In this document: positions 1 through 64,000 of the stretch, piece by piece | Layout of the letters: every line of letters begins with the position of its first letter | Position numbering within the stretch: position 1 is the stretch's first letter | NCBI GenBank assembly: GCA_021654635.1 | Contig: AP025179.1 | Location: 3,782,001 to 3,846,000, forward strand | Source of the DNA: Mycobacterium kiyosense | GTDB taxonomy: Bacteria; Actinomycetota; Actinomycetes; Mycobacteriales; Mycobacteriaceae | DNA length: 64,000 nucleotides | Direction of reading: 5' to 3' | Notes under the pieces: model-generated | The model's database searches: none | Seen by the model: only the letters and a program-made list of their open reading frames with translations | What the model was told of the DNA's origin: nothing | Program-made: the position numbers and the translations under genes

Positions 1-1795
1 TGCCGTCCACCTCTACCCGCACACCATGCGACTTCAATTGTGCGGCAACATCTTTCAAATAGTCCAGGTGCTCGTCGGCAACCGGGATGCCCACCACCTG
101 GATCGGCGCCAGCCACGCCGGGAACGCACCCGCGTAGTGCTCGGTGAGGATGCCGAAGAACCGCTCGATCGACCCGAACAGCGCGCGGTGGATCAGCACC
201 GGACGCTGTCGGCTGCCGTCCGCGGCGGTGTATTCCAGCTCGAAGCGCTCCGGCATGTTGAAGTCGACCTGCAACGTCGACATCTGCCAGCTGCGGCCCA
301 GCGCATCTTTGACCTGCACCGAGATCTTCGGCCCGTAGAACGCCGCGCCACCCGGGTCGGGAACCAGCTGCAGCCCGGACGCCTCACCGACCTCGCGCAG
401 CACCTCGGTGGCCTCATCCCACACCTCGTCGGAGCCCACATACTTCTCCGGGTCCTTGGTGGACAGCTCCAGGTAGTAGTCGTCCAGGCCGTAGTCGGCC
501 AGCAGGTCGAGCACGAAGCGCAGCACCGAGGTCAGCTCGTCGCGCATCTGCTCGCGGGTGCAGTAGATGTGGGCGTCGTCCTGGGTCATGCCGCGCACCC
601 GGGTCAGGCCGTGGATCACCCCCGACTTCTCCAACCGGTAGACGCTGCCGAACTCGAAGAGCCGCAACGGAAGTTCGCGGTAGGAACGCCCACGCGACCG
701 GTAGATCAGATGGTGCATCGGGCAGTTCATCGGCTTGGGGTAATAATTCTGGCCGGGCTTGCGCACCGAGCCGTCCTCGTTGTACTCGGCGTCGATCTGC
801 ATCGGCGGGTACATGCCCTCGGCGTACCACTCCAGGTGCCCCGAGGTGACGTAGAGTGCCTCTTTGGTGATGTGCGGGGTGTTGACGAACTCGTAGCCCG
901 CCTGCTCGTGCTTCTGCCGCGAGTACTCCTCCAGCTCGCGGCGCACGATGCCGCCCTTGGGGTGGAAAACGGCCAGTCCGGAACCGATTTCGTCGGGGAA
1001 GCTGAACAGGTCCAGCTCCACCCCCAGCTTGCGGTGGTCGCGGCGCTGCGCCTCGGCCAGCAACTCCAGGTGCCGGTCCAGGGCCTCCTGCGACTCCCAC
1101 GCGGTGCCGTAGATACGTTGCAGGCTGGCGTTGCGCTGGTCGCCGCGCCAGTAGGCGGCCGAGCTGCGGGTGAGCTTGAACGCCGGGATGTGCTTGGTGG
1201 TGGGGATGTGCGGCCCGCGGCACAGGTCGCCCCAAACCCGTTCGCGGGTACGAGGATTGAGGTTGTCGTAGGCGGTCAGCTCGTCGCCCCCGACTTCCAT
1301 TACATCCGGGTCCCCGGATTTGTCGTCGACGAGTTCGAGCTTGAACGGCTCGTCGGCCAGCTCCTGGCGGGCCTGGTCTTTGGAGGCATACACCCGCCGG
1401 TCGAAGAGCTGGCCCTCCTTGACGATCTGGCGCATCCGCTTTTCCAGCTTCTCCAGATCCTCGGGCGTGAACGGCTCACTGACGGCGAAGTCGTAGTAGA
1501 AGCCGTCGGTGATGGGCGGGCCGATGCCCAGCTTGGCGTGCGGGAACAAGTCCTGGACGGCTTGGGCCAACACGTGGGCGGCGGAGTGCCGGATCACGCT
1601 GCGACCTTCCTCGGTGTCGGCCGCGACGGGGGTCACCTCCACGTCGACCTCGGGCACCCAACTCAGGTCGCGCAACTTGCCCTCGGCGTCGCGCACCACC
1701 ACCACGGCATCCGGTGTCCCGCGCCGCGGCAGTCCCGCCTCGCCGACCGCGGCAGCCGCGGTGGTGCCGGCAGGGACCCGGATTGGGGCGCTCAT
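1..1795 (-). CDS. thrS: Threonyl-tRNA synthetase, 3' end cut by window edge
   Basis: Class II aminoacyl-tRNA synthetase that charges tRNA-Thr in the cytoplasm. About 598 residues are visible; the family is near 690, so roughly the last 90 residues (most of the anticodon-binding domain) lie outside. An N-terminal TGS-like segment is followed by the editing domain, with H70-x3-H74 (HSAAHVL) and DLCRGPH. The catalytic core shows [23 protein letters not shown] and [13 protein letters not shown]. The ATG at 1795 gives an N-terminus ([10 protein letters not shown]) typical of mycobacterial ThrRS. It is divergent from the LuxR-type gene across about 220 bp. In M. tuberculosis thrS is Rv2614c and is likewise next to a PE_PGRS gene (recalled synteny). 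Confidence 0.97.
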
Positions 1796-2017
1796 CGGGC
1801 TGGTCTCCAATGCTGTGCGACGGGACGTGTCGAAACGGTCGCGACCATGCTATCGGGGGGCGGTCGGCCCGGACTCCCGCAGCCCGCGGCGCGAGTCACC
1901 GACCGCAGCCCGCACCCCGGCTGATTCACAGGACTTCGACAGCCCGGACCTCTGGGACGGACCGGCCCTCGAAGCGCACACTGCCGCCTTCGCCGTCGGG
2001 CCGGCGGGGTTGGGGAC

Positions 2018-4630
2018 GTGAATATGGTGTGTCTGCTCGAGCGCTGCGCCGCACTCAACGAGCTCGGCGCGTCGGCGCGATCCGCCCAGAGCGGTTCGGG
2101 TCGGGTGGTGCTGTTGCGCGGGGAAGCCGGCGTGGGCAAGACGGCGCTGCTCAACCGGTTCACCGGCGGGCTGGACGACTCGATTCAGGTGTTGACGGGC
2201 TGGTGCGACCCGCTGGCAGCACCGCCCCCGTTGGGCCCGCTGTTCGACGCGCTGCCCGGGTTCGGGGCAGCGGCGGCCGCAACCCTGTCTGCCGCGATCG
2301 AATCCCGCGACTCCGGCGCCCTCTACCGGCGGCTACTGACCGTCCTGCGGGACGGTCGGCGCCGGGTGTGGGTGATCGAGGATGCGCACTGGGCCGACGG
2401 GGCGACGTTGGATCTAATGCGATTCCTCACCCGGCGCGTCGAGTCGTTGCCGCTGCTGCTGGTGGTCTCCTACCGCGACGACGAGCTCGATCACCGGCAC
2501 CCGCTGGCGCTGGCGCTGGGTGATCTGGCCGGCTGCCCCACGGTCAGCCGGATCGGGCTGAAGCCGCTGAGCCGCGAGGCGGTGGCCGCGCTGGCCGCCC
2601 ACACCGGCGCCGACGTCGAGCACCTCTACGACCTCACCGGGGGAAACCCGTTTTACCTCACCGAGGTGCTGGCGGGCGGTGCCGCAGCGCTGGAGTGTGA
2701 TCTGTTGCCGCGCAGCATATTCGAGGCGGTGTGGGGCCGGCTGGCCCGGCTGTCGAAGCAGGCGCGACTGACCGCGCAAGCGGTGGCGGTCTGCGGGCCG
2801 CTCGCCGAGGTGGATTTGGTGCGCGAGGTGTGTCCGCAAGCCACGCTCGCATTGAGTGAATGCCTGGACGCGGGAGTGCTCGTCGCGAAATACGATGCGG
2901 TTCGTTTTCGTCACGAGTTGGCCCGGCATGCCACGTTGCAGCGCCTGCCCGATTACCTGCGCAAGGATTTGCACGCCCGTGCGCTGCGAGCACTCAGCGA
3001 GCCGCCGATCGAGCAGAACACTTTGGCAGCGTTGGTTTTTCATGCCGACCACGCCGACGATCACGACGCCGTCATCCGGTATGGTCCCGCCGCGGCCGAG
3101 CATGCCGCCATGCTGGGGGCGCATCGCGAGGCCGCCGAACTGTATGAATTGACGCTGCGGCACGGCCAGACCACCGACGACGAGAAGGTGCACTGGCTGG
3201 AACAGCACGCTTTCGCCAGCCATCTGTGCGGGCTGGGTGAGCCGGCCGTGTCGTCGTGGCGCGAGGCCATCAGGCTGTGCCGCTCGGCCGGGGACACGCT
3301 GGGTGAAGCGCAAAACCTGCGCTGGCTGTCGCACGAGCTGTACGGCATCGGCCGCGTCACCGAAGCCACCGATGCCGGACGGGAATCACTGCGGCTGTTG
3401 CAGGAATCCGGTCCCTGCCCGCAGCTGGCCTGGTCATTGGTGAATCTCGCCGAGATAGGAGTGCTCCGATTCGAGCAGTCGGCCACCGCGTACGCCGACC
3501 AGGCCATCACTCTGGGCACCCAACTCGGCGACCACGCCGTCGTCGTCCGCGCCCGCGGCTACGCCGCGCTGGCCAGGGTGCTGCAATCGGAAACCGGTTG
3601 GGAGGAATTGGAATCGGCTTGGCGCGAGGCCATGCTTTCCGACGCTCGTGGCGAGCACGCCGGACTGCTCGGATCGGATATCTGCTGGGCGGCGGCGCGG
3701 CAGTACGACCTGGAGCGCGCCGAGCGTTACATCGCCGAATCGCTTTCCTACTGCCGTGAACGCAACCTGGTCACGTTCGAGGCTTTCAATCTGGGCGTCA
3801 GTGCGCTCGTCGACCTGCATCGCGGCGAGTGGGCCCGGGCGAGTGCGTGCGCCGAGTCCCTGCTCGCCCGCCGGGGACTGCCGGCGTTGCACCGTATCCT
3901 GCCGCGCCTGGTGCTGGCGCTGATTCGCGCCCGCCGCGGGCATCCGGCTGTCGGCGCGCTGCTCGACGAAATCGCGGCCAGCTCCGAGCCCGAGCAGCTC
4001 CGGTTGTTCCCGATTGCCGCTGCCCGCGCGGAATCCGCGTGGCTGGCCGGTGACGACGACACCGCACAACGCGAGGCGCGCGAGGCCCTGATTGATGCCG
4101 GCATGGACCGCGATCCGTCGCTGACCTGGCAATTGCGCCGGTGGATGCTAATGCCCGGCCCCCAGTCGATCTCCGTGGCCGTCGAGCCCCCACTCACACC
4201 GGTCCAGTTGGAGATCGCCGGTGATTGGCGTGCCGCCGCGCAGCAGTGGACGCAGCGCGGCTGCCCCTATGAGGCGGCGATCGCTCAACTGGGCGGGGAC
4301 CTCGCCGCGGTCGAATCGGCCTTGACCACGTTCCGGCGTCTCGGCGCGCGGGCCGCGACGCGTCGCGCACAGCAGCGGCTGGCTGAGGTACGAGGTCTTT
4401 CCCGGCGCGGTCGCCACACCGAGACGTTGGCCGACCCGGACGGGTTGTCTCGCCGGGAACGCGAGGTACTGGATCTGATTGCGTTGGGGCAAAGCAACAT
4501 TCAGATCGCCGCCGCACTGCATATCAGCCCGAAGACAACCGGATGTCACGTCAGCTCGATCCTGGCGAAACTCGGTGTGCGCAACCGGACCCAGGCCGCC
4601 GCGCACGTGCGTGGCCGGGTCAACAGCTAG
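2018..4630 (+). CDS. Large LuxR-family (LAL/MalT-like) ATPase transcriptional regulator
   Basis: An 870-aa signal-transduction regulator with an N-terminal ATPase, a long helical repeat middle and a C-terminal LuxR helix-turn-helix. Walker A is GEAGVGKT at residues 35-42; a Walker B-like VWVIEDAHWAD lies near 116-126. The segment from about 330 to 790 is rich in Ala/Leu helices of TPR type. The last 60 residues carry LSRREREVLDLIALGQSN and a recognition helix (ISPKTTGCHVSSILAKLG). The start is GTG 2018; ATG 2024 in the same frame is equally possible. The stop overlaps the convergent PE_PGRS gene by 4 bp. The inducing ligand and target genes cannot be read from sequence. I do not recall this gene at the thrS locus of M. 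tuberculosis. Confidence 0.9.
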   Translation: MNMVCLLERCAALNELGASARSAQSGSGRVVLLRGEAGVGKTALLNRFTGGLDDSIQVLTGWCDPLAAPPPLGPLFDALPGFGAAAAATLSAAIESRDSGALYRRLLTVLRDGRRRVWVIEDAHWADGATLDLMRFLTRRVESLPLLLVVSYRDDELDHRHPLALALGDLAGCPTVSRIGLKPLSREAVAALAAHTGADVEHLYDLTGGNPFYLTEVLAGGAAALECDLLPRSIFEAVWGRLARLSKQARLTAQAVAVCGPLAEVDLVREVCPQATLALSECLDAGVLVAKYDAVRFRHELARHATLQRLPDYLRKDLHARALRALSEPPIEQNTLAALVFHADHADDHDAVIRYGPAAAEHAAMLGAHREAAELYELTLRHGQTTDDEKVHWLEQHAFASHLCGLGEPAVSSWREAIRLCRSAGDTLGEAQNLRWLSHELYGIGRVTEATDAGRESLRLLQESGPCPQLAWSLVNLAEIGVLRFEQSATAYADQAITLGTQLGDHAVVVRARGYAALARVLQSETGWEELESAWREAMLSDARGEHAGLLGSDICWAAARQYDLERAERYIAESLSYCRERNLVTFEAFNLGVSALVDLHRGEWARASACAESLLARRGLPALHRILPRLVLALIRARRGHPAVGALLDEIAASSEPEQLRLFPIAAARAESAWLAGDDDTAQREAREALIDAGMDRDPSLTWQLRRWMLMPGPQSISVAVEPPLTPVQLEIAGDWRAAAQQWTQRGCPYEAAIAQLGGDLAAVESALTTFRRLGARAATRRAQQRLAEVRGLSRRGRHTETLADPDGLSRREREVLDLIALGQSNIQIAAALHISPKTTGCHVSSILAKLGVRNRTQAAAHVRGRVNS

Positions 4631-6461
4631 CCGTCCTGGCCGTGGTTGCCCGTGTAGCCGTTGTAGCCGTTGAGGCCGTTGCTACCGTTCGTCGTGGAAC
4701 CGGTGCCGTAGCTGCCGCCGCTCCCGTAGCCGCCGCCGCCCCCGCCGCTACCGCCGGACCCACCCTGGCTCCAGCCGCTGCTGCTGCCCTGCTGGCCGAA
4801 CAACGTCCCACCGGCGCCACCCGCAGCCCCGAGTCCGCTGCCGCCGCCGGTTCCTCCGGTCCCGCCGTTACCGCCGTCACCGCCGTTACCGCCGTTGCCG
4901 CCGACGTTGATGTTGCTGGCCTGCTCGCCCGACCCGCCCTGACCGCCGCCACCACCGAATCCGCCGACGCCACCGGCGCCCCCGCGCCTCCGGAACCGGC
5001 GGCACCACCCGCACCGCCGTTGCCGATCAGACCCGCGGCGCCGCCGGCACCGCCATTGCCACCGACGCCGCCCTGACCGCCGTCGCCGCCGGTACCGCCC
5101 AGGCCTCCGTCACCGCCATTGCCACCGGAAGACCGGAAGGAGCCCTGGTCACCGAGTCCCCCGCCACCGCCGGCACCGCCCTGACCGCCGCCGGCACCGG
5201 TACCACCCAAGCCGCCGGTGCCACCGGCACCACCGGCACCTCCGTCGCCGACCAGCAGACCACCGTGGCCGCCGGCTCCCCCTGCACCTCCGATACCGCC
5301 GGCGCTTCCGGCCGCCCCCGTGCCGCCGGTACCGCCGCCGCCACCGGCTCCCCGTACGCGAACTGACCGAAGTAGGCCGTACCACCAGGTCCGCCCCAGC
5401 CACCCGCCCCGCCGGGCGCTGATCCGAGGGCACCAGTGCCGCCGGCGCCTGCATACGCGGCGCCCGAAGCGATGCCGACGAATTGAGCGGTGCCGCCTAA
5501 ACCGCCGGTGCCCCCGTTTCCACCGGCACCGCCGGGACCGCCATTACCGCCCAGAGCCGTCCCGTCACCACCCCCGGCCGCCAGCGCGAACCCGCCGGTT
5601 CCGCCCGTGCCGCCGGTGGCGGCAAGTCCCGCGTCGGCGCCGGGTCCGCCGGTTCCCCGGTTGCGGTGGCACCGGCGAGGCTCGTGGTTCCGTACACACC
5701 ATTTGCTCCGAGTGTGGCGGCGACAGCGCTGACCTCGGAGTTGACGCCGTTGGCGCCGATCATGCCGGTGCCGCCCGGCCCGCCCGCGCCGCCGGTGCCG
5801 AACAGGATGGCGTTGCCGCCGCTGCCGCCGTGCCCGGCGATACCCCGTTGATCCCCGACACCCCGGCGCCGCCCTGGCCGCCGACCCCGCCGTTGCCGAA
5901 CAGCCAGCCGCCGCTGCCGCCGGTGCCGCCGGCCGCACCGGCGCCGCCCAGCCCGCCCGGCCCGCCGTTACCGAACAGCCCCGCCGCGCCGCCGTTACCG
6001 CCGGCCTGTCCCAGCGCGCCCGATCCGCCGGCGCCGCCGTTGCCGACCAGGATCCCGCCGGCACCGCCGTTGGCGCCGGTTCCCGCGGTGCCGTTGGCGC
6101 CGTCGCCGATCAGCGGTCGCCCCAGCAGCGCCTGGGTGGGCGCGTTGATCACGTTCTCCACCAGCTGCAACGGATCAGCACCGGCGGCCTCCGCCTGCGC
6201 ATATGCCCCGCCGGCCGCACCCAGCAACTGCGCGAACCGGTCGTGAAAGGCGGCCACCTGGGAACTGAGCCCCTGGTAGGCCTGTCCATATCCGGAAAAC
6301 AGCGACGCGACCGCGGCCGACACCTCGTCGGTACCCGCAGCCAACAACCCCGTCGTCTGGGTCACCGCCGCGGCGTTGGCCTCACCCAGCCGCGTCCCGA
6401 TACCCGCCAGGTCCGTTTCAGCCGTCGCCACCAACTGCGGCGTCACCGATAGAAAAGACAT
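4627..6461 (-). pseudogene. PE_PGRS family protein, broken by four frameshifts
   Basis: The first 92 residues are a normal PE domain ([20 protein letters not shown]; helical pair with [11 protein letters not shown]). A linker ([14 protein letters not shown]) and Gly-Gly-Ala/Gly-Gly-Asn PGRS repeats follow. The frame breaks near 5835-5855, 5660-5690, 5340-5365 and 4975-4995, and glycine-rich PGRS coding resumes after each break. The final frame ends NGYTGNHGQDG at a TAG at 4627-4629. All four shifts have the same sign, equivalent to one missing base each. This is what under-called G/C runs would give, so the gene may be intact in the organism. Position next to thrS matches PE_PGRS45 (Rv2615c). 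PE_PGRS proteins are surface or ESX-5-exported proteins. Confidence 0.88.
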
Positions 6462-6676
6462 TTGCCCGACCTCGCCCGAATCGCGGCGGCCCCCACGGCT
6501 GCCCTTCGCTCCTATCGTCGAACGACGGCCGGGCCGGGGAAATCGGGCAAATTACCGATTTCTTAGCTGAACCGGCAGACCCGGGCACCCCCGCACGGCA
6601 CGCAAGCCGCCAGCGTCCCCATATGCACGCTCGCGGCCCGCTTTCGACGGCATTCTGCGGCCGCTCGTCGGAATGC

Positions 6677-7204
6677 TCAGGGCTGTCCGGGCTTGAGCCG
6701 CACGAACAGCGCGTCGGCTTCGGTCAGCAGCGTGTCACCGTCGCGCAGCCGGCCGGACACGAAGATCTTGCGGCCCTCGTCGCGGTCGATGCCCGCCTCG
6801 AATTGCAGCTCTTTTTCGATCGGCACGATATTGCGGTAGTCGATCTTGAGGTAGGCGGTGCGCTGCCGGCGGCTGCCGGACAGCCACGCGCCGGTCAGGC
6901 CGAGCACACTGTCGAACAACATGCCCAGCGAACCGCCGTGCACGGCGCCGTTGCGGCCCAGATGAAACCGCGAAAACCGGGCCCAGCCCTCGATCCGGCC
7001 GTCCGCGGTCTTGCGGGCCTCCATCGGCACCGTCAGCAGGTTGCCACGCATCGGCAGGTCCATCCGCCGCCCTGACGGCGAGTGCCACTCGTCGGCGTCG
7101 TAGGGAGCCAGCAGCGCCGAGAGTTCCTCGAGCCGGTCGGCTGCCTGGCTGATGACCTCGTCGGGCGCGTCCACGGCGCGGGCGTGGTCCTGCAGTCTGC
7201 GCAC
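6677..7204 (-). CDS. PaaI-type hotdog thioesterase
   Basis: A hotdog-fold protein, probably an acyl-CoA thioesterase. The family core is visible as GRNGAVHGGSLGMLFDSVLG, then a strand pair (TAYLKIDYRNIVPIEKELQF) and FVSGRLRDGD. The open frame starts at a GTG (7204), but coding character continues upstream in the same frame (GFNPPEPTHKGGPDYGRF). It joins ATG 7299 only if one G is added to the GGGG run near 7275, giving a start MAAADQRHPGGG. The annotated 5' end is therefore probably too short by about 30 residues. It lies 136 bp (or about 40 bp from the likely start) after the aldo/keto reductase on the same strand, so the two are probably co-transcribed. Substrate unknown. Confidence 0.85.
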   Translation of the reverse strand: MRRLQDHARAVDAPDEVISQAADRLEELSALLAPYDADEWHSPSGRRMDLPMRGNLLTVPMEARKTADGRIEGWARFSRFHLGRNGAVHGGSLGMLFDSVLGLTGAWLSGSRRQRTAYLKIDYRNIVPIEKELQFEAGIDRDEGRKIFVSGRLRDGDTLLTEADALFVRLKPGQP

Positions 7205-7340
7205 CGCGTCGATGAATCGGCCGTAGTCGGGGCCGCCCTTGTGGGTGGGCTCGGGCGGGTTGAAGCCCCGCCGGGGTGTCGCTGATCTGCGGCTGCCATC
7301 AGGACACCGTATGCGGTGTGCCCCAGGGTGAGCCGCCGGG

Positions 7341-8198
7341 CTACTGGGCCGCGCCGGCCACCGACAGCGTCTCGAACTCCTCGTCGGACAGCTCGATGTC
7401 GGCGGCGGCGACGTTCTCCTCCAGGTGCGCCACCTTCGAGGTTCCCGGGATGGGCAGCATCACCGGTGACCGCTTGAGCAGCCATGCCAGCGCCACCTGC
7501 GACGGCGTCGCGTCGTGCGCGGCGGCGACCTGCTGCAGCGGGCCGCCCGGCGCCGCCAGCGGTCCGCCGGCCAGCGGGAACCACGGGATGAACCCGATGT
7601 TCTGGGTGGTCGCGGCGTCCACCAGCGGCTCGGCCTTGCGGCTGGTCACGTTGTACATGTTCTGCACGGACACGATCGGGGCGATCTGGCGGGCGGCCTC
7701 GAGTTGGTCGACGTCGATCTCGGAGAGACCGATGTGGCGGATCTTGCCCTCGTTCTGCAGGGCGACGAGCTCCCCCAGCTGGTCGGCCAACGGGACATTC
7801 GCGTCGATGCGGTGCAGCTGGAACAGGTCGATGGTGTCGACGGCCAACCGGCGCAGGCTCATCTCGCATTCCTGGCGCAGGTAGCTCGGATTGCCCAGTG
7901 GCACCCAGACATTCGGCCCGGTGCGCAGCAGGCCGGCCTTGGTGGCGATCACCAGGTCGGGGTAGGGATGCAGCGCCTCGCGGATGATCTCCTCGGACAC
8001 GTAGGGGCCGTAGGAGTCCGCGGTGTCGATGAAGTTCACCCCGAGTTCGACCGCGCGCCGCAGCACGCGCACGCATTCGTCGCGGTCGGCGGGCGGGCCC
8101 CACACCCCGTCGCCGGTCAGGCGCATCGCGCCGAAGCCGAGCCGGTTGACGGTCAGGTCGTTGCCGAGGGTGAATGTCCCGGAAGCTTGGGCGGTCAC
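7341..8198 (-). CDS. Aldo/keto reductase
   Basis: A 285-aa NADPH-dependent oxidoreductase with a TIM-barrel fold. The N-terminus (NRLGFGAMRLTGDGVWG), the catalytic Asp/Tyr segment (NFIDTADSYG), the Lys (VIATKAG) and the His (DLFQLHRID) give the family tetrad. A C-terminal cofactor segment reads PIPGTSKVAHLEENVAA. It is about the normal length for the YajO/MocA-like group. The start at ATG 8198 precedes MTAQASGTFTLGN; the divergent DUF1990 gene begins 33 bp away. Probably transcribed with the downstream thioesterase. Physiological substrate not predictable. Confidence 0.93.
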   Translation of the reverse strand: MTAQASGTFTLGNDLTVNRLGFGAMRLTGDGVWGPPADRDECVRVLRRAVELGVNFIDTADSYGPYVSEEIIREALHPYPDLVIATKAGLLRTGPNVWVPLGNPSYLRQECEMSLRRLAVDTIDLFQLHRIDANVPLADQLGELVALQNEGKIRHIGLSEIDVDQLEAARQIAPIVSVQNMYNVTSRKAEPLVDAATTQNIGFIPWFPLAGGPLAAPGGPLQQVAAAHDATPSQVALAWLLKRSPVMLPIPGTSKVAHLEENVAAADIELSDEEFETLSVAGAAQ

Positions 8199-8230
8199 GT
8201 TCCCGACCGTACGCGTGGCAAGCTGACTTG

Positions 8231-8734
8231 GTGGACCTGCACACGCTCGCCGAGCAGCAACTGACCTATCCGGAGGTGGGTGCGACGGCTGCCGGCCAAC
8301 TGCCCGCGGGGTACGGCCACCTCGACGTGTCGGCCCAGATCGGGACGGGACGGGATCGTTTCGAACAGGCTGCCAAGTCCCTCATGCACTGGGGCATGCA
8401 GCGCGGCGCCGGGTTGCGGGTGCAGGCCAGCACCGAGACGGTCTGCGTCTCCTCGGTGGTGGTGGTGACGGTGCTGGGCGTGCTGCGGGCGCCGTGCCGG
8501 GTGGTCTACGTGGTCGAGGAACCCGACATTCGCGGGTTCGCCTACGGCACCCTGCCCGGTCACCCGGAATCGGGCGAGGAACGCTTCGTGGTTTGCTACG
8601 ACCCGGACACCACCGCGGTGTACGCGCAGGTGTCAGCCTTCTCCCGCCCGGCGACCTGGTGGAGCAGGCTCGGCAAGCCGTTCGTCGCGGTGGCCCAGCG
8701 GGTGATCGCCAAGCGGTATCTGCGCGGCGTGTGA
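8231..8734 (+). CDS. DUF1990 family protein
   Basis: A 167-aa protein of the DUF1990 family (about 160-190 aa, found in actinobacteria and plants, function unknown). Recognisable segments are TYPEVGAT near the start, HWGMQRGAGL, VCVSSVVVVTVLG and the C-terminal GHPESGEERFVV with FSRPATWWSRLGKP. The frame is open from 8174, but that would overlap the divergent reductase gene, so GTG 8231 is preferred. It converges on the alpha/beta hydrolase gene with a gap of 3 bp. A lipid- or steroidogenic START-like fold has been suggested for the family; nothing here tests that. Confidence 0.85.
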   Translation: MDLHTLAEQQLTYPEVGATAAGQLPAGYGHLDVSAQIGTGRDRFEQAAKSLMHWGMQRGAGLRVQASTETVCVSSVVVVTVLGVLRAPCRVVYVVEEPDIRGFAYGTLPGHPESGEERFVVCYDPDTTAVYAQVSAFSRPATWWSRLGKPFVAVAQRVIAKRYLRGV

Positions 8735-8737
8735 CAG

Positions 8738-9982
8738 TTAGGACGCCGGGCGCTGAGTGAGCGGGGGGTACCCGTCGAGCAGGCCCGACTGCTGCAGCGC
8801 GTCCTGGATGAACACCTGCACCGGGCGTGACCGGATGAAGCCGGCGTGTCCGCCGCGATACCAGTAGATCTCGGGTTTGCCCCAGTGCTCCCACAGCCGG
8901 ATCACCTGCTCGCGCGGGTTGACCACCTGATCGGCGACTCCGGCGTAGACGAAGCGCCCCCGCATCGGCACCAGCGGGGTGAGCGAGAGCGGTGACATCA
9001 TCTCGCCGATGGGCTCGGCCAGCTTCATCGTGTCGCGGCGCGGATCGCCGGCGCGCAAACCCGAATGGCGGCTCAGCAACTCGACGAGGTTGGCCACCGG
9101 CACCCCGAGAATTGCACTGGTCAACCCGCTGTCCAGGCTGGCCACCAACGCGGCGATGTAGCCACCCAGCGACATGCTGTTCAGCCCGATCGGCGACTCG
9201 GGCTCCTGGGCACGCACCCAAGTCAGCAAACGCCGGATGTCCCAGACGGCTTGTGCGGTGGCATGCACGTCGTCCATCACGTCTTCACCCGGGAACACCG
9301 CGCCCTTGGGCAACCCGCGGGCCCGCCGGCCGTGCATGGGCAGCACCGGCAGCACCACGTTCAAGCCGAGCTCTTCGTGCAGCTTGCGGGCCCGGAAAAT
9401 CCTGAGATCGATTCCCGGGCGGCCCATTTCGGTGCCGTGCACGCAGATCAGCCAGGGCCGCGGCTCGGGATGGCGTAGCAGCACTGCGTATTCGCGCCGC
9501 AACGCGGTGTAGCCCAGCCACCGTTCGGCGCCGGGTTCGCCGGGATGCGGCGCGTAGCCGCTGTCGAACGACAGCCGCTGGCAGTCCCGTCCATCCTTGA
9601 CCTGCACGTCCGTAAGCGCTGGCGGCTCAACGAAATAACCCTTGGGCTCCTCCAGCCACCCTCTGGTTCGGTAGAACTCGAGCGCCTCGACCACCTCGTC
9701 GTTGATGCGCCGGAAGGCGGCGGGTCGGCTGACCGGGCGGCGCACCTTCAGACCCGCCAACACCACCTCGTCGCGAAATGCTTGCGCCGCCAACGCAATC
9801 GTAGGCCGTGCGATCGGCAGGTCGGGGACATCGAGGGCGTCGGAGTCGGCGCCGGAGTTGCGGTAGTCGCGCCACGAACTGGACAGGTAGCGACCGGTGT
9901 GGGCAAACGGCCGTGCCACCTCGCCGATGGCCCGACGCACCTTGCGGCCGCGGGTACGACGTTGTTCACCGGCTACTGTCAT
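8738..9982 (-). CDS. Alpha/beta hydrolase, Rv2627c-like
   Basis: A 414-aa protein very close in length to M. tuberculosis Rv2627c (413 aa), a DosR-regulon member. The hydrolase fold shows an oxyanion strand (WLICVHGTEMGRPG), the nucleophile elbow LNSMSLGGYIAAL (S-x-S-x-G-G form of GxSxG) and a C-terminal catalytic His in YRGGHAGFIRS. The basic N-terminus (RRTRGRKVRRAIGEVARPF) has no signal peptide. The substrate is unknown. The upstream region (10016-10033) contains only a weak DosR-like half site, so dormancy control is expected from the homologue but not shown here. Confidence 0.9.
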   Translation of the reverse strand: MTVAGEQRRTRGRKVRRAIGEVARPFAHTGRYLSSSWRDYRNSGADSDALDVPDLPIARPTIALAAQAFRDEVVLAGLKVRRPVSRPAAFRRINDEVVEALEFYRTRGWLEEPKGYFVEPPALTDVQVKDGRDCQRLSFDSGYAPHPGEPGAERWLGYTALRREYAVLLRHPEPRPWLICVHGTEMGRPGIDLRIFRARKLHEELGLNVVLPVLPMHGRRARGLPKGAVFPGEDVMDDVHATAQAVWDIRRLLTWVRAQEPESPIGLNSMSLGGYIAALVASLDSGLTSAILGVPVANLVELLSRHSGLRAGDPRRDTMKLAEPIGEMMSPLSLTPLVPMRGRFVYAGVADQVVNPREQVIRLWEHWGKPEIYWYRGGHAGFIRSRPVQVFIQDALQQSGLLDGYPPLTQRPAS

Positions 9983-10083
9983 AGCTCCGACGCTAACACC
10001 GCGCAGGCTCGCGCCGGTGGGACGAGGACCCGGATTTTGGTCACTTCAAGCCCGTGAATGGGGCGTGGATCACGTCCCCCGTG

Positions 10084-10956
10084 TTAGGGGCACCAACCGG
10101 CCAGCAAACTCTCTGCAGCCGCGCACATCTCCTCGATGACTTTGCCCGCCGGTGCCGCTTCGCGAATCATCCCCACGCCTTGTCCCGCGTCCACCGGCGC
10201 GGTCCGCGAGTCGTTCGCCGCCACCGAGTCGGCCAGCACCCGGGCCGGAAACCGCTCCGGCCAGGGCAGTCCGGCAGCGATGTCGAAGTCCCGGGTGACG
10301 CGAGTATCGGTGCCGGCCGCCCCGATCAGTGCCGCGCGGCCCGAATCGGCGGTCAGCGCCTCCGGGCAGGCCGCCAGCCGAGTGCCCACCCAGGCCCCGG
10401 CGGCGCCGGCCGCCAGCACAGCGGCCAGACTGCGGGGCGAGGCGATCGCGCCCCCGGCCAGTACCGGCACGCTCACCTGGTCGAGCACCGCGTCCAGCAA
10501 CGGCAGTGTGCCCAGTCGCATCTCGCCGTGGCCCCCGCCCTCGGCGCCCCGGGCCACCAGGATGTCGACCCCGGCGTCGGTCGCCCTTCGGGCCCCGGTC
10601 ACGTCGTAAACCTGTGTCGCAGTAGCGATTCCGGCCGCATGGGCCGGCCCGACCCAGGACCAGTCGGTGCCGAAGCTGACCGATAACAGGGCCGGTCCTG
10701 CGGCCACCGCGTCGTCGAGCAGCCCGGGCTGGTCGCGCATCACCCAGTCGACCAGCCCGATCCCGAATCGCCCACTGACAAAACGCATCTCGCGGGCAAG
10801 CGCCGCCCTGGTGGCGGTGCTGCCCATCCCGATCATGCCCAGTCCACCGGCTGCGGTGACCGCGGCGGCCAGCCGCCCGCCGGCTACGCCGCCCATCGGG
10901 GCGTTGACGATCGGTACCCGCAGGCCGAAGTCGCGCGACCAGGCTGTGGCGAGCAT
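10084..10956 (-). CDS. Nitronate monooxygenase / 2-nitropropane dioxygenase-like FMN enzyme
   Basis: A 290-aa TIM-barrel flavoprotein. The N-terminal VPIVNAPMGGVAGGRLA and AAGGLGMIGMG are the family signature, and the phosphate/FMN region reads LVARGAEGGGHGEM with the catalytic-type His. It is shorter than the 320-350 aa of many family members but complete at both ends. It follows the cupin gene by 6 bp on the same strand, so it is the last gene of a minus-strand run cupin-NMO. The family oxidises alkyl nitronates or acts as an enoyl reductase-like enzyme; the substrate here is not known. Confidence 0.88.
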   Translation of the reverse strand: MLATAWSRDFGLRVPIVNAPMGGVAGGRLAAAVTAAGGLGMIGMGSTATRAALAREMRFVSGRFGIGLVDWVMRDQPGLLDDAVAAGPALLSVSFGTDWSWVGPAHAAGIATATQVYDVTGARRATDAGVDILVARGAEGGGHGEMRLGTLPLLDAVLDQVSVPVLAGGAIASPRSLAAVLAAGAAGAWVGTRLAACPEALTADSGRAALIGAAGTDTRVTRDFDIAAGLPWPERFPARVLADSVAANDSRTAPVDAGQGVGMIREAAPAGKVIEEMCAAAESLLAGWCP

Positions 10957-10962
10957 CCTCGA

Positions 10963-11310
10963 CTAGTGCGACGCGCCCGGCTGGGACTTCAGCACCGTCA
11001 ACATCACCACCGAATCCTGCACGGCCAGCAGCGCGTGCCGAACCGGCGGGATCGCTACGTAATCGCCCGACCTTCCGTCCCAGGCGTCGTCGCCGGCGGT
11101 GAGGCGCACGTGGCCCTGCAACACCTGCAGTGTCGCCTCGCCCGGGCTGTCGTGCTCGGCGAGTTCGTGCCCGGCGAGCAGGGCCAGCACCGTCTGGCGC
11201 AGTTCGTGGGTGTGTCCGCCGTGAATGGTGTGGGCGGCCCGGCCGCTGTGCGACTTGCCCGCCTCAGCCAATTTCTCGGATGCCAGGCTGTTCAACGAAA
11301 TGGATTCCAT
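10963..11310 (-). CDS. Small cupin protein, Rv2619c-like
   Basis: A 115-aa single-domain cupin. The barrel is seen as LAEHDSPGEATLQVLQGHVR and then GDYVAIPPVRHALLAV, with His/Glu residues that could hold a metal. An N-terminal HTHELRQTVLALLAG segment is typical of the mycobacterial Rv2619c group. It sits between the Rv2620c-like membrane protein and the nitronate monooxygenase, all on the same strand with small gaps (12 and 6 bp), so an operon is likely. No function is established. Confidence 0.85.
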   Translation of the reverse strand: MESISLNSLASEKLAEAGKSHSGRAAHTIHGGHTHELRQTVLALLAGHELAEHDSPGEATLQVLQGHVRLTAGDDAWDGRSGDYVAIPPVRHALLAVQDSVVMLTVLKSQPGASH

Positions 11311-11322
11311 CGGTGCGTCCTT

Positions 11323-11748
11323 TCAAAGGCTCAGCAGCAGTATGCCCGCCACCAGCAATGCAACCACTTTGACCAACTCGAATGCGACGTAGACGTAGTG
11401 AGCGCGCGACCGGGGTCCCGCCGCGCCGGCCAGCACCTGATCCGAGCGGCGCGTCAACCGGGGCCGCACCGCGACCAGCTGAATGGCCAGCGCGACACCG
11501 GCCGTCGCGTATGCCACCAGGATTCGCCCCGGCGTCGGCCCGGCGACCAGATAGGCCAACAGCACCAGGGCGAAGCCGACCTCGATGGTGTTGAGGGCAC
11601 GAAAGACCAGGCGTCCGATGCCCAACCCGATCTGCAGCGTCACGTTGGGCGCCCGGAACTTCAGCGGGGCTTCCACGAAAGAGATGGCCAGCACCATGCC
11701 CAGCCACACGAAGGTGACCGCGGTTTCGACGGCTTGCGCGGCGCTCAC
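11323..11748 (-). CDS. Integral membrane protein, Rv2620c-like
   Basis: A 141-aa protein with four hydrophobic segments: around residues 5-25 (TAVTFVWLGMVLAISFVEAP), 55-75 (EVGFALVLLAYLVAG), 80-100 and 120-140 (LVKVVALLVAGILLLSL). The length equals that of Rv2620c. The GTG at 11748 overlaps the stop of the upstream regulator gene by 4 bp, indicating translational coupling; longer reading in this frame would run across the regulator and was not used. Function unknown. Confidence 0.85.
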   Translation of the reverse strand: MSAAQAVETAVTFVWLGMVLAISFVEAPLKFRAPNVTLQIGLGIGRLVFRALNTIEVGFALVLLAYLVAGPTPGRILVAYATAGVALAIQLVAVRPRLTRRSDQVLAGAAGPRSRAHYVYVAFELVKVVALLVAGILLLSL

Positions 11749-12398
11749 GCCGGCACCCCCTGCAGATGGGCCAGGCACAGATCCGGTTCGACGAACGCCT
11801 CGAGCCGCTCGACGGTCACCGGCGCCGCCCAGGTCTCGAGTGCCCCGCGCATGAGCCCCAGGTGAACCGGACACACCACGGTGGACCGGGTTTCGGCGAG
11901 CTCCAGGAACGGGCAGTGCCGCAAGCCCACCTGCGTCTTGCCTTCGGCTTCCCTGCGCTCGGGCGCGAAGCCCAGCCCGTCCAGCAGATCGACCAGATGA
12001 TCGATCGAGTCCGCCACGCTGGTGACGGGGGGCGCTTCGAGCCGCTTGCCCCACTCACGTCCTGCGGCCAGCGCCCGCCCACTCGAATCCTCTTCTGCGG
12101 CAATCCCGTTGGTGAGGATCTCAGCGAGCAGCCGGTAGTGCCGCGTCCCGCCGCGGTCCATCTGCCGCACCGCGGCGAACATCAGCGGCGGGCGGCCCGG
12201 GCCGCGTCGCGCAGGCTGGACCTGCTGCACCTGGCCGTCGCGCACCAGGCTTTCGAGGTGAAAGCGCACGGTGTTGGGATGCACACCCAACTCCTCGGCG
12301 ATGTTCAGGATGCTCAACGGGTTTGGCGACGCGCGCAGTACCCGCAATACCGCACGGCGGCGGCCGGCGTCCTCGCCCGGTCCGGCTTTCTCACTCAC
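11745..12398 (-). CDS. HTH transcriptional regulator, Rv2621c-like
   Basis: A 217-aa regulator. Residues 15-75 form a winged helix (LSILNIAEELGVHPNTVRFH, then LVRDGQVQQVQPARRGPGRP). The C-terminal half contains Cys/His residues (LRHCPFLELAE, VVCPVHLGLMRG, PDLCLAHLQG) in a layout that suggests metal or Fe-S sensing. GTG 12398 (or 12404) is chosen as start by length against Rv2621c. Its frame is open upstream into the broken ferredoxin gene, so a fused product cannot be excluded. It is the first regulator of the run Rv2621c-2620c-2619c. The palindrome at 12771-12790, before the ferredoxin, is a candidate operator. Confidence 0.85.
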   Translation of the reverse strand: MSEKAGPGEDAGRRRAVLRVLRASPNPLSILNIAEELGVHPNTVRFHLESLVRDGQVQQVQPARRGPGRPPLMFAAVRQMDRGGTRHYRLLAEILTNGIAAEEDSSGRALAAGREWGKRLEAPPVTSVADSIDHLVDLLDGLGFAPERREAEGKTQVGLRHCPFLELAETRSTVVCPVHLGLMRGALETWAAPVTVERLEAFVEPDLCLAHLQGVPA

Positions 12399-12404
12399 TG
12401 GCAC

Positions 12405-12760
12405 TGCGCCCCTTCGCGACTTGTCAGCCTTGGGTCGGCTGGCGACCAACGGCGCGTCCACACCGAGCGGACCGACCTTGGCGGCGCCACGCGGCGAACC
12501 CAGCGGCGCGTCGCGACCGGGCAGGGTTTCGTTGCAGAACGCTTCATTGTCCGCCAGATGAGGGTGCAGGTCATCAGGCAGGTGGTCTTCGTGGTGGATC
12601 GCCTCCACCGGACACACCGGTTCGCAGGCGTCGCAGTCCATCATCATTCGGGATGGATGTAGGGCGCCCGGCCCTCTTCGTAGATGCAATCGACCGGACA
12701 CTCTTCGACGCAGCCTCGGTCCAGCACGTCGATGCAGGGTTTCCCGATCATGTAGGCCAT
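12405..12760 (-). pseudogene. 7Fe ferredoxin (FdxA-like), split by a frame break
   Basis: The first 38 codons from ATG 12760 give a ferredoxin start (MAYMIGKPCIDVLDRGC, ECPVDCIYEEG) and reach TGA at 12644-12646. Coding resumes in another frame with CDACEPVCPVEAI, DLPDDLHPHLADN and PLGSPRGAAKVGPLGVD, which is the C-terminal half of FdxA. Together they would hold one 3Fe-4S and one 4Fe-4S cluster and act as a soluble electron carrier. The break lies at the point where a DECVDC-type segment is expected (around 12640-12650). The second half has no stop of its own before the regulator gene and is in the same frame as it. Either sequencing errors at two places or a real decayed gene fits. Confidence 0.75.
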
Positions 12761-12770
12761 CCGCTAGAGT

Positions 12771-12790
12771 TTACACAATATGTGTTGTAA
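12771..12790. promoter_or_regulatory. Inverted repeat in ferredoxin promoter, candidate operator
   Basis: TTACACAATATGTGTTGTAA contains the inverted repeat ACACA-ATA-TGTGT, flanked by TTACA/TGTAA-like ends. It is an AT-rich island 10 bp before the ferredoxin start codon. The downstream HTH regulator of the same run is the obvious candidate to bind it. Confidence 0.45.
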
Positions 12791-12800
12791 ATACGCAGGG

Positions 12801-13076
12801 TCCGCGCCAACGGCCTGGATGCCGATGTCATCGCGTCGCCACCGGAAGGCAGAATCGACACGCATGCGGGATCTCGACGTATTGATCCAGGTGCTGTCCG
12901 GCAACGGGCGGCCTTCAACCGAGGAGGGCATCATCGACATGCACCCTGGCGCATTGCTCTGGCTGCCACGTCGTTCCCGTCGACAATGCAACGCCGGCCC
13001 CAAGGGACTGCGTCGCCTCACCGTGCACCGCCGCCAGGCGCTCGTGCTTCGGCCACCGGCCCGGCGGGCAGCCTGA
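12801..13076 (+). pseudogene. Remnant of a cupin-domain protein
   Basis: The stretch before the methyltransferase reads as a cupin in two frames. One gives ADVIASPPEGRIDTHAG, and after about 12865 another gives DLDVLIQVLSGNGRPSTEEG and HPGALLWLPRRSRRQ. The second half ends at TGA 13074-13076, overlapping the methyltransferase ATG. The pattern (sugar-binding-like turn, then GALLWLPRRSRR) is one I recall from short mycobacterial cupins. A single frameshift would restore continuity, and no convincing start is visible. It could be real decay or an error. Confidence 0.45.
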
Positions 13077-13876
13077 TGACCGAGAAGGAAAACCGGCTTC
13101 CCTCTTCGCAACGCGACGACGAACACGTGCAAGGGCACTGGCTGCTGGCCCGGCTCGGCAAGCGGGTACTGCGGCCCGGCGGGGTCGAGCTCACCCGCAC
13201 GCTGCTGGCCCGCGCCGATATCGCCGGCGCCGACGTGCTCGAACTAGCGCCCGGCCTGGGCCGCACCGCAGCCGAGATCGTCGCCCGCAACCCGAAGTCC
13301 TACGTCGGCGCCGAAGGCGACCCCGATGCCGCCAGCCACGTTCGCGGCGTCCTCGGGGGGAAAGGGGAAGTCCGGGTCACCGACGCCGCCGAAACCGGAT
13401 TGCCCGACGCCAGTGCCGACGTGGTCGTCGGCGAGGCAATGCTGACCATGCAAGGCGATTCGGCCAAGCACGCCATCGTGGCCGAGGCCGCGCGGGTGCT
13501 GCGGCCCGGCGGACGCTACGCGATCCACGAACTCGCGTTGACACCTGACGACGTGCCCGAGGAGATCAGCACCGAGGTGCGCCAGTCACTGGCCCGCGCC
13601 ATCAAGGTCAACGCGCGGCCGCTGACCATCGCCGAGTGGTCGCAACTGCTGGCCGGGCACGGGCTGGTGGTCGACAACGTCGCCACCGCGCCGATGGCAC
13701 TACTGCAGCCGCGGCGCATCGTTTCCGACGAGGGCCTGCTCGGTGCCCTGCGCTTCGCCAAAAACGTACTGACCCAGCCCGAGGCGCGTAAGCGAGTCCT
13801 GATGATGCGCAACACGTTTCGCAAGCACCGCGAACGCCTAACCGCGGTCGCGATCGTCGCTCACAAGCCGCGCTGA
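13076..13876 (+). CDS. SAM-dependent methyltransferase, Rv2622-like
   Basis: A 266-aa class I methyltransferase. Motif I is [12 protein letters not shown] near residue 55, followed by acidic GAEGDPDAA and the late motif [19 protein letters not shown] 13076 is used because coding similarity starts at [17 protein letters not shown]; the frame is open further upstream but falls in the cupin remnant. It converges on the site-2 protease gene with 39 bp overlap. Position between an Rv2621c-like regulator and Rv2625c-like protease matches Rv2622. The methyl acceptor is not known. Confidence 0.9.
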
Positions 13877-14995
13877 AGCCAGCCGGTAGACGTCGTGCAA
13901 TCGCACGATGTCGCTGGGCGTGAGGATCCCCACCACGGCGCCGTTGTCGAGCACCAGTGCCCGGCTGCGCCGGCCGACCGGCGCCATCCGCGCCAGCAAG
14001 TCGGTCAACGGTTCCCCGGGCGCCGCGGTGGGCACCTCGGCCAGGGCGAGCGCGATGTCGCCGACCATGGTGCCGGCACGCCGGTCGGGCGCGACCTCGC
14101 GCAGCTGCGCCAAGGTGACCAGCCCGACGATCGCTCCGTCCCGATTGATCACCGGATAAGCCGAGTGGCGATCGCCCAGCACATAGTGCTCGATGAAGTC
14201 CTCGACGGATATCCAGGCGGGCGCGGTGTGTGGCTGCGCCGTCATCGCGTCGCCGACGCGCACCCCGGCGAAGAGTTGCCGGGTCGAGATCCGGTTCTCC
14301 TCGTCGCGCGCGGCCGAGAAGATGAACCAGCCGATGAACGCGAGCCAGACGCCCCCGATCATGCCCCCTACCAAAAACTCGGCCAGTCCCAAGGTGATCA
14401 AGACGAAGGCGAGCATCCGTCCGGCCCGCGCCGCCCCGATCCCCGCCCGCGCCAGATCACCGTGGCGGCGCCACAACAGGGCCCGAACCAGGCGGCCGCC
14501 GTCCAGCGGCGCGCCGGGCAGCAGGTTGAACAGGCCCAGCAACAGGTTGACCACGGCGAGCCACCACAGCACCGCGACCACCACGGAGGCAACCCTTATG
14601 CCGGCCGCGCCGACGGCCAGCATTCCGAAGGTGGCCGACAGCAGCAGGCTGGTGGCCGGGCCCGCGAAGGCGATCCGGAAGTCGTCCTTGGGGGTTTTCG
14701 CTTCGCCGCTCAGCGTGGTCACTCCCCCGAACAACCAGAGCGTCACGCCCCCGACAGCCACCCCGCACCGGCGCGCGACGACAGCGTGCGCCAGCTCGTG
14801 ACCCAGCAGCGAGGCCAGCAACACCACCGCGCCACATCCGCCGGCGATCCAATAGACCAGGTGCGCATAACCTTTGACGGTGCCCGGCAGTGTCGTGGCG
14901 AGACTCCAGGTGAACAGCCACAAGACAACCAACACGCTCCAGTGGACCTTCACCTGGAACCCGGCTACCCGTCCCAGCGGAATCTCATCGTGCAC
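13838..14995 (-). CDS. rip3: Site-2 (M50) membrane zinc protease with CBS pair, Rip3/Rv2625c-like
   Basis: A 385-aa membrane metalloprotease. After an N-terminal transmembrane helix, the zinc site reads [14 protein letters not shown] (HExxH). The third ligand motif is [19 protein letters not shown]. Several further hydrophobic segments follow ([20 protein letters not shown]). The C-terminal 120 residues form two CBS motifs ([37 protein letters not shown]), which in this family regulate activity through nucleotide binding. The start is GTG 14995, 3 bp after the stop of the upstream gene. The M. tuberculosis homologue Rv2625c is in the DosR regulon, and the DosR box at 15673-15692 upstream of the preceding gene could serve both directions. 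Confidence 0.92.
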
Positions 14996-14997
14996 GG

Positions 14998-15567
14998 TCA
15001 GCCGTCCTCGTGCGTCATCGCGGCCCGTTCGGCCCGTTCTTTGATGCCGCGCAGCAGCCGGCGGGTGCCCAGCGCGATCGCCGGGCGGGCCAACTCCAGC
15101 GCGGCCACCTCGCCGGGGTGACGCAGCGCGAGCCGCACCCGCACCAGCAACCGGACGCTGTCCTCCCAGTGCGGCTGCAGGTGCATCGACCACACCCCGG
15201 TGCGGTCGGTCCGGCCGGCCGTGAGTACCAGGCATTCCTCCGGCACAATCTTCGCGACGGTCAGTTTCACCCCGCCGTCGATCCCCAGCCAGCCCTCGGG
15301 CGTCACCTGGATGACGTCCCCGACCTCCAGGTGCGGCCAGTCGGGATTCACCTGCTCCGGAATGAGCCAGGGCCATACTTGCGCTGCCGGTACGTCGATA
15401 CTGATCGCCTCGGTCGTCTGTACGGCAGGATCTGCCACCAGCTCGTCGCCGGGCATCCTGGCCTGCGCCTCGGCCTTGGTAGTGCCCCAGTTGAGGTAGT
15501 ACCGGCGCGCCGCATACAGCAACGCCAATGCCGCCCCGACCCGCATCGGTCCTCTCTTTATCGCCAC
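14998..15567 (-). CDS. SRPBCC (polyketide cyclase-like) protein with N-terminal hydrophobic segment
   Basis: A 189-aa protein. Residues about 8-25 are hydrophobic ([19 protein letters not shown]), then comes a START/SRPBCC-like body: [56 protein letters not shown] 15567 (or ATG 15546) is the likely start; the open frame is longer but passes through the DosR-box region. It precedes the site-2 protease by 3 bp on the same strand, so the two form an operon. Function unknown; a lipid- or hydrophobic-ligand-binding role fits the fold. Confidence 0.75.
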
Positions 15568-15672
15568 GACCTCAGTATGGGCGGGCCCGGGTGCACCGCG
15601 ACAGGGTCGATGGTCCTTGGCTGCAACCGATCTCGCCAGGGTGCCGGCCGGCCGCTGACCAATGCCGACGCG

Positions 15673-15692
15673 GGTGGGACTTTGGTCCCTAC
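15673..15692. promoter_or_regulatory. DosR (DevR) binding box
   Basis: GGTGGGACTTTGGTCCCTAC matches the DosR palindrome (GGGAC-N4-GTCCC core) with perfect arms. It lies 60 bp before the Rv2629-like gene and about 105 bp before the divergent minus-strand operon with the site-2 protease. Homologues of both transcription units are hypoxia/NO-induced in M. tuberculosis. Confidence 0.8.
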
Positions 15693-15751
15693 CCGCGCCC
15701 GCGCGCCCGATATCTGATGAGTTTGAGACCACGGGAGCAGGAGGAACAGCA

Positions 15752-16867
15752 ATGCGAGTAGAGCGATTGCGCTGGTTGGTTAAGGCGGACGGTCCTTACG
15801 CCTCAATATATTTCGACGATTCACGGGACGCGTCGGATTCCGCCGAGCAACTCGAGGTGAAGTGGCACGACATTCGCGCGGAACTGGAAAGACTGGGCGC
15901 CGCAGCCGAACTCATCGGCAAAGTCGGTGATGCGGTGCGCAACGCGCGGCCGCCGGTCGGCCGGCGCGGGCGGGCGATCGTGGCAACGGCCGACCGGGTG
16001 TTGGTCAACGAGCAACTGCTCAGTCCGCCCCCGTCGATCGAGGTGCGGTTTTCGGAATACCCGTATCTGCTGCCGCTGATCGAACTGGAGATGCGCCGCC
16101 CGACCTACGTGTTCGCCGCGGTCGACCGCAACGGCGCCGACGTCGCGCTCTGCAAGGGCGAGACGGTCACGTCGGCGAGCATCGACGGTGGCGGATATCC
16201 GGTCCACCGGCCCTCCAGCGCGGGCTGGAAAGGCTACGGGGACCTGCAGCACACCACCGAGGAGGCGGTGCGGATGAACTGCCGCGCCGTCGCCGACCAC
16301 CTCACCCACCTGTTTGACGAAGCCGACCCCGAGGTGGTGTTCGTCTCCGGGGAGGTGCGCTCGCGCAGCGACGTCGTTTCGGCGCTTCCGCAACGCGTCG
16401 CCAGGCGTGTGTCGCAGTTGCATGCCGGCGCGCGACGGGATCACTTCGACACCCAGGAGATCCGTGAGTTGACCGCCGGCGAGTTCGCCCGGTTGAGAGA
16501 TGCCGAGCTAAGCGCTGTCGCCGAGCGATTCCAAGCCGGCATCGGGCCCGCCGGCTTGGCCACCGACGGGCTGGCTGCGGTGTGCGCGGCACTGCGGGAC
16601 CAAGACGTGCAGACCCTGATCGTCGGGGCGCTGGGTGACGCCACGGTGGTCCGCGGTCGGGAGCGCACCACGCTCGCACCGGATGCCGACACCTTGTCGG
16701 AGCTGGGCGAAGCCGTCGAGGGCGTGGTACGGGCGGACGAGGCACTCCCGTTCGCCGCAATCGCAGTGGGGGCCGACGTAGTGCGCACGGACGAGCGGAT
16801 GCAACCCGCGGACGGCGTCGCCGCGCTGCTGCGCTATCCCGCGGTCGACACGCTGGCCCGCCGGTGA
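15752..16867 (+). CDS. Rv2629-like eRF1/Vms1-family protein
   Basis: A 371-aa protein, the same size as Rv2629 (374 aa), a dormancy-regulon protein of uncertain function. The fold resembles bacterial release-factor-like (baeRF/Vms1) proteins: an N-terminal domain (SIYFDDSRDASDSAEQLEVK), a middle peptidyl-tRNA-hydrolase-like domain (VFAAVDRNGADVALCKGE) and a C-terminal domain (TLIVGALGDATVVRG). ATG 15752 has a good ribosome-binding site (AGGAGGA, about 8 bp upstream) and a DosR box 60 bp upstream. A role in hibernation or rescue of stalled ribosomes is an inference from the family. Confidence 0.88.
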   Translation: MRVERLRWLVKADGPYASIYFDDSRDASDSAEQLEVKWHDIRAELERLGAAAELIGKVGDAVRNARPPVGRRGRAIVATADRVLVNEQLLSPPPSIEVRFSEYPYLLPLIELEMRRPTYVFAAVDRNGADVALCKGETVTSASIDGGGYPVHRPSSAGWKGYGDLQHTTEEAVRMNCRAVADHLTHLFDEADPEVVFVSGEVRSRSDVVSALPQRVARRVSQLHAGARRDHFDTQEIRELTAGEFARLRDAELSAVAERFQAGIGPAGLATDGLAAVCAALRDQDVQTLIVGALGDATVVRGRERTTLAPDADTLSELGEAVEGVVRADEALPFAAIAVGADVVRTDERMQPADGVAALLRYPAVDTLARR

Positions 16868-16952
16868 CGGCTACCGGATACGGGATGTTCGTCACCGCAA
16901 GAAGTGGCTTCCGCCCCTAGCCGCGACTCCGCGCAGAACCCACACTGAAGTC

Positions 16953-17646
16953 ATGCAGCGATACGCCGATCGCGCCGAGGCCGGGCGTCGGCTCGCGCCC
17001 CTACTGAGCCACTTGCGCGACGAAGACGCGGTGGTGCTGGGGCTACCCGCGGGGCGGGGTCGCGGTGGCCTTCGAAGTGGCACGCGAGTTGCGGTTGCCG
17101 TTCGACGTGCTCCTGGCGCGACGGCTCGCGGTCCCCGGCCACCCCGACCTTGCCTTCGGCGCGGTCGGGGAACGGGGGGTGCGGATCAACAACGACGCCG
17201 TCATCCAGCGGGCCGGTCTGACGTATCGCGAGATGGACGACGTGGAAAACCGGGAATGGGAGGACCTGATCCGGCAGGGGCAGCGGTTCCGTGGGAGCCA
17301 CGGGCGGATTTCGCTGAAGGGACGCGTCGCGCTGATCGTCGACGACGGCGTCGCGACCGGAGCAACCGCGCAGGCGGCCTGCCAGGTGGCACGGGCCCAA
17401 GGGGCTCGCACGGTGGTCCTGGCGGTTCCGATCGTGGCCGCCGAGGTCGCCGACCAGCTGGCCGAGTACGCCGACGAGGTGGTCTGGGCTCAGCCGCCGG
17501 TTCCGCACTTCGCGGTCGCCCAGGGTTACCGCGACTTCGCCCCTGTCACCGACGACGACGTGGCCGCGCTGCTGGATCGCGCCGGCAACGGATTCGCTTC
17601 TGACGCAGACGAACCGGGCTGTGAGCGCGCGGCTACATCGCCCTGA
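16953..17646 (+). pseudogene. Phosphoribosyltransferase-like protein, one frameshift
   Basis: From ATG 16953 the frame reads MQRYADRAEAGRRLAPLLSH up to VVLGLP, then loses sense. From about 17060 another frame continues VAVAFEVARELRLPFDVLL and carries the PRPP loop ALIVDDGVATGATA, ending at 17646. Removing one base in the CCC/GGGG stretch 17046-17054 gives GLPRGGVAVAFE, the normal family sequence, in one 230-aa protein. Type I phosphoribosyltransferases of this kind occur beside dormancy genes in mycobacteria. The end overlaps the convergent hemerythrin gene by 14 bp. The break lies in a homopolymer area and is probably a sequencing error. Confidence 0.82.
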
Positions 17647-18115
17647 GCAGTTCGATCTTTCCCCTGGTGCGAAGTTCGTAGAGAGCCGAGCCGCGTAACG
17701 CCGTCATGTGCGCGGCCATCTTGTCGCCCAGTGCCTCGAGGTCGGCGTCGCTGATCCGCACCGGCGGCGGGGCCGGAATCATGTCGCGTTCCTCACCGTC
17801 GGCGTGGGCTTCCAGGACCGTGACGAAGGCTGCCCACGCTTCCAGATGACCCGGGGCGGACTGCGGGGTGCGCATCAGCCGGCCCAGCTGGTCGACCACC
17901 TGGCGGTGCTTGTGGGCTATCGCGATCCATTCGCCCGCCGCGGACAGCGCCGGGTAGTAGAGCTCGTCCTCGATGCGGAAGTGGATGTCGAGTTCGAGCA
18001 GTATCTCGTCGAACAGTTCGTGCCGCTCGGGGCTGGTCAACGGCGCAGCGCTGACCTTGCGGCCCAGTGCTTTGAGCATGGCGTGGTGCTCTCTGAGCAC
18101 GTCGTAGGCATTCAT
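17633..18115 (-). CDS. Hemerythrin-like non-haem di-iron protein, Rv2633c-like
   Basis: A 160-aa four-helix protein. Candidate iron ligands are visible in LREHHAMLKALG, DIHFRIEDELYYPAL, IAHKHRQVVDQLG and AHADGEERDMIPA, with the His/Glu spacing of the hemerythrin-HHE family. Start ATG 18115 (MNAYDVLREHH) is preferred to the upstream in-frame ATG because it gives the size of Rv2633c (161 aa). The M. tuberculosis homologue has been described as having catalase-type activity. It lies at the end of the conserved core block before the catabolic cluster. Confidence 0.9.
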   Translation of the reverse strand: MNAYDVLREHHAMLKALGRKVSAAPLTSPERHELFDEILLELDIHFRIEDELYYPALSAAGEWIAIAHKHRQVVDQLGRLMRTPQSAPGHLEAWAAFVTVLEAHADGEERDMIPAPPPVRISDADLEALGDKMAAHMTALRGSALYELRTRGKIELLRAM

Positions 18116-18244
18116 CGGCCGCTCCTTACCTGCCTGTGAAGGCAAGCCCCTCCGCAGTTCGACCCCCGTGTCAGGGTTCCGGTTCCGAGCGTGGCTGGGA
18201 AGGTTTGCTAGCTGTGAATATCCGAAAAGACTCCTGTGCGTGGT

Positions 18245-19456
18245 TCACCCGTCCAGCGTCCGCCGGGCCCGCTGCAGGCTCGCTTCGGTCAGTCTGCCGG
18301 CCGCGCCGAGATAACTGGACGACGGCGGCTCGCCGGTCAACTCGGCGATGGCCCGTTGCTCGCCGAGAACGTCGGCCCCGGCCAGGTTCTCGGCCATCGC
18401 ATCGGTGTGCACAACCAGGCCGGCCACCAGTTCACTGCATTGCGAACCGGCGACCACCGTGCGGCGTGCCAGGGTGCGCAGTGTGTCCCATTCCGCATGC
18501 CAGGCGCCGTCGGGGCGTTCGTCGTTGGCCAGCGCGGCGGCGGTGTGCAGGGTGGCGGCCAGCGGCGGCGCCGCGATCGCGGCACGCCGAATCAGGATGG
18601 CGAGCACCGGGTTGTGTTTGTGCGGCATCGACGACGATCCGCCGCGCCCCGCGGGTTCGCTCAGCTCCCCGATCTCCGGGCGGGCCAGCGTGACCACGTC
18701 GGAGGCGACGCGTCCCCAGCTGTCGGTGCACGCGACCAGCGCATCGCCGAACGCGGTGATGGGCGCGCGGTTGGTGTGCCACGGTGCACGGAAGTCCAAG
18801 CCCAAAGCGGTTGCTGCGCTGCGCGCTACGTGTTCGGCGCTCACCGCGGGATCTGCGGTCCCGGTGCGCAGTGTCACCAGTTCGACGGTGGCGGCGTAGG
18901 TTCCGACGGCGCCGCCGAACTGGGCCGGGGTGGCGAGCGTCCGCAGCCTGGTGTAGGCGTCGACGATCCCGTCCAGCCAGCCCGCGACCTTGACGCCGAA
19001 CGTGGTGGGCGCCGCCTGCTGGGTCAGGGTGCGCGCCACCATCGGCGTGGCCCGGTGCGCGCCGGCCAGTGCCGAGAGCGCTGAGATCTGTTCGGCGAGT
19101 TGCGCTTTGACTTGTTGTGCGACGGCACTGAGCGCCAGCATGATCGCGGTGTCCAGCACGTCCTGACTGGTGAGGCCGCGGTGTAGGTACGGGGCCAGCG
19201 CGGGGTTGGCGCGTCGCCGCAGCAGGGCAACCAGGTCGAGCACCGGGTTTCCGCCGGCTTCGGCGCCGCGTGCCAACGGCTCGGTGTCGTCCTCCGCCAG
19301 TAGCTCGCCCAGGTCGGTCCTGCCGACCGGAGCCAGCCCGGCTTGGACCAGGGCGCCGAGCCAGGCGGACTCGACCGCCACCATCGCCCGAAGCAGCGCC
19401 GGATCGGTCATGAGCTCGCCGGCACGCTCGTCGCCGGGCCACAGCAGATTGGTCAT
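18245..19456 (-). CDS. pcaB: 3-carboxy-cis,cis-muconate cycloisomerase
   Basis: A 403-aa member of the fumarase/aspartase superfamily. The signature loop GRGGSSSMPHKHNPV is intact, and the upstream conserved segments HRGLTSQDVLDTAIML and GAVGTYAA fit CMLE enzymes. It cyclises beta-carboxy-cis,cis-muconate to gamma-carboxymuconolactone, the second step of the protocatechuate branch of the beta-ketoadipate pathway, in the cytoplasm. The start at ATG 19456 overlaps the pcaG stop by 4 bp. It is the last gene of a minus-strand operon pcaH-pcaG-pcaB. pcaC/pcaD (or pcaL) are not in the window. Confidence 0.93.
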   Translation of the reverse strand: MTNLLWPGDERAGELMTDPALLRAMVAVESAWLGALVQAGLAPVGRTDLGELLAEDDTEPLARGAEAGGNPVLDLVALLRRRANPALAPYLHRGLTSQDVLDTAIMLALSAVAQQVKAQLAEQISALSALAGAHRATPMVARTLTQQAAPTTFGVKVAGWLDGIVDAYTRLRTLATPAQFGGAVGTYAATVELVTLRTGTADPAVSAEHVARSAATALGLDFRAPWHTNRAPITAFGDALVACTDSWGRVASDVVTLARPEIGELSEPAGRGGSSSMPHKHNPVLAILIRRAAIAAPPLAATLHTAAALANDERPDGAWHAEWDTLRTLARRTVVAGSQCSELVAGLVVHTDAMAENLAGADVLGEQRAIAELTGEPPSSSYLGAAGRLTEASLQRARRTLDG

Positions 19457-20025
19457 CGCGACTCGTCGCAGTAGGCCAGGAACACCGTTTCGTCCGGCCC
19501 CTGTAGATGAATGTCGAAACGGAATATCGTTCGCCCCGAACAGCTTTCGTCGATGCACAGCAAGCCGGTGCGGCGCTGCGGGGGCACGGCGGACAACACC
19601 GGGTCGGTGTCCGGAGTCGCGCCGGGCAGGTAGGCGCGGGTGAACAGCCGATGCAGCAGCCCCCGAGCGAACACGGTAACGGCGAAATACGGCGACCGTC
19701 CGGCGGCCGTCGGGCCGGGAACTACCGTGCTGAACGCGTACCGGCCTTCGCCGTCGGTTGCCGCGCGGCCCCAACCGGTGAATGTCCAACCGTCGCGGCG
19801 CAGCGACCCCGAAGCCCGCGGGATGCGGCCGGCACTGTCCGGCTGCCAAAGCTCCACGAGCGCATCGGGCACCGCGACGCCTGCGCCGTCGAAGACCGTC
19901 CCGCGCAGCTCGACCGCGCCGGGAAACTCCGCGCACACCAGTTCGCTGTCGCGCGGGAACGGCAGTCCGATGCCGAAGAACGGACCTACCGTCTGGCCCG
20001 GCGTGCACTCATTCCTGGGCATCAT
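19453..20025 (-). CDS. pcaG: Protocatechuate 3,4-dioxygenase alpha subunit
   Basis: A 190-aa intradiol dioxygenase subunit. The N-terminus (TPGQTVGPFFGIGLPF) is the alpha-subunit hallmark; then VPDALVELWQPDSAGR and VFARGLLHRLFTRAYL follow. The alpha subunit does not hold the catalytic iron by itself but shapes the active site with PcaH. ATG 20025 or 20022 is the start; either overlaps the pcaH end by about 15 bp, so translation is coupled. A longer frame to 20073 would overlap pcaH more and is not favoured. Confidence 0.93.
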   Translation of the reverse strand: MMPRNECTPGQTVGPFFGIGLPFPRDSELVCAEFPGAVELRGTVFDGAGVAVPDALVELWQPDSAGRIPRASGSLRRDGWTFTGWGRAATDGEGRYAFSTVVPGPTAAGRSPYFAVTVFARGLLHRLFTRAYLPGATPDTDPVLSAVPPQRRTGLLCIDESCSGRTIFRFDIHLQGPDETVFLAYCDESR

Positions 20026-20779
20026 GGGCGTCCCCGCGACCCAGCACGATGTCCCACCGGTAGCCCGTGGCATATTCGGGCTCGGTCACGTCGTGGTCGT
20101 AGCGCGCGATAAGCCGTTGCCGCGCAACGGGATCGACGACCGACGAGAGGATCGGGTCCAGGCCGGCCAGCGGGTCGCCGGGAAAGTACATCTGGGTCAC
20201 CAGTCGTTGGGTGAAGGCGGTGCCGAAAACCGAGAAGTGGATGTGGGCGGGTCGCCAGGCGTTGTGATGGTTGCGCCACGGGTAGGGGCCGGGTTTGACG
20301 GTCTTGAATCGGTAGGAGCCGTCGGGTCCGGTCAGGCACCGGCCGGCGCCGGTGAAGTTCGGGTCCAGCGGGGCCGGGTGCTGGTCGCGCTGGTGACGGT
20401 ATCGGCCCGCGGCGTTGGCCTGCCAGATCTCGACCAGCTGACCCACCACCGGACGGCCGGCTGAGTCGAGTACCCGTCCGGTGACGATGAGGCGCTCCCC
20501 GATCGGTTCACCCGGGTGCCCGGCGGTCAGGTCGGCGTCGAGGGGGTCGATGTCCTGGTGGCCGAAGCACGGTGCACAGCGTTCGATTTCGTCGGGATCG
20601 ACGACGAGCAGGGGGTGGTCCGGGTGTCGCAGCACGCTGCTGCGGTAGGGCGGGTAATCCAGCCGCGGCTGAGTTTGCGGCACGCGCCCGCGCTCCTGCT
20701 GGGCGGCCAGTAGTTCGGCGGCAGCGATCTCCGCGCTGATGTCGGCTTGCGAAGCGACGCGCTGCGGTGCGGCGTTCAC
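20009..20779 (-). CDS. pcaH: Protocatechuate 3,4-dioxygenase beta subunit
   Basis: A 256-aa catalytic subunit that opens the ring of protocatechuate between C3 and C4 with O2. Expected Fe(III) ligands are two Tyr and two His; candidate segments are QANAAGRYRHQRDQHP, YPWRNHHNAWRPAHIHF and PYRSSVLRHP. The start is uncertain because the frame stays open to 21385; GTG 20779 (MNAAPQRVASQADIS) gives close to the family length of about 240. It is first in the pcaHGB operon. The promoter should be in the 385-bp gap shared with the divergent PE_PGRS gene. Confidence 0.92.
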   Translation of the reverse strand: MNAAPQRVASQADISAEIAAAELLAAQQERGRVPQTQPRLDYPPYRSSVLRHPDHPLLVVDPDEIERCAPCFGHQDIDPLDADLTAGHPGEPIGERLIVTGRVLDSAGRPVVGQLVEIWQANAAGRYRHQRDQHPAPLDPNFTGAGRCLTGPDGSYRFKTVKPGPYPWRNHHNAWRPAHIHFSVFGTAFTQRLVTQMYFPGDPLAGLDPILSSVVDPVARQRLIARYDHDVTEPEYATGYRWDIVLGRGDAHDAQE

Positions 20780-21164
20780 GAAGCGTGACGCTACTCGGGC
20801 CGGATCTCGCTTCGCGGCAGGCCGTCCTGCGCGCGCCGCGCTCAATCGGCGTGGCAAAGATCTCAGGCCCACGCCGGCGAAACCGACTCGGCAGCTCCCC
20901 GCAATCCGCTGCGACCCGTCGCCCGCCCCGCACCGCAGCGGCCGTCGGCGGCCTGCACGCCGACCCCGCCGAGGCGCTGAAGCCCTTGTCACACAACAAC
21001 AGTGTGGTGACTGCGTTGACTGCTTCCGCGCATCCGGGGGCTGTTTGTACGGATTGCGACCGGAATTATCCGCATTCGGTAGCGACTGCGCCGAATGGCC
21101 GCTGCCGCGGGAGCGGCCGATGCTAAATTCCGCCTCGCCGGCAAACACAGGGATTGGAATCGCG
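20780..21164. promoter_or_regulatory. Divergent intergenic region pcaH / PE_PGRS with two hairpins
   Basis: No gene is visible in this 385-bp stretch. Its right end carries two adjacent perfect inverted repeats: CATTCGG (21073-21079) with CCGAATG (21091-21097), and GGCCGCT (21097-21103) with AGCGGCC (21112-21118). They lie 47-92 bp before the PE_PGRS start codon, so they would fold in its leader RNA or act as operator half sites. Confidence 0.5.
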
Positions 21165-22845
21165 ATGTCATATGTAGTCGCCGCTCCGGAGTTGGTGAAC
21201 GCGGCAGTCGGGGATTTGGGCAACATCGCCTCGTCGATCGACGCAGCCAGGTCGGCTGTAGGGGGTGCGACGACGTCGGTCGCCGCGGCCGGTGCCGACG
21301 AGATATCGGAGGCCATCGCGGCGCTGTTCAATGCCCACGCGCAGTCCTTCCAGGCGGTCAGCAGCCAGGCCGCGGCCTTCCACAACCAGTTCCTGCAGAC
21401 CCTGTCGACGAGCGCGTCGTCCTACGCCAGCGCCGAGGCCACCAACCTGGCCGGCCTGATCGCCAACCCCCACTTCGAACTGTTCGGCGTCCTGCTCGTC
21501 GGTGACGGCACCAACGGCACCGCCGCCAATCCCAACGGCGGCAACGGCGGCCTGTTGTGGGGCAACGGCGGCACCGGCTACACCCAGACCGGCGCTTCCG
21601 GGCTGGCCGGCGGTCGCGGCGGCAACGCCGGGCTGATCGGCAACGGCGGCCGCGGGGGCAACGGCGGCTACGGCGCAGCCGGTGGCGCCGGGGGTACCGC
21701 CGGCTGGCTCTACGGCAACGGCGGCACCGGCGGAAACGGCGGCGCGGCGATGGCGGGCTTCAACGGTGGCTTGGCGGGAACCGGCGGAAGCGGGGGCGGC
21801 GGCCTGCTGTTCGGCAACGGCGGCGCGGGCGGCCAGGGCGGTACCGGGCTGGCCGGGACGGGCGTCACCACGCCCGGCGGCGGAACGGCGGCCGCCGGCA
21901 CCGCGGGCACCAACGCCACCGGCACCACGGGTGTCACCGGCACCGGCGGCGGCACCGGCACAGACGGGACGCTGGGGCAGACCGGCGGCGCGGGGGGCAG
22001 CGGCGGCAGCGCCACCTCCTCCGGCAACAACGTCCAGAATTACTCCGGGACGGGCGGCCGCGGCGGCGACGGGGGCATGGGCGGCTCCGGCGCCGACGCC
22101 TCGGCGCTCAATGCGGGCGGTGTCGGCGGTCACGGCGGTTCCGGCGGGAATGCCGGCCTGCTGTTCGGCAACGGCGGCGCGGGCGGCCAGGGCGGCGCCG
22201 GCGGCGTCGGTGGGAGCGGTGGCACGGGCGCGGCGGGCGGCGGCGGCGGTGCGGGAGGCGCCGCGAGCGTCAGCTTCAACAACCAGTTCGCGAATGGGGT
22301 CGCGACCGGCGGCAACGGTGGCACCGGCGGCACCGGGGGACGGGCGGCGCTGGCGCGACCGGCGGTCTCGGCGGCGACGGCGGTAACGGTGGCCGCGGCG
22401 GGTTCCTCGTGGGTATCGGCGGCGACGCAGGAAACGGTGGCATCGGTGGTGTAGGCGGGGTCGGCGGCAGCGGCGGTACCGGCGGCGTTGGCGGTGCCGG
22501 TGGCGGCGCCGCCGTGACCGGCAATGCCACTCCTCTCATTGCCAACGGCGGCGTCGGCGGCGACGGTGGCACCGGAGGCGACGGCGGCACCGGCGGGGTC
22601 GGCGGCAACGGCGGCGCGGCCGGAAGCGCGGGAGCCGGCGGTCTGCTGGGCTACGCGGGCGCCAGTGGCTCCGGCGGGACGGGCGGGATCGGTGGTCACG
22701 GGGCGCGGCGGGGAGCCCGGGCGCAGCAGCCGCGGGTGGCGCCGCAACGGGTTCACTTAGCGCGGCCAAGACCCCCGGAGCGTCCGGCGATCCCGGCGAT
22801 GTGGGCAGCTTCGGCGCCCAGGGCGCAACCGGAGCCAACGGCTGA
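21165..22845 (+). pseudogene. PE_PGRS family protein, two frameshifts
   Basis: ATG 21165 opens a PE domain (MSYVVAAPELVNAAVGDLGN; AALFNAHAQSFQAVSSQAAA), a linker ([16 protein letters not shown]) and long GGxGGx PGRS repeats with NGGTGGNGG and [11 protein letters not shown] units. The frame breaks at a GGGGG run (22335-22339) and again at GGGG (22700-22703). Adding one G at each point gives a continuous protein of about 561 aa ending [11 protein letters not shown] at TGA 22843-22845. Both shifts have the sign of a missing base, as in the other PE_PGRS gene. Likely an ESX-5-type exported surface protein; probably intact in the cell. Confidence 0.88.
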
Positions 22846-22876
22846 CCTGTCCGGCCAAGCGGCACGGTTCTCACTT

Positions 22877-22906
22877 CTCTACTGTTCGGAGATATTCTCT
22901 GTAGAG
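22877..22906. promoter_or_regulatory. Inverted repeats before dioxygenase operon
   Basis: CTCTAC (22877-22882) and GTAGAG (22901-22906) form an inverted repeat around the AT-rich near-palindrome GAGATATTCTC (22889-22899), 20-49 bp before the GTG start. This is the expected place for the promoter and for a regulator such as the IclR protein at the other end of the cluster. Confidence 0.45.
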
Positions 22907-22925
22907 CAGACAGAAGGGGGTCGCG

Positions 22926-24242
22926 GTGACAGCCGTGTTCGAACATGTCCGCCGCGGCATGATCCCCGCGCACATCTACAACGACAAAGAGATCTTCGCG
23001 CTGGAGAAGGAACGGTTGTTCAGCCGTGCCTGGATGTTCGTCGGGCACGAATCGGAGATCCCGCACGACGGCGACTACGTGGTGCGCCGGGTACTTGACG
23101 ATTCGTTCATCATCACCCGCGACTCGCACGGCCGGATCCGCGCCCTGTTCAATATGTGCCTGCACCGCGGCATGCAGGTGTGCCGTGCCGAAATGGGCAA
23201 CGCCTCCAATTTCCGCTGCCCGTATCACGGTTGGACCTACCGCAACGACGGCCGGCTCACCGGTCTGCCGTTCCACCGCGAGGCCTACGGCGGCGACGCC
23301 GGCTTCGCTAAGGGCCAATCTCTATTGCCCGCACCGAGTTTCGCGACCTACAACGGGCTGATGTTCGTCAGCCTCGATGCGCAGGCCCCGCCGCTGACCG
23401 ACTTCCTCGGCGACTTCGCGTTCTATCTGGATTTTTACAGCAAGCAGAGCGACCGGGGCCTGGAAGTGCGTGGGCCGCAACGGTGGCGGATCAAGGCGAA
23501 CTGGAAGATCGGCGCCGAGAACTTCTCCGGCGACATGTACCACACCCCGCACACCCACGCCTCGATCGTCGAGATCGGGCTGTTCCGGGAACCCAAGGCG
23601 CAGAAACGCAAAGACGGCGCCACCTACTGGGCGCACCGCGGCGGCGGCACCACCTACAAGCTGCCGCCGGGCGGCTTCGAGGAACGCATGCGCTACGTCG
23701 GCTACCCCGACGAGATGATCGACCGGATCAAACAGGTCTGGTCGCCACGTCAGCAACAGGTGGTCGCCGACGACGGCTTCATGTTCTCGGCGGCCACCTG
23801 CTTTCCCAATCTGAGCTTCGTGCACAACTGGCCGAAACTGCCCGGCAGCGACCAGGTGCTGCCGTTCATCTCGATCCGGCAGTGGCAACCGATCAGCGAG
23901 AACGAAACCGAGGTGTACTCGTGGTTCGCGGTGGACGCCGCGGCACCCGAGCAGTTCAAAAAGGACTCCTACAAGGCGTATCTGATGTGCTTCGGGTCCA
24001 CCGGCATGTTCGAGCAGGACGACGTGGAGAACTGGGTCTCGCTGACCACCACCGCGGGCGGCGCGATGGCCCGTCGGTTGCTGCTCAACAGCCGGATGGG
24101 CCTGCTCGAAGACGACAGCCCCGTCATCGCCGAACTGTCGCCGGAGTCCTTCCACGGGCCCGGACGCGCGCAGGTCGGCTACAACGAATACAACCAACGC
24201 GAGCTGCTCAAACTGTGGGCGCAGCAACTGGAGTCGGCATGA
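22926..24242 (+). CDS. Rieske non-haem iron ring-hydroxylating dioxygenase, large subunit
   Basis: A 438-aa oxygenase alpha subunit. The Rieske 2Fe-2S site is C78-x-H80 (NMCLHRGM) and C98-x2-H101 (RCPYHGW). The mononuclear iron site is [10 protein letters not shown], with D203, H206 and H211 near the expected ligands. It would insert O2 into an aromatic ring to give a cis-dihydrodiol. GTG 22926 has a purine-rich SD (AGAAGGGGG). The next genes overlap by 4 bp each: small subunit, a 77-aa protein, diol dehydrogenase. No ferredoxin or reductase gene is present, so electrons must come from partners elsewhere. Substrate class is inferred from context: an aromatic acid leading to protocatechuate. 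Confidence 0.93.
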
Positions 24243-24757
24243 AGAAGCCGTTGCCGTTCAACGATATTCGCCACCTGGAGGCGCACCAGTTCCTGGTCGA
24301 CGAGGCCTACCTGCTGGATGCCCAGCAGTACGAGGCGTGGCTGGACACCATGACCGACGACATCCGCTACGTGATGCCGGTGCGGGTCACCACCGCGCGC
24401 GGCGCCGGATTCGACACCTCGCCCGGGATGGACCATTTCGACGAAGACAAGTACTCGCTGAGTCACCGGGTGGCGCGGATGGGCACCGAGCACGCCTGGG
24501 CCGAGGACCCGCCGTCGCGGCTGCGGCACTTCATCACCAACGTGCGAACCTTCGAATGCGACGATCCCACCGAGTTGCTCGTCGAATCCGCCGAACTGCT
24601 GTTCCGCAGCCGCGGCGACGTCAACGAGAGCGCATTGTTGTCCTGCGGCCGCAAGGATGTGCTGCGGCGGTGCGATCACGGCTGGAAGCTGGCCCGCCGC
24701 AACATCTTTGCCGACGAGTCGGTGCTGCGGATGCAGAACCTGGCGGTGTTCCTGTGA
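24239..24757 (+). CDS. Ring-hydroxylating dioxygenase small (beta) subunit
   Basis: A 172-aa protein of the SnoaL-like/ring-hydroxylating beta family (usual length 160-190). Typical segments are EAHQFLVDEAYLLDAQQYEA, WLDTMTDDIRYVMPVR, HFITNVRTFE and the basic C-terminal KLARRNIFADESVLR. It has a structural role in the alpha3beta3 oxygenase and no metal site. ATG 24239 overlaps the large-subunit stop (ATGA), showing coupled translation. Confidence 0.93.
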   Translation: MKKPLPFNDIRHLEAHQFLVDEAYLLDAQQYEAWLDTMTDDIRYVMPVRVTTARGAGFDTSPGMDHFDEDKYSLSHRVARMGTEHAWAEDPPSRLRHFITNVRTFECDDPTELLVESAELLFRSRGDVNESALLSCGRKDVLRRCDHGWKLARRNIFADESVLRMQNLAVFL

Positions 24758-24987
24758 ACCCGGTCGGCGAGCCCATCACCGTCGCAAACGAATTCACCGA
24801 GGTGACGGTGCAGCGGGTGGACACCCGCAATGGGTCGCGGCTGCTGATCATCGCGCCGCGAAGTGGGCGGCAGATCACCCTGGACGCCCTAGAAGTCGAG
24901 GCATTGACCTGGCAAAATCCCCGTACGCTGGCGGCCATGGTGGGAAGCGCGCAGACCCCGTTGTTGCCGGACGACCCGCAACCATGA
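24754..24987 (+). CDS. Small conserved protein of dioxygenase operons
   Basis: A 77-aa protein that starts at GTG 24754, overlapping the small-subunit stop (GTGA) and ending in a 4-bp overlap with the dehydrogenase ATG. Such tight coupling on both sides supports a real gene. The sequence (EPITVANEFTEVTVQRVDTR, then LIIAPRSGRQITLDALEVEA) is a short beta-rich domain that I associate with small proteins in actinobacterial dioxygenase clusters, sometimes labelled dihydrodiol dehydrogenase without evidence. It has no Cys pairs, so it is not a ferredoxin. Function unknown. Confidence 0.75.
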   Translation: MNPVGEPITVANEFTEVTVQRVDTRNGSRLLIIAPRSGRQITLDALEVEALTWQNPRTLAAMVGSAQTPLLPDDPQP

Positions 24988-25769
24988 CCGGCTGGCTCGA
25001 GGCAAAGCGCGCCCTGGTCGTGGGGGCGGGCTCCGGAATCGGCCGGGCGGTGCTCGACGCGTTCCTTGCCGAGGGCGCGGAAATTGCTGTGCTGGAACGT
25101 GATCGGGACAAGTGCGCACGGCTGCGCGAGGAGCTTCCCGACGTTGCGGTGATCGAGGGTGACGCCGTCACCCGCGAGGCCAACGAGCGTGCTGTTGCCG
25201 CGACGGTGGACCGCTACGGCGGCCTGGACACCCTGGTGAACTGCGTCGGGGTGTTCGACTTCTACCGCAAGCTCTCCGACATCGGCTCCGCGGCGCTGTC
25301 CCCCGCGTTCGACGAGATGTTCCGCACCAACGTGCTCAGCCACCTGCAGTCGGTCCAGGCGGCGCTGCCCCGGTTGCGCGAAGGAACGGGACCCTCGATC
25401 GTGCTGACCGAGTCCACGTCCGCCTACTATCCGGGTCGCGGCGGCGTGCTGTACGTGTCGTCCAAGTTCGCGGTGCGCGGGCTGGTGACGGCGCTGGCGT
25501 ACGAACTGGCGCCGCAAGTGCGGGTCAATGGCGTCGCACCCGGCGGAACCTTGAACACCGACCTGCGCGGGCTGGCCAGTCTGGGCCTCGACGAGGTGCG
25601 CCTGGACGACTCTCCGGATCGCGCAACCGATCTGGCCGCCCGCACCCCGCTGCATGTCGCACTGTCCGGCGAGGATCACGCGTGGAGTTATGTGTTCCTG
25701 GCCTCCGACCGGTCCCGCGGCGTCACCGGCGAGACCGTGCACCCCGACGGGGGTTTCCGGCTTGCTTGA
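24984..25769 (+). CDS. Short-chain dehydrogenase, predicted cis-dihydrodiol dehydrogenase
   Basis: A 261-aa classical SDR. The NAD-binding motif is VVGAGSGIG (residues about 11-19), the adenine pocket includes DAVT, and the NNAG-type motif reads VNCVGVF. The catalytic Ser is in LTESTSAYYPG and the Tyr/Lys in YVSSKFAVRG. Sequence order and the insert YRKLSDIG resemble BphB-type 2,3-dihydrodiol dehydrogenases, which re-aromatise the dioxygenase product to a catechol. The position directly after the oxygenase subunits supports this. Confidence 0.9.
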   Translation: MTGWLEAKRALVVGAGSGIGRAVLDAFLAEGAEIAVLERDRDKCARLREELPDVAVIEGDAVTREANERAVAATVDRYGGLDTLVNCVGVFDFYRKLSDIGSAALSPAFDEMFRTNVLSHLQSVQAALPRLREGTGPSIVLTESTSAYYPGRGGVLYVSSKFAVRGLVTALAYELAPQVRVNGVAPGGTLNTDLRGLASLGLDEVRLDDSPDRATDLAARTPLHVALSGEDHAWSYVFLASDRSRGVTGETVHPDGGFRLA

Positions 25770-26484
25770 ACAGCAGCGCTCGTTGCTCGCCCAGGCCTGC
25801 CGGGTCGCAGCGGCCCGCGGCCTGGTCGACGGCATGCTGGGGCATCTGAGCCTGCGGGTGGACGACGAGCGGCTGCTGATCCGGTGCCGCAGCGACACCG
25901 ACACCGGAGTGGCCTACACCCGGCCCGACGACATCCGGCTGGTGACCTTCGACGGAAACCCCGGTGCCGCAGGCGAACTCGACGGCTACCGGGTGCCCAA
26001 CGAACTGCCGATCCACACCGAGACGATGCGGGCCGACCCGCGGCATCGGGCCGTCGCGCACCTGCACCCGCCGGAGGTGGTGGCCGCGGACCTGGCCGGC
26101 ATCACCCTGCGCCCCATCTACGGGGCGTACGACATCCCGGGCGCCCGACTGGCCCGTGGCGGCGTCCCCGTGTACGAACGCGCAGTACTGATCCGCAATG
26201 CGCGCCTGGGCCGGCAGATGGTGACGGCGATGGGCGACGCCTCGGTGGTGATCTGCCGCGGACACGGCATCACCAGCACCGCCGGCACCGTCGAAGAGGC
26301 CGTGCTGCAGGCGATCGGCCTCAACGAACTCGCCCGCATGTCGCTGCGGGTGCGCGCCGCCGGCGGAACCCTGCACGATATCGCCGACGAGGACTGGGAC
26401 GACTTGCCGGACCTGGGCTCCGGTTTCAACGTCGAATCAGCCTGGCGGCACGAGGTCGCACGGTTGCGCGATCAACCGAGCTGA
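25762..26484 (+). CDS. Class II aldolase/adducin-family protein, predicted aromatic acid decarboxylase
   Basis: A 240-aa class II aldolase-fold protein. Zinc ligands are expected in VAHLHPPEVVA (two His) and ICRGHGITSTAG. N-terminal LVDGMLGHLSLRVDDERLL is a family signature. The frame has no ATG at the right place; TTG 25762, overlapping the dehydrogenase stop, is the probable start. In actinobacterial phthalate operons a protein of this family (PhtC/PadC) decarboxylates 3,4-dihydroxyphthalate to protocatechuate. Here the adjacent pcaHGB genes would consume protocatechuate, which makes the same role attractive. Sugar-phosphate aldolase is the alternative. Confidence 0.85.
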   Translation: MLEQQRSLLAQACRVAAARGLVDGMLGHLSLRVDDERLLIRCRSDTDTGVAYTRPDDIRLVTFDGNPGAAGELDGYRVPNELPIHTETMRADPRHRAVAHLHPPEVVAADLAGITLRPIYGAYDIPGARLARGGVPVYERAVLIRNARLGRQMVTAMGDASVVICRGHGITSTAGTVEEAVLQAIGLNELARMSLRVRAAGGTLHDIADEDWDDLPDLGSGFNVESAWRHEVARLRDQPS

Positions 26485-27236
26485 TCGCCGATCTGCTTGG
26501 CGGCCTTGACAAGTGCGGCCGCCACTGCCGGATATTGCTTGGCCGGCAACCGGTTCTGCGGCGCCGCGGCATTCAGCGCCAGCAGCAGCCCCGGAGCCCG
26601 CGTCGGTATCGGCACCGCAACCGAGGCGACGCCTTCCTCGCTCTCCTCGCGGTTGGTGGCGTAACCCTGCGCGCGGATGCGGGACAGCTCGGCTTCCAGC
26701 CGGCTGCGGCTGCCGATCGACCGAGAAGTGATGGTGGCCAACGACTCGTCCGGAAGCAATTGGCGCAGTTCAGTTTCCGGTAGCTGAGCCAACAGCACCT
26801 TGCCCGTCGAGGTACAGTGCGCCGCCATGGTGCGGCCCAGCCGGGAGGCCACCCGCACCGCCCTGGGCCCCTCGATCGCCGCCACGAAACGCACCTCGGC
26901 ACCATCGAGCATCCCGACGTGGATGGACTCCCCCAACCGCTCGCTTAGCTCCCGCATCACCGGCAGCGCGGCCCGCTGAATGTCGATCCGCCCGAAAATG
27001 GCGAAGGCCACGCTGGTCAGCGCCGGGCCGGGCAGGTACGCCTTGGTGGCTGGGTCCTGACGGACGAATCCGCGATATGCCAGCATCGCCAGCAGTCGGT
27101 GGGCGGTGGACGAGGCCACCCCCAGGTACCGGGTCGCCTCGCTGAGCCGGATCTGCGGTTGCTCACCCAGCAGCAACAGCAGCTTCAGCGCGTTGTCCAC
27201 CGACTCGATCGGGTACTGCGGCGGCTCATTCCGCAT
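26472..27236 (-). CDS. IclR-family transcriptional regulator
   Basis: A 254-aa regulator. Residues about 10-75 form the winged helix (ESVDNALKLLLLLGEQP, RLSEATRYLGVASSTAHRLL). The C-terminal effector domain follows (RELSERLGESIHVGMLDGAE, HCTSTGKVLLAQLPE, EESEEGVASVAVPI). IclR proteins often control aromatic acid catabolism (PcaR, PobR, PhtR types). It converges on the aldolase-family gene with a 13-bp overlap and lies at the edge of the cluster, so it probably senses a pathway intermediate. Confidence 0.92.
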   Translation of the reverse strand: MRNEPPQYPIESVDNALKLLLLLGEQPQIRLSEATRYLGVASSTAHRLLAMLAYRGFVRQDPATKAYLPGPALTSVAFAIFGRIDIQRAALPVMRELSERLGESIHVGMLDGAEVRFVAAIEGPRAVRVASRLGRTMAAHCTSTGKVLLAQLPETELRQLLPDESLATITSRSIGSRSRLEAELSRIRAQGYATNREESEEGVASVAVPIPTRAPGLLLALNAAAPQNRLPAKQYPAVAAALVKAAKQIGDQLG

Positions 27237-27448
27237 TCGTCGAGCCTATCGCCCGAGCTGCGGGGTGCCCGACATGGTGGCCACTGCAACAGTTCTCGTC
27301 AAAACGGCATATTGTCCGCAAAACCCGGCTACCGTTTGCGCAGCGTCGCGTTGCCGGGTGGTCGGGGAATCATGACTGGTAGGCAACGCGGCGCGCTTTT
27401 GCGTCCGGCCGAACAGGCGGCTGATGGCAACCTCGAAAGGACTGAGCC

Positions 27449-29287
27449 ATGAGTTTCTTCACGCTGCCTCCGGAAGTCAACTCGCTGCGGATGTTCGTGG
27501 GCGCCGGTTCAGCGCCGATGCTGGCTGCCGCCGCCGCCTGGTCGGGTCTGGCCGACGAGCTGGGCACCGCCGCCGAGTCCTTTGCGTCGGTGACCTCGGG
27601 ACTGGGGCAGGCGTGGCAGGGGCAGGCAGCGGCCGCCATGTCCAACGCGGCGGCGCCGTACACGAGTTTTCTCAGTGCCGCGGCGGCTCGCGCGGCGGGA
27701 GCGGCCGGCCAGGCCGAGGCCGTGGCGAGCGCCTTCGAGGCGGCGCAGCAGGCGACGATTCATCCGCTGGCGGTGGCCGCCAACCGCAATGCGTTTGTGC
27801 AGCTGGTGGTGTCGAACCTGTTCGGCCAGAACGCACCGGCGATCGCCGCAGCGGAGAGCATCTACGAGCAGTTCTGGGCCGCCGACGTGGCGGCGCTGGT
27901 CGGCTATCACGGCGGGGCGTCGGCGGCGGCGACGGCCCTGACCTCCTGGCAGGACGCGCTGGCCGGCCTGGCCACCTTGAACACCAGCATCGGCAACACC
28001 GGCGCCTGGAATCTGGGCATCGGAAACCTCGGCAACCAGAATTTCGGCAGCGGCAACTGGGGCAATGCCAACTTCGGCAGCGGCAACGACGGCAACGCGA
28101 ACCTGGGCAGCGGAAACCTCGGTAATGCCAACCTGGGCAGCGGCAACTGGGGCAACCTGAACTTCGGCAGCGGCAACGCCGGCTTCACCAACCTGGGCAA
28201 CGGGAATGTCGGCAACCTCAACTTCGGCAGCGGCAACGGGCACTGGGACCAGTTCTCCGGTTCCTCCAACAACGGCAACCTCGGCAGCGGAAACTGGGGC
28301 GACAACAACCGAGGGTTCGGAAATCTCGGCAACACCAATTTCGGCAGCGGCAATACCGGCTCGTTCAACCTGGGTAGCGGCAACACCGGCGATAACAATG
28401 TCGGGTTCGGCAACAAAGGGCTGTGGAACGTCGGCTTCGGCAATCACGGCAACAACAACGTCGGCTTCGGGCTCACCGGCGACAACCAGGTAGGTATCGG
28501 TGCGCTCAATACGGGCGTAGGAAACTTCGGGTTCGGCAACACGGGCAACAACAACATTGGCTTCTTCAATTCGGGCGACAACAACGTTGGCTTCTTCAAC
28601 TCCGGAAACGGCAACCACGGTTTCGGAAACGCCGGCAGCACCAACACCGGCTTCTGGAACGCGGGGTCGGTGAACACCGGCTTCAGCAACGGCGGTGACT
28701 ACAACTTCGGCAGCGGTAACGCCGGCAGTCAAAATATGGGCGCCGGAAATGCGTTCTTCGGCAACGTCGGGTTCGGGAACTCCACATCCGGCAGCACCGG
28801 CGCGTTCAACAGTGGTTACTTCGGGGACTACTACTCCTACCTCGGCAACAACACCGGCTTCTTCAACTCGGGCTACTTCGACACGGGGATGTTCAATTCG
28901 GGCAGCGTCAATACCGGAATATTCAACTCCGGCAACTTCATTACCGGAATCGGCCACTCGGACACTCCGGTAGGGGCGGTCAGTTCGGGTTTCGGTACCT
29001 CCGGCACCTATGTGTCCGGTTTCTTCAACACGGGCAGCGCCACGTCCGGCTTCTACAATGTGTCGACGGCTTCGGACGGCCAGACATCGGGTTTCTTCAA
29101 CACCGACGGCAGAGGCCTCGCGGGCTTCAACAACACCGGGCTCGGCAGCGCGGGTTTCTTCAACTCCGGCGACCACGTCGCCGGGATATCCAACCCTGGC
29201 GTCTACAGCTCGGGCGTGAACGTTTCGGGCAGCGGCAGCTCGGGCGGCTGGAACAACGGCGACGACCAGTCCGGATTCTTCAATTAG
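27449..29287 (+). CDS. PPE-MPTR family protein
   Basis: A 612-aa protein with an N-terminal PPE domain ([23 protein letters not shown] motif in [12 protein letters not shown]) of about 180 residues. About 400 residues of MPTR pentapeptides of type NxGxGN follow, with units such as [22 protein letters not shown] and NTGFWNAG. A run of STSGF-like repeats precedes the end QSGFFN. It is intact, unlike the two PE_PGRS genes. The SD (CGAAAGGA) is 10 bp before ATG 27449. PPE-MPTR proteins are restricted to slow-growing mycobacteria and are exported by ESX-5 to the cell surface. The role is unknown. Confidence 0.95.
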
Positions 29288-29407
29288 CCTGTGCCCGAAC
29301 ATCACAGCTTCATATAGAGTCCGGCGACACTGCACGAGCCTTCGCCGAGCGCCGCCGTACCGGCCTTAGCCTGATCAGCAATCTGCCGCAGATTCAGGAG
29401 AAGTCAC

Positions 29408-30199
29408 GTGGGCGAGTTCGACCGGCGGCGACTCCTCATTGCGTTGGCGGCAACGGTGGCGGTCGGCGGACTCTCCCGGTACCCGCAGGCCCGTGCCGAT
29501 CTGCGGCCGCTGTCACCGTCCCCGGACCCCGGATCGCGTGTCGAGTTGCCCGGCGGCGGCGCAGTGAAAACGTTGCCCGGCAACGGCAATCTGCTGGCGT
29601 GGACCGTCGATGACGGTTCCAACTCCGAGGTGGTGCGGCTCTACACCCAGTTCGCCAAAGACACCGGCGTGCGCCTGACCTATTTCGTCACCGCCAGCTA
29701 CCGGTCGTGGACGGAGAACGCCGCGCTGCTGCGACCGCTCGTCGATTCGGGTCAGATCCAGCTGGGCAACCACACCTGGACACACCCTGACCTGACCACG
29801 CTGTCGAAAAGCCAGGTCGCAGAAGAACTCAAGAGCACCGATGCCTTCCTGCGGAATACCTACGGCGTGGACGCCACGCCGTACTACCGGCCTCCCTACG
29901 GCCGGCACAACGCGATGGTCGACGCGGTTGCCGCCGACCTGGGCTACCGGGCTCCGACGCTGTGGTCGGGCGACCTGCGGGATTCGGCACTGCTGCCCGA
30001 GGCCGACATCGTCAGGATGGCGTATCGGAGCTTCGTCGCCCAGAACATCGTGATCGGCCACCTCAATCATCCTCCGGTCACCCACGTTTACGGGCAACTG
30101 GTCGACATCATCCGGTCCCGCGGGTTGCACACCGTGACGCTCAACGACGTCTTCCTGCGACCCCAGAACCCGCGTCAGAACGTCAAAGGTTCTGCGTGA
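29408..30199 (+). CDS. Exported polysaccharide deacetylase (NodB domain)
   Basis: A 263-aa carbohydrate esterase family 4 protein. The N-terminus DRRRLLIALAATVAVGGL is a Tat/Sec-type signal with a cleavage region near QARA. The catalytic Asp pair is in WTVDDGSN, metal His in GNHTWTHPDL, and downstream motifs are YYRPPYGRHN and IVIGHLNHPP. It would remove acetyl groups from peptidoglycan or another envelope glycan outside the membrane. GTG 29408 has an AGGAGAAG SD. It overlaps the convergent acyl-CoA synthetase by 17 bp. Confidence 0.9.
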   Translation: MGEFDRRRLLIALAATVAVGGLSRYPQARADLRPLSPSPDPGSRVELPGGGAVKTLPGNGNLLAWTVDDGSNSEVVRLYTQFAKDTGVRLTYFVTASYRSWTENAALLRPLVDSGQIQLGNHTWTHPDLTTLSKSQVAEELKSTDAFLRNTYGVDATPYYRPPYGRHNAMVDAVAADLGYRAPTLWSGDLRDSALLPEADIVRMAYRSFVAQNIVIGHLNHPPVTHVYGQLVDIIRSRGLHTVTLNDVFLRPQNPRQNVKGSA

Positions 30200-31835
30200 C
30201 TTGCTGTTTAGCCCACCGGTAGTCGGCCTTACCGGACGGTGAGCGCTGCACCTCGGTGCAGAAGATCACCTCTTTGGGCAGCTTGTAGCGGGCGATATGC
30301 CGGGACGCCTCGGCGATGATGCTGTCGGCCAACGCTTTTCGGTCGGTCTGCGCGTCGGCTGCCGGCTGCACCAGTGCGACGACCTCGCTGCCCCACCGCT
30401 CGCTGGGGCGGCCGGTGACGACGACGTCATACACGGCCGGGTGCTCGTGAATCGCGGCCTCGACCTCCTCGGCGAAAATCTTCTCGCCGCCGGAGTTGAT
30501 GGTGACCGAATCCCGGCCCAGCAGTTCGATTCCCCCGTCGGCTGCCCAGCGCGCCCGATCACCGGGCACCGAGTGCCGGATCCCCTCGATGACGGGAAAG
30601 GTGCGCGCCGTCTTCTGCGGGTCGCCGAGGTACCCCAGCGGGATCGGGCCCTGCTGGGCCAGCCAGCCGATCTCGTCGTCGCCGGGGGTCAGGATCCGCG
30701 TCAGATCCTCGCTGACGACCACCGCGCCCGGATTCGGCGCGAACCGTCCCGACCCGCTCTGGTTGCGACTGGAAACCTGGCCCATCTGTGCGCCGGACTC
30801 CGAGGACCCGCCCGCGTCCAGGATGGTCAACTGCGGTAGCAACTCCACGAACCGCTGCTTGAGGGGTGCGCTCAGCGCGGCCCCGCCGGTGACCAGCACC
30901 CACAGGCCGGACAGGTCGTAGGAACCGGCTTCGAGTTCGTCGAGCAGCGGCCGGCCGAAGGCGTCGCCGACGATCGACAACGACACCACCCGTTCGCGGC
31001 TCGCGATCGTCCAGACTTCGGCCGGATCGAGGTGGGTGGTCGTCGGGGCCATTACGAACGGCCGCCCGCCACACAGGTTGACGAATGCCGCCCACTGCGC
31101 CGCGCCGTGCATCAGCGGTGCCGCCGTCATCGAGCCGGGTCCGTCCGGCCGGGACCGCTCCACGATCTCGGCGAGACTGGCCACCGATTCGCCCGAACCG
31201 AAGGTGCGTCCGCCCATGGCATTCATGTAGATGTCGTGCTGACGCCACAGCACCGCCTTGGGCAGGCCGGTGGTTCCGCCGGTGTAGAGCATGTACAGGT
31301 CGTCCGGAGACGGCACCACGTCGGTCAGCGGCTCGTCGGAGACCGATGCCAGCAGTTCCTCGTAGCGCACCGCGCCCGGTAGCGGGTCGTGGCCGGATTC
31401 GTCGTCGACGTGGATCAGCCGCGGCCGTCGGTGCATCGCGGTCAGTGCGTCGGCGAGCGTCGGCGCAAAACGTGCCTGGTAAAGCAGGGCGTCGGCGCCC
31501 GCGTTGCCGATCAGGTAGACCAGTTCGTCGGCGACGTAGCGGTAGTTCACGTTGAACGGCGCCACCCGGGCCTGGTAGGCACCGATCATCGCCTCCAGGA
31601 ACTCGTTGCAGTTGGCCAGGTAGATGCCGAGGTGGCTCTGGCCGGATTCGTGCGGGGCCAACTGGCGACGTTCCCGGTGTGCGCCCAATCCCCAGCCGTG
31701 CAGCGCCCGGGCGAAACGGCGGGCGCGTTCGTCGGTCTGGGCGAAGGTTAAACGCCGGTCGCCGAACACGATTGCCACGCGGTCCGGGTTGGCGGCCGCC
31801 ACCGCCGAAAACACTTGGGCGAGGTTGAATTCCAT
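30183..31835 (-). CDS. Acyl-CoA synthetase (FadD/AMP-binding)
   Basis: A 550-aa adenylate-forming enzyme. The phosphate-binding motif is YMLYTGGTTGLPKAVLW, the aromatic/adenine motif DAGGSSESG, the hinge region GLLGRD-like IELLGRDSVTINSGGEKIF, and the catalytic Lys is near the end in SPSGKADYRW. It would activate a fatty or aromatic carboxylic acid to its CoA ester. The start at ATG 31835 (MEFNLAQVFSAVAAANPDR) is normal for mycobacterial FadD proteins of this group. Its chain specificity is not readable; closeness to the aromatic cluster does not prove a link. Confidence 0.93.
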   Translation of the reverse strand: MEFNLAQVFSAVAAANPDRVAIVFGDRRLTFAQTDERARRFARALHGWGLGAHRERRQLAPHESGQSHLGIYLANCNEFLEAMIGAYQARVAPFNVNYRYVADELVYLIGNAGADALLYQARFAPTLADALTAMHRRPRLIHVDDESGHDPLPGAVRYEELLASVSDEPLTDVVPSPDDLYMLYTGGTTGLPKAVLWRQHDIYMNAMGGRTFGSGESVASLAEIVERSRPDGPGSMTAAPLMHGAAQWAAFVNLCGGRPFVMAPTTTHLDPAEVWTIASRERVVSLSIVGDAFGRPLLDELEAGSYDLSGLWVLVTGGAALSAPLKQRFVELLPQLTILDAGGSSESGAQMGQVSSRNQSGSGRFAPNPGAVVVSEDLTRILTPGDDEIGWLAQQGPIPLGYLGDPQKTARTFPVIEGIRHSVPGDRARWAADGGIELLGRDSVTINSGGEKIFAEEVEAAIHEHPAVYDVVVTGRPSERWGSEVVALVQPAADAQTDRKALADSIIAEASRHIARYKLPKEVIFCTEVQRSPSGKADYRWAKQQVTQNL

Positions 31836-31943
31836 GGCATCTCCTGCGCCGTGTGAGGTCGCGACGTCTGCGAGGGTATCGGCAGCACAAACTTTGATCC
31901 CGTTGCGCCGACGGAACTACCGCCGGTCAGGCATCCTTTACCC

Positions 31944-32603
31944 ATGGATGCCCACGCCCTGCTGGATTCGATACCACCGCTCGCGGTCTATCTGGTGGTC
32001 GGTGGTGTGGTCGGGTTGGAGAGCCTGGGCATCCCGTTACCTGGGGAGATCGTCCTGGTCACCGCCGCGCTGATGTCGTCGCACCACGAACTGGCGGTCA
32101 ACCCGATCGGTGTCGGCGCCGCCGCGGTGATCGGCGCGGTCATCGGCGACTCGATCGGCTATTCGATAGGCCGCCGGTTCGGGATGCCGCTGTTCGACCG
32201 GCTCGGGCGCCGCTTCCCCAAGCACTTCGGACCCGGGCACGTGATGTTGGCCGAACGCACCTTCAACCGGTGGGGGGTACGCGCGGTGTTCTTCGGCCGG
32301 TTCATCGCGCTGTTGCGCATCTTCGCCGGCCCGCTGGCCGGCGCGCTGAAAATGCCCTATCCCCGCTTCCTGGCGGCCAACGTCTCCGGCGGCATCTGCT
32401 GGGCCGGCGGCACCACCGCGCTGGTCTACTTCGCCGGCGAGGCCGCCGAGAAGTACATGTCGCGGTTTTCCTGGGTCGCGCTGGTTATCGCCCTGATCTG
32501 CGGCGTTACCGCCGCGATCCTGATGCGCGAGCGTACCTCGCGCGCCATCGCCGAACTCGAGGAAGAACACCAGCGCAAGACGGACGCTGCCGCGGCGTCC
32601 TGA
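31944..32603 (+). CDS. dedA: DedA-family membrane protein
   Basis: A 219-aa inner-membrane protein of the DedA/SNARE-associated family, thought to move or flip phospholipids or undecaprenyl carriers. It shows the family motifs ESLGIPLPGEIVL, GAVIGDSIGYSIGRRFG and the F-x-x-R segment GVRAVFFGRFIALLRIFAGPLAG. C-terminal helices (SWVALVIALICGVTAAIL) precede a charged tail. Length and order (dedA, then an STAS gene) match Rv2637-Rv2638. It converges on a TetR gene with a 1-bp gap. Confidence 0.93.
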   Translation: MDAHALLDSIPPLAVYLVVGGVVGLESLGIPLPGEIVLVTAALMSSHHELAVNPIGVGAAAVIGAVIGDSIGYSIGRRFGMPLFDRLGRRFPKHFGPGHVMLAERTFNRWGVRAVFFGRFIALLRIFAGPLAGALKMPYPRFLAANVSGGICWAGGTTALVYFAGEAAEKYMSRFSWVALVIALICGVTAAILMRERTSRAIAELEEEHQRKTDAAAAS

Positions 32604-32604
32604 T

Positions 32605-33219
32605 TCACCGGTGCCGTTCGATCAGGTCGCTGGCCATCGCCTGGGCACGACGGGCCGCCTGTGCGTCGCCGACGGCGGCGAGGATGATGGCCCCCTTCAT
32701 CAGGATCTGCCACGACCAGGCGAAATCCTCCAAATCCCGGAGTCCGGCGGCCGCCGCGCGCTCCCGTACGATCGCCCGGACGTTGTCGATGTGGGCGACG
32801 CTGGCCTGCCCGGCGGGGTGATCGGGGCCCAACTCCAGCAGCACGTTGATGAAGGAGCACCCCTCGTAGCCGTCGCGGTTCTGGAACCAGTCGTGCAGGA
32901 CGTCGAAGATGGCCAGCAACTGATCTTCGGCCGTGCTGCCCCGCAGCGCCGACTGCTCCTCGACCAGGCCGTGGGTCCAGAGTTGTTCGCGACGCTCCAA
33001 TACCGCCAGTACCAGCGCGTTCTTCGTCGCGAAGTGGCGGTAGAGGGTGGCTTTGGCGACCCCGGCACGCTCGATGACTTCGTCGGTGCCCACCGCGCGA
33101 ATGCCGCGTCGGCTGAACAACTCGTAGGCGGCGCCCAGTATGCGTTCGCGGGCGGGGATGGCAGGCACGGAAGGACCCGTGGCGTCGAGGGATGGCATAA
33201 CTTGTCTCAGCGTAATCAC
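32605..33219 (-). CDS. TetR-family transcriptional regulator
   Basis: A 204-aa TetR regulator. The DNA-binding domain reads ILGAAYELFSRRGIRAVGTD and AGVAKATLYRHFATKNALV; the remainder is a helical ligand domain (GYEGCSFINVLLELG). Start GTG 33219 has a GGAG motif close upstream; ATG 33198 (MPSLDAT) is the alternative. The promoter region contains perfect inverted repeats at 33233-33250 and 33285-33298, consistent with autoregulation and with control of the divergent STAS gene. Confidence 0.9.
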   Translation of the reverse strand: MITLRQVMPSLDATGPSVPAIPARERILGAAYELFSRRGIRAVGTDEVIERAGVAKATLYRHFATKNALVLAVLERREQLWTHGLVEEQSALRGSTAEDQLLAIFDVLHDWFQNRDGYEGCSFINVLLELGPDHPAGQASVAHIDNVRAIVRERAAAAGLRDLEDFAWSWQILMKGAIILAAVGDAQAARRAQAMASDLIERHR

Positions 33220-33232
33220 AGCTCCGACGTAT

Positions 33233-33298
33233 AGACAGACCGCCCTGTCTTGTTATACAACTGAGATCCACAGGGCGATCTTCTGTCTGTCTTCAGAC
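33233..33298. promoter_or_regulatory. Clustered palindromes between TetR and STAS genes
   Basis: Three perfect inverted repeats are packed into 66 bp: AGACAG-N6-CTGTCT (33233-33250), CGCCCTGT-N21-ACAGGGCG (33241-33277) and GTCTG-TCTT-CAGAC (33285-33298). The first and third share the AGAC/GTCT core, as expected for two binding sites of one dimeric TetR protein. They sit at the start of the TetR gene and 60-125 bp before the STAS gene. Confidence 0.6.
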
Positions 33299-33357
33299 CG
33301 CAGGACGGGCAATCCATCGCGGCGCTAATTCCGGCGCCAGTCGATTAGGAGTGCACG

Positions 33358-33783
33358 ATGAGCCTGGCTATTGCAGAAACCTTTTCCACTCACCTGACCT
33401 TGAGCACACGGCTGGTGTGCGAACTCGGAGATCCGCGCAGCACGCTGCGCGCGACCACCGACCGCAGCGGTCAGGCCGTAGTGATCCACGCCGGCGGCGA
33501 GATCGACGCCTGCAACGAGCGCACCTGGCACCGCCTGGTGACCGAAGCGGCCACCACCGCCACTGCGCCGGGTCCGTTCGTCGTCGACGTCACCGAGGTC
33601 GACTTCATGGCCTGTTGCGCGTACGCGGTGCTGGTCGAGGCCGCCGAACAGTGCCACGAGCGCGGTGTCGAGCTGCGCCTGGTGAGCCGCGCGCCGATCG
33701 TCGCGCGAATTGTGCAGGCCTGCGGGCTGGATTCGCTGCTACCGATCTACCCGTCGGTGGACGCCGCCCTGACTGGCCGCTAG
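33358..33783 (+). CDS. STAS-domain anti-anti-sigma-like protein, Rv2638-like
   Basis: A 141-aa single STAS domain: QAVVIHAGGEIDACNERTW, then FVVDVTEVDFMACCAYAVL and ELRLVSRAPIVARIVQACGL. In SpoIIAA-type anti-anti-sigma factors the loop after the D-F pair carries a phosphorylatable Ser (DSSG); here it is A-C-C-A. Control by a serine kinase anti-sigma partner therefore seems lost or replaced, perhaps by thiol chemistry. The start at ATG 33358 has a TAGGAG SD. Position after dedA matches Rv2638. Confidence 0.85.
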   Translation: MSLAIAETFSTHLTLSTRLVCELGDPRSTLRATTDRSGQAVVIHAGGEIDACNERTWHRLVTEAATTATAPGPFVVDVTEVDFMACCAYAVLVEAAEQCHERGVELRLVSRAPIVARIVQACGLDSLLPIYPSVDAALTGR

Positions 33784-33805
33784 CCAGTCCGGCTGCAGTA
33801 GGCGA

Positions 33806-34468
33806 TCAAGCCGCCCCACCGCAGCGCGCGCCGTTCGCAACCAGTTCGTGGCCAGCCTCCGCCGGCGGCGGCCCCACCTCGAGCACGGATCGCACCGCCG
33901 CGCGCAGGTAGTTACGCACCACCGGCATGCCGTGTTGGTGCCCGCGCAGCCCGATCCACTTGGGCAGGTCGATGATGCAGGTGGCGATCAAGTCGACGGC
34001 GCTGACATCGCTTCGCCCCCAGAGGTTTTCGGCCAGCTTCGCCATCACGGCGGCGAGTTCGTTATCCAGCGCCCGCAACTGTTCGGCGACCGCAGGCGGC
34101 ATCGGCTGACTCACCACGTCGGCGCGCCGAACGGTCATCAGGCAAGCAGAGGATCCCGGAAACATCTTCGGGTACAGCAGCGAAGTCTCCGCAGCGGCAT
34201 GTACCGCATCGATCGGCGCACTGCCGGGTGCGTCCCTGGCCTCGTCGACCAGGCTCGTCAGCAGGTCCAGGAAGCGGCGTTCCGCGCGTATCCACACGCG
34301 GCCGAGCAATCCTCCACGCGACTCGAATGCCCGGTAGATCCCGCCGTTGGACACACCGGTGACTTTGGTGAGCGCGCGAATCGTCACGGCTTCGATACCG
34401 TCCTGGGCGACCAAGTCCTCGGCGGAATCCAGGACGTAGTCGTGGTGGTGCAGGCGGGGACTCGACAC
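33806..34468 (-). CDS. TetR-family transcriptional regulator
   Basis: A 220-aa TetR regulator. HTH segments are DSAEDLVAQDGIEAVTIRAL and KVTGVSNGGIYRAFESRGGL; a Lys/Pro-rich C-terminal helix bundle follows (DLPKWIGLRGHQHG). The frame is open far upstream, but the divergent ligase gene is there, so GTG 34468 is chosen as start. The 145-bp gap between 34469 and 34613 should hold both promoters. Target and ligand unknown. Confidence 0.88.
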   Translation of the reverse strand: MSSPRLHHHDYVLDSAEDLVAQDGIEAVTIRALTKVTGVSNGGIYRAFESRGGLLGRVWIRAERRFLDLLTSLVDEARDAPGSAPIDAVHAAAETSLLYPKMFPGSSACLMTVRRADVVSQPMPPAVAEQLRALDNELAAVMAKLAENLWGRSDVSAVDLIATCIIDLPKWIGLRGHQHGMPVVRNYLRAAVRSVLEVGPPPAEAGHELVANGARCGGAA

Positions 34469-34613
34469 CGTCAGATCGCTCCTTCCTTGCGCATCCTGGC
34501 AATTGTCCCGAAGTGCACGGCTTCCTACAGGGAAATCGCAAAGATAGTCAAAGTAATTCGGCTCGGCGCTGCCCGGCAGGTTTGTGCCGCCGTTGCCCGG
34601 GTAGCTTGCGGGC

Positions 34614-35720
34614 ATGAGCTCTGGACGCCCCTCGGACAACCTCCCGACTGTGGGTGTGGAGGAGGAATTCCTGCTCGTCGACCCGGACACCGGCGAGCCG
34701 GCGCCGCGGAACCGGGCGGTGGCCGTCGAGGCCGAACGCCGCGGAGTCGAATTGCAGCTCGAGCTGAGTAGCTGCCAGGTCGAGACCACCTCGCCCGTCG
34801 TCGACTCCGCCGGGGAACTGCGGGAGCAGCTCACCAGGTTGCGCCGCACCGCGGCTGAGGCAGCCGAAGCTGCCGGGGTCCGGTTGCTCGCACTGGGTCT
34901 GCCGCCGGTCACCCCGCACGAATTCCCGGTCACCGACACCCCGCGGTACCGGCGGATCGGCGAGCGATTCGGGATGGTCGCGCACGAGCAGGGTATCTGC
35001 GGGTGCCATGTGCACGTGCAGGTGCCCGACCGGGCGGCGGCCGTCCACGCCGGCAACTGGCTGCGACCGTGGTTGCCGACATTGCTTGCTTTGTCGGCGA
35101 ATTCGGCGATCTACCGTAACGCCGACACCGGCTACGCGAGCTGGCGCAGCGTGCTGTGGCGGCGCTGGCCGGTGGCCGGTGCACCGCCGTACTTCGACTC
35201 GCCCGACGACTACGACCGCACGGTGCGGATGTTCGTCGACTCCGGGGTGCTGCTGGATGCCGGCATGGTCTATTGGGACGTACGACCGTCAGCGGACTTC
35301 CCGACCGTCGAGGTCCGCGTCGCCGACGTGCCGGCCACGGTCGCCGAGACGGTGTTGCTGGCCACCTTGATCCGGGCCGCGGTGATGACGGCCGTCGACG
35401 AGCGTGACCGCGCCGTCGTGCAACCGCCGCCGGGGGTGTTGCGGGCCGCGTACTGGAAGGCCGCACACGACGGATTGGACGGCAACACACTGGATTTGGT
35501 GGCCGGTCAGGGCGCCGTGCCGACCCGCGATCAGTTGGCCGCGCTGGTGCGACGCGTGCGTCCGGCGCTGGATGCGTTGGACGCTTACGGCCAGGTTGTC
35601 GACGAGCTCGACCGGCTGAGCAGGGACGGCAACGGGGCGATGCGGCAGCTGCGGGCCTGGCGCCGTCGCCAAGAGGTGATGGACGTCGTCGAGCAGGCCA
35701 CCGCCACCACCGTCAGCTGA
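34614..35720 (+). CDS. Carboxylate-amine ligase, GCS2/YbdK family
   Basis: A 368-aa ATP-dependent ligase of the glutamate-cysteine ligase type 2 group. Family motifs are PTVGVEEEFLLVDPDTGEP, ELQLELSSCQVET, the His pair GICGCHVHVQVPD and RNADTGYASWRSVLWRRWP. Most actinobacterial members have no proven substrate; weak gamma-glutamylcysteine synthetase activity is known for E. coli YbdK. It ends 4 bp before the convergent TSUP gene. ATG 34614 fits the conserved N-terminus. Confidence 0.92.
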   Translation: MSSGRPSDNLPTVGVEEEFLLVDPDTGEPAPRNRAVAVEAERRGVELQLELSSCQVETTSPVVDSAGELREQLTRLRRTAAEAAEAAGVRLLALGLPPVTPHEFPVTDTPRYRRIGERFGMVAHEQGICGCHVHVQVPDRAAAVHAGNWLRPWLPTLLALSANSAIYRNADTGYASWRSVLWRRWPVAGAPPYFDSPDDYDRTVRMFVDSGVLLDAGMVYWDVRPSADFPTVEVRVADVPATVAETVLLATLIRAAVMTAVDERDRAVVQPPPGVLRAAYWKAAHDGLDGNTLDLVAGQGAVPTRDQLAALVRRVRPALDALDAYGQVVDELDRLSRDGNGAMRQLRAWRRRQEVMDVVEQATATTVS

Positions 35721-35724
35721 ATCT

Positions 35725-36507
35725 TCACAGGGTGAGCAGCCGGTACAGGCCGATCAGCCCGACCACCACGATGCTGGCGCGCAACGCGTTTGGCGAGAGC
35801 CGACGTCCGTAGCGGGCCCCGAACAATCCGCCGATCAGCGAACCCACCGCGATCAAACCGGCGACCGGCCAGCTGATGCGATCCCAGGCGACCAGCGTGT
35901 AGCCAACCGCGGCAACGATATTCACCATCAGCGTGAGCAGGTTCTTGGCGGCGTTCATACGCTGTACGGATTCGGGGAGCAGCGCACCCATCACGCCGAC
36001 CAGCAGAATGCCTTGCGCTGCAGTGAAATAGCCGCCGTAGACGCCGACCGCGAAGGTGCCCACCACCAGCGTCGCCATCCGCGCGGGGCTGACGTGATGC
36101 GCCGAACGTCCGGCCTGCTGGGCCCGTCGGCTCGACCAGGACTGGATCCGCGGGCCGAGCACCACCAGGATCAGCGCCGAGATCAGCAGCACTGGCACGA
36201 TCCGGGTGAACACATTCTCGGGCAGGTGCAGCAGCAGGTAGGCGCCCAGCATGGCGCCGGTCAGCGATGCGGGGATCTGCCAGCGCAGCCGGTCCCCCTG
36301 GCCGCGCAGTTCGGCGCGGTATCCCCAGGTGCCCGACACTCCCCCGGCGACCAGACCGACGGCGTTGGACATGGTGGCCGTGACCGGCGGATAGCCGAGC
36401 GCGACCAGCGTCGGGAAGGTGATCAAGGTGCCTGAGCCAACGAGCGCGTTGATCGCACCGGCACCCAGACCGGCCAGCCCGATCAGCACCATGTGGGAAA
36501 CCGACAC
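35725..36507 (-). CDS. TSUP (TauE/SafE) family membrane transporter
   Basis: A 260-aa integral membrane protein with about eight hydrophobic segments in two halves. The repeat motif is GLGAGAINALVGSGTLITFP in the first half and YGGYFTAAQGILLVGVMGAL in the second, typical of the sulfite/sulfonate exporter family. It probably moves an organic or sulfur-containing anion. No sulfur metabolism genes are nearby to define the substrate. Confidence 0.9.
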   Translation of the reverse strand: MSVSHMVLIGLAGLGAGAINALVGSGTLITFPTLVALGYPPVTATMSNAVGLVAGGVSGTWGYRAELRGQGDRLRWQIPASLTGAMLGAYLLLHLPENVFTRIVPVLLISALILVVLGPRIQSWSSRRAQQAGRSAHHVSPARMATLVVGTFAVGVYGGYFTAAQGILLVGVMGALLPESVQRMNAAKNLLTLMVNIVAAVGYTLVAWDRISWPVAGLIAVGSLIGGLFGARYGRRLSPNALRASIVVVGLIGLYRLLTL

Positions 36508-36593
36508 CGGGAAACCCTAGACGAGCGGGCCGTAGAGCCGAAATCAGCGGCCGCTCAGGCGTTGTCGGCCCGAGCAGCCGCTGACTTGGTCGT

Positions 36594-37467
36594 TCAGCTG
36601 CCGGTGTAGGGGATCTGCGGCAGGTTGGGCAGGTTCTTCAAAGACGGCAGCGGGCCGCCCTGCTGGAAACAGCTGCACCGCGGCGTTCTGGCCGTTGGTG
36701 TCGGCGACCCAGTCGCGCACCTGGGTGTAGAGGGTGGTGCTGGCCTGGGTGGCCAGCTTGGCCGCGAGGTCATACATCGTCATGTTGGTGCCCGGGACCA
36801 GCTGGGCGCCGCGCGGGGTGTGTGGGCCGTCCTTGTTCAAAGTGCTGTGGCACTCCTGGAAGCCGGGCGGCGGCCCGCCGGCCGGGCAGCCCTCCAAGGG
36901 GAACTGCTGCGCGAAGTCGATGCTGTAGTAGCCGGTGTGCAGGTCGGCGGGGAAGTCGGCCGGGTTGCAGGTCGGGAAGATCTGCGGGGCGATCCGGTCC
37001 AGTTGGCCGATCGCGACATTCTCGTCGACCCAGTTGGAGTGCGCGTAGAAGTCCTGTTGGGTGTGCAGCAGGGCGCCGAACGCGGCCCGGGCGCCGGGCC
37101 CGTCGGCCTCGGTGTTGCCGTTGAGCACCGATCCGCTCAGGACTATGGGCGAGAAGGTGTCCCAGGCCTGCTTCGCCCGGTTGCAGATGTCGACCGGGTT
37201 GATCGAGTTGTCCAGGTGGCGGAACTCGTCGGTGGCGTAGGCGTCACTGCCCATCGCGCCACCGCCGGGCGGCGGGCCGATGAGGATCTGGTTGACCGCC
37301 AGCTGACTGACCTGGTCGCCGGGCAGAGCATTGCGCGTAATGGTCTCGTGGTACTTGACGTAGAAGGCCTGAGCCCGTGGTGCGAACACGCCGAGAGAAG
37401 TGACAGCGGCGAGGCCGGCCACAACCGCGACGAGGACGCCCAGCGGGTGCCTGCGGGTTAGCGTCAT
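36594..37467 (-). pseudogene. Secreted HET-C-like protein, frameshift near 3' end
   Basis: An exported protein: the N-terminus LGVLVAVVAGLAAVTSLGVF with cleavage near RAQA is a signal peptide. The mature part begins with FYVKYHETITRNALPGD and contains LLHTQQDFYAHSNWVDEN, the His/Asp signature of HET-C/zinc-dependent phospholipase C-like domains. The frame breaks at AAA 36667-36669 (TTT in the gene). Removing one base gives VQLFQQGGPLPSLKNLPNL and a stop at 36594-36596, a natural end for a protein of about 290 aa. Left uncorrected, the frame runs to 36544 with a nonsense tail. The shift is probably a base-call error. Function unknown; a membrane-lipid hydrolase is possible. Confidence 0.75.
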
Positions 37468-37789
37468 CAGAACTCCGTGCTAGTAGGGACCTTGAAAAAC
37501 GCGTTACGTGCGTGTTTGTAGACGTTTCCTCAAGAACCCTACGAAATCAATAAGGATTCAGCGATATCAGCATGGGCGAATCCAACCAGAGGGTATTGGA
37601 CAAGTGCCGAGTAAAGGTTCGGATTGCCGGCAACGCCAATCACCGACAAATCACAACCGCGCTAATACCCTTGTGCACCTTGATGATTCGATGTTTCGCG
37701 GCGAAAACCAGGAATCGCAACAATGGTCTTGGATAGGCGATTGATATGAACTCAATATGCGCGACCAGAGTGTGCACCTGCAATAGTTT
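37468..37789. other. Gene-poor, AT-richer gap
   Basis: A 322-bp stretch clearly lower in GC than its surroundings. A plus-strand frame (37508-37744) shows no codon bias, SD or recognisable motif and was not accepted as a gene. It must contain the promoter of the HET-C-like gene at its left end; nothing else is recognised. Confidence 0.6.
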
Positions 37790-38080
37790 CTAGAGGTACG
37801 GCAGTGTGGTGGTCCGATAGGTTTCGGAGACGTCGCCGAGGAGCTCGGTGAATTTGGCCTGCAGGGTCGCGGTGGCGTCGCCGACCGGCCGGTCGCAGAA
37901 CCTGCAGTGCGCGACGAACTGCACGTGCTCGCCGTCGCCCGGCCAGAACCGGCGTGGCCCAACCGCAGCCCCGGGGTCGTACTGGACCGACTGATGCGCG
38001 CTCTCGCGCAGGATCCGGCCGACGGGATGGGTTTGCGGGCATTCGAGTTTCAGCGTTCCGATTCCTTCGGAGAAGCTCAT
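37790..38080 (-). CDS. Small hypothetical protein with CxxC
   Basis: A 96-aa protein with no family I recognise. It contains ECPQTHPVGRILRES near the N-terminus and HVQFVAHCRFCDRPVGDATA in the middle; the H-C-x2-C arrangement could bind zinc. It lies 16 bp after a monooxygenase-like gene on the same strand, so co-expression is likely. ATG 38080 gives MSFSEGIGTLKLECP. Two other frames overlap it but lack comparable codon use. Confidence 0.6.
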   Translation of the reverse strand: MSFSEGIGTLKLECPQTHPVGRILRESAHQSVQYDPGAAVGPRRFWPGDGEHVQFVAHCRFCDRPVGDATATLQAKFTELLGDVSETYRTTTLPYL

Positions 38081-38096
38081 CGCCGGCCGCCTTCCG

Positions 38097-38390
38097 CTAC
38101 ACGTCGCTGGCCGTGTACCGGGTCTTGACCGGCGGCGCCGCCAGCAGCGGAGGAAGCTGCGTCAGACGGCCCTCGCCGGCCCGGAAACGGCGGTACGCCT
38201 CGTCGTGATCCACCGACTCCCAGACTTCGTAGATCAGCCAGTGCGCCTCGTCGTCCTCGTCGATCCACACGTCGGTCTGCAGATTTCCTCCGAACGCGCG
38301 GGTGTCCTGCAGGGCGCGGCCCATCAGCTCGCGGCCCGCCGATACCGACTCGGGCTTGAATCGCAACTCGAGAATCACCGTGACCGACAT
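38097..38390 (-). CDS. Antibiotic biosynthesis monooxygenase (ABM)-domain protein
   Basis: A 97-aa dimeric alpha+beta barrel protein of the ABM/YgiN type: VTVILELRFKPESVSAGREL, TRAFGGNLQTDVWIDEDDEA, HWLIYEVWESVDHDEAYRRF. Full length for the family. Members act as cofactor-free quinol monooxygenases, haem degraders or small ligand binders; which applies here cannot be told. It is upstream of, and probably co-transcribed with, the small CxxC protein gene. Confidence 0.85.
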   Translation of the reverse strand: MSVTVILELRFKPESVSAGRELMGRALQDTRAFGGNLQTDVWIDEDDEAHWLIYEVWESVDHDEAYRRFRAGEGRLTQLPPLLAAPPVKTRYTASDV

Positions 38391-38590
38391 CGTCGCCTCC
38401 CCTTCTGCCGCCGACGAGCGGCGCCGAGCGGGATCGTACTTCGCGCCAGGCCGGCATCGTCAACCGGCGTCGGCGCCACGTCATTCTTTGAATTTTGTTC
38501 GTCTGGATTTCGCCTTACGTCATGCGGATGCCGCTTCGAACACACAGACTGACGCCGTCAGCGACCACGCGCCGAAAGGAACCGCGTCAG

Positions 38591-38908
38591 ATGCCACTAC
38601 CGCGCTGGATGCTGGGACTGCCCATTCTGGTCGCGGCTGCCGTGTTCAGCGGCACCGCGACGGCCGGCGCCTCCCCGGTTGACGACGCGTACCTTGCTCA
38701 GCTTCGCGCTGCCGGTTTCGCGTGGGGACCCGAACACGACAATGCCGTCGTCGGGATGGGTCATTTGATCTGCGACGACCTGTACTGGGGCTGGTCGCCG
38801 GACCGGATCGCCCAAGAGGTGCACGCGAACCTGGACGGCAGGGGCGTCACGTTCGGCCAAGTCTCGTCGATGATCGACATTGCCCGGGCGAATTACTGCA
38901 ACTGGTAA
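38591..38908 (+). CDS. Secreted DUF732 protein
   Basis: A 105-aa exported protein. The signal peptide is residues 1-28 (LPILVAAAVFSGTATAGASP, cleavage near AGA). The mature part is a typical mycobacterial DUF732 domain: DDAYLAQLRAAGF, the Cys pair in GHLICDDLYWGWSP and IARANYCNW, presumably a disulfide. ATG 38591 is used rather than the longer frame from 38495. The function of DUF732 is unknown. It is the last core gene before the integrated element. Confidence 0.9.
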   Translation: MPLPRWMLGLPILVAAAVFSGTATAGASPVDDAYLAQLRAAGFAWGPEHDNAVVGMGHLICDDLYWGWSPDRIAQEVHANLDGRGVTFGQVSSMIDIARANYCNW

Positions 38909-38937
38909 CGCCGGGCGCGCTGCAACGGGTTACGAGG

Positions 38938-38985
38938 GTGGTCCCGGCTGGGATCGAACCAGCGACCTTCCGCGTGTGAAGCGGA
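38938..38985 (-). repeat. attL: 48-bp direct repeat, 3' fragment of tRNA-Val(CAC)
   Basis: Base-for-base identical to 61970-62017. On the minus strand it spans from the anticodon stem through the T arm to the acceptor 3' side, plus one base beyond the discriminator. The 5' half of the tRNA is absent here. This is the usual footprint of a tyrosine integrase that uses a tRNA 3' end as attB. Confidence 0.95.
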
Positions 38986-39434
38986 AAGAATACCCACTGG
39001 CCTGCGGATTATCTGCGTCTGTGTGTCGTATGCGCCGCATTGAGCTGCGCTGACGTATCCAGTCCGTCCGGCGAACGGACATAAACCGGACACGGTGCTT
39101 GCACTCCCAACCAGGAGCTTCCGGGTTGCCGCGCGCGTTGTGGGCGGCCTTGGCGGCTCCGGGGAGCAGGCATCCCGATGCCCAGCATCGCGCCATCAGC
39201 CGCCGCACCGACGCCGTCGACGCCCGGCGTGGGATCGGCATCACAACAAGCGTCGTTACGGCACGGTTCTGCCGGTGCCCCGTTTGACGGGAGGTCGCGA
39301 GCGCCCGAGGCCGCCGAGGCCGCAGGGCGCGAGAGCGACAGTGGTCGGCCGGACGCCAACCGGGGCGCCGGCTTCAATTCAACCCGGTCACGACCGGCGG
39401 GCTTGTTATATGTGCCGAAAATGTCCGCGACCCG
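38986..39434. other. Left end of the element, no confident gene
   Basis: 449 bp between attL and the first accepted start of the replication gene. Several overlapping frames are open on both strands, as is normal at this GC, but none has a recognisable domain. The Rep frame itself stays open here (a segment ending NVRDP just before 39435), so Rep may begin upstream. The replication origin could lie here; no clear iterons were found. Confidence 0.5.
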
Positions 39435-40709
39435 TTGCTGGACGGGATCGCGACCGGCGACCTACGGGCGGTCGACGCATTGGGGCTACGGTTCCCGAGC
39501 CCCGAGATGGTCACCGCGGCTGCGGCGCTGTTCGAACCGGCGGCACCGTGGGCTTGTGGTCCCGGGCGTCGCGGCACCGAACCTGAATCCGGACGGTTTC
39601 GCATCACCGTCGGTCCTGGCGTCGTACGACTCGGGTGGACCAATCCTGTCCGGGTCGAGAAAACAGCAGAACGGGCCGTCGGTCATCACCAACGTGACGT
39701 TGACGACGCGAAGCTGCACGTCAGAAATGACGTCGCACTCACAGCTGGGGACCGTGATCAGACCGTCGTGTCTTCGACACGACGGAGCATTTCGGCGGCC
39801 GATTACCGCGGCGCTGGCGCTGTCATCACTGAGTGGTCCCGCAAATCACGGTCGGCGATGTGCCGCACCTTCGCCGAACTCGACTACAGCCCACTCGTCG
39901 AGTGCGGCCGCATCCCGGCCATGATCACGCTTACCTACCCCGGCGACTGGGAGGTCGTCGCCCCGGACGGGGCGAGCGTGAAGCGCCATATGGTATTGTG
40001 GCGCAAACGATTTCAACGAGAGTATGGCGAACCGGCTCGCTACATCTGGAAATTGGAATTTCAGCGGCGCGGCGCACCCCACATTCACCTGTGGATGGCA
40101 CCTCCGATGTCACCCGGTCGCTCTGGGCGTAGCTTCTCCCAGTGGCTGTCCGAAGCGTGGGCTCTGGTCGTTGACCACCCCGACCCGGTTCAGAAAGCTC
40201 GCCATCGGCTCGCCGGAACCGCCATCGACGTGCGCAACGGGCTGAAAGCCTGCGACCCCAAGCGGTTGGCCATCTACTTCACCAAGCATTCATCACCAAA
40301 TCTACACGGCGACAAGGAATACCAGCACATCGTGCCCGAACTGTGGCGGCGTCCCGGACGCGGCCCCGGACGGTTCTGGGGTGTGTACGGACTCAAGAAG
40401 GCCATTGCTGTCGTCGAAGTCGCCCAGGATGCGTACCTGGCTGCTCGGCGGATTGTGCGGCGATGGTCACGCAGCCAGGCGGTGTACGGCGATTCGGCCA
40501 GCAGCTTCCCGACTGCCGTCGTGCCCCGCACAGCCACGCGCCTGGTTCCGCGCGTCGACCGTGAAACCGGCGTCGTGGCGCATCGTAGGGTGCGACGACG
40601 GCAAGCCTTCTGCAACCAAGGCGGCCTCGCCGGCGGATACGCGCTAGTGAATGACGGTCCGGCCTTTGCCTCTAATCTTGCCGCGGCATTGTCGGCGGCC
40701 CGCCCGTGA
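39435..40709 (+). CDS. Rolling-circle (HUH) replication initiator, RepSA-like
   Basis: Up to 424 aa. The HUH motif is RRGAPHIHLWM (H-x-H between hydrophobics). Before it lie MITLTYPGDWEVVAPDG and RYIWKLEFQ, both typical of Streptomyces AICE RepSA proteins. The N-terminal part (RLGWTNPVRVEKTAERAVGH; ITEWSRKSRSAMCRTFAELD) matches that family as well. A candidate catalytic Tyr is in LAIYFTKHSSPNLHGDKEY. TTG 39435 is the first possible start in the open frame, but ATG 39507 is also plausible. In pSAM2-like elements rep is next to xis and int; here it is alone at the attL end. Needed for excised-circle replication. Confidence 0.82.
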   Translation: MLDGIATGDLRAVDALGLRFPSPEMVTAAAALFEPAAPWACGPGRRGTEPESGRFRITVGPGVVRLGWTNPVRVEKTAERAVGHHQRDVDDAKLHVRNDVALTAGDRDQTVVSSTRRSISAADYRGAGAVITEWSRKSRSAMCRTFAELDYSPLVECGRIPAMITLTYPGDWEVVAPDGASVKRHMVLWRKRFQREYGEPARYIWKLEFQRRGAPHIHLWMAPPMSPGRSGRSFSQWLSEAWALVVDHPDPVQKARHRLAGTAIDVRNGLKACDPKRLAIYFTKHSSPNLHGDKEYQHIVPELWRRPGRGPGRFWGVYGLKKAIAVVEVAQDAYLAARRIVRRWSRSQAVYGDSASSFPTAVVPRTATRLVPRVDRETGVVAHRRVRRRQAFCNQGGLAGGYALVNDGPAFASNLAAALSAARP

Positions 40710-40823
40710 GTGAAAGCCTGGCAACCTCAACACTTCCCACGACTTCCACCTTAATTTCTTCGCCCGGCAGATTATTTCGCTTGGCCGTCGCATAAGCCAG
40801 TTCCGCGTCTTACAGTTGCGACC

Positions 40824-41195
40824 ATGGTCACTCCTCCGGTCCTGCTCCGGACATCATCGCGACGCCCACCGGCCTGGCAACGCTGGTTGCTCAACGCGAT
40901 GTACAACTTCGATCGATACACGATCGATGACTGGCTGGGTCTCATGAGAGACCATCTCCAGCGGCCCGGGGGTGCCACCACGATGCAGACCGCTCGTTAC
41001 ACCGTTGATGTCTTGCGCCACGTTAGGGCGCTCACATCGGCCACCGCGAGCCTTGCTTCACACGGCGATCCCGCATCCCGCTCCCAATTGGCCGACGCCG
41101 CTCTGGACCTAAAGAGCGCTCTGGATAGGCTCCATGAAGCACGAGATGAGCTGCTGAAATCCGCTGGGGCCGAACGCGTTACTGATGCTGATTAA
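40824..41195 (+). CDS. Small hypothetical helical protein
   Basis: Up to 123 aa from ATG 40824; ATG 40900 is a shorter alternative (MYNFDRYTIDDWLGLMRD). The C-terminal half is rich in Ala/Leu/Asp helices (QLADAALDLKSALDRLHEA), possibly a coiled coil. No family recognised. It lies between rep and the large nuclease-like gene on the opposite strand and may be a small element-encoded accessory protein. Confidence 0.5.
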   Translation: MVTPPVLLRTSSRRPPAWQRWLLNAMYNFDRYTIDDWLGLMRDHLQRPGGATTMQTARYTVDVLRHVRALTSATASLASHGDPASRSQLADAALDLKSALDRLHEARDELLKSAGAERVTDAD

Positions 41196-41311
41196 GGACG
41201 GCATCCGCGAACCTGCCAAACGATCCGGACGCAACGCGTCGAGGATGTCGATGCGCGACAGTCCCGTGCCAGCGCTTTCCCAACGTCCGAATCAACCGGG
41301 CGTAGATGAGT

Positions 41312-43340
41312 TCAGCGTGGAGCAGGGATGTTGAGGTTGATCGAGTCGTCCCCATGCTCAAGAGGTGAGTCCATTCTTGCAATGGAGACGAGAGATACCT
41401 GGCCGTTGAGGGTGAATGTCCCACCGCGCCGGTGTTTGCGTCGGAACCGATTCCACTTGGGCCAGACGGACGAGTGCGCCGCCATCACCGCGTCGACACA
41501 CGTCACCCATCCCGGCTGCCTGAGCGCGTTCGCCAATGCGCTGATGACCTCGTCTGGCACACCCGTCGTGGGCTTGTGTGCCGCCAGCCCAGCTTCTTGC
41601 CGGGTGTAAAAGTCGTTAAGCGCCTCGCACGAATATCCGATGAGGATGCGTGTACCGTCCTCGGCCGCCGCGTTGTTCAGGATGCTGAGGCGATCGAGGA
41701 GGTAGGCGCCGAGGGCGTCGGCTTCGGCGGCTGCCGATGCCTCCGCGGAGTGCATGTCTGCCCGCGTTCGCGCGTAGTGATGAAACGCTGCCGGGTCTGT
41801 GAGTATGTCGGCGACCATCAGCATGTCCGTGAGGGATAAGACCCAGGTCGGGTGTTTGACGTCGCCGGCCACTGCCAGCCCGCCAGAAGCAAACGGGTCA
41901 ATGCGCTCGAACGTGACGATGACCGCGGTGCCGCCGGATATGTCGCCCGGAAGCCGCTCGACCGCCCGCCCGTTTTCAGTGGGTGCGAACGACCGGCCGC
42001 TCTCATCGAGGATGTAAGTCAGGGCGCGATCGGTCTGGTCAAGTGCCTTGCCGAGGATCTCCTTGACCTTTGTGTCGACTCGGCCGGGGGGCGCCGCGCC
42101 GACCAGATTCGGTCAGTGCGATCGCCTTCGCCTCGACTACCAGCGGCCACTCGGCGGAGACGAGGGAATCGATCTCTCCCCGGTCTCCGGAAGCGAGTGC
42201 GTAGTGCTGTGTCGAGTGGACGTTCCCAGTCCCGAACACCCTCTCTAACGCGCCGGCGACCAAGCGTTCGTGCGCGTCCTGGCGGTGCTTGTAGTACTTC
42301 TGCGGGTCGAAGCCGTCGCGCTTGGGTTCCACGGCGAGACGCTGGTGGATTGCGTCCGACAGCGACCATGGGTCCGGAACGAAGTATTTCCCGTCGTCGA
42401 GCTTGATGCAGGGATGGGTGCGCGCCCGGTTCTGGTCTCCGGGCTCGCGGAACTCCGGTTGGCAGCCGTACTCCGTTGAGAAGAAGTCCAGCATCGCGGT
42501 GATCTGCTCCACGGCAATGCCGGTGCTGGCCGCTACTTCGTTGGGGTCCCACAGCGTTATCCCGTCGAATGCCTTCCGCATCGCTTCCCCGACCGCGGGG
42601 TTTCGCGCGCCGCTGTTCAGTGCGGCGGTCACTGCGTCGAGCGCCGACCTGAACGCCTGGTTCTCCGATCGGATGTGCCGCCGAGTAGCCCGAATCACGT
42701 CCGCGGGGTCGAAGCCGAGTCCGGTTATGTAGTAGTCGCGATGTCGTCCGAATACCTCGGCGTCGATCTGTTCGAGATGTACCGCGTAGCCGGGCATCCT
42801 GTCTGCCTGGTACTCCAACCTCAGCTGCTGCAGTAGAAGTTCACGGTCTCCGTCGTCGGCGTCGGCGTTCGCGAGGGACGCGGTGATCATGCGTGCTTGG
42901 TCGGCATCGAAGATGTCGCTGATCAGTTGCCCCACACGTTGCGTTACCTCGTGCGGGGTGTCCGCGTCGCCGGCGGGATCCACGGACAGTGCGACACCCA
43001 CCAGGTACTCAACCTTGGCCGCCCACGTCGATGTGGCATCCCCGTCGGCGAGGCTCTCCGCACCGGTAAAGGCGACCATCATGGCCGGTACTACCACCGA
43101 GTTGACGAGCTGGGTGAGGTCCCGACCAGCCATCAGGTCGCGGAGCTCGTCGATTAGCGCGGTCAGGGCATCAGCCTGTGCCCGGAGCGCTTCCAGCATC
43201 TCGTTGATGACCGCGTCACGTTCGGGTCCCGGCGGCAGCGACGTCCGCGCTACTCCGAAGCCAGAAGTACTCGTCGTGGATTCGTACAAGGCGTCGGGAT
43301 CGAACGGTCGATTCTGCGGGAATCCACCAAGCCTGGCCAC
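41312..43340 (-). pseudogene. Large NERD-type nuclease-domain protein, one frameshift
   Basis: Two frames meet at a run of six G (plus strand) at 42086-42091. The first, from ATG 43340, codes 400 residues of unknown helical sequence (DLTQLVNSVVVPAMMVAFTG) and then a restriction-like fold core, RGEIDSLVSAEWPLVVEAKA. The D and E-x-K of this core are those of PD-(D/E)xK/NERD nucleases. With one base fewer in the run, the second frame continues directly (GRVDTKVKEILGKALDQTDR) to the end at 41312, total about 675 aa. The C-terminal part has DSPLEHGDDSINLNIPAPR. No close named family recognised. Location between rep and an Abi gene suggests an antiphage nuclease. Confidence 0.65.
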
Positions 43341-43476
43341 ATCCTGATCGTAGATGCGGCACTTCGTTACCAGCTCTTAGCTGTGGGTTTGCCCCGGTAA
43401 TCATCCGAGTATCGGACGATTACGGTGAAGTCTCGTAACCGCTCGCCGGCGACACCTGATCACCGCATTAGAAACA

Positions 43477-43548
43477 AAGAACCCGGGTCGACCGCGAGGG
43501 TCGAATACCGGGCTCTTCTGGAATCTCAACCAGAACATCCGAGGGATG
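43477..43548 (+). ncRNA. Candidate structured RNA upstream of HEPN/Abi gene
   Basis: Three consecutive hairpins in 72 nt. H1 (43477-43517): AAGAaCCCGG pairs with CCGGGcTCTT, with an inner stem TCGACC/GGTCGA and a 5-nt loop. H2: TTCTGG (43516-43521)/CCAGAA (43530-43535). H3: CATCC/GGATG (43536-43548) with a 3-nt loop. The stretch lies in a 270-bp non-coding gap between divergent genes, 63 bp before the Abi/HEPN start. Abi_2-group toxins (AbiF) are known to have antitoxic structured RNAs next to them, which this resembles. Strand and transcription are not shown. Confidence 0.45.
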
Positions 43549-43610
43549 CCACTCTGGCCTTTGTATAGAACAGTCTACATGGCGGCCGTGTCGACCACCA
43601 ACGCCGTGAT

Positions 43611-44276
43611 ATGACTGCCTGCGTGGCGGTGCCGTACGGGCCTTGGGTCGAGAACTGGTTGAGCTCCGAGCGGTTCGCAACGTACTTGAGAATGGCCGGC
43701 CACCACAGGCCACGCGCCCTGGCGCTGTACGAATGGAGCACCAGCCTGAACGCTGCCCTGCTCCACGATTTCGCCCACTTGGAGGTCGGACTGCGAAACA
43801 TGTACGACGCCGCGCTGATGGGGGCGGTCGCGGCCGGCGACAGCCACTGGCTCGACAGCGCTTCGGCAGCTCAGCTATTCCCGAGGAATGTAGCGGGGAA
43901 CGCGCGAACACATCAGGACATCGCCATCGCACGTGATAATGCTGGCGGGACCGGAGCGCCGGCAGGCAAGGTGATCGCCGAGCTAATGTTCGGGTTTTGG
44001 GTCTTCCTGACCGCACGTCGGCACGAACCTCTCGTCTGGCTACCGCACCTGGCACACGCTTACCCCAGCGGAACTCGCCGCGCGCAACTACACAACGGCT
44101 TGAGCGACCTGTTGAAGGCTCGCAATCGGGTAGCGCACCACGAGCCGGCGACTGTGCGTTCCGGGCGCGAGATCGTCCGCCGAATTCGCGGTCACGCCAG
44201 ATATGTCTCGCCGGAGCTCGCTCGGCACATCGATGCGACAAGCACCGTCGAACAAATCATCCGGAACCGGCCGTAG
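43611..44276 (+). CDS. Abi-family (HEPN) abortive-infection protein
   Basis: A 221-aa Abi_2-like protein. The N-terminal region has SSERFATYLRMAG, RALALYEWSTSLNAALL and HLEVGLRNMYDAAL. The C-terminal HEPN signature is LLKARNRVAHHEP (R-x4-H, here R-N-R-V-A-H), preceded by LMFGFWVFLTARRHEPLVW. HEPN proteins of this kind act as RNA nucleases that stop growth upon phage infection. The start at ATG 43611 follows a stretch with three hairpins that may be an RNA antitoxin. No protein antitoxin gene is adjacent, which favours RNA control. Confidence 0.85.
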   Translation: MTACVAVPYGPWVENWLSSERFATYLRMAGHHRPRALALYEWSTSLNAALLHDFAHLEVGLRNMYDAALMGAVAAGDSHWLDSASAAQLFPRNVAGNARTHQDIAIARDNAGGTGAPAGKVIAELMFGFWVFLTARRHEPLVWLPHLAHAYPSGTRRAQLHNGLSDLLKARNRVAHHEPATVRSGREIVRRIRGHARYVSPELARHIDATSTVEQIIRNRP

Positions 44277-44357
44277 CCCTTACCGATGTGCAACGCAGTA
44301 CCACCAAAGCGAAGAACAATCCCCACTTGCAGCCCTGGACGCAAGCGACGCGCAGCG

Positions 44358-44375
44358 AATTACATCGATGTAATT
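44358..44375. promoter_or_regulatory. Perfect 18-bp palindrome before DUF5131 gene
   Basis: AATTACATCGATGTAATT reads identically on both strands and lies 64 bp before the ATG of the three-Cys gene, in otherwise GC-rich DNA. This is the classic form of a dimer-binding operator. No second copy was seen in the window and the cognate regulator is not obvious. Confidence 0.65.
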
Positions 44376-44438
44376 TTCTGTCGGTACCCGACCATAGGGT
44401 GACGGTGTACGAAAACATGGCTAGCTGAGGAGGCCACG

Positions 44439-45186
44439 ATGGCGGACCGTTCGGCGATCGAGTGGACCGAGGCCACCTGGAACCCCGTCACCGGCTGCGA
44501 TCGCATCTCCGACGGATGCGACCACTGCTACGCGATGACACTGGCCAAGCGGCTCAAGGCGATGGGCTCGGCGAAGTATCAGGTGGACGGAAACCCGCGC
44601 ACCTCGGGCCCCGGCTTCGGGCTGACGGTACATCCGCAAGCGCTCGACGAGCCGCGGCGGTGGCGCAACTCCCGGGTGGTGTTCGTGAACTCGATGTCCG
44701 ACCTCTTCCACGCCCGGGTGCCGATTGAATTCGTTCGCGACGTGTTCGACGTCTGTCGCGACACTCCACAGCACACCTACCAGGTGCTGACCAAGCGCAG
44801 CCTGCGCCTGCGCCGCGTAGCCGACAAGCTCGATTGGCCGGAGAACCTCTGGATGGGCGTGTCTGTGGAGAACGCTGACGCTCTGCCCCGCATCGACCAC
44901 CTCCGCGAGGTGCCGGCCGCGGTGCGGTTCCTATCCTGCGAGCCGCTGATCGGACCGCTCGACGGCATCGATCTCACCGGCATTGGATGGGTAATCGCCG
45001 GTGGCGAATCCGGTCCTCGGTACCGGCCGATCCAGCTGTCGTGGGCACGGGGGGATCCGGGACGCCTGCACCGAGGCCGAGGTGCCGTTCTTCTTCAAGC
45101 AGTGGGGCGGCCGCACCCCGAAAGCGGCGGGACGTGAACTTGACGGTCAGCTGTGGGACGAGATGCCCGAGGCCGCTACGGGTTAG
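44439..45186 (+). pseudogene. DUF5131 (phage Gp37/Gp68-like) three-Cys-motif protein, one frameshift
   Basis: The first part (from ATG 44439, SD AGGAGG) reads SAIEWTEATWNPVTGCDRIS, DGCDHCYAMTLAKRLKAMG, with the Cys-x6-Cys-x2-Cys arrangement that gives the family its three-Cys name and suggests a radical-SAM-like Fe-S site. It continues through VLTKRSLRL and [14 protein letters not shown]. At GGGGGG 45049-45054 the frame is lost; removing one G gives [20 protein letters not shown] and the normal end DEMPEAATG at 45186, 248 aa. The gene converges with its family partner TcmP (11-bp overlap). Function unproven; likely intact in the cell. Confidence 0.82.
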
Positions 45187-46462
45187 GAGCCGTCGTCTTG
45201 CGGATAACGTGCTGGTGCGGCTTCGACACCTTGGTCACGTGTTCGATCTCGCCCGACTTCACCAGAGCGCGAACCGCCGCCGTGTACGCCGTCTCCTTGG
45301 CCTCACCGTAGAGGTCTCCGTACACCTCCTTCACGTGCCGGACCACCTCCTTCGGTTGCCCGTCGGCAGTCACCCGCCGCAAGTTTTCGGTGATGTGCGC
45401 AATCGCTTGAGTGTGTTCCCTCTCAAACTGATCTGCCACGGCGTCCCACAGTGTTCCCTGCGGTTCATCGGGGTCCGGCCCCAAGAACTCAATCCATCTC
45501 TGTCGCGCCTTTGCGCCGGCGGCTCCGAAGACCCAGAACCCGTGTGGGTCCTGGGTGAGGAATATCAAGTAATAGACGGGCTGGTGATGGACCTGGCGCC
45601 GTACCGGTGCGACGACGTATCCGTACCCGGTTCCGTCGATCAGATGCTTGGCGTACTCGATCGCGACGTTCTCCGCGGCTGACTCCCAATCGCGCCCGCC
45701 AGATGCCTCATGCGACCTCAGCGCCACACCTCGCCACCACTCACCGCCGCACACGGCGTCTGCCTTCGCGACACCGCCGAGGTCGAGTTGGCCCTTCTTC
45801 AACTGACCGCCTGCTCGCCGGATCAGGTCGGCGTTGAAGTTCAACAACAACTCGGTCCGCGGCCACTTGCCCCGTGTACGGAGGATGTCCCTAATGGAAC
45901 TCATCGGGAGCACGGCTCCGCAAGGATCAAGGAAGACGAACAGACTGGCTCCGGCGGCCAACTGCAACGCCTCGTCAATGTAATCCCCGCATTCGCCGTG
46001 GTGGCTGTCGATGCGGATACCTCGGGCGCGGTACTCGTCGGCCACCGCGTCGAGGGACTCGTAGTCCTCACGGTTTTTCTCAATCAGGAGAAGGTCGATC
46101 TGGGTGGTGTTCCTGGCCTTCTGCGCGGCGAGCATCATGTGCTCAGCGGATCCTGCTTCACCGGTGTCGAAGCGACCTCGGCCGGCGAACCCGTCGAAGA
46201 GCACCGCTCGCTTCGGCTTGAGCTTGCTCGCTGTCATCGTCGCGAATCTGACGACGTACTGCTCGAGGATCGCGTGCTTGTAGACCGATTGCGGCCTGGG
46301 GCTTTCCAGCAACCCTGCGTCTGTACCGGTGGGCATCGGCTTTGCATCCCGGCCGATCAGCGCCGCATCGACCAAGCCATCGACCCCGATGATCGAGTCG
46401 ATGCGGTCAACATGCGAAGTCTCCCAATCTTCTTCATGCGTCCAATCGAGCAGCTCTCGCAC
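45176..46462 (-). CDS. tcmP: Three-Cys-motif partner protein TcmP
   Basis: A protein of up to 428 aa. The core shows [30 protein letters not shown] (methyltransferase-like motif I), [32 protein letters not shown] and [17 protein letters not shown], the layout of the TcmP family, which is found beside DUF5131 three-Cys proteins. A C-terminal winged-helix-like region follows ([16 protein letters not shown]). GTG 46462 is the longest start; ATG 46333 (MPTGTDAG) and a frame-shifted upstream extension with acidic sequence (46357-46581) are alternatives. The Rossmann fold with DPxG may bind SAM or nucleotide. Putative two-gene defence or modification unit. Confidence 0.8.
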
Positions 46463-46611
46463 ATCTCATCGGTGCCCATCGCTTCATCCATCATTTGATC
46501 CACATCCATCACGTCCGCCTCGAACGCTCCAACATCCACTGCCATGGTCGGCCCTGGCGACCCCCAGGCCAATGATTGCATTTGTCATATCACTATGCAA
46601 ATATAACATAC

Positions 46612-48444
46612 ATGACGGATCCACAGTCCATTCCGGCGCTCCTCCAGGCCATCCGTGCTGCACTCGACCTCACGCAGGCCGAGTTGGCCGAGCGGCTCGG
46701 TGTCTCCTTCGCCACGGTGAACAGGTGGGAAGCCGGTTCCAGCAAGCCACAGAGAGCCCAGCTCGCCAAGATCAACGCTCTGGCCGAGGATGCTGACGTC
46801 GACGCCAGCGATTCCCCACTCGCCGGTGGAGCGATAGTCACCCGTCGCCGTGGCCGCCAAGCTAAGCCAGCGACTCCGACCACAAAGCCAATGGAGCAGA
46901 TGCTGTGGGACGCCGCTTGCTCGATCCGAGGCGAGAAGGACGCGCCGAAATTCAAGGACTACCTGCTGCCGCTGCTATTCCTTAAGCGCCTTTCCGATGT
47001 CTTTGACGACGAGATCGACCGACTCGCCGAGGAGTACGGCGACCGTGACGTCGCCCTGGAGATCGCGGACAACGACCACGACCTGCTCCGCTTCTATCTC
47101 CCGCCCGAGGCGCGTTGGGCCGTCATTAGCGGACGCGCGCAGTACGACTGGCCTGACGACGAGCGCGGTCGGTCTACACGACCACGCGACATCGGTGAGC
47201 ACCTCACCAAGGCAGTGCGAGCCGTCGTCCGATTCAACCCGAGTCTCGCCGGAGTCATCGACGTCGTGGACTTCGCGGCTGAGCGCAACGGTGAGCGGGA
47301 TATCAACCCCGCCAAACTCAATGGCGTCGTCGAGACCTTTTCCGACCCGCGTTATCGCCTAGGCCTCGCCGACGTGCAGCCCGACTTCCTTGGCCGCGCA
47401 TACGAATATCTCCTCCGGAAGTTCGCAGAGGGCTCGGGCCAGAGTGCGGGCGAGTTCTTTACTCCAACCGAGGTCGGATTCCTCATAGCGCGCATCCTGA
47501 GGCCGAAGCCAGGACAGACCTGCCATGACTACGCTTGCGGTTCCGCCGGCCTGCTCATCAAGCTCCAGCTCATCGCGCGCGAGCTCGACCTGACCGCCAA
47601 GATCCCACTCAAACTGTTTGGCCAGGAGCTACAGGCCGAGAGTTACGCCGTCGCCCGGATGAACGCAATCATCCACGACATGGACGTCGACTTACGCCGC
47701 GGCGACACCATGATCAATCCCAAGTTCCGGACATCGTCGGGATCGCTCGACCAATTCGATCTTGTCGTCGCAAACCCGATGTGGAACCAGCCTTTTGACC
47801 CGAGCATTTTCGAGGACGACCCGTACGACCGTTTCATCAAACACGGTGGCGCAACGTCAGGCAAGGGTGACTGGGCCTGGCTCCAGCAGACGCTCTCGGT
47901 GCTCAAGGACACCGGCCGTGCGGCGGTCGTCCTCGACACCGGTGCCGTAACGCGCGGCTCGGGCTCGAAGAACGAAGACAAGGAACGCAACATCCGCAAG
48001 TGGTTCGTCGACCGCGATCTCGTCGAGGGCGTCATCCTGTTGCCCGACAACCTCTTCTACAACACGACGGCCGCTGGCGTCATCGTGGTGCTCAACAAGC
48101 GCAAGCCCGAGTCTAAGAAGGGCACGATCACCCTGCTCAACGCGAGCAAGCGGTTCACCAAGGGCAAACCCAAGAACCACCTCGCCGACGAGGACGTCTT
48201 GGATCTCGCGAGGCTCTACAACGCAGGCGATCCTGCCGAGGGGGAAGTTGCGGTCATCGACCTCACCCAGATCGCCGACGCCGATTACAACCTCAGCCCT
48301 AGCCGGTGGGTTTCCGCTGTCGCCACCGATGAGACAGGCGACCTCGGTGATTTGCTGACGGAGTTCGAGCAGTGCATGAGCGCAGAAGCGGATCTCGAGG
48401 GCAAACTCCATGGAGCACTCGCGAGTTTGAGGAAGCTGGCATGA
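46612..48444 (+). CDS. hsdM: Type I restriction-modification methyltransferase with N-terminal HTH
   Basis: A 610-aa HsdM. Unusually, residues 1-65 are an XRE-type HTH ([32 protein letters not shown]), followed by a linker. The N-terminal bundle starts at [20 protein letters not shown]. The SAM motif is [15 protein letters not shown] and the catalytic N6-adenine motif is [12 protein letters not shown] (NPPY-type, about residue 388). ATG 46612 is preferred because it begins the HTH; the frame is open from 46576. The AT-rich promoter just upstream holds ATTTG-N13-CAAAT, a possible operator for the HTH. The stop overlaps hsdS by 4 bp. Confidence 0.93.
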
Positions 48445-49685
48445 CCGAGTCGGCTGCCCTCCTCAGTGACCTCTGTGACTTGATCAGTATCCAGGTCGAC
48501 CCGGCGACGATGCCGGAGTCCCCTTATCTGGGCTTAGAGCACCTTGAACCTGGCCGTCTTCGAGCGACCGGCTTCGGGAGAGCAAGTGATGCCACGAGCC
48601 AGAAGGCCGCATTCGAGCCGGGTGATGTGCTCTACGGAAAGCTGCGGCCGTACCTCGACAAGGCGGTGCTCGCGGATCGCGCTGGAGTTGCCACCACGGA
48701 GTTGTTAGTCCTCCGACCCAAGTTGGGCGTGAGCCCGGAGTACCTCGCATGTGTTGTTCACTCACCTGCTTTCGTCGAGTTCGCTATGCAAGGTGTGACC
48801 GGAGCCCAACATCCCCGAACTTCTTGGGCGCACGTCAGGGCGTTCGAGCTGTCCGCCCACGACCGATCAGAGCAAGCATCCATCGCGAAGCTCCTGTGGA
48901 GCTTGTTCGAGCTAAGGATGAGAACGGAACAGGGCATCGCTAGTGCTTCCTCCTTGAAGCGGGCCGCGATGCAGCAGTTGTTCTCGCGGGGCCTGCGCGG
49001 GGAGGCGCAGAAGGAAACCGAGATCGGCCAAATCCCTGAGAGCTGGGAACTTGTTCCTTTGGGCGACCTCGGTCGAATCGGGAATGGTTCGACCCCGAAA
49101 CGATCGACTAGTGCTTACTGGGACGGTGGGACTTTCCCATGGCTCAACAGCGCCAAGGTCTACGACCGTGACATCCAGGATGCAGACCAGTTCGTGACTG
49201 ACGTCGCCCTGAAGGAGTGTCATCTGCCCGTGCTTGAGCCGGGAGCGGTTCTGGTGGCTATCACTGGACAAGGCAAAACCCTGGGTAATGCGGCCGTCCT
49301 CGGTATCCGCGCAACGATCAACCAACACCTCGCCTATCTTCAGACGGACCTTGAGAAGGCTGAACCAAAGTTCGTCCGCGCATACCTTGAGACTCAGTAC
49401 GACCACTTGCGTGCGGTCGCTTCCGGCGGAGGTAGCACGAAGGGGGCGCTGACGTGCGGCTTCCTCCGTGGGATGACGGTGCCGCGGCCGCCAACCATCA
49501 TCGAGCAGCAGGAGATTGCCGACGTGCTGGACGTTCTCGACCGCAAGATCGAGCTGCTCGGCAGTAAGCGCGACGTGCTGGACCGGCTCTTCAAGGCGTT
49601 GCTGCACAAATTGATGACCGGCGAGATTTCGGTCGACGACCTCGACCTGAGCACATTGCCGTCAATCGACGGGACTGCAGCATGA
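48441..49685 (+). CDS. hsdS: Type I restriction specificity subunit
   Basis: A 414-aa HsdS. Two target recognition domains are separated and closed by conserved helices. TRD1 covers about residues 1-150 ([20 protein letters not shown]). The central helix region is [23 protein letters not shown]2 starts at [20 protein letters not shown], with [12 protein letters not shown]. The C-terminal helix is [19 protein letters not shown] and [16 protein letters not shown] 48441 overlaps the hsdM stop (ATGA); the open frame starts earlier but inside hsdM. It sets the bipartite recognition sequence, which cannot be predicted by eye. Confidence 0.92.
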
Positions 49686-52631
49686 GCCAGATCAAGATCT
49701 CCGAGGCCAAGTCGGTGCAGTTCCCGATGGTGAAGCACGCCTCAGCCGTGGGCTGGGAACAACTCACACCAGAGGAAGCTGAACGCATGCGTCGCGGTCG
49801 GGCCAACATGCTGTTGCCCGAGGTGCTGGAGAACAAACTGCGGCACTTCAACCCGTGGCTTACCGAGGACCAGGCCCGCGCGATCGTCGAGAGCATTGAA
49901 GCGCTGCCCCCCACGATCGAGGGCAACCGAGAGGTGTTGCGCTGGCTCCGAGGCGAACGTCAGTGGCACGACGAGAACGAACAGCGCCAGCGCCCGGTTC
50001 AGGTTGTCGACTTCGATCTACCTCACGAGAACGCCCTGCACGTCACATGGGAGTGGAAAATCGAGCCGCCCGCCCGGGCAAAGGGCAACCGCGCTGACGT
50101 CATGTTCCTCGTCAACGGCATGCCGGTCACCATCGTGGAGCACAAGAACCCGAAGGACCGCGACGCACTTACCAAAGCCGTGACCCAGCTTCGACGTTAC
50201 GAGATGGAGACGCCAGAGCTCTTGGCTCAAGCGCAGCTCCACAATGAGACCCACCTGATCGACTACTGGTACGGCGTCACGTGGAACATCAACCGCCGCA
50301 TGCTCTTTAGGTGGAAGCACACGAGCGACGAGTCCTACCGCGATGCCGTACAGGCGTTTTTCGAGCCGCGTGACTTCCTGCGCACTTTGCGCCAGTGGGT
50401 GCTCTTCTACGTCGAAGATGGTGAAACGAAGAAATCGGTCCTTCGCGAGCACCAGCGAGGTGCAGTCGATGCCGTGGTCGAGCGGTGCGCCGACCAGGCA
50501 AAGAACCGGGGGCTGATCTGGCACACACAGGGCTCCGGCAAGACCTTCACCTTGCTAACGGCGGCGCAGTTGATCCTCAGCCAGAAGGACCGCTTCAAGA
50601 ACGCAACCGTCATCCTTGTCGTTGACCGCACCGAGCTGGAGGGCCAGCTCAAGGAGTGGGTCGACAGACTGCTCGGCGAGATGCAGGCCAACGACATCCC
50701 GGTTCGGCGTGCCAACAGCAAGGATGACTTGCAAGACATCTTCGATTCCGACTTCCGTGGCCTGGTCGTCTCGATGATCCACAAGTTCGAGACAATCCGG
50801 AAGGACAGCTCCAACCGCGACAACGTCTTTGTCTTCATCGACGAGGCTCACCGGTCGGTCGCTGCTGACCTCGGCTCATACCTCATGGCGGCGGTCCCAA
50901 ACTCCACCATCATCGGCTTTACCGGCACCCCGGTCGGCGGGACACAAGGCGGTGGCACAAGTTCGTTCCAGATCTTCGGATCACAGGACGAAATGGGCTA
51001 CCTGCACAAGTACTCGATCATCGAGTCGATCGAGGACGAGACCACTCTGCCGATCAAGTACATGCTTGCGCCGTCGTCGATGTCCATGGCACCAGAGGAC
51101 TTAGACGAGCAGTTCTACGCCCTTGCGTCCGACGAGGCCGTCACTGACATCGATGAACTCAACAAGGTACTGCAGCGAGCAGTTGGACTGCGCACCTTCC
51201 TCGGCTCTGACAGCCGCGTGGCGCAGGTGGCTGAGTTCGTCGCGAACCACTTCAATGAGAACGTAGATCCGCTGGGGTACAAGGCATTTCTCGTCGCGGT
51301 CGACCGTGAGACGTGTGCGAAGTATAAGCGCGCGCTCGACAAGCTGCTGCCACCCGAGTGGTCCGAGGTGGTCTACAGCAAGAATGCGAGCGATGTCGTC
51401 GACCGTCCCGACGTACATGAGCTCCAGCTTTCCGATGACCGCGAGAAAGAGGTGCGCCGGCAGTTCAAGAAGGCCCATCAACAGCCCAAGATCCTTATCG
51501 TCACTGACAAGTTGCTCACCGGCTACGACGCGCCGATCTTGTACGCGATGTATCTCGATAAGCCGATGCGTGACCACGTCCTCCTCCAGGCGCTCGCGCG
51601 CGTGAACCGACCATATGTCGACAGCGAGGGTGTGCAGAAGAAGGTGGGTCTCGTCGTAGACTTCGTTGGCATTTTGAAAGAACTTCACAAGGCGCTGCGG
51701 TTCGATTCCGCCGATGTCGAAGGCGCCCTGCAAGACCTCGATGTGCTGATGGCGGATCTGCTGCTGAAGATCGACGCTGCTTCCACCGAGTACCTGCAGG
51801 TCACGAGCGGCCAAGGCGATGACGAGCAGTTAGAAGGCATCGTTTACGGCAAATTCGTATCGGAGGACGAGCGCAAGAAGTTTTTCGACGACTACCGCGA
51901 CATCGAGGCGTTGTGGGAAATACTACTCTCGCCCTCAGCGGAGTTGCGCGACCACATCGCGACGTACAAGCGCCTATCTGTTCTATACGCGGCTGTGCGA
52001 AACGCCTACTCCGAGGCGACCACCTTCACTGCCGATCTGGAGCACAAGACCAAGCGTCTGATCGAGGAGACCGCAACTCAGGAAGGTCTGGGTAGGTTCA
52101 CCAAGGTTGCCACGTTCGACGTCCCAACATTGGAGGCACTGAGGGGGGACGACGGACCACCTGAGGAGAAGGTCTACAACCTGTTGCGCGGCTTACGCAA
52201 GGAGATGGAAGACAACCCCCGCAGCCGCGGTGGCGCTCCAGGGCATCAAAGAAAGGGCCGACCGCGTCATCGAAAATCTCGAAGAGCGAAAGATCAACGG
52301 CCTTGCCGCTTTAGATGAGCTCAAGGCAATTGCGGAGGAGAAGGACAAACTGCGCGAGTTCGCCAGGCAGAGCGGACTATCGGATCGCGCCTTCGGCATT
52401 TTCTCGGCATTGAGAACCGAGCATTCGTTGCGTGAGCTGAATGTCGATATCCAGCGGGTCGCAGTGAGCATCGAGGTAGCGGTGGATCAGTTCCCGCACT
52501 GGCGGCAGAATCCCGACGAACGGCGCCGCTTGCGCAGTGGCCTCTACAAACCATTGCTGGATAGTCAGGTGCCTGCGAAGTCCTGCGCCGAGATTATCGA
52601 TAACGTTATGACTGTGCTGGAGAAGGTCTGA
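49682..52631 (+). CDS. hsdR: Type I restriction endonuclease subunit, frameshift near C-terminus
   Basis: The motor and nuclease subunit. The N-terminal nuclease core is [20 protein letters not shown] (D...E-x-K). SF2 translocase motifs are [12 protein letters not shown] (Walker A, about residue 284), VFIDEAHRS (about 385) and TGTPVGG, then [19 protein letters not shown] and ALARVNRP. At CCCCC 52216-52220 the frame is lost; removing one C gives [20 protein letters not shown] and the C-terminal helicase/HsdM-contact domain to TGA 52629-52631, about 982 aa. The first frame alone would end at 52318. ATG 49682 overlaps the hsdS stop. Probably intact in the cell. Confidence 0.88.
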
Positions 52632-53035
52632 TGGCAAGGCCGAGGATGCCGCTGACCGCCGATCAAACCCTCACCCGCAAGGCGATGGCGTGGGCGACCA
52701 AGATTCGGGTGAATCCTTCACGCATCGTGATCGCTGAGCTGACTACAAAGTGGGGCTCGTGCGCACCGGACGGTGTGATCACCCTCGCACAGGATCTTGT
52801 TGAGATGCCCGCGGCCTTCCAGGATTACGTCGTCGTTCATGAACTGCTCCACCTGCGATACCGCTCCCACGGGAAAGCCTTTACCGCGATGATGACTGCG
52901 TTGGTTCCCGGTTGGCGCGAGCTGGAGGCATCGAGCCGAATTAGGGGAGGTGCACAGATGAATTCCGCGGAATTGTCGGGGCGCCCGGCCACGGTCGAGT
53001 TCGGATTCGGGAAAAGGGATGTGCCGCGTGTCTGA
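52631..53035 (+). CDS. DUF45/YgjP-like metallopeptidase
   Basis: A 134-aa YgjP/DUF45 protein with the zinc site VVHELLHLRYRSHGKAF (HExxH plus downstream His). The segment before it, KWGSCAPDGVITLAQDLVEM, is the family signature (W-G-S-C). ATG 52631 overlaps the hsdR stop by one base, so it belongs to the restriction operon. Such small metallopeptidases often accompany type I restriction systems; their role there is not established. Confidence 0.9.
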   Translation: MARPRMPLTADQTLTRKAMAWATKIRVNPSRIVIAELTTKWGSCAPDGVITLAQDLVEMPAAFQDYVVVHELLHLRYRSHGKAFTAMMTALVPGWRELEASSRIRGGAQMNSAELSGRPATVEFGFGKRDVPRV

Positions 53036-53040
53036 AGAAA

Positions 53041-53901
53041 ATGCGAAGAACGCCAAAAAGAGTCTTCGTCGTCCACGGTCGTAACTTGGGTGCGCGAGAC
53101 GCGATGTTTGACTTTCTCCGGGCCATAGGTCTTGAGCCGATCGAATGGTCGACCGCGATCAGCGCAACAGGATCGGCGAGCCCCTACATTGGCCAGGCGC
53201 TCGATGCCGCGTTCGAGATGGCGCAAGCCGTCGTCGTTCTCCTAACGCCTGACGACATTGCGTACCTACGACCGGAGTATGCCAACGGCGAGGATGACCC
53301 CGAAAGGACTCCGACTCCGCAAGCCAGGCCAAACGTGCTGTTCGAAGCAGGCATGGCGATCGGGCGTCACCCCGAGCGAACCGTTCTTGTGGAGCTCGGC
53401 TCGTTGCGCGCGTTTAGTGATGTTGCGGGCCGGCACGCCGTAAGGCTGGACAATTCGTCGCAGAAGCGCAACGACCTCGCGAACCGCCTCAAAGACTCTG
53501 GCTGCGACGTGTCGACTGCGGGGGCAGACTGGCTGCGCACGGGCGACTTTACGTCACCCAATGCGCCCGACATGCCGATGGGACGCCGGGTCCCCAGCGC
53601 ATCGGGACGCCCTCGCAATCGTTTGGATGCCCAGTATCTTCGGCGCGGCTCCGGCTCTGACGTTGTTCAACTCATAAATCGAAGCGGTCAAGACCTTTTC
53701 GACCTGCATTCGCCTAACGTCAAGGATTTCAACGCGGCGCTCAGGGGTTTCCCGGTCTCGCGATTGCCCGCATCAAAATCCGTGAGCTTGCGAGCGCTTT
53801 TATCGTCGAGTTCACCGGACAGGTTCGACTTGCTGGTCACGGGCCGAACCGAGGAGAACGAGGAATTCACCGAAACACTTTTCCTGGACCTCAATGGGTA
53901 G
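53041..53901 (+). CDS. TIR-like nucleotide-binding domain protein
   Basis: A 286-aa protein. Residues 5-150 form a TIR-like domain of the CAP12/PycTIR group: RVFVVHGRNLGARDAMFDFL, PIEWSTAISATGSASPYIG, AQAVVVLLTPDDIAYL and the catalytic Glu in NVLFEAGMAIGRHPERTV. Such domains hydrolyse NAD+ during abortive infection. Residues 190-286 are a second, beta-rich domain (SDVVQLINRSGQDLF, FDLLVTGRTEENEEF) that I do not recognise and that may be the sensor. It starts 5 bp after the metallopeptidase gene and precedes the zinc-ribbon gene, so it is in the same operon as the restriction genes. Confidence 0.85.
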   Translation: MRRTPKRVFVVHGRNLGARDAMFDFLRAIGLEPIEWSTAISATGSASPYIGQALDAAFEMAQAVVVLLTPDDIAYLRPEYANGEDDPERTPTPQARPNVLFEAGMAIGRHPERTVLVELGSLRAFSDVAGRHAVRLDNSSQKRNDLANRLKDSGCDVSTAGADWLRTGDFTSPNAPDMPMGRRVPSASGRPRNRLDAQYLRRGSGSDVVQLINRSGQDLFDLHSPNVKDFNAALRGFPVSRLPASKSVSLRALLSSSSPDRFDLLVTGRTEENEEFTETLFLDLNG

Positions 53902-53907
53902 GCGTTG

Positions 53908-54354
53908 ATGGACATACCGATTTCGTTTCCCCTCGACGACGATGGTTTCCTACGTCGCGAGTGTCCAAGTTGCGGTGACGAGTTCAAGTGGCATCACGGG
54001 CCCATGGCCAGCCGACCTGCTACCGCGATTGATCCCGCGGAGTACACGTGCCCGCTTTGCGGGATGACTACGCCAAACGATCAGTGGTTCACCCAAGAGC
54101 AGGTCAAACATCAACGCGAGACGGTTGAGTTCTACGCGGTGGACGTGGTTAATGACGAGCTGAAACGTGCATTCGGAAAGAACTACACACCTGGTAAGAA
54201 CACGGCGCCACCGCCGACACCGCTTCACGAACCGAACGACATGGTCATCATTGAGCCTCCCTGCCATCCATGGGAGCCCGTGAAAGTTGACGAAGTCCGC
54301 GCGGACACCGGCCCGCTGTACTGCCTCTTCTGCGGTGAGACCTACCGCGCATGA
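53908..54354 (+). CDS. Zinc-ribbon protein of unknown function
   Basis: A 148-aa protein with three CxxC pairs: RRECPSCGDEFKWHHG, YTCPLCGMTT and GPLYCLFCGETYRA, all likely zinc-binding. The middle part QVKHQRETVEFYAVDVVNDE is helical. ATG 53908 is used; it follows the TIR gene stop by 6 bp. No named family recognised. Tight linkage to the TIR gene suggests that the two work together. Confidence 0.75.
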   Translation: MDIPISFPLDDDGFLRRECPSCGDEFKWHHGPMASRPATAIDPAEYTCPLCGMTTPNDQWFTQEQVKHQRETVEFYAVDVVNDELKRAFGKNYTPGKNTAPPPTPLHEPNDMVIIEPPCHPWEPVKVDEVRADTGPLYCLFCGETYRA

Positions 54355-54368
54355 AACGCATTCGCCCC

Positions 54369-54791
54369 CTACACGAGGTTGACCCCGTCATGCACTCGTG
54401 ACTGGGGAGCTTCCTCGAAAGCGTCCAACACACGCACACTGAACGCTGGTGCCATCACAGACTGCACTTCTTGCTTTGTCATCCAACGGATTTCACGAGC
54501 TTCCTCGGTTGTGTGCGGCTCACCCTCGGTGGGCCGACAGCGATACACCAGCGCAACGATTCCGTGGGCCAAATTCTTATAGACACCGGTGATGCGCTCA
54601 ACAGTCACAGCAAGTCCGGTCTCTTCCAGTACCTCGCGCTGTACGCCGGCCTCGAACGATTCGTTGAGTTCCAAGACTCCCCCGGGCGCCTCCCAGTGCC
54701 CGTTGTCATCGCGTTTGATGACCAAGACGCGGTCGTCGTCGCGGACCACGATGCCAGCTACGCTGACAGAGTGCTTCGGTGTGGCTGCCAT
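54369..54791 (-). CDS. NUDIX hydrolase, Pif-like
   Basis: A 140-aa NUDIX protein. The NUDIX box is intact: GGVLELNESFEAGVQREVLE followed by ETGL (G-x5-E-x7-REVxEExG). The N-terminal strand is VSVAGIVVRDDDRVLVIKRD. It is divergent from the KorSA-like gene with a shared 92-bp promoter region that contains the KorSA-type operator. In pSAM2, a NUDIX protein (Pif) gives immunity against redundant conjugative transfer and is located in the same neighbourhood, so an immunity role is a fair inference. Confidence 0.85.
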   Translation of the reverse strand: MAATPKHSVSVAGIVVRDDDRVLVIKRDDNGHWEAPGGVLELNESFEAGVQREVLEETGLAVTVERITGVYKNLAHGIVALVYRCRPTEGEPHTTEEAREIRWMTKQEVQSVMAPAFSVRVLDAFEEAPQSRVHDGVNLV

Positions 54792-54842
54792 GCGAGACTC
54801 CTACTCTGGCTCGACTCCAGTCGTGACATGGACGTGTCGTTT

Positions 54843-54866
54843 CCCTAGACTAGTCGCCTAGACATG
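54843..54866. promoter_or_regulatory. KorSA-type operator 1
   Basis: The AT-rich stretch CCTAGACTAGTCGCCTAGAC (54844-54863) holds, on the minus strand, CTAGGCGACTAG, which matches CTAGACGACTAG in operator 2. It lies 18-41 bp before the GTG of the repressor gene and between it and the NUDIX gene, the right place for autoregulation. Confidence 0.7.
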
Positions 54867-54883
54867 TAGGGGAAGGCTCTCAG

Positions 54884-55663
54884 GTGCTACAACTTGGCCA
54901 GATCGATCGGGCGGACGATAAGCCGCCGTATCGACAGATCGCCACCATGCTGCGCGAAGCCATCATCTCTGGCCAGCTAGAAGCTGGTGGACGTCTGCCC
55001 TCCGAGGCCGCGTTGATCGATCATTTCGGGGTCGCCCGGATGACAGTCCGCCAGGCAGTGCAGCAACTGCGTTCCGAGGGATTGGTGATCTCCGAGCACG
55101 GTAGGGGCGTCTTCGTGCGGCCCGCTCCCCCAATTCGGCGACTTGCATCCGATCGCTTCGCGCGGCAACATCGCGCCGGCGGTAAGGCCGCATTCACCGT
55201 CGAGGCCGAAAAGTCGGGCTACATGCCACAGGTCGACAACATCACTGTGACACGCGAGAAGCCGAATCCCACTGTCGCCGAACGTCTTCGGTTGACCCCA
55301 GACAACGATGTTGTCATCCGATCACGGCGATACCTCGCCGACGGACGCCCCGTCGAAACCGCGATCTCATACATTCCCGCCGCCTTCGCCGAGGGCACCA
55401 AGATCGAACAGACCGACACCGGCCCTGGCGGCATTTACGCACGGCTCGAAGAAGCCGGCCACACGCTCGCTCGATTCACCGAGGAAGTCGGCGCACGGAT
55501 GCCCACCCCCGAAGAACGCCGCGCCTTGCAACTTCCGGCGGGGGCGCCCGTCCTGACGGTGGTTCGGACGGCCTACGACACTAATGACGTGGCAGTCGAG
55601 GTGTGCGACACGGTGAAGGCGGCGTCGGCCTACCTGCTGGAATACGACTTCTCAGCGCGCTGA
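54884..55663 (+). CDS. GntR/HutC-family repressor, KorSA-like
   Basis: A 259-aa regulator. The GntR winged helix covers residues 10-75 (PPYRQIATMLREAIISGQLE; GRLPSEAALIDHFGVARMTV; GLVISEHGRGVFVRP). The UTRA ligand domain follows (RLRLTPDNDVVIRSRRYLAD, GARMPTPEERRALQLPAGAP, DTVKAASAYLLEYDF). The start is GTG 54884 with a GGGAAGG SD. In AICEs the KorSA repressor keeps the element integrated by repressing pra and tra genes; matching operators before this gene and before the pra-like gene support the same circuit here. Confidence 0.88.
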   Translation: MLQLGQIDRADDKPPYRQIATMLREAIISGQLEAGGRLPSEAALIDHFGVARMTVRQAVQQLRSEGLVISEHGRGVFVRPAPPIRRLASDRFARQHRAGGKAAFTVEAEKSGYMPQVDNITVTREKPNPTVAERLRLTPDNDVVIRSRRYLADGRPVETAISYIPAAFAEGTKIEQTDTGPGGIYARLEEAGHTLARFTEEVGARMPTPEERRALQLPAGAPVLTVVRTAYDTNDVAVEVCDTVKAASAYLLEYDFSAR

Positions 55664-55707
55664 AACCTCGCGAAACGACCAAGCGCGGCACAATGCTTGA
55701 CTTACTC

Positions 55708-55740
55708 CTCTAGACGACTAGGCTAAGTAGTCATCTAGCC
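55708..55740. promoter_or_regulatory. KorSA-type operator 2, before pra-like gene
   Basis: Contains CTAGACGACTAG (55710-55721) and the opposing half TAGTCATCTAG (55728-55738, minus strand CTAGATGACTA), forming an inverted repeat 24-56 bp before ATG 55764. The half site CTAGnYGACTA is shared with operator 1. Confidence 0.72.
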
Positions 55741-55763
55741 AAATCCAGTCGAAAGGTTTAGCG

Positions 55764-56186
55764 ATGTCCATTCCCAAATGGCTCCAGATCGGCCACGAGC
55801 AAGTCTTCTCCCTCGGCGCGTTCCTCGTATCCGAGGTGACGCCGATGATCGACTTCGACAAGTCCTCAGGCGAGAACCGCGTGCAGGCGAGGGACCGTGA
55901 CACTGGTTTGCCGATGTGGCAGGTCGAAGTGCTTGACGGTGATCCCGCCGCACCGAAGCGGAGTCGAACGGTGACGGTCAAGTTCGCCGCACCAACGCAG
56001 CCGTCTGCGCCCACCAATTCCAGCGGAACGCCGTTCACTCCAGTGGTTTTCGAAGGCCTGATGGCTTTGCCGTATATCGAGCGGTCGGGCGATTTCTCTC
56101 GGATCGCGTGGTCGTTCCGCGCCTCTGGTATGACGGCACCAGGCAAGCCTTCCGCTGCGTCGAACTCGGGTCGGGTGTCGGCATGA
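55764..56186 (+). CDS. Pra-like activator of replication, integration and excision
   Basis: A 140-aa protein. Segments QVFSLGAFLVSEVTPMIDFD, DRDTGLPMWQVEVLDGDP and FTPVVFEGLMALPYIE match my memory of Streptomyces AICE proteins annotated as plasmid replication, integration and excision activator. In pSAM2, Pra switches on rep, xis and int and is repressed by KorSA. The operator-like repeat directly upstream and the 4-bp overlap with the translocase gene fit that system. Confidence 0.8.
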   Translation: MSIPKWLQIGHEQVFSLGAFLVSEVTPMIDFDKSSGENRVQARDRDTGLPMWQVEVLDGDPAAPKRSRTVTVKFAAPTQPSAPTNSSGTPFTPVVFEGLMALPYIERSGDFSRIAWSFRASGMTAPGKPSAASNSGRVSA

Positions 56187-57505
56187 ATCCTGATCCGTTC
56201 GCGCCGGTCGATCCCGACACCCCGCTGCGGTTCGACCACGTGCTGGACTTCCTCACCAGCTTCGTCTTGTACGCCGCGGTCATCGTGGGCGTCATTGCCG
56301 CCGCTCTCGTTTACTGGCGCCTGCACTCGCCGGAAACCTACGAGGAACGGTTCGCGACACCTGCCCGGCTCATGCGCTGGCGCCTCTGGGCACACGTCTC
56401 GTGGCAAAAGCTGTGCAAGCGCTGCGGCTTGTCGACCTCTGAGCAGGTCATGCGCCGCGACAAAGAAGGACGACAGGTCTCGTCGACGCGTTGGTTTCAT
56501 CCAAAGCTGTTGGGAACAGACGTGTCCCAAACCAGCCTTCGTCTGACGGTGCGCACCAGGATGGGCCAGACCGTCGAAGACTTAGAGCGTGCCGTCCCAG
56601 CGATCCGCGACGCTGCGGGCGCACACTCCGCGCGGTCGGTCGTCGTGTCTCCCGGGACGCTTCGGATCGAGCTGGTCATGCGAGAACAGCTGTCGACGGT
56701 AGGTCACGCGGCACCGCCGACAGCGGTAGCAACGGCGCGAGTCACGCTCGGGCGATGCGAAAACGGGTCCCCGTGGACCCTGCCAGTTAGCGGGCGACAC
56801 ACCCTCACCGTGGGCTGCTCAGGTGCAGGCAAAGGCTCCATCTTCTGGGGCATCGCATGTGGCCTCGGTCCTGCTGTCGCCGCCGGTGTGGTTCGCCTGG
56901 TGGGAATCGACCTGAAATACGGCATCGAATTATCGGTCGGCTCTGATCTGTTCACGAAGACCACCACCACGGAAACCGATGCCGTGGAAACCCTTGCCGC
57001 GCTGGAGAAGTTGATGGACCAGCGCGGGCAACGTATGGCCGGACACTCACGCCAGCACAGCGCGACTCGTGATACGCCGTTGGTGTTGCTCCTGATCGAC
57101 GAACTCGCCGGTCTGACCAACTACTTGTCCGATCCGGCCATGTGCAAAGCGGCCAAAGCATCGTTGTCGCGGATCTTGTCCAAAGGCCGCGGCCTGGGGA
57201 TCGTGGTGGCCGCATTCGTACAAGACCCTCGTAAGGAAATCATCCCCATGCGGGAATTGTTCACCCAGACCATCGCGCTGCGGCTGCGTTCACGCGACGA
57301 AGTCGCGATGGTGCTCGGCGACGGCATGGTCGACAAAGCGCCCGCGCACCGAATCAGCCCCAACCAACCCGGTACCGGCTACGTCGTCGCCGAAGACGGA
57401 CAGGTGACCAAGGTGCGATCCGACTTTTGGAGCGATGACCAAATCCGCGCCACTGCAAAGCGATACGGCCGAGCACGCACACCCGGAGGCAAGCGCGATG
57501 AGTGA
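56183..57505 (+). CDS. FtsK/SpoIIIE-type DNA translocase, TraSA-like
   Basis: A 440-aa conjugative double-stranded DNA pump. A membrane segment is at about residues 24-45 (FVLYAAVIVGVIAAALVYW). Walker A is GCSGAGKGS near 211-219; Walker B is LVLLLIDELAG near 302; the later motif FVQDPRKEIIPMRELF is typical. AICEs need only this one protein to move DNA between mycelial or cell partners. ATG 56183 overlaps the pra-like stop (ATGA); the open frame begins earlier but lies inside that gene. Confidence 0.92.
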   Translation: MNPDPFAPVDPDTPLRFDHVLDFLTSFVLYAAVIVGVIAAALVYWRLHSPETYEERFATPARLMRWRLWAHVSWQKLCKRCGLSTSEQVMRRDKEGRQVSSTRWFHPKLLGTDVSQTSLRLTVRTRMGQTVEDLERAVPAIRDAAGAHSARSVVVSPGTLRIELVMREQLSTVGHAAPPTAVATARVTLGRCENGSPWTLPVSGRHTLTVGCSGAGKGSIFWGIACGLGPAVAAGVVRLVGIDLKYGIELSVGSDLFTKTTTTETDAVETLAALEKLMDQRGQRMAGHSRQHSATRDTPLVLLLIDELAGLTNYLSDPAMCKAAKASLSRILSKGRGLGIVVAAFVQDPRKEIIPMRELFTQTIALRLRSRDEVAMVLGDGMVDKAPAHRISPNQPGTGYVVAEDGQVTKVRSDFWSDDQIRATAKRYGRARTPGGKRDE

Positions 57506-57818
57506 CGACTGGGCTATCTTCAAACTGCCCAGCCAAGATCAAGTGGCGCGGCATGCAAGAGATTTGATCCACCGTGCCGACCTCGTCCGCAGAGACGGAT
57601 GGGACCAATACCGGCACATCTGGTCGTGCGGCGAAATCATCGGCACCGCTCTGATCTTGGGTGACCATGCCGAACTCCAGCGATACAGCGAGACAACGGA
57701 TTCCGCATTAGAGCGGTGGGCATATGACCTGTGGGGTATCGCCGGCGGTCAATCCGACGTCGATGCCGGATTACAGCGCACGCGCGCCTGGTTCGACTCG
57801 ATCCGTGCAACGAGGTGA
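57498..57818 (+). CDS. Small hypothetical AICE protein
   Basis: A 106-aa protein from ATG 57498, which overlaps the translocase stop by 8 bp. It has MSDDWAIFKLPSQDQVARHA, WDQYRHIWSCGEIIGTALIL and ERWAYDLWGIAGGQSDVDAG, suggesting a helical soluble protein. Similar small genes lie between tra and xis in other actinomycete elements, but I know no function. Confidence 0.7.
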   Translation: MSDDWAIFKLPSQDQVARHARDLIHRADLVRRDGWDQYRHIWSCGEIIGTALILGDHAELQRYSETTDSALERWAYDLWGIAGGQSDVDAGLQRTRAWFDSIRATR

Positions 57819-57822
57819 AGCG

Positions 57823-58059
57823 ATGGTCACTCACGGCCTCCGGGAGGCTCTCGTCGCCGCAGGCAACTTCCCTGAGCTGCTAACCGCAGAGCAGGTCTCA
57901 GCCTTGCTCGGCGTCTCGGCCGCGACGCTCAACCGTTGGGCAGCGCTCCGCGAAACGACCGGCGAGCAGATCGGCCCGCCCTGCTACACCCTGTCGGAGC
58001 GGGTGCGCCGCTGGGACTGCGCCGAAGTAAGGTCCTGGCTCAAGCAGGTGCGCCGGTAA
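57823..58059 (+). CDS. Excisionase-like HTH protein (Xis)
   Basis: A 78-aa protein with a MerR/AlpA-type winged helix: ELLTAEQVSALLGVSAATLN followed by RWAALRETTGEQIGPPCYTL and VRSWLKQVRR. Size, sequence and place (stop TAA overlaps the integrase ATG by one base) are those of AICE excisionases, which direct the integrase to excise the element. Confidence 0.85.
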   Translation: MVTHGLREALVAAGNFPELLTAEQVSALLGVSAATLNRWAALRETTGEQIGPPCYTLSERVRRWDCAEVRSWLKQVRR

Positions 58060-59187
58060 TGGCCGGCAACAATCCACGCGGTATCCGGAAGCGACTCAAC
58101 GGCGCCGGGGAGCCTCGCTACCAAGTGCGCTACCAAGTCCGCGATCCGCTGACACCGTCCGGCTGGGTCGAGACGTCAGCCACATTCCCGACCCTGCGGG
58201 AGGCAAAGGCGTTCAAATCGGAACGCGACAACGAGGCGGCGCTCGGTGCACGTCGGTTCGATCCACGCCTCGGACGCACACCGCTGAGCCGGATTTGGAC
58301 GCAGTTCTCCGATTCCAAAAAGCCCGCGGTGTCGCCGAAGACATGGAGCGGCTACTCCCAGCACTGGGAACTCCGTATCGGACCCCGGTTCGGTCATATG
58401 CCCGTCGACGAAATCACCCGCACAGACGTCCAGGCGTTCGTTGACGGCTTGACCGTCGGCCCCTGGGCGAAAGTTTCCACGCTGCGACTGCTGCGTTCGA
58501 TCCTTGACGTCGCCCACCAGGACGGCCGAATCCACCGCAACCCCGCCATTGGCGTCGCAGCGGGTCGCATTCCCGAGCGGGAACGTCACCGATACCTCAG
58601 CGCACCGGAGGTCCAGACACTCGCCACCGCCTGCGGGGACCAGGGCGATGTCGTGACCATCCTGGCCTACACCGGCCTGCGCTGGTCCGAACTCGTCGGC
58701 CTCCGCGTCAAAGACATCGACTTGACCGCCCGCCGCCTCTACGTCCGGCGGGCCGCACCTGAAGTCGAAGGCCGCATCGTCATCGGTCCGCCAAAGACCC
58801 GAGCCGGCATCCGAACCGTCCCGCTCCCCCAAGCCGTCGTCGACATCTTCCAGGGGCGCATCACCGGTCGGAACCCCGAAGAACCTGCCGTCACATCTCC
58901 CAATGGCGCGATGTTGCGGTCCAACAACTGGCGCCGGCACACGCACTGGAACAAAGTCCTAAAGAAAACCAACCTCGCCCCATTGACGATTCACGACTTA
59001 CGCCACACCTACGCCAGCCTGGCCCGGAAATCAGGTGCCGACTGGCTATGACAGTTTGATTCAGGACCGGTGTGACGGCCTGATTCAGGACCACCTTCTT
59101 TCAGACCGGTGTGTTGTGACGGTTTGATTCAGGACCACCCTCGACGGTTGGCGTGTCGATTATTGGCTCGCTGTCGGAGGGTTCCGG

Positions 59188-61011
59188 ATGGGAAGTCGTG
59201 TGGAGCTGTTCGCCCAGATACGTAGGGACGCCCGGGTCGAGGGTTTGGGTATTCGGGCGCTTGCTCGTAAGTACAAGGTTGGCCGGGATACGGTCCGGCA
59301 CGCGTTGGCGAATCCGGAGCCGCCGAGGCGGAAGACACCGGTGCGGGAGTCGCCGAAACTGGGCCCGCTCAAACCTGCGATTGATGCGATGCTGCGGACC
59401 GATCTGGATGCGCCCCGCAAGCAACGCCACACTGCGACAAGGATTTGCAATCGTCTGGCCGATGAACACGGCGTTGAGGATGTGTCGTATTCGTCGGTGC
59501 GTGACTATGTCCGGGTCCGTCGTGCGGAGATCATCGCCGAGTCCGGTAAGCAGGCGCAGGAAGCGTTCGTGCCGCAGGAACACCCGCCCGGCGCTGAAGC
59601 TGAGGTTGATTTCGGCGAGGTTCACGTCATCCTCGCTGGTGTCAGAACCCGCTGCTACATGTTCGTTTTTCGAATGTCGATGTCCGGCAAGGCAGTCCAT
59701 CGGGTGTATGCGACTCAGTCCAGCGGAGTTCCTCGAAGGCCACATCGAAGCATTCGACGTGATCGGCGGCATCCCGGTGCGCCATATCCGCTACGACAAC
59801 TTGAAGTCTGCGGTCACCTCGGTGGTGTTCGGCCGCGGTCGGGGCAGGGTCGAGAACGACCGGTGGGTGCTGTTCAGATCGTTCTACGGGTTCGACCCGT
59901 TCTACTGCCAGCCGGGAGTGAAAGGCGCCCACGAGAAAGGCGGAGTCGAGGGCGAGATCGGACGTTTCCGCCGCACCTGGCTCACGCCCATGCCGGAAGT
60001 GGACTCGCTGTCAGAGCTCAACGACTACATCCGCCGCTGCGAAGCACGTGAGGATCATCGGCGGGTCACCGGCCGGCTGCACACCGTGGGCCAGGACTTC
60101 CAGACCGAACGAGAACATCTCGCCGCTCTGCCTGCCGAGCGGTTCGACCCGGGCTGGTGCTGCATCCACGGTGGACCGGTCGGCGCTGATCAGCGCGGTC
60201 GGCGAAGTACTCGGTTCCCGCCCGGTTGATCGGACGCAAAGTCAGGGTGTCGCTGCGGGCCTCGGAGTTGGTCGTCTTCGACGGCCGCACTATCGCCGCA
60301 CGCCATGAACGCGTCACGACCCGCAACGGGCAATCGATCAACCTCGACCACTATCTGGAGGTGTTGCACTGCAAACCCGGCGCGTTGCCCGGCTCCACCG
60401 CGCTTGCTCAGGCCCGCGCCGCCGGCACTTTCACCGCAGCGCACGAGGCGTTCTGGCAGCAGGCCCGCCGCGTCGACGGCGATGCTGGCGGGACTCGCTC
60501 GCTAATCGACGTGCTGCTGCTGCACCGCAGCATGCGCGCTACCGATGTGATCGCCGGGATCCACGCCGCCCTGTCGGTCGGTGCCGTTTCAGCGGATGTG
60601 GTCGCGGTCGAAGCACGCCTGCATGCCGCCGGTGGTGGTCTCGAATCAGACCGTCACGCCGGTAACCATGCCAATACCGTCGATTACCGGGTCGTCAGTC
60701 TGACCCAGCGCCGCCTGGCTGATCCAGCGACCGTGATCGCCGGCCTGCCACCCGACACCCGGCCGCTGCCTGACGTCGCGGCCTACGACGAGCTGCTCCA
60801 ACGCAGACCCCAACAACACCGCCACCCGGTGACGGAATGGAAGGAACGACTGGATCATGAGCACGGCCACGAAAGTCACCAACACCCTGCGCCGCCAACG
60901 CGGGATGACCCCACAAGCGGCCCAAGCCGCCGTCGATTCCGCATGCCGACGCCTGCGGTTGCCGACCGTGCGTGCGGTGATCGACGAAGCAGTGAAAGTC
61001 GCCGAGCGTGA
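59188..61011 (+). pseudogene. istA: IstA transposase (IS21 family), frameshifted
   Basis: Starts at ATG 59188 with the HTH VELFAQIRRDARVEGLGIRA. The DDE-type integrase core follows (EHPPGAEAEVDFGEVHVILA; VYATQSS). The frame shifts near 59715 into EFLEGHIEAFDVIGGIPVRH, KGAHEKGGVEGEIGRFRRTW, and shifts back between 60165 and 60215 to YSVPARLIGRKVRVSLRAS. The last frame now runs past the istB start to 61011; a natural end near 60860 is likely. Several indels mean the transposase as read is not functional, though some may be sequence errors. Confidence 0.85.
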
Positions 61012-61648
61012 ACAGCTCACCTACCACGGCTTCCTCGCCGAACTGCTCCTGGCCGAATGCGATGACCGGGACCGCCGATCCACCTTGCGGCGAGTCGCAG
61101 CGGCCGGGTTTCCACGTCAGAAATGGTTGGGCGACTTCGATTTCGACGCCAACCCAAACATCAACGCCGCCACCGTACATACCGTCGCCCAAGGCGATTG
61201 GATACGCCGAGGCGACCCGCTCTGCCTGATCGGCGACTCGGGCACCGGCAAGTCCCACCTGCTCATTGGTGTGGGCACCGCCGCCGCCGAGCAAGGCTTC
61301 CGCGTCCGCTACACACTGGCGACCAAACTGGTCAACGAACTCGTCGAGGCCGCCGATGAAAAGCAACTCGCCCGCACGATCGCCCGCTACGGCCGCGTCG
61401 ATCTTTTATGTATCGACGAACTCGGCTACATGGAACTCGACCGCCGGGGCGCAGGTTGCTGTTCCAAGTACTCACTGAACGCGAGGAAAGGCGTCAGTAG
61501 CCATCGCATCCAACGAGAGTTTCTCCGGCTGGACCAAAACCTTCACCGACCCCCGACTCTGCGCCGCGATCGTCGACCGACTCACCTTCCACGGCACCAT
61601 CATCGAAACCGGCACCACCTCATACCGGCTCAGCCATACCCGCGGTAG
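60857..61648 (+). pseudogene. istB: IstB ATPase helper (IS21 family), frameshifted
   Basis: ATG 60857 opens a DnaA/DnaC-like AAA+ protein: FPRQKWLGDFDFDANPNINA, Walker A LIGDSGTGKSHLLIG, Walker B LLCIDELGYMELDRRGA. After about 61447 the frame is lost; in other frames the family continues LLFQVLTEREER and SVAIASNESFSGWTKTFTDP, ending after ETGTTSYRLSHTRG. At least two indels are needed to restore it. It assists IstA in target DNA capture. Confidence 0.87.
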
Positions 61649-61969
61649 CAGCTCGCGATCACAGCCTACGAAGACGCCTGAGCCACCACCTCCTCGCCGA
61701 GGTGGTCCCGAATCAAGCCGTCACAGTGGTCCTGAGTCAGGTTGACATAGAGAGCCGACCTTCGCTACGTGCAGAAGACCATGGGCCACTCAACGCCGAC
61801 CGTCACCGCCAACATCTATAGCGACCTCTACGCCGACGAGCTGGACCAGGTCGCAACCAACCTCGATCAGCTACATGCGACTGAGATTCAAACACTCAAG
61901 ACCGGACAAGAACCGGACGAGTCAAACCAACCACCGAGTGCATAACCCGTGTCAATGCAGGTAGACGTA

Positions 61970-62017
61970 GTGGTCCCGGCTGGGATCGAACCAGCGACCT
62001 TCCGCGTGTGAAGCGGA
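61970..62017 (-). repeat. attR: 48-bp direct repeat inside tRNA-Val(CAC)
   Basis: Identical to 38938-38985. It forms the 3' part of the intact tRNA gene at 61971-62042. The integrase gene ends 25 bp away, the normal arrangement for a tRNA-targeting element. Confidence 0.95.
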
Positions 62018-62042
62018 CGCTCTTCCACTGAGCCACGGGACC
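61971..62042 (-). tRNA. tRNA-Val (anticodon CAC)
   Basis: 72 nt on the minus strand. The acceptor stem GGTCCCG/CGGGACC and discriminator A are intact. The anticodon loop of CGCTTCACACGCG gives CAC, and GGTTCGATCC forms the T arm. CCA is not encoded. Its 3' part doubles as attR, so the element regenerated a complete tRNA gene on insertion. Confidence 0.95.
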
Positions 62043-62233
62043 GGCGCCGAGAGGCGAACGACGTCGAACACTAGCACGACCGTCGTACCGGCCGGGCGGG
62101 CCAGGTGGTCCGGAAGGGTATGGCGAAGGGTGTGGCGAGCATCGCGACACGGCGCGGACCAAGGAATTTGTGTGCGCTCGCACACTGGACTATCGTCGTG
62201 CTTCGCACCGGGCGACGATCTCGCCCGTTGCGC

Positions 62234-62306
62234 GCGGATGTAGCGCAGTTGGTAGCGCATCACCTTGCCAAGGTGAGGGTCGCGGGTTCGAATCCCGTCA
62301 TCCGCT
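62234..62306 (+). tRNA. tRNA-Gly (anticodon GCC)
   Basis: 73 nt. Acceptor GCGGATG/CATCCGC, anticodon stem TCACC-ttGCCaa-GGTGA, and T arm GCGGGTTCGAATCCCGT are all complementary. Member of a four-tRNA cluster that matches valV-glyV-cysU-valT of M. tuberculosis (recalled). Confidence 0.96.
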
Positions 62307-62331
62307 CGGTGCAAGTGGCATCAACCCCAGC

Positions 62332-62402
62332 GGTGGAGTGGCCGAGTGGTGAGGCAACGGCCTGCAAAGCCGTGCACACGGGTTCGATTCCCGTCTCCAC
62401 CT
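62332..62402 (+). tRNA. tRNA-Cys (anticodon GCA)
   Basis: 71 nt followed by an encoded CCA (62403-62405). Acceptor GGTGGAG/CTCCACC, anticodon arm CGGCCTGCAAAGCCG, T arm ACGGGTTCGATTCCCGT. Confidence 0.96.
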
Positions 62403-62418
62403 CCAATTTTTGCTCCCA

Positions 62419-62490
62419 GCGCGATTAGCTCAGCGGGAGAGCGCTTCCCTGACACGGAAGAGGTCACTGGTTCAATCCCAGTATCGCGCA
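62419..62490 (+). tRNA. tRNA-Val (anticodon GAC)
   Basis: 72 nt with encoded CCA (62491-62493). Acceptor GCGCGAT/ATCGCGC, anticodon arm CTTCCCTGACACGGAAG, T arm CTGGTTCAATCCCAG. Phage-type genes begin directly downstream of its 3' end. Confidence 0.96.
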
Positions 62491-62607
62491 CCAGCATCAC
62501 CGCAGGTCAGACATCATTTTTAGATTTCCGATCCGGCCTCGTGCCCATGATGTGCCCAACAGATGCGCCGGCTGCCTTCTCGATCACCACACGAGAGGGG
62601 TTTGCCC

Positions 62608-63204
62608 ATGACCACCAACTATCCCGTCGACTCGACTTACCACGCCTGCTGCGATGGCATCGGCACCCACACGGCCGCCTGCGGCGCGGGTCGGTTGTCG
62701 GACCATTCGGGCAAAGTGCACACCATGACCAACACCACCACTCCCGAATCCCCCACCCAGACATGGCGCGATCTCGTACGCCGGCTCACGCCGGAGCAGG
62801 TCGCTGACCTTGAGGAATGGGAACGCCGCGGCGGGGACTGCACTCCCGACGCCTACCGCGAATGGCTGGTCGGCGAAGCGCGCGACTACATCGCTACCAA
62901 CGAGCGCGATGCCGAACTCTCTGCCCGTATCCATCCACCCGCTGGCGCCAAGTCAGTCGACGGATGGAACAGCATCGATAAGCAGACCGGCCGCCAGTGC
63001 CGGCCGGTGCGGTGGGCCACCTACGCCGCCGGCCGCTTGTCGGTCGATATCGATGGCTTGCAGGACGAGACCGGCGCCGTTGATGGACCGCACCTGACGG
63101 TCTTCGGCCTGGAGGACGGCGGGGCGCTCACGATTACTGATGCGCGTCAGTTGGCTGTTGCCCTAGTCGCGGCTGCTGATGAGATGGAGCGGCTGACCGC
63201 CTGA
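62608..63204 (+). CDS. Phage-type hypothetical protein
   Basis: A 198-aa protein. The N-terminal Cys/His segment STYHACCDGIGTHTAACGAG could bind zinc; the C-terminal domain reads HLTVFGLEDGGALTITDARQ and AVALVAAADEMERLTA. The combination resembles small mycobacteriophage and prophage proteins of unknown role. ATG 62608 is preferred; ATG 62725 (MTNTTTPES) is a shorter choice. It faces the tail-type gene across a strong hairpin. Confidence 0.6.
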   Translation: MTTNYPVDSTYHACCDGIGTHTAACGAGRLSDHSGKVHTMTNTTTPESPTQTWRDLVRRLTPEQVADLEEWERRGGDCTPDAYREWLVGEARDYIATNERDAELSARIHPPAGAKSVDGWNSIDKQTGRQCRPVRWATYAAGRLSVDIDGLQDETGAVDGPHLTVFGLEDGGALTITDARQLAVALVAAADEMERLTA

Positions 63205-63219
63205 TCGCAACGAACACGA

Positions 63220-63252
63220 GCGGCCCCGGGCATCCGAACTGCTCGGGGCCGC
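63220..63252. terminator. Bidirectional hairpin terminator
   Basis: GCGGCCCCG (63220-63228) and CGGGGCCGC (63244-63252) form a perfect 9-bp GC stem with a 15-nt loop, exactly between two convergent stop codons (63204 and 63255). There is no T tract, as is common in mycobacteria. Confidence 0.8.
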
Positions 63253-63254
63253 CA

Positions 63255-64000
63255 TCACGCCCACGCCCACTCCACTTTCCTTGCGGCCCGTTCTCTTTCT
63301 TTGCGCTGCGCGACGACGAACGCGTCTTCGACGCGGGCAGTTTGGATGTTGAAAACCGTTTGCGGTCCAGGGCGCGGGGCAGCGCCGACACTGTGCACAC
63401 TGTCCGCCGCCCCCGCGGCCGGGGCCGGGGTGAGGGCCGCGGGCTGCACCATCGACGCCGGGGTCGCACCACCACCTCCACCGCCGCCGGAACCTCCGAT
63501 CGAGATGCCGCTGACGAACTTCGAGATGCCCTGCAGCCAGCCGGGCGAGCTGGGGACACCGAACGCGTCAAGCGCCGCCCCTACCTGGCCGGACACCGCG
63601 GCGCCAGCTGCTTGACCGAAAACACTGAGGTCGGTACCGCTTTGGGTCGCGCCGACACCTTGGCCGAGGCTGCTGAGCCCGAATCCGGCCATGTCGCTGA
63701 ACGACGTCGGCAGCGCGAACCCGCCCGACGAACCGCCCGCCCCAGACGACGCCGGGGTTGCGCCGGCCGCGGCGCCGGTGGACGCGTCCTTGAGCCCCGC
63801 CGGGGTGGCCGCATCATCACCTCGACCTTGGCCGGGCCTGGTCGCGCCACCCGAGCCTTGCAGAGCCCCGAGGAGGCCGCCGGTGATGCCCGGGCCCGAG
63901 AAGATGTGGACGTGGTCCATGTGGTTCTGCGTCGGTGAGCCGCGGTCTTCCATGTCGTAGCCGCCGCCGCCCGGATAGTAGAGATGCTGCCGCCAGATCA
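63255..64000 (-). CDS. Phage tail tape-measure/peptidoglycan-hydrolase-type protein, C-terminal part
   Basis: The last 248 codons of a gene that continues beyond the right edge. The visible N-terminal part (HLYYPGGGGYDMEDRG, NHMDHVHIFSGPGIT) has the D-H-V-H motif seen at the end of peptidase-like domains in mycobacteriophage tail tape-measure proteins. It is followed by a low-complexity Gly/Ala/Ser tail with hydrophobic stretches (LSSLGQGVGATQSGTDLS) and a charged end, VAQRKERERAARKVEWAWA. An internal ATG (63953) is not the real start. It indicates a prophage or phage remnant downstream of the tRNA cluster. Confidence 0.65.
   Translation of the reverse strand, partial: IWRQHLYYPGGGGYDMEDRGSPTQNHMDHVHIFSGPGITGGLLGALQGSGGATRPGQGRGDDAATPAGLKDASTGAAAGATPASSGAGGSSGGFALPTSFSDMAGFGLSSLGQGVGATQSGTDLSVFGQAAGAAVSGQVGAALDAFGVPSSPGWLQGISKFVSGISIGGSGGGGGGGATPASMVQPAALTPAPAAGAADSVHSVGAAPRPGPQTVFNIQTARVEDAFVVAQRKERERAARKVEWAWA

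Follow-up and report, generated by a model that had tools for sequence, protein, structure and literature searches.

The stretch of Mycobacterium kiyosense DNA analysed here (64,000 nucleotides, hereafter the window) contains an element of ~23 kb bounded by two 48-bp direct repeats (38938-38985 and 61970-62017), which are 100% identical, as a preliminary description of this DNA had reported. In further agreement with that description, an intact predicted tRNA-Val(CAC) gene (61970-62042, minus strand), the insertion site, has the right copy as its 3' portion, and the left copy corresponds to a detached tRNA-Val(CAC) 3' tail. Pattern searches place inverted arms around a 7-nt loop within both copies (38967-38985 and 61999-62017), which are adjoined on the element side by a left attachment arm (38986-39105) and a right attachment arm (61946-61969), the latter with a motif that resembles GTGTCNATGCAGGT and is widespread in the family, its match starting at 61949. 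The GC content of the element is 62.2%, against 68.6% in the left flank and 66.9% in the right. In nine relatives, chosen among good matches, the tRNA-Val locus has a single tail copy and lacks all genes of the window element, and in eight of them sequence of the window's left flank lies 0.3-5.5 kb from tRNA-Val; the expectation of an empty site thus holds at these nine loci but not in G013, from the same relatives set, where a family member occupies the site. These sequence comparisons support the presence of an AICE-type (actinomycete integrative and conjugative element) integrated element with defence-rich cargo at tRNA-Val(CAC), absent there from the nine relatives fetched. The window genome has one 16S gene, which fits a slow-growing mycobacterium.

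The backbone genes lie towards both ends. A 424-aa ORF (39435-40709, plus strand) matching PF23343 is the candidate rep, encoding a rolling-circle-type initiator; there is an in-frame stop near 39285, and most near database copies have ~500 aa. Adjoining it is a small conserved backbone ORF (40824-41195, plus) with 68-90% identity in L030, L035 and L043. On the right are genes for a NUDIX protein (54369-54791, minus) and a GntR-UTRA regulator (54884-55663, plus), Pif-like and KorSA-like by domain, respectively; a Pif role of NUDIX proteins and KorSA-like GntR regulators in AICEs are described in the available text of Ghinet et al. 2011 (PMC3218068). Pra (55764-56186, plus) is named after its database neighbours, of which P0009 is 94% identical and annotated as 'plasmid replication, integration and excision activator'. 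There follow a single FtsK/TraB-type translocase gene (56108-57505, plus; FtsK_SpoIIIE domain, PF01580, 3.2e-8), a small ORF that recurs in many relatives (57498-57818, plus) and a putative xis (57823-58059, plus), assigned by its position and an HTH_17 match of 25.0 bits, below the Pfam cut-off of 27. Plasmid relatives of the element were sought and rejected, as all 18 records that match Tra do so at <60% identity.

The integrase gene had been described as intact, which proved incorrect: an IS21-family insertion sequence (59043-61753, plus) splits int into an N-terminal piece of 328 residues with a tyrosine integrase domain (58059-59042, plus; PF00589) and a C-terminal piece (61754-61945, plus), which carries the expected catalytic tyrosine. 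The insertion is flanked by a 6-bp target duplication (59037-59042 and 61754-61759), and such a duplication was found at all five IS copies inspected of the 11 in the window genome, which share 99-100% identity; the istA and istB frames of the window copy depart from those of its sisters. Because int is split, its function is doubtful and the element is probably grounded, that is, fixed in the chromosome unless an integrase acts in trans, with its defence genes remaining in the host. Some cells of the sequenced population could still have an unsplit int. The IS in int illustrates how a defence island may become fixed in the chromosome after its arrival.

The predicted defence cargo begins with an ORF without family match (41312-41872, minus), possibly the end of the neighbouring gene (42039-43340, minus), whose product, formerly labelled NERD, matches no Pfam, NCBIfam or PADLOC family. 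The protein labelled Abi/HEPN (43611-44276, plus) has a weak PADLOC match to PD-T4-5 (1.3e-6, no stretch passing alone), and the 'zinc ribbon' protein (53905-54354, plus) has no Pfam match but matches the PADLOC candidate PDC-M14A. The remaining labels are upheld by profile matches, namely DUF5131 (PDC-M41B/M30B; 44439-45137, plus), the three-Cys-motif partner TcmP (TIGR04474, 3.6e-41; 45176-46462, minus), hsdM with an N-terminal HTH (46576-48444, plus), hsdS (48372-49685, plus), the main part of hsdR (49682-52318, plus) with a C-terminal HsdR piece in another frame (52230-52631, plus), a YgjP-like metallopeptidase (52631-53035, plus), which we take to be the DUF45 protein of the preliminary description, and a TIR protein (53041-53901, plus; PF10137, CAP12/Pycsar-type; PADLOC PDC-S35). 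By profile matches, the mobile element thus has a cluster of genes from known or candidate defence families, as the term mobile defence island implies, and these genes may act against phages. The cargo (type I RM, DUF5131-TcmP, TIR and others) appears from these matches to occupy a slot where relatives carry other defence systems, since PADLOC families were matched by chosen slot ORFs in five of the seven elements sampled (L032, L033, L041, L034, with one ORF tried, and L174; three scans of 9, 10 and 10 chosen ORFs) and by none of those chosen in L043 (four tried) and L045 (one tried).

As in the AICE class, the element combines a tyrosine integrase, xis, rep, FtsK-type Tra, Pra, GntR and NUDIX genes with insertion at a tRNA 3' end between direct repeats, whereas it differs in the position of rep across the attachment site from int, in the IS-split int and in the large defence block. 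Its Rep matches PF23343, with neither PF12307 (RepAM) nor PF09250 (Prim-pol) among the matches, and may or may not be of the RepSA type. The AICE gene set originally proposed is therefore largely retained, with rep-like, NUDIX, GntR-UTRA, FtsK_SpoIIIE and integrase domains found, Pra recognised by database name and xis by place and a sub-threshold domain; its int is the part that failed. By sequence comparison, an exchangeable defence block sits between rep and the NUDIX-GntR-pra-tra-xis-int backbone in this Mycobacterium AICE-type family, and the backbone would be contiguous on the excised circle (int - attachment site - rep).

Relatives of the integrase (E<=1e-120) occur at 58 places in 56 of 396 genomes of the genus, the window genome included; 51 are at tRNA-Phe(GAA), three of these assigned by core sequence only, four at tRNA-Val(CAC) (the window, G013, G350 and G044), one at neither (G202) and two, both truncated, could not be assigned; no place at tRNA-Pro(TGG) was seen. 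tRNA-Val(CAC) is an unusual site for this integrase family. Relatives in viral_contigs, kept out of these counts, lie at tRNA-Phe in 5/5 loci. Sharing of the integrase with other genera was rejected at E<=1e-80, matches being found in seven of 298 sampled genomes of the order (76 genera), all of them from the window's genus. The rarity of AICEs in mycobacteria that had been suggested is not supported, given this distribution and the Mycobacterium AICEs already listed in the available text of Ghinet et al. 2011 (PMC3218068); among these, Mkan24688 likewise has a tyrosine integrase. Unlike the window element, the others described there use serine recombinases, and eight of these are inserted in a tRNA-Leu gene. 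Relatives within the family are the tRNA-Phe elements of M. asiaticum (L021), M. simiae (L024) and M. gastri (L026), which have the same backbone and are 88-89% identical in the N-terminal Int piece, but differ in their tRNA-Phe core, unsplit int and other cargo; the M. asiaticum element nevertheless has hsdM, hsdR and YgjP in common with the window cargo, and that of M. simiae DUF5131 and TcmP.

By sequence, the window integrase, xis and both attachment arms resemble those of Phe-site elements, and only the 48-bp core is Val-type. The left arm (120 bp) is 83-88% identical to those of six of seven Phe elements (L032 88%, L041 86%, L033 85%, L034 84%, L030 and L045 83%) and 75% identical to the seventh, L043, and to the Val element L174, whose own left arm is nearest to that of L043 (81%). 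Arms do not follow Int strictly, as L045 has an 83% identical arm yet an Int of only 78% identity. In the Val element of G350, which has complete ends, matches to the window were found for int, xis and gntR only, and none for rep, pra or Tra. When matches to the Phe tail are counted without gaps over the genome's 45 tRNAs, tRNA-Val(CAC) scores best (37, next 33), and the anticodon stem TCCGC/GCGGA of tRNA-Phe is found among the 44 other tRNAs only in Val(CAC) and Pro(TGG). At the tRNA-Phe gene of the window genome (L062), neither a second tail copy nor any gene of the window element is present; occupation of tRNA-Phe as the cause of a switch was rejected, L062 being free of the element and the next closest integrase in the genome having 35% identity.

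In AU tests on groups defined by site, albeit tested after the tree had been seen, a single clade of the four Val users was rejected (p 0.0018), as was a clade of the window, G013 and G350 (p 0.022), whereas a clade of the window and G013 was not (p 0.79), so that at least two, though not surely four, independent switches are indicated. On the integrase tree, a quick one in which two of 40 inner branches are starred and G044 sits on a long branch, the Val label requires four changes, against a mean of 3.9 for shuffled labels. The trees exclude four partial integrases (L169, L170, L171 and L173), and G024, G067, G045, G131, G091 and G271, typed by site, are likewise absent; L147, whose stop is written as X, was scored 'none' in the label-change tree and dropped from the AU test, which was also run without L021 and L025, whose rows are identical to L151 and L124.

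How integrases change their target tRNA is a long-standing question. Cases like this one, in which close integrase relatives use different tRNA genes, are described in the available text on Frankia AICEs, with switching between tRNA-Lys and tRNA-Met (PMC3218068), and on archaeal pT26-2 relatives, for which a secondary-site model was proposed (PMC8371274). The window case differs from what the available text gives for those systems in that arms and core can be compared together with all 45 tRNAs of the host and with the integrase tree, and in that the tRNA used is the nearest look-alike; no description of Phe/Val switching in mycobacterial AICEs was found in the open literature searched, some of it available in part. 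Such elements offer natural matched cases, in which near-identical integrase, xis and arms accompany a different core and the host tRNA set ranks the possible targets. A new site would release the element from competition for tRNA-Phe.

The reading that we favour, with a probability of roughly 0.64, is that an AICE-type element of the Phe-site integrase lineage was readdressed to tRNA-Val(CAC) by near-cognate integration and core capture, after which its int was split by an IS. We infer the following steps for the Phe-to-Val switch: the integrase would bind the anticodon-stem inverted repeat common to tRNA-Phe and tRNA-Val, and how well the 7-nt loop and tail match would decide which partner is used; on rare occasions the element would integrate into tRNA-Val(CAC), the nearest look-alike, after which selection to keep tRNA-Val functional and acquisition of the Val tail would give an attachment site addressed to Val; and later the IS21-family copy would have inserted in int, holding the element in place. 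As the whole 48-bp core is Val-type, a single mispaired crossover would be insufficient and a correction step must be assumed. It also speaks against this reading that tRNA-Pro(TGG) has the same stem, yet no integrase place was seen there. A broader proposal, which we hold tentatively and at somewhat less than even odds, is that the attachment core is an exchangeable address, the integrase lineage reading only the anticodon-stem arms, so that moves between Phe(GAA) and Val(CAC) would occur repeatedly by core replacement alone with the integrase unchanged. Alternatively, the core may have been exchanged by recombination between co-resident tRNA-Val and tRNA-Phe elements, in favour of which are the Val-site users of other lineages (G350 and G044) and the likely footprints in G363 and G031, where a family-like right-arm remnant precedes tRNA-Val with no integrase match. 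We consider this exchange unlikely, as the likeness to Val is confined to the 48-bp core, with a left arm no closer to that of L174 than to that of the most distant Phe element, and two crossovers very near the core would be needed. A change of specificity in the integrase protein, with the core following, is more improbable still: the window Int has nine positions unlike all 41 Phe users, but the Phe-user controls are similar (ten in L156, seven in each of five others), and none of the window's residues at such positions is shared with another Val user.

The broken reading frames could instead mark a decayed genomic island in which, with int split, little still works. The frames of DUF5131 (after about residue 205), hsdR (near its end, relative to the M. 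asiaticum copy), and the 5' part of rep depart from relatives, and those of istA/istB from sister copies, compared with one of 51 chromosomal control ORFs. Decay nevertheless seems doubtful, given that the frames of FtsK, Pra, GntR, NUDIX, xis, HsdM and HsdS are open and that, when five IS copies of the 11 are aligned, singleton gap columns against singleton substitutions number 8 vs 6 in the window and 5 vs 2 in L063, and 0-1 vs 0 in the other three; so many indels per substitution make local assembly error likelier, and several broken frames are perhaps due to it. That the Val location is itself an assembly artefact is barely credible, no support being found beyond these indels, which suggest a poorly polished stretch; the element arms adjoin the Val core at both ends and the flanks are syntenic with relatives. 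An assembly join of the two repeats was likewise rejected, Val sites being seen in G013, G350 and G044 too, with the G350 Val-site element having both tail copies within a 4.4-Mb contig.

The element at 38938-62017 is a genuine actinomycete integrative and conjugative element (AICE)-type element of a known kind, which bears defence cargo, a split integrase gene and a switched, look-alike target. Its window spans positions 3782001-3846000 of a 6.35-Mb genome held in one contig. The 48-bp direct repeats reported in the preliminary description (38938-38985 and 61970-62017) are exact copies and the right one lies, as described, inside an intact tRNA-Val(CAC), of which it forms the 3′ portion; this tRNA is on the minus strand, so that its 3′ end faces the element. 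The GC content of the element is 62.2%, versus 68.6% and 66.9% for the flanks. The element-free site sought in relatives was present in all nine tRNA-Val(CAC) neighbourhoods fetched (L180-L186, L188 and L189, chosen among good matches), each with a single tail copy and no gene of the element; in eight of them left-flank sequence of the window's element lies 0.3 to 5.5 kb from the tRNA, and comparison with this flank gave no match in the ninth, L186. These alignments indicate that the element is an insertion, not core genome. The tRNA-Val(CAC) is not free in every genome, as family members occupy it in G013 and others.

The backbone runs Rep (PF23343), small ORF, cargo, NUDIX, GntR-UTRA, Pra, FtsK-type Tra, small ORF, xis and int, and the nearest named Tra relatives are from Mycobacterium and allied species. 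In three related loci (L032, L033 and L041), matches to rep, NUDIX, GntR, Pra, Tra, the second small ORF, xis and int follow the window's order. The other relatives are without a match to at least one of these; when fetched relatives were compared with the window's genes, no NUDIX match was found in L034 or L044 and no Pra match in L045. The NUDIX, GntR and Pra proteins can be likened to Pif, KorSA and Pra of pSAM2, the roles of which are described in PMC3218068. PMC11706625 gives the same AICE gene set, and reports certain nuclease genes close to AICE genes and to defence systems. Five further, distant FtsK/Tra homologues (30-40% identical; G000:C1 1674683, 1928484, 2675789, 4146315 and 4705543) perhaps mark other AICE-type elements in this genome.

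The cargo comprises HsdM, HsdS, HsdR, YgjP, a CAP12/Pycsar-type TIR protein, a PDC-M14A match and DUF5131 with TcmP; the ‘NERD’ and ‘Abi/HEPN’ labels given earlier were not confirmed. M. asiaticum (L021) shares hsdM, hsdR and YgjP. In other relatives PADLOC assigns the same slot a type IIG RM system (L032), a type I RM system and capP-like protein (L033), candidate PDC-S19 and IIG/II methyltransferase-type genes (L041), PD-Lambda-3_B alongside DUF5131-TcmP (L034), or IetA-IetS and a ShosA-like protein (L174, a Val-site element), with no PADLOC match among the few ORFs tried from L043 and L045. The backbone is thus rather stable and the defence block variable.

The int gene, previously listed among the element's genes, was found to be split, its ORF ending inside an insertion sequence (IS) at 59043-61753, the ends of which were deduced from the sequence flanking five copies. 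From 61754 onwards the C-terminal piece continues, matching the ends of relatives' integrases at 71-98%; unsplit int genes occur among relatives. The IS belongs to the IS21 family (IstB_IS21 match; its istA ORFs gave no Pfam match), has ten further copies in the genome at 99-100% identity, and is flanked by a 6-bp target duplication in 5/5 copies inspected, including the window's. The next closest integrase in the genome is 35% identical, and we infer that the element is unable to excise by itself.

Other frames are also broken. Those of DUF5131 and hsdR depart from relatives' copies, and an in-frame stop precedes rep, where relatives' ORFs shift frame; near Rep records are mostly ~500 aa, some 422-454, and the window's ORF is 424. 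Among 51 compared mechanical ORFs of the chromosomal stretch at 20-38.9 kb, a single one, a 60% match, changed frame. In an alignment of five IS copies, the window's has eight singleton gap columns and six singleton substitutions, a copy 14 kb to its right has five and two, and the remaining three have 0 or 1 gap and no substitutions. As indels outnumber substitutions, unlike in neutral decay, a local assembly error likely lies behind the window's indels.

Loci fetched by Tra, some genomes being included twice, were at tRNA-Phe(GAA), within a Phe-Asp-Glu-Lys cluster, in 24 of 25 cases, the 25th (L029) stopping short of int; the integrase was therefore surveyed. At E<=1e-120, 396 genomes of the genus yielded 58 places in 56 genomes, of which 50 plus six, window included, were examined for site and two truncated ones left without a site type. 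The result was 51 Phe (three typed from core sequence only), four Val and one neither (G202). Val is used by the window, G013 (Int 89%), G350 (Int 76%) and G044 (Int 65%, short contig). The tail copies of G350 are 18.9 kb apart and 47/48 identical, and its matches to the window are int, xis and gntR, with none to the window's rep, pra or Tra. Right-arm-like remnants adjoin tRNA-Val(CAC) in two other species (G363 and G031; L153:16303-16328 and L184:18729-18750), with no integrase match beside them, and are likely footprints of lost Val-site elements. The genome G044, source of the most distant Val-site integrase (L172), carries on another contig the same right-arm motif as some Phe-site elements. 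Pairs of right-arm motifs, 21.5 kb apart in G229 (L177/L178) and 1.6 kb apart in G119 (L176), may reflect tandem or nested elements; in each, a Phe-type core with no tRNA called comes after the int examined.

Why tRNA-Val(CAC)? Among the genome's 45 detected tRNAs, its tail is closest to that of tRNA-Phe (37 ungapped matches, against 33 for the runner-up), and it shares the anticodon stem of tRNA-Phe, as otherwise only Pro(TGG) does; such a look-alike is what near-cognate integration would pick. The window genome's tRNA-Phe is intact, without this element in the 17 kb examined. The tails share the anticodon-stem arms TCCGC/GCGGA and differ at four of seven loop bases. According to the review PMC8371274, a 7-bp anticodon loop plus stem corresponds to the overlap-and-core layout of tyrosine recombinase sites, and secondary sites could contribute to specificity switches; Ghinet et al. 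(PMC3218068) note related AICE integrases at different tRNAs. The principle of target switching is thus already known; no account of such a Phe/Val series in mycobacteria appeared in the literature searched. Crossover between a Phe-type element and tRNA-Val would produce a hybrid tRNA. Because the 48-bp tail is Val-type over its full length at either end, repair or capture would have had to follow, or another Val element would have supplied the core.

Arm similarity does not follow the tRNA used: the left arms of Phe elements L032, L033, L041, L045, L030 and L034 are 83-88% identical to the window's, and those of Phe element L043 and Val element L174 are both 75% identical to it, the latter being closest to L043 (81%). 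The arms mostly track the integrase; the one exception is L045, with an Int that matches the window's at only 78%. Window and relatives likewise have the right-arm motif in common. AU tests reject a clade of all four Val users (p 0.0018) and one of window, G013 and G350 (p 0.022), but not window plus G013 (p 0.79). The tree was a quick one, its inner branches weakly supported, and the groups, although defined by site, were tested once an earlier tree had been seen; on this basis the rejections indicate at least two origins of Val use. No integrase residue was common to the window and another Val user yet absent from 41 Phe users.

A second integrative element probably starts directly beside this one, as the last 23 bp of tRNA-Val(GAC) (62471-62493) are repeated ~9.8 kb to the right, adjoining another tyrosine integrase, 29% identical (L063:6917-8252; G000:C1:3852917-3854252). 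About 3 kb past this repeat lies a further copy of the same IS21-family element (L063:11587-14288), also with a 6-bp target duplication.
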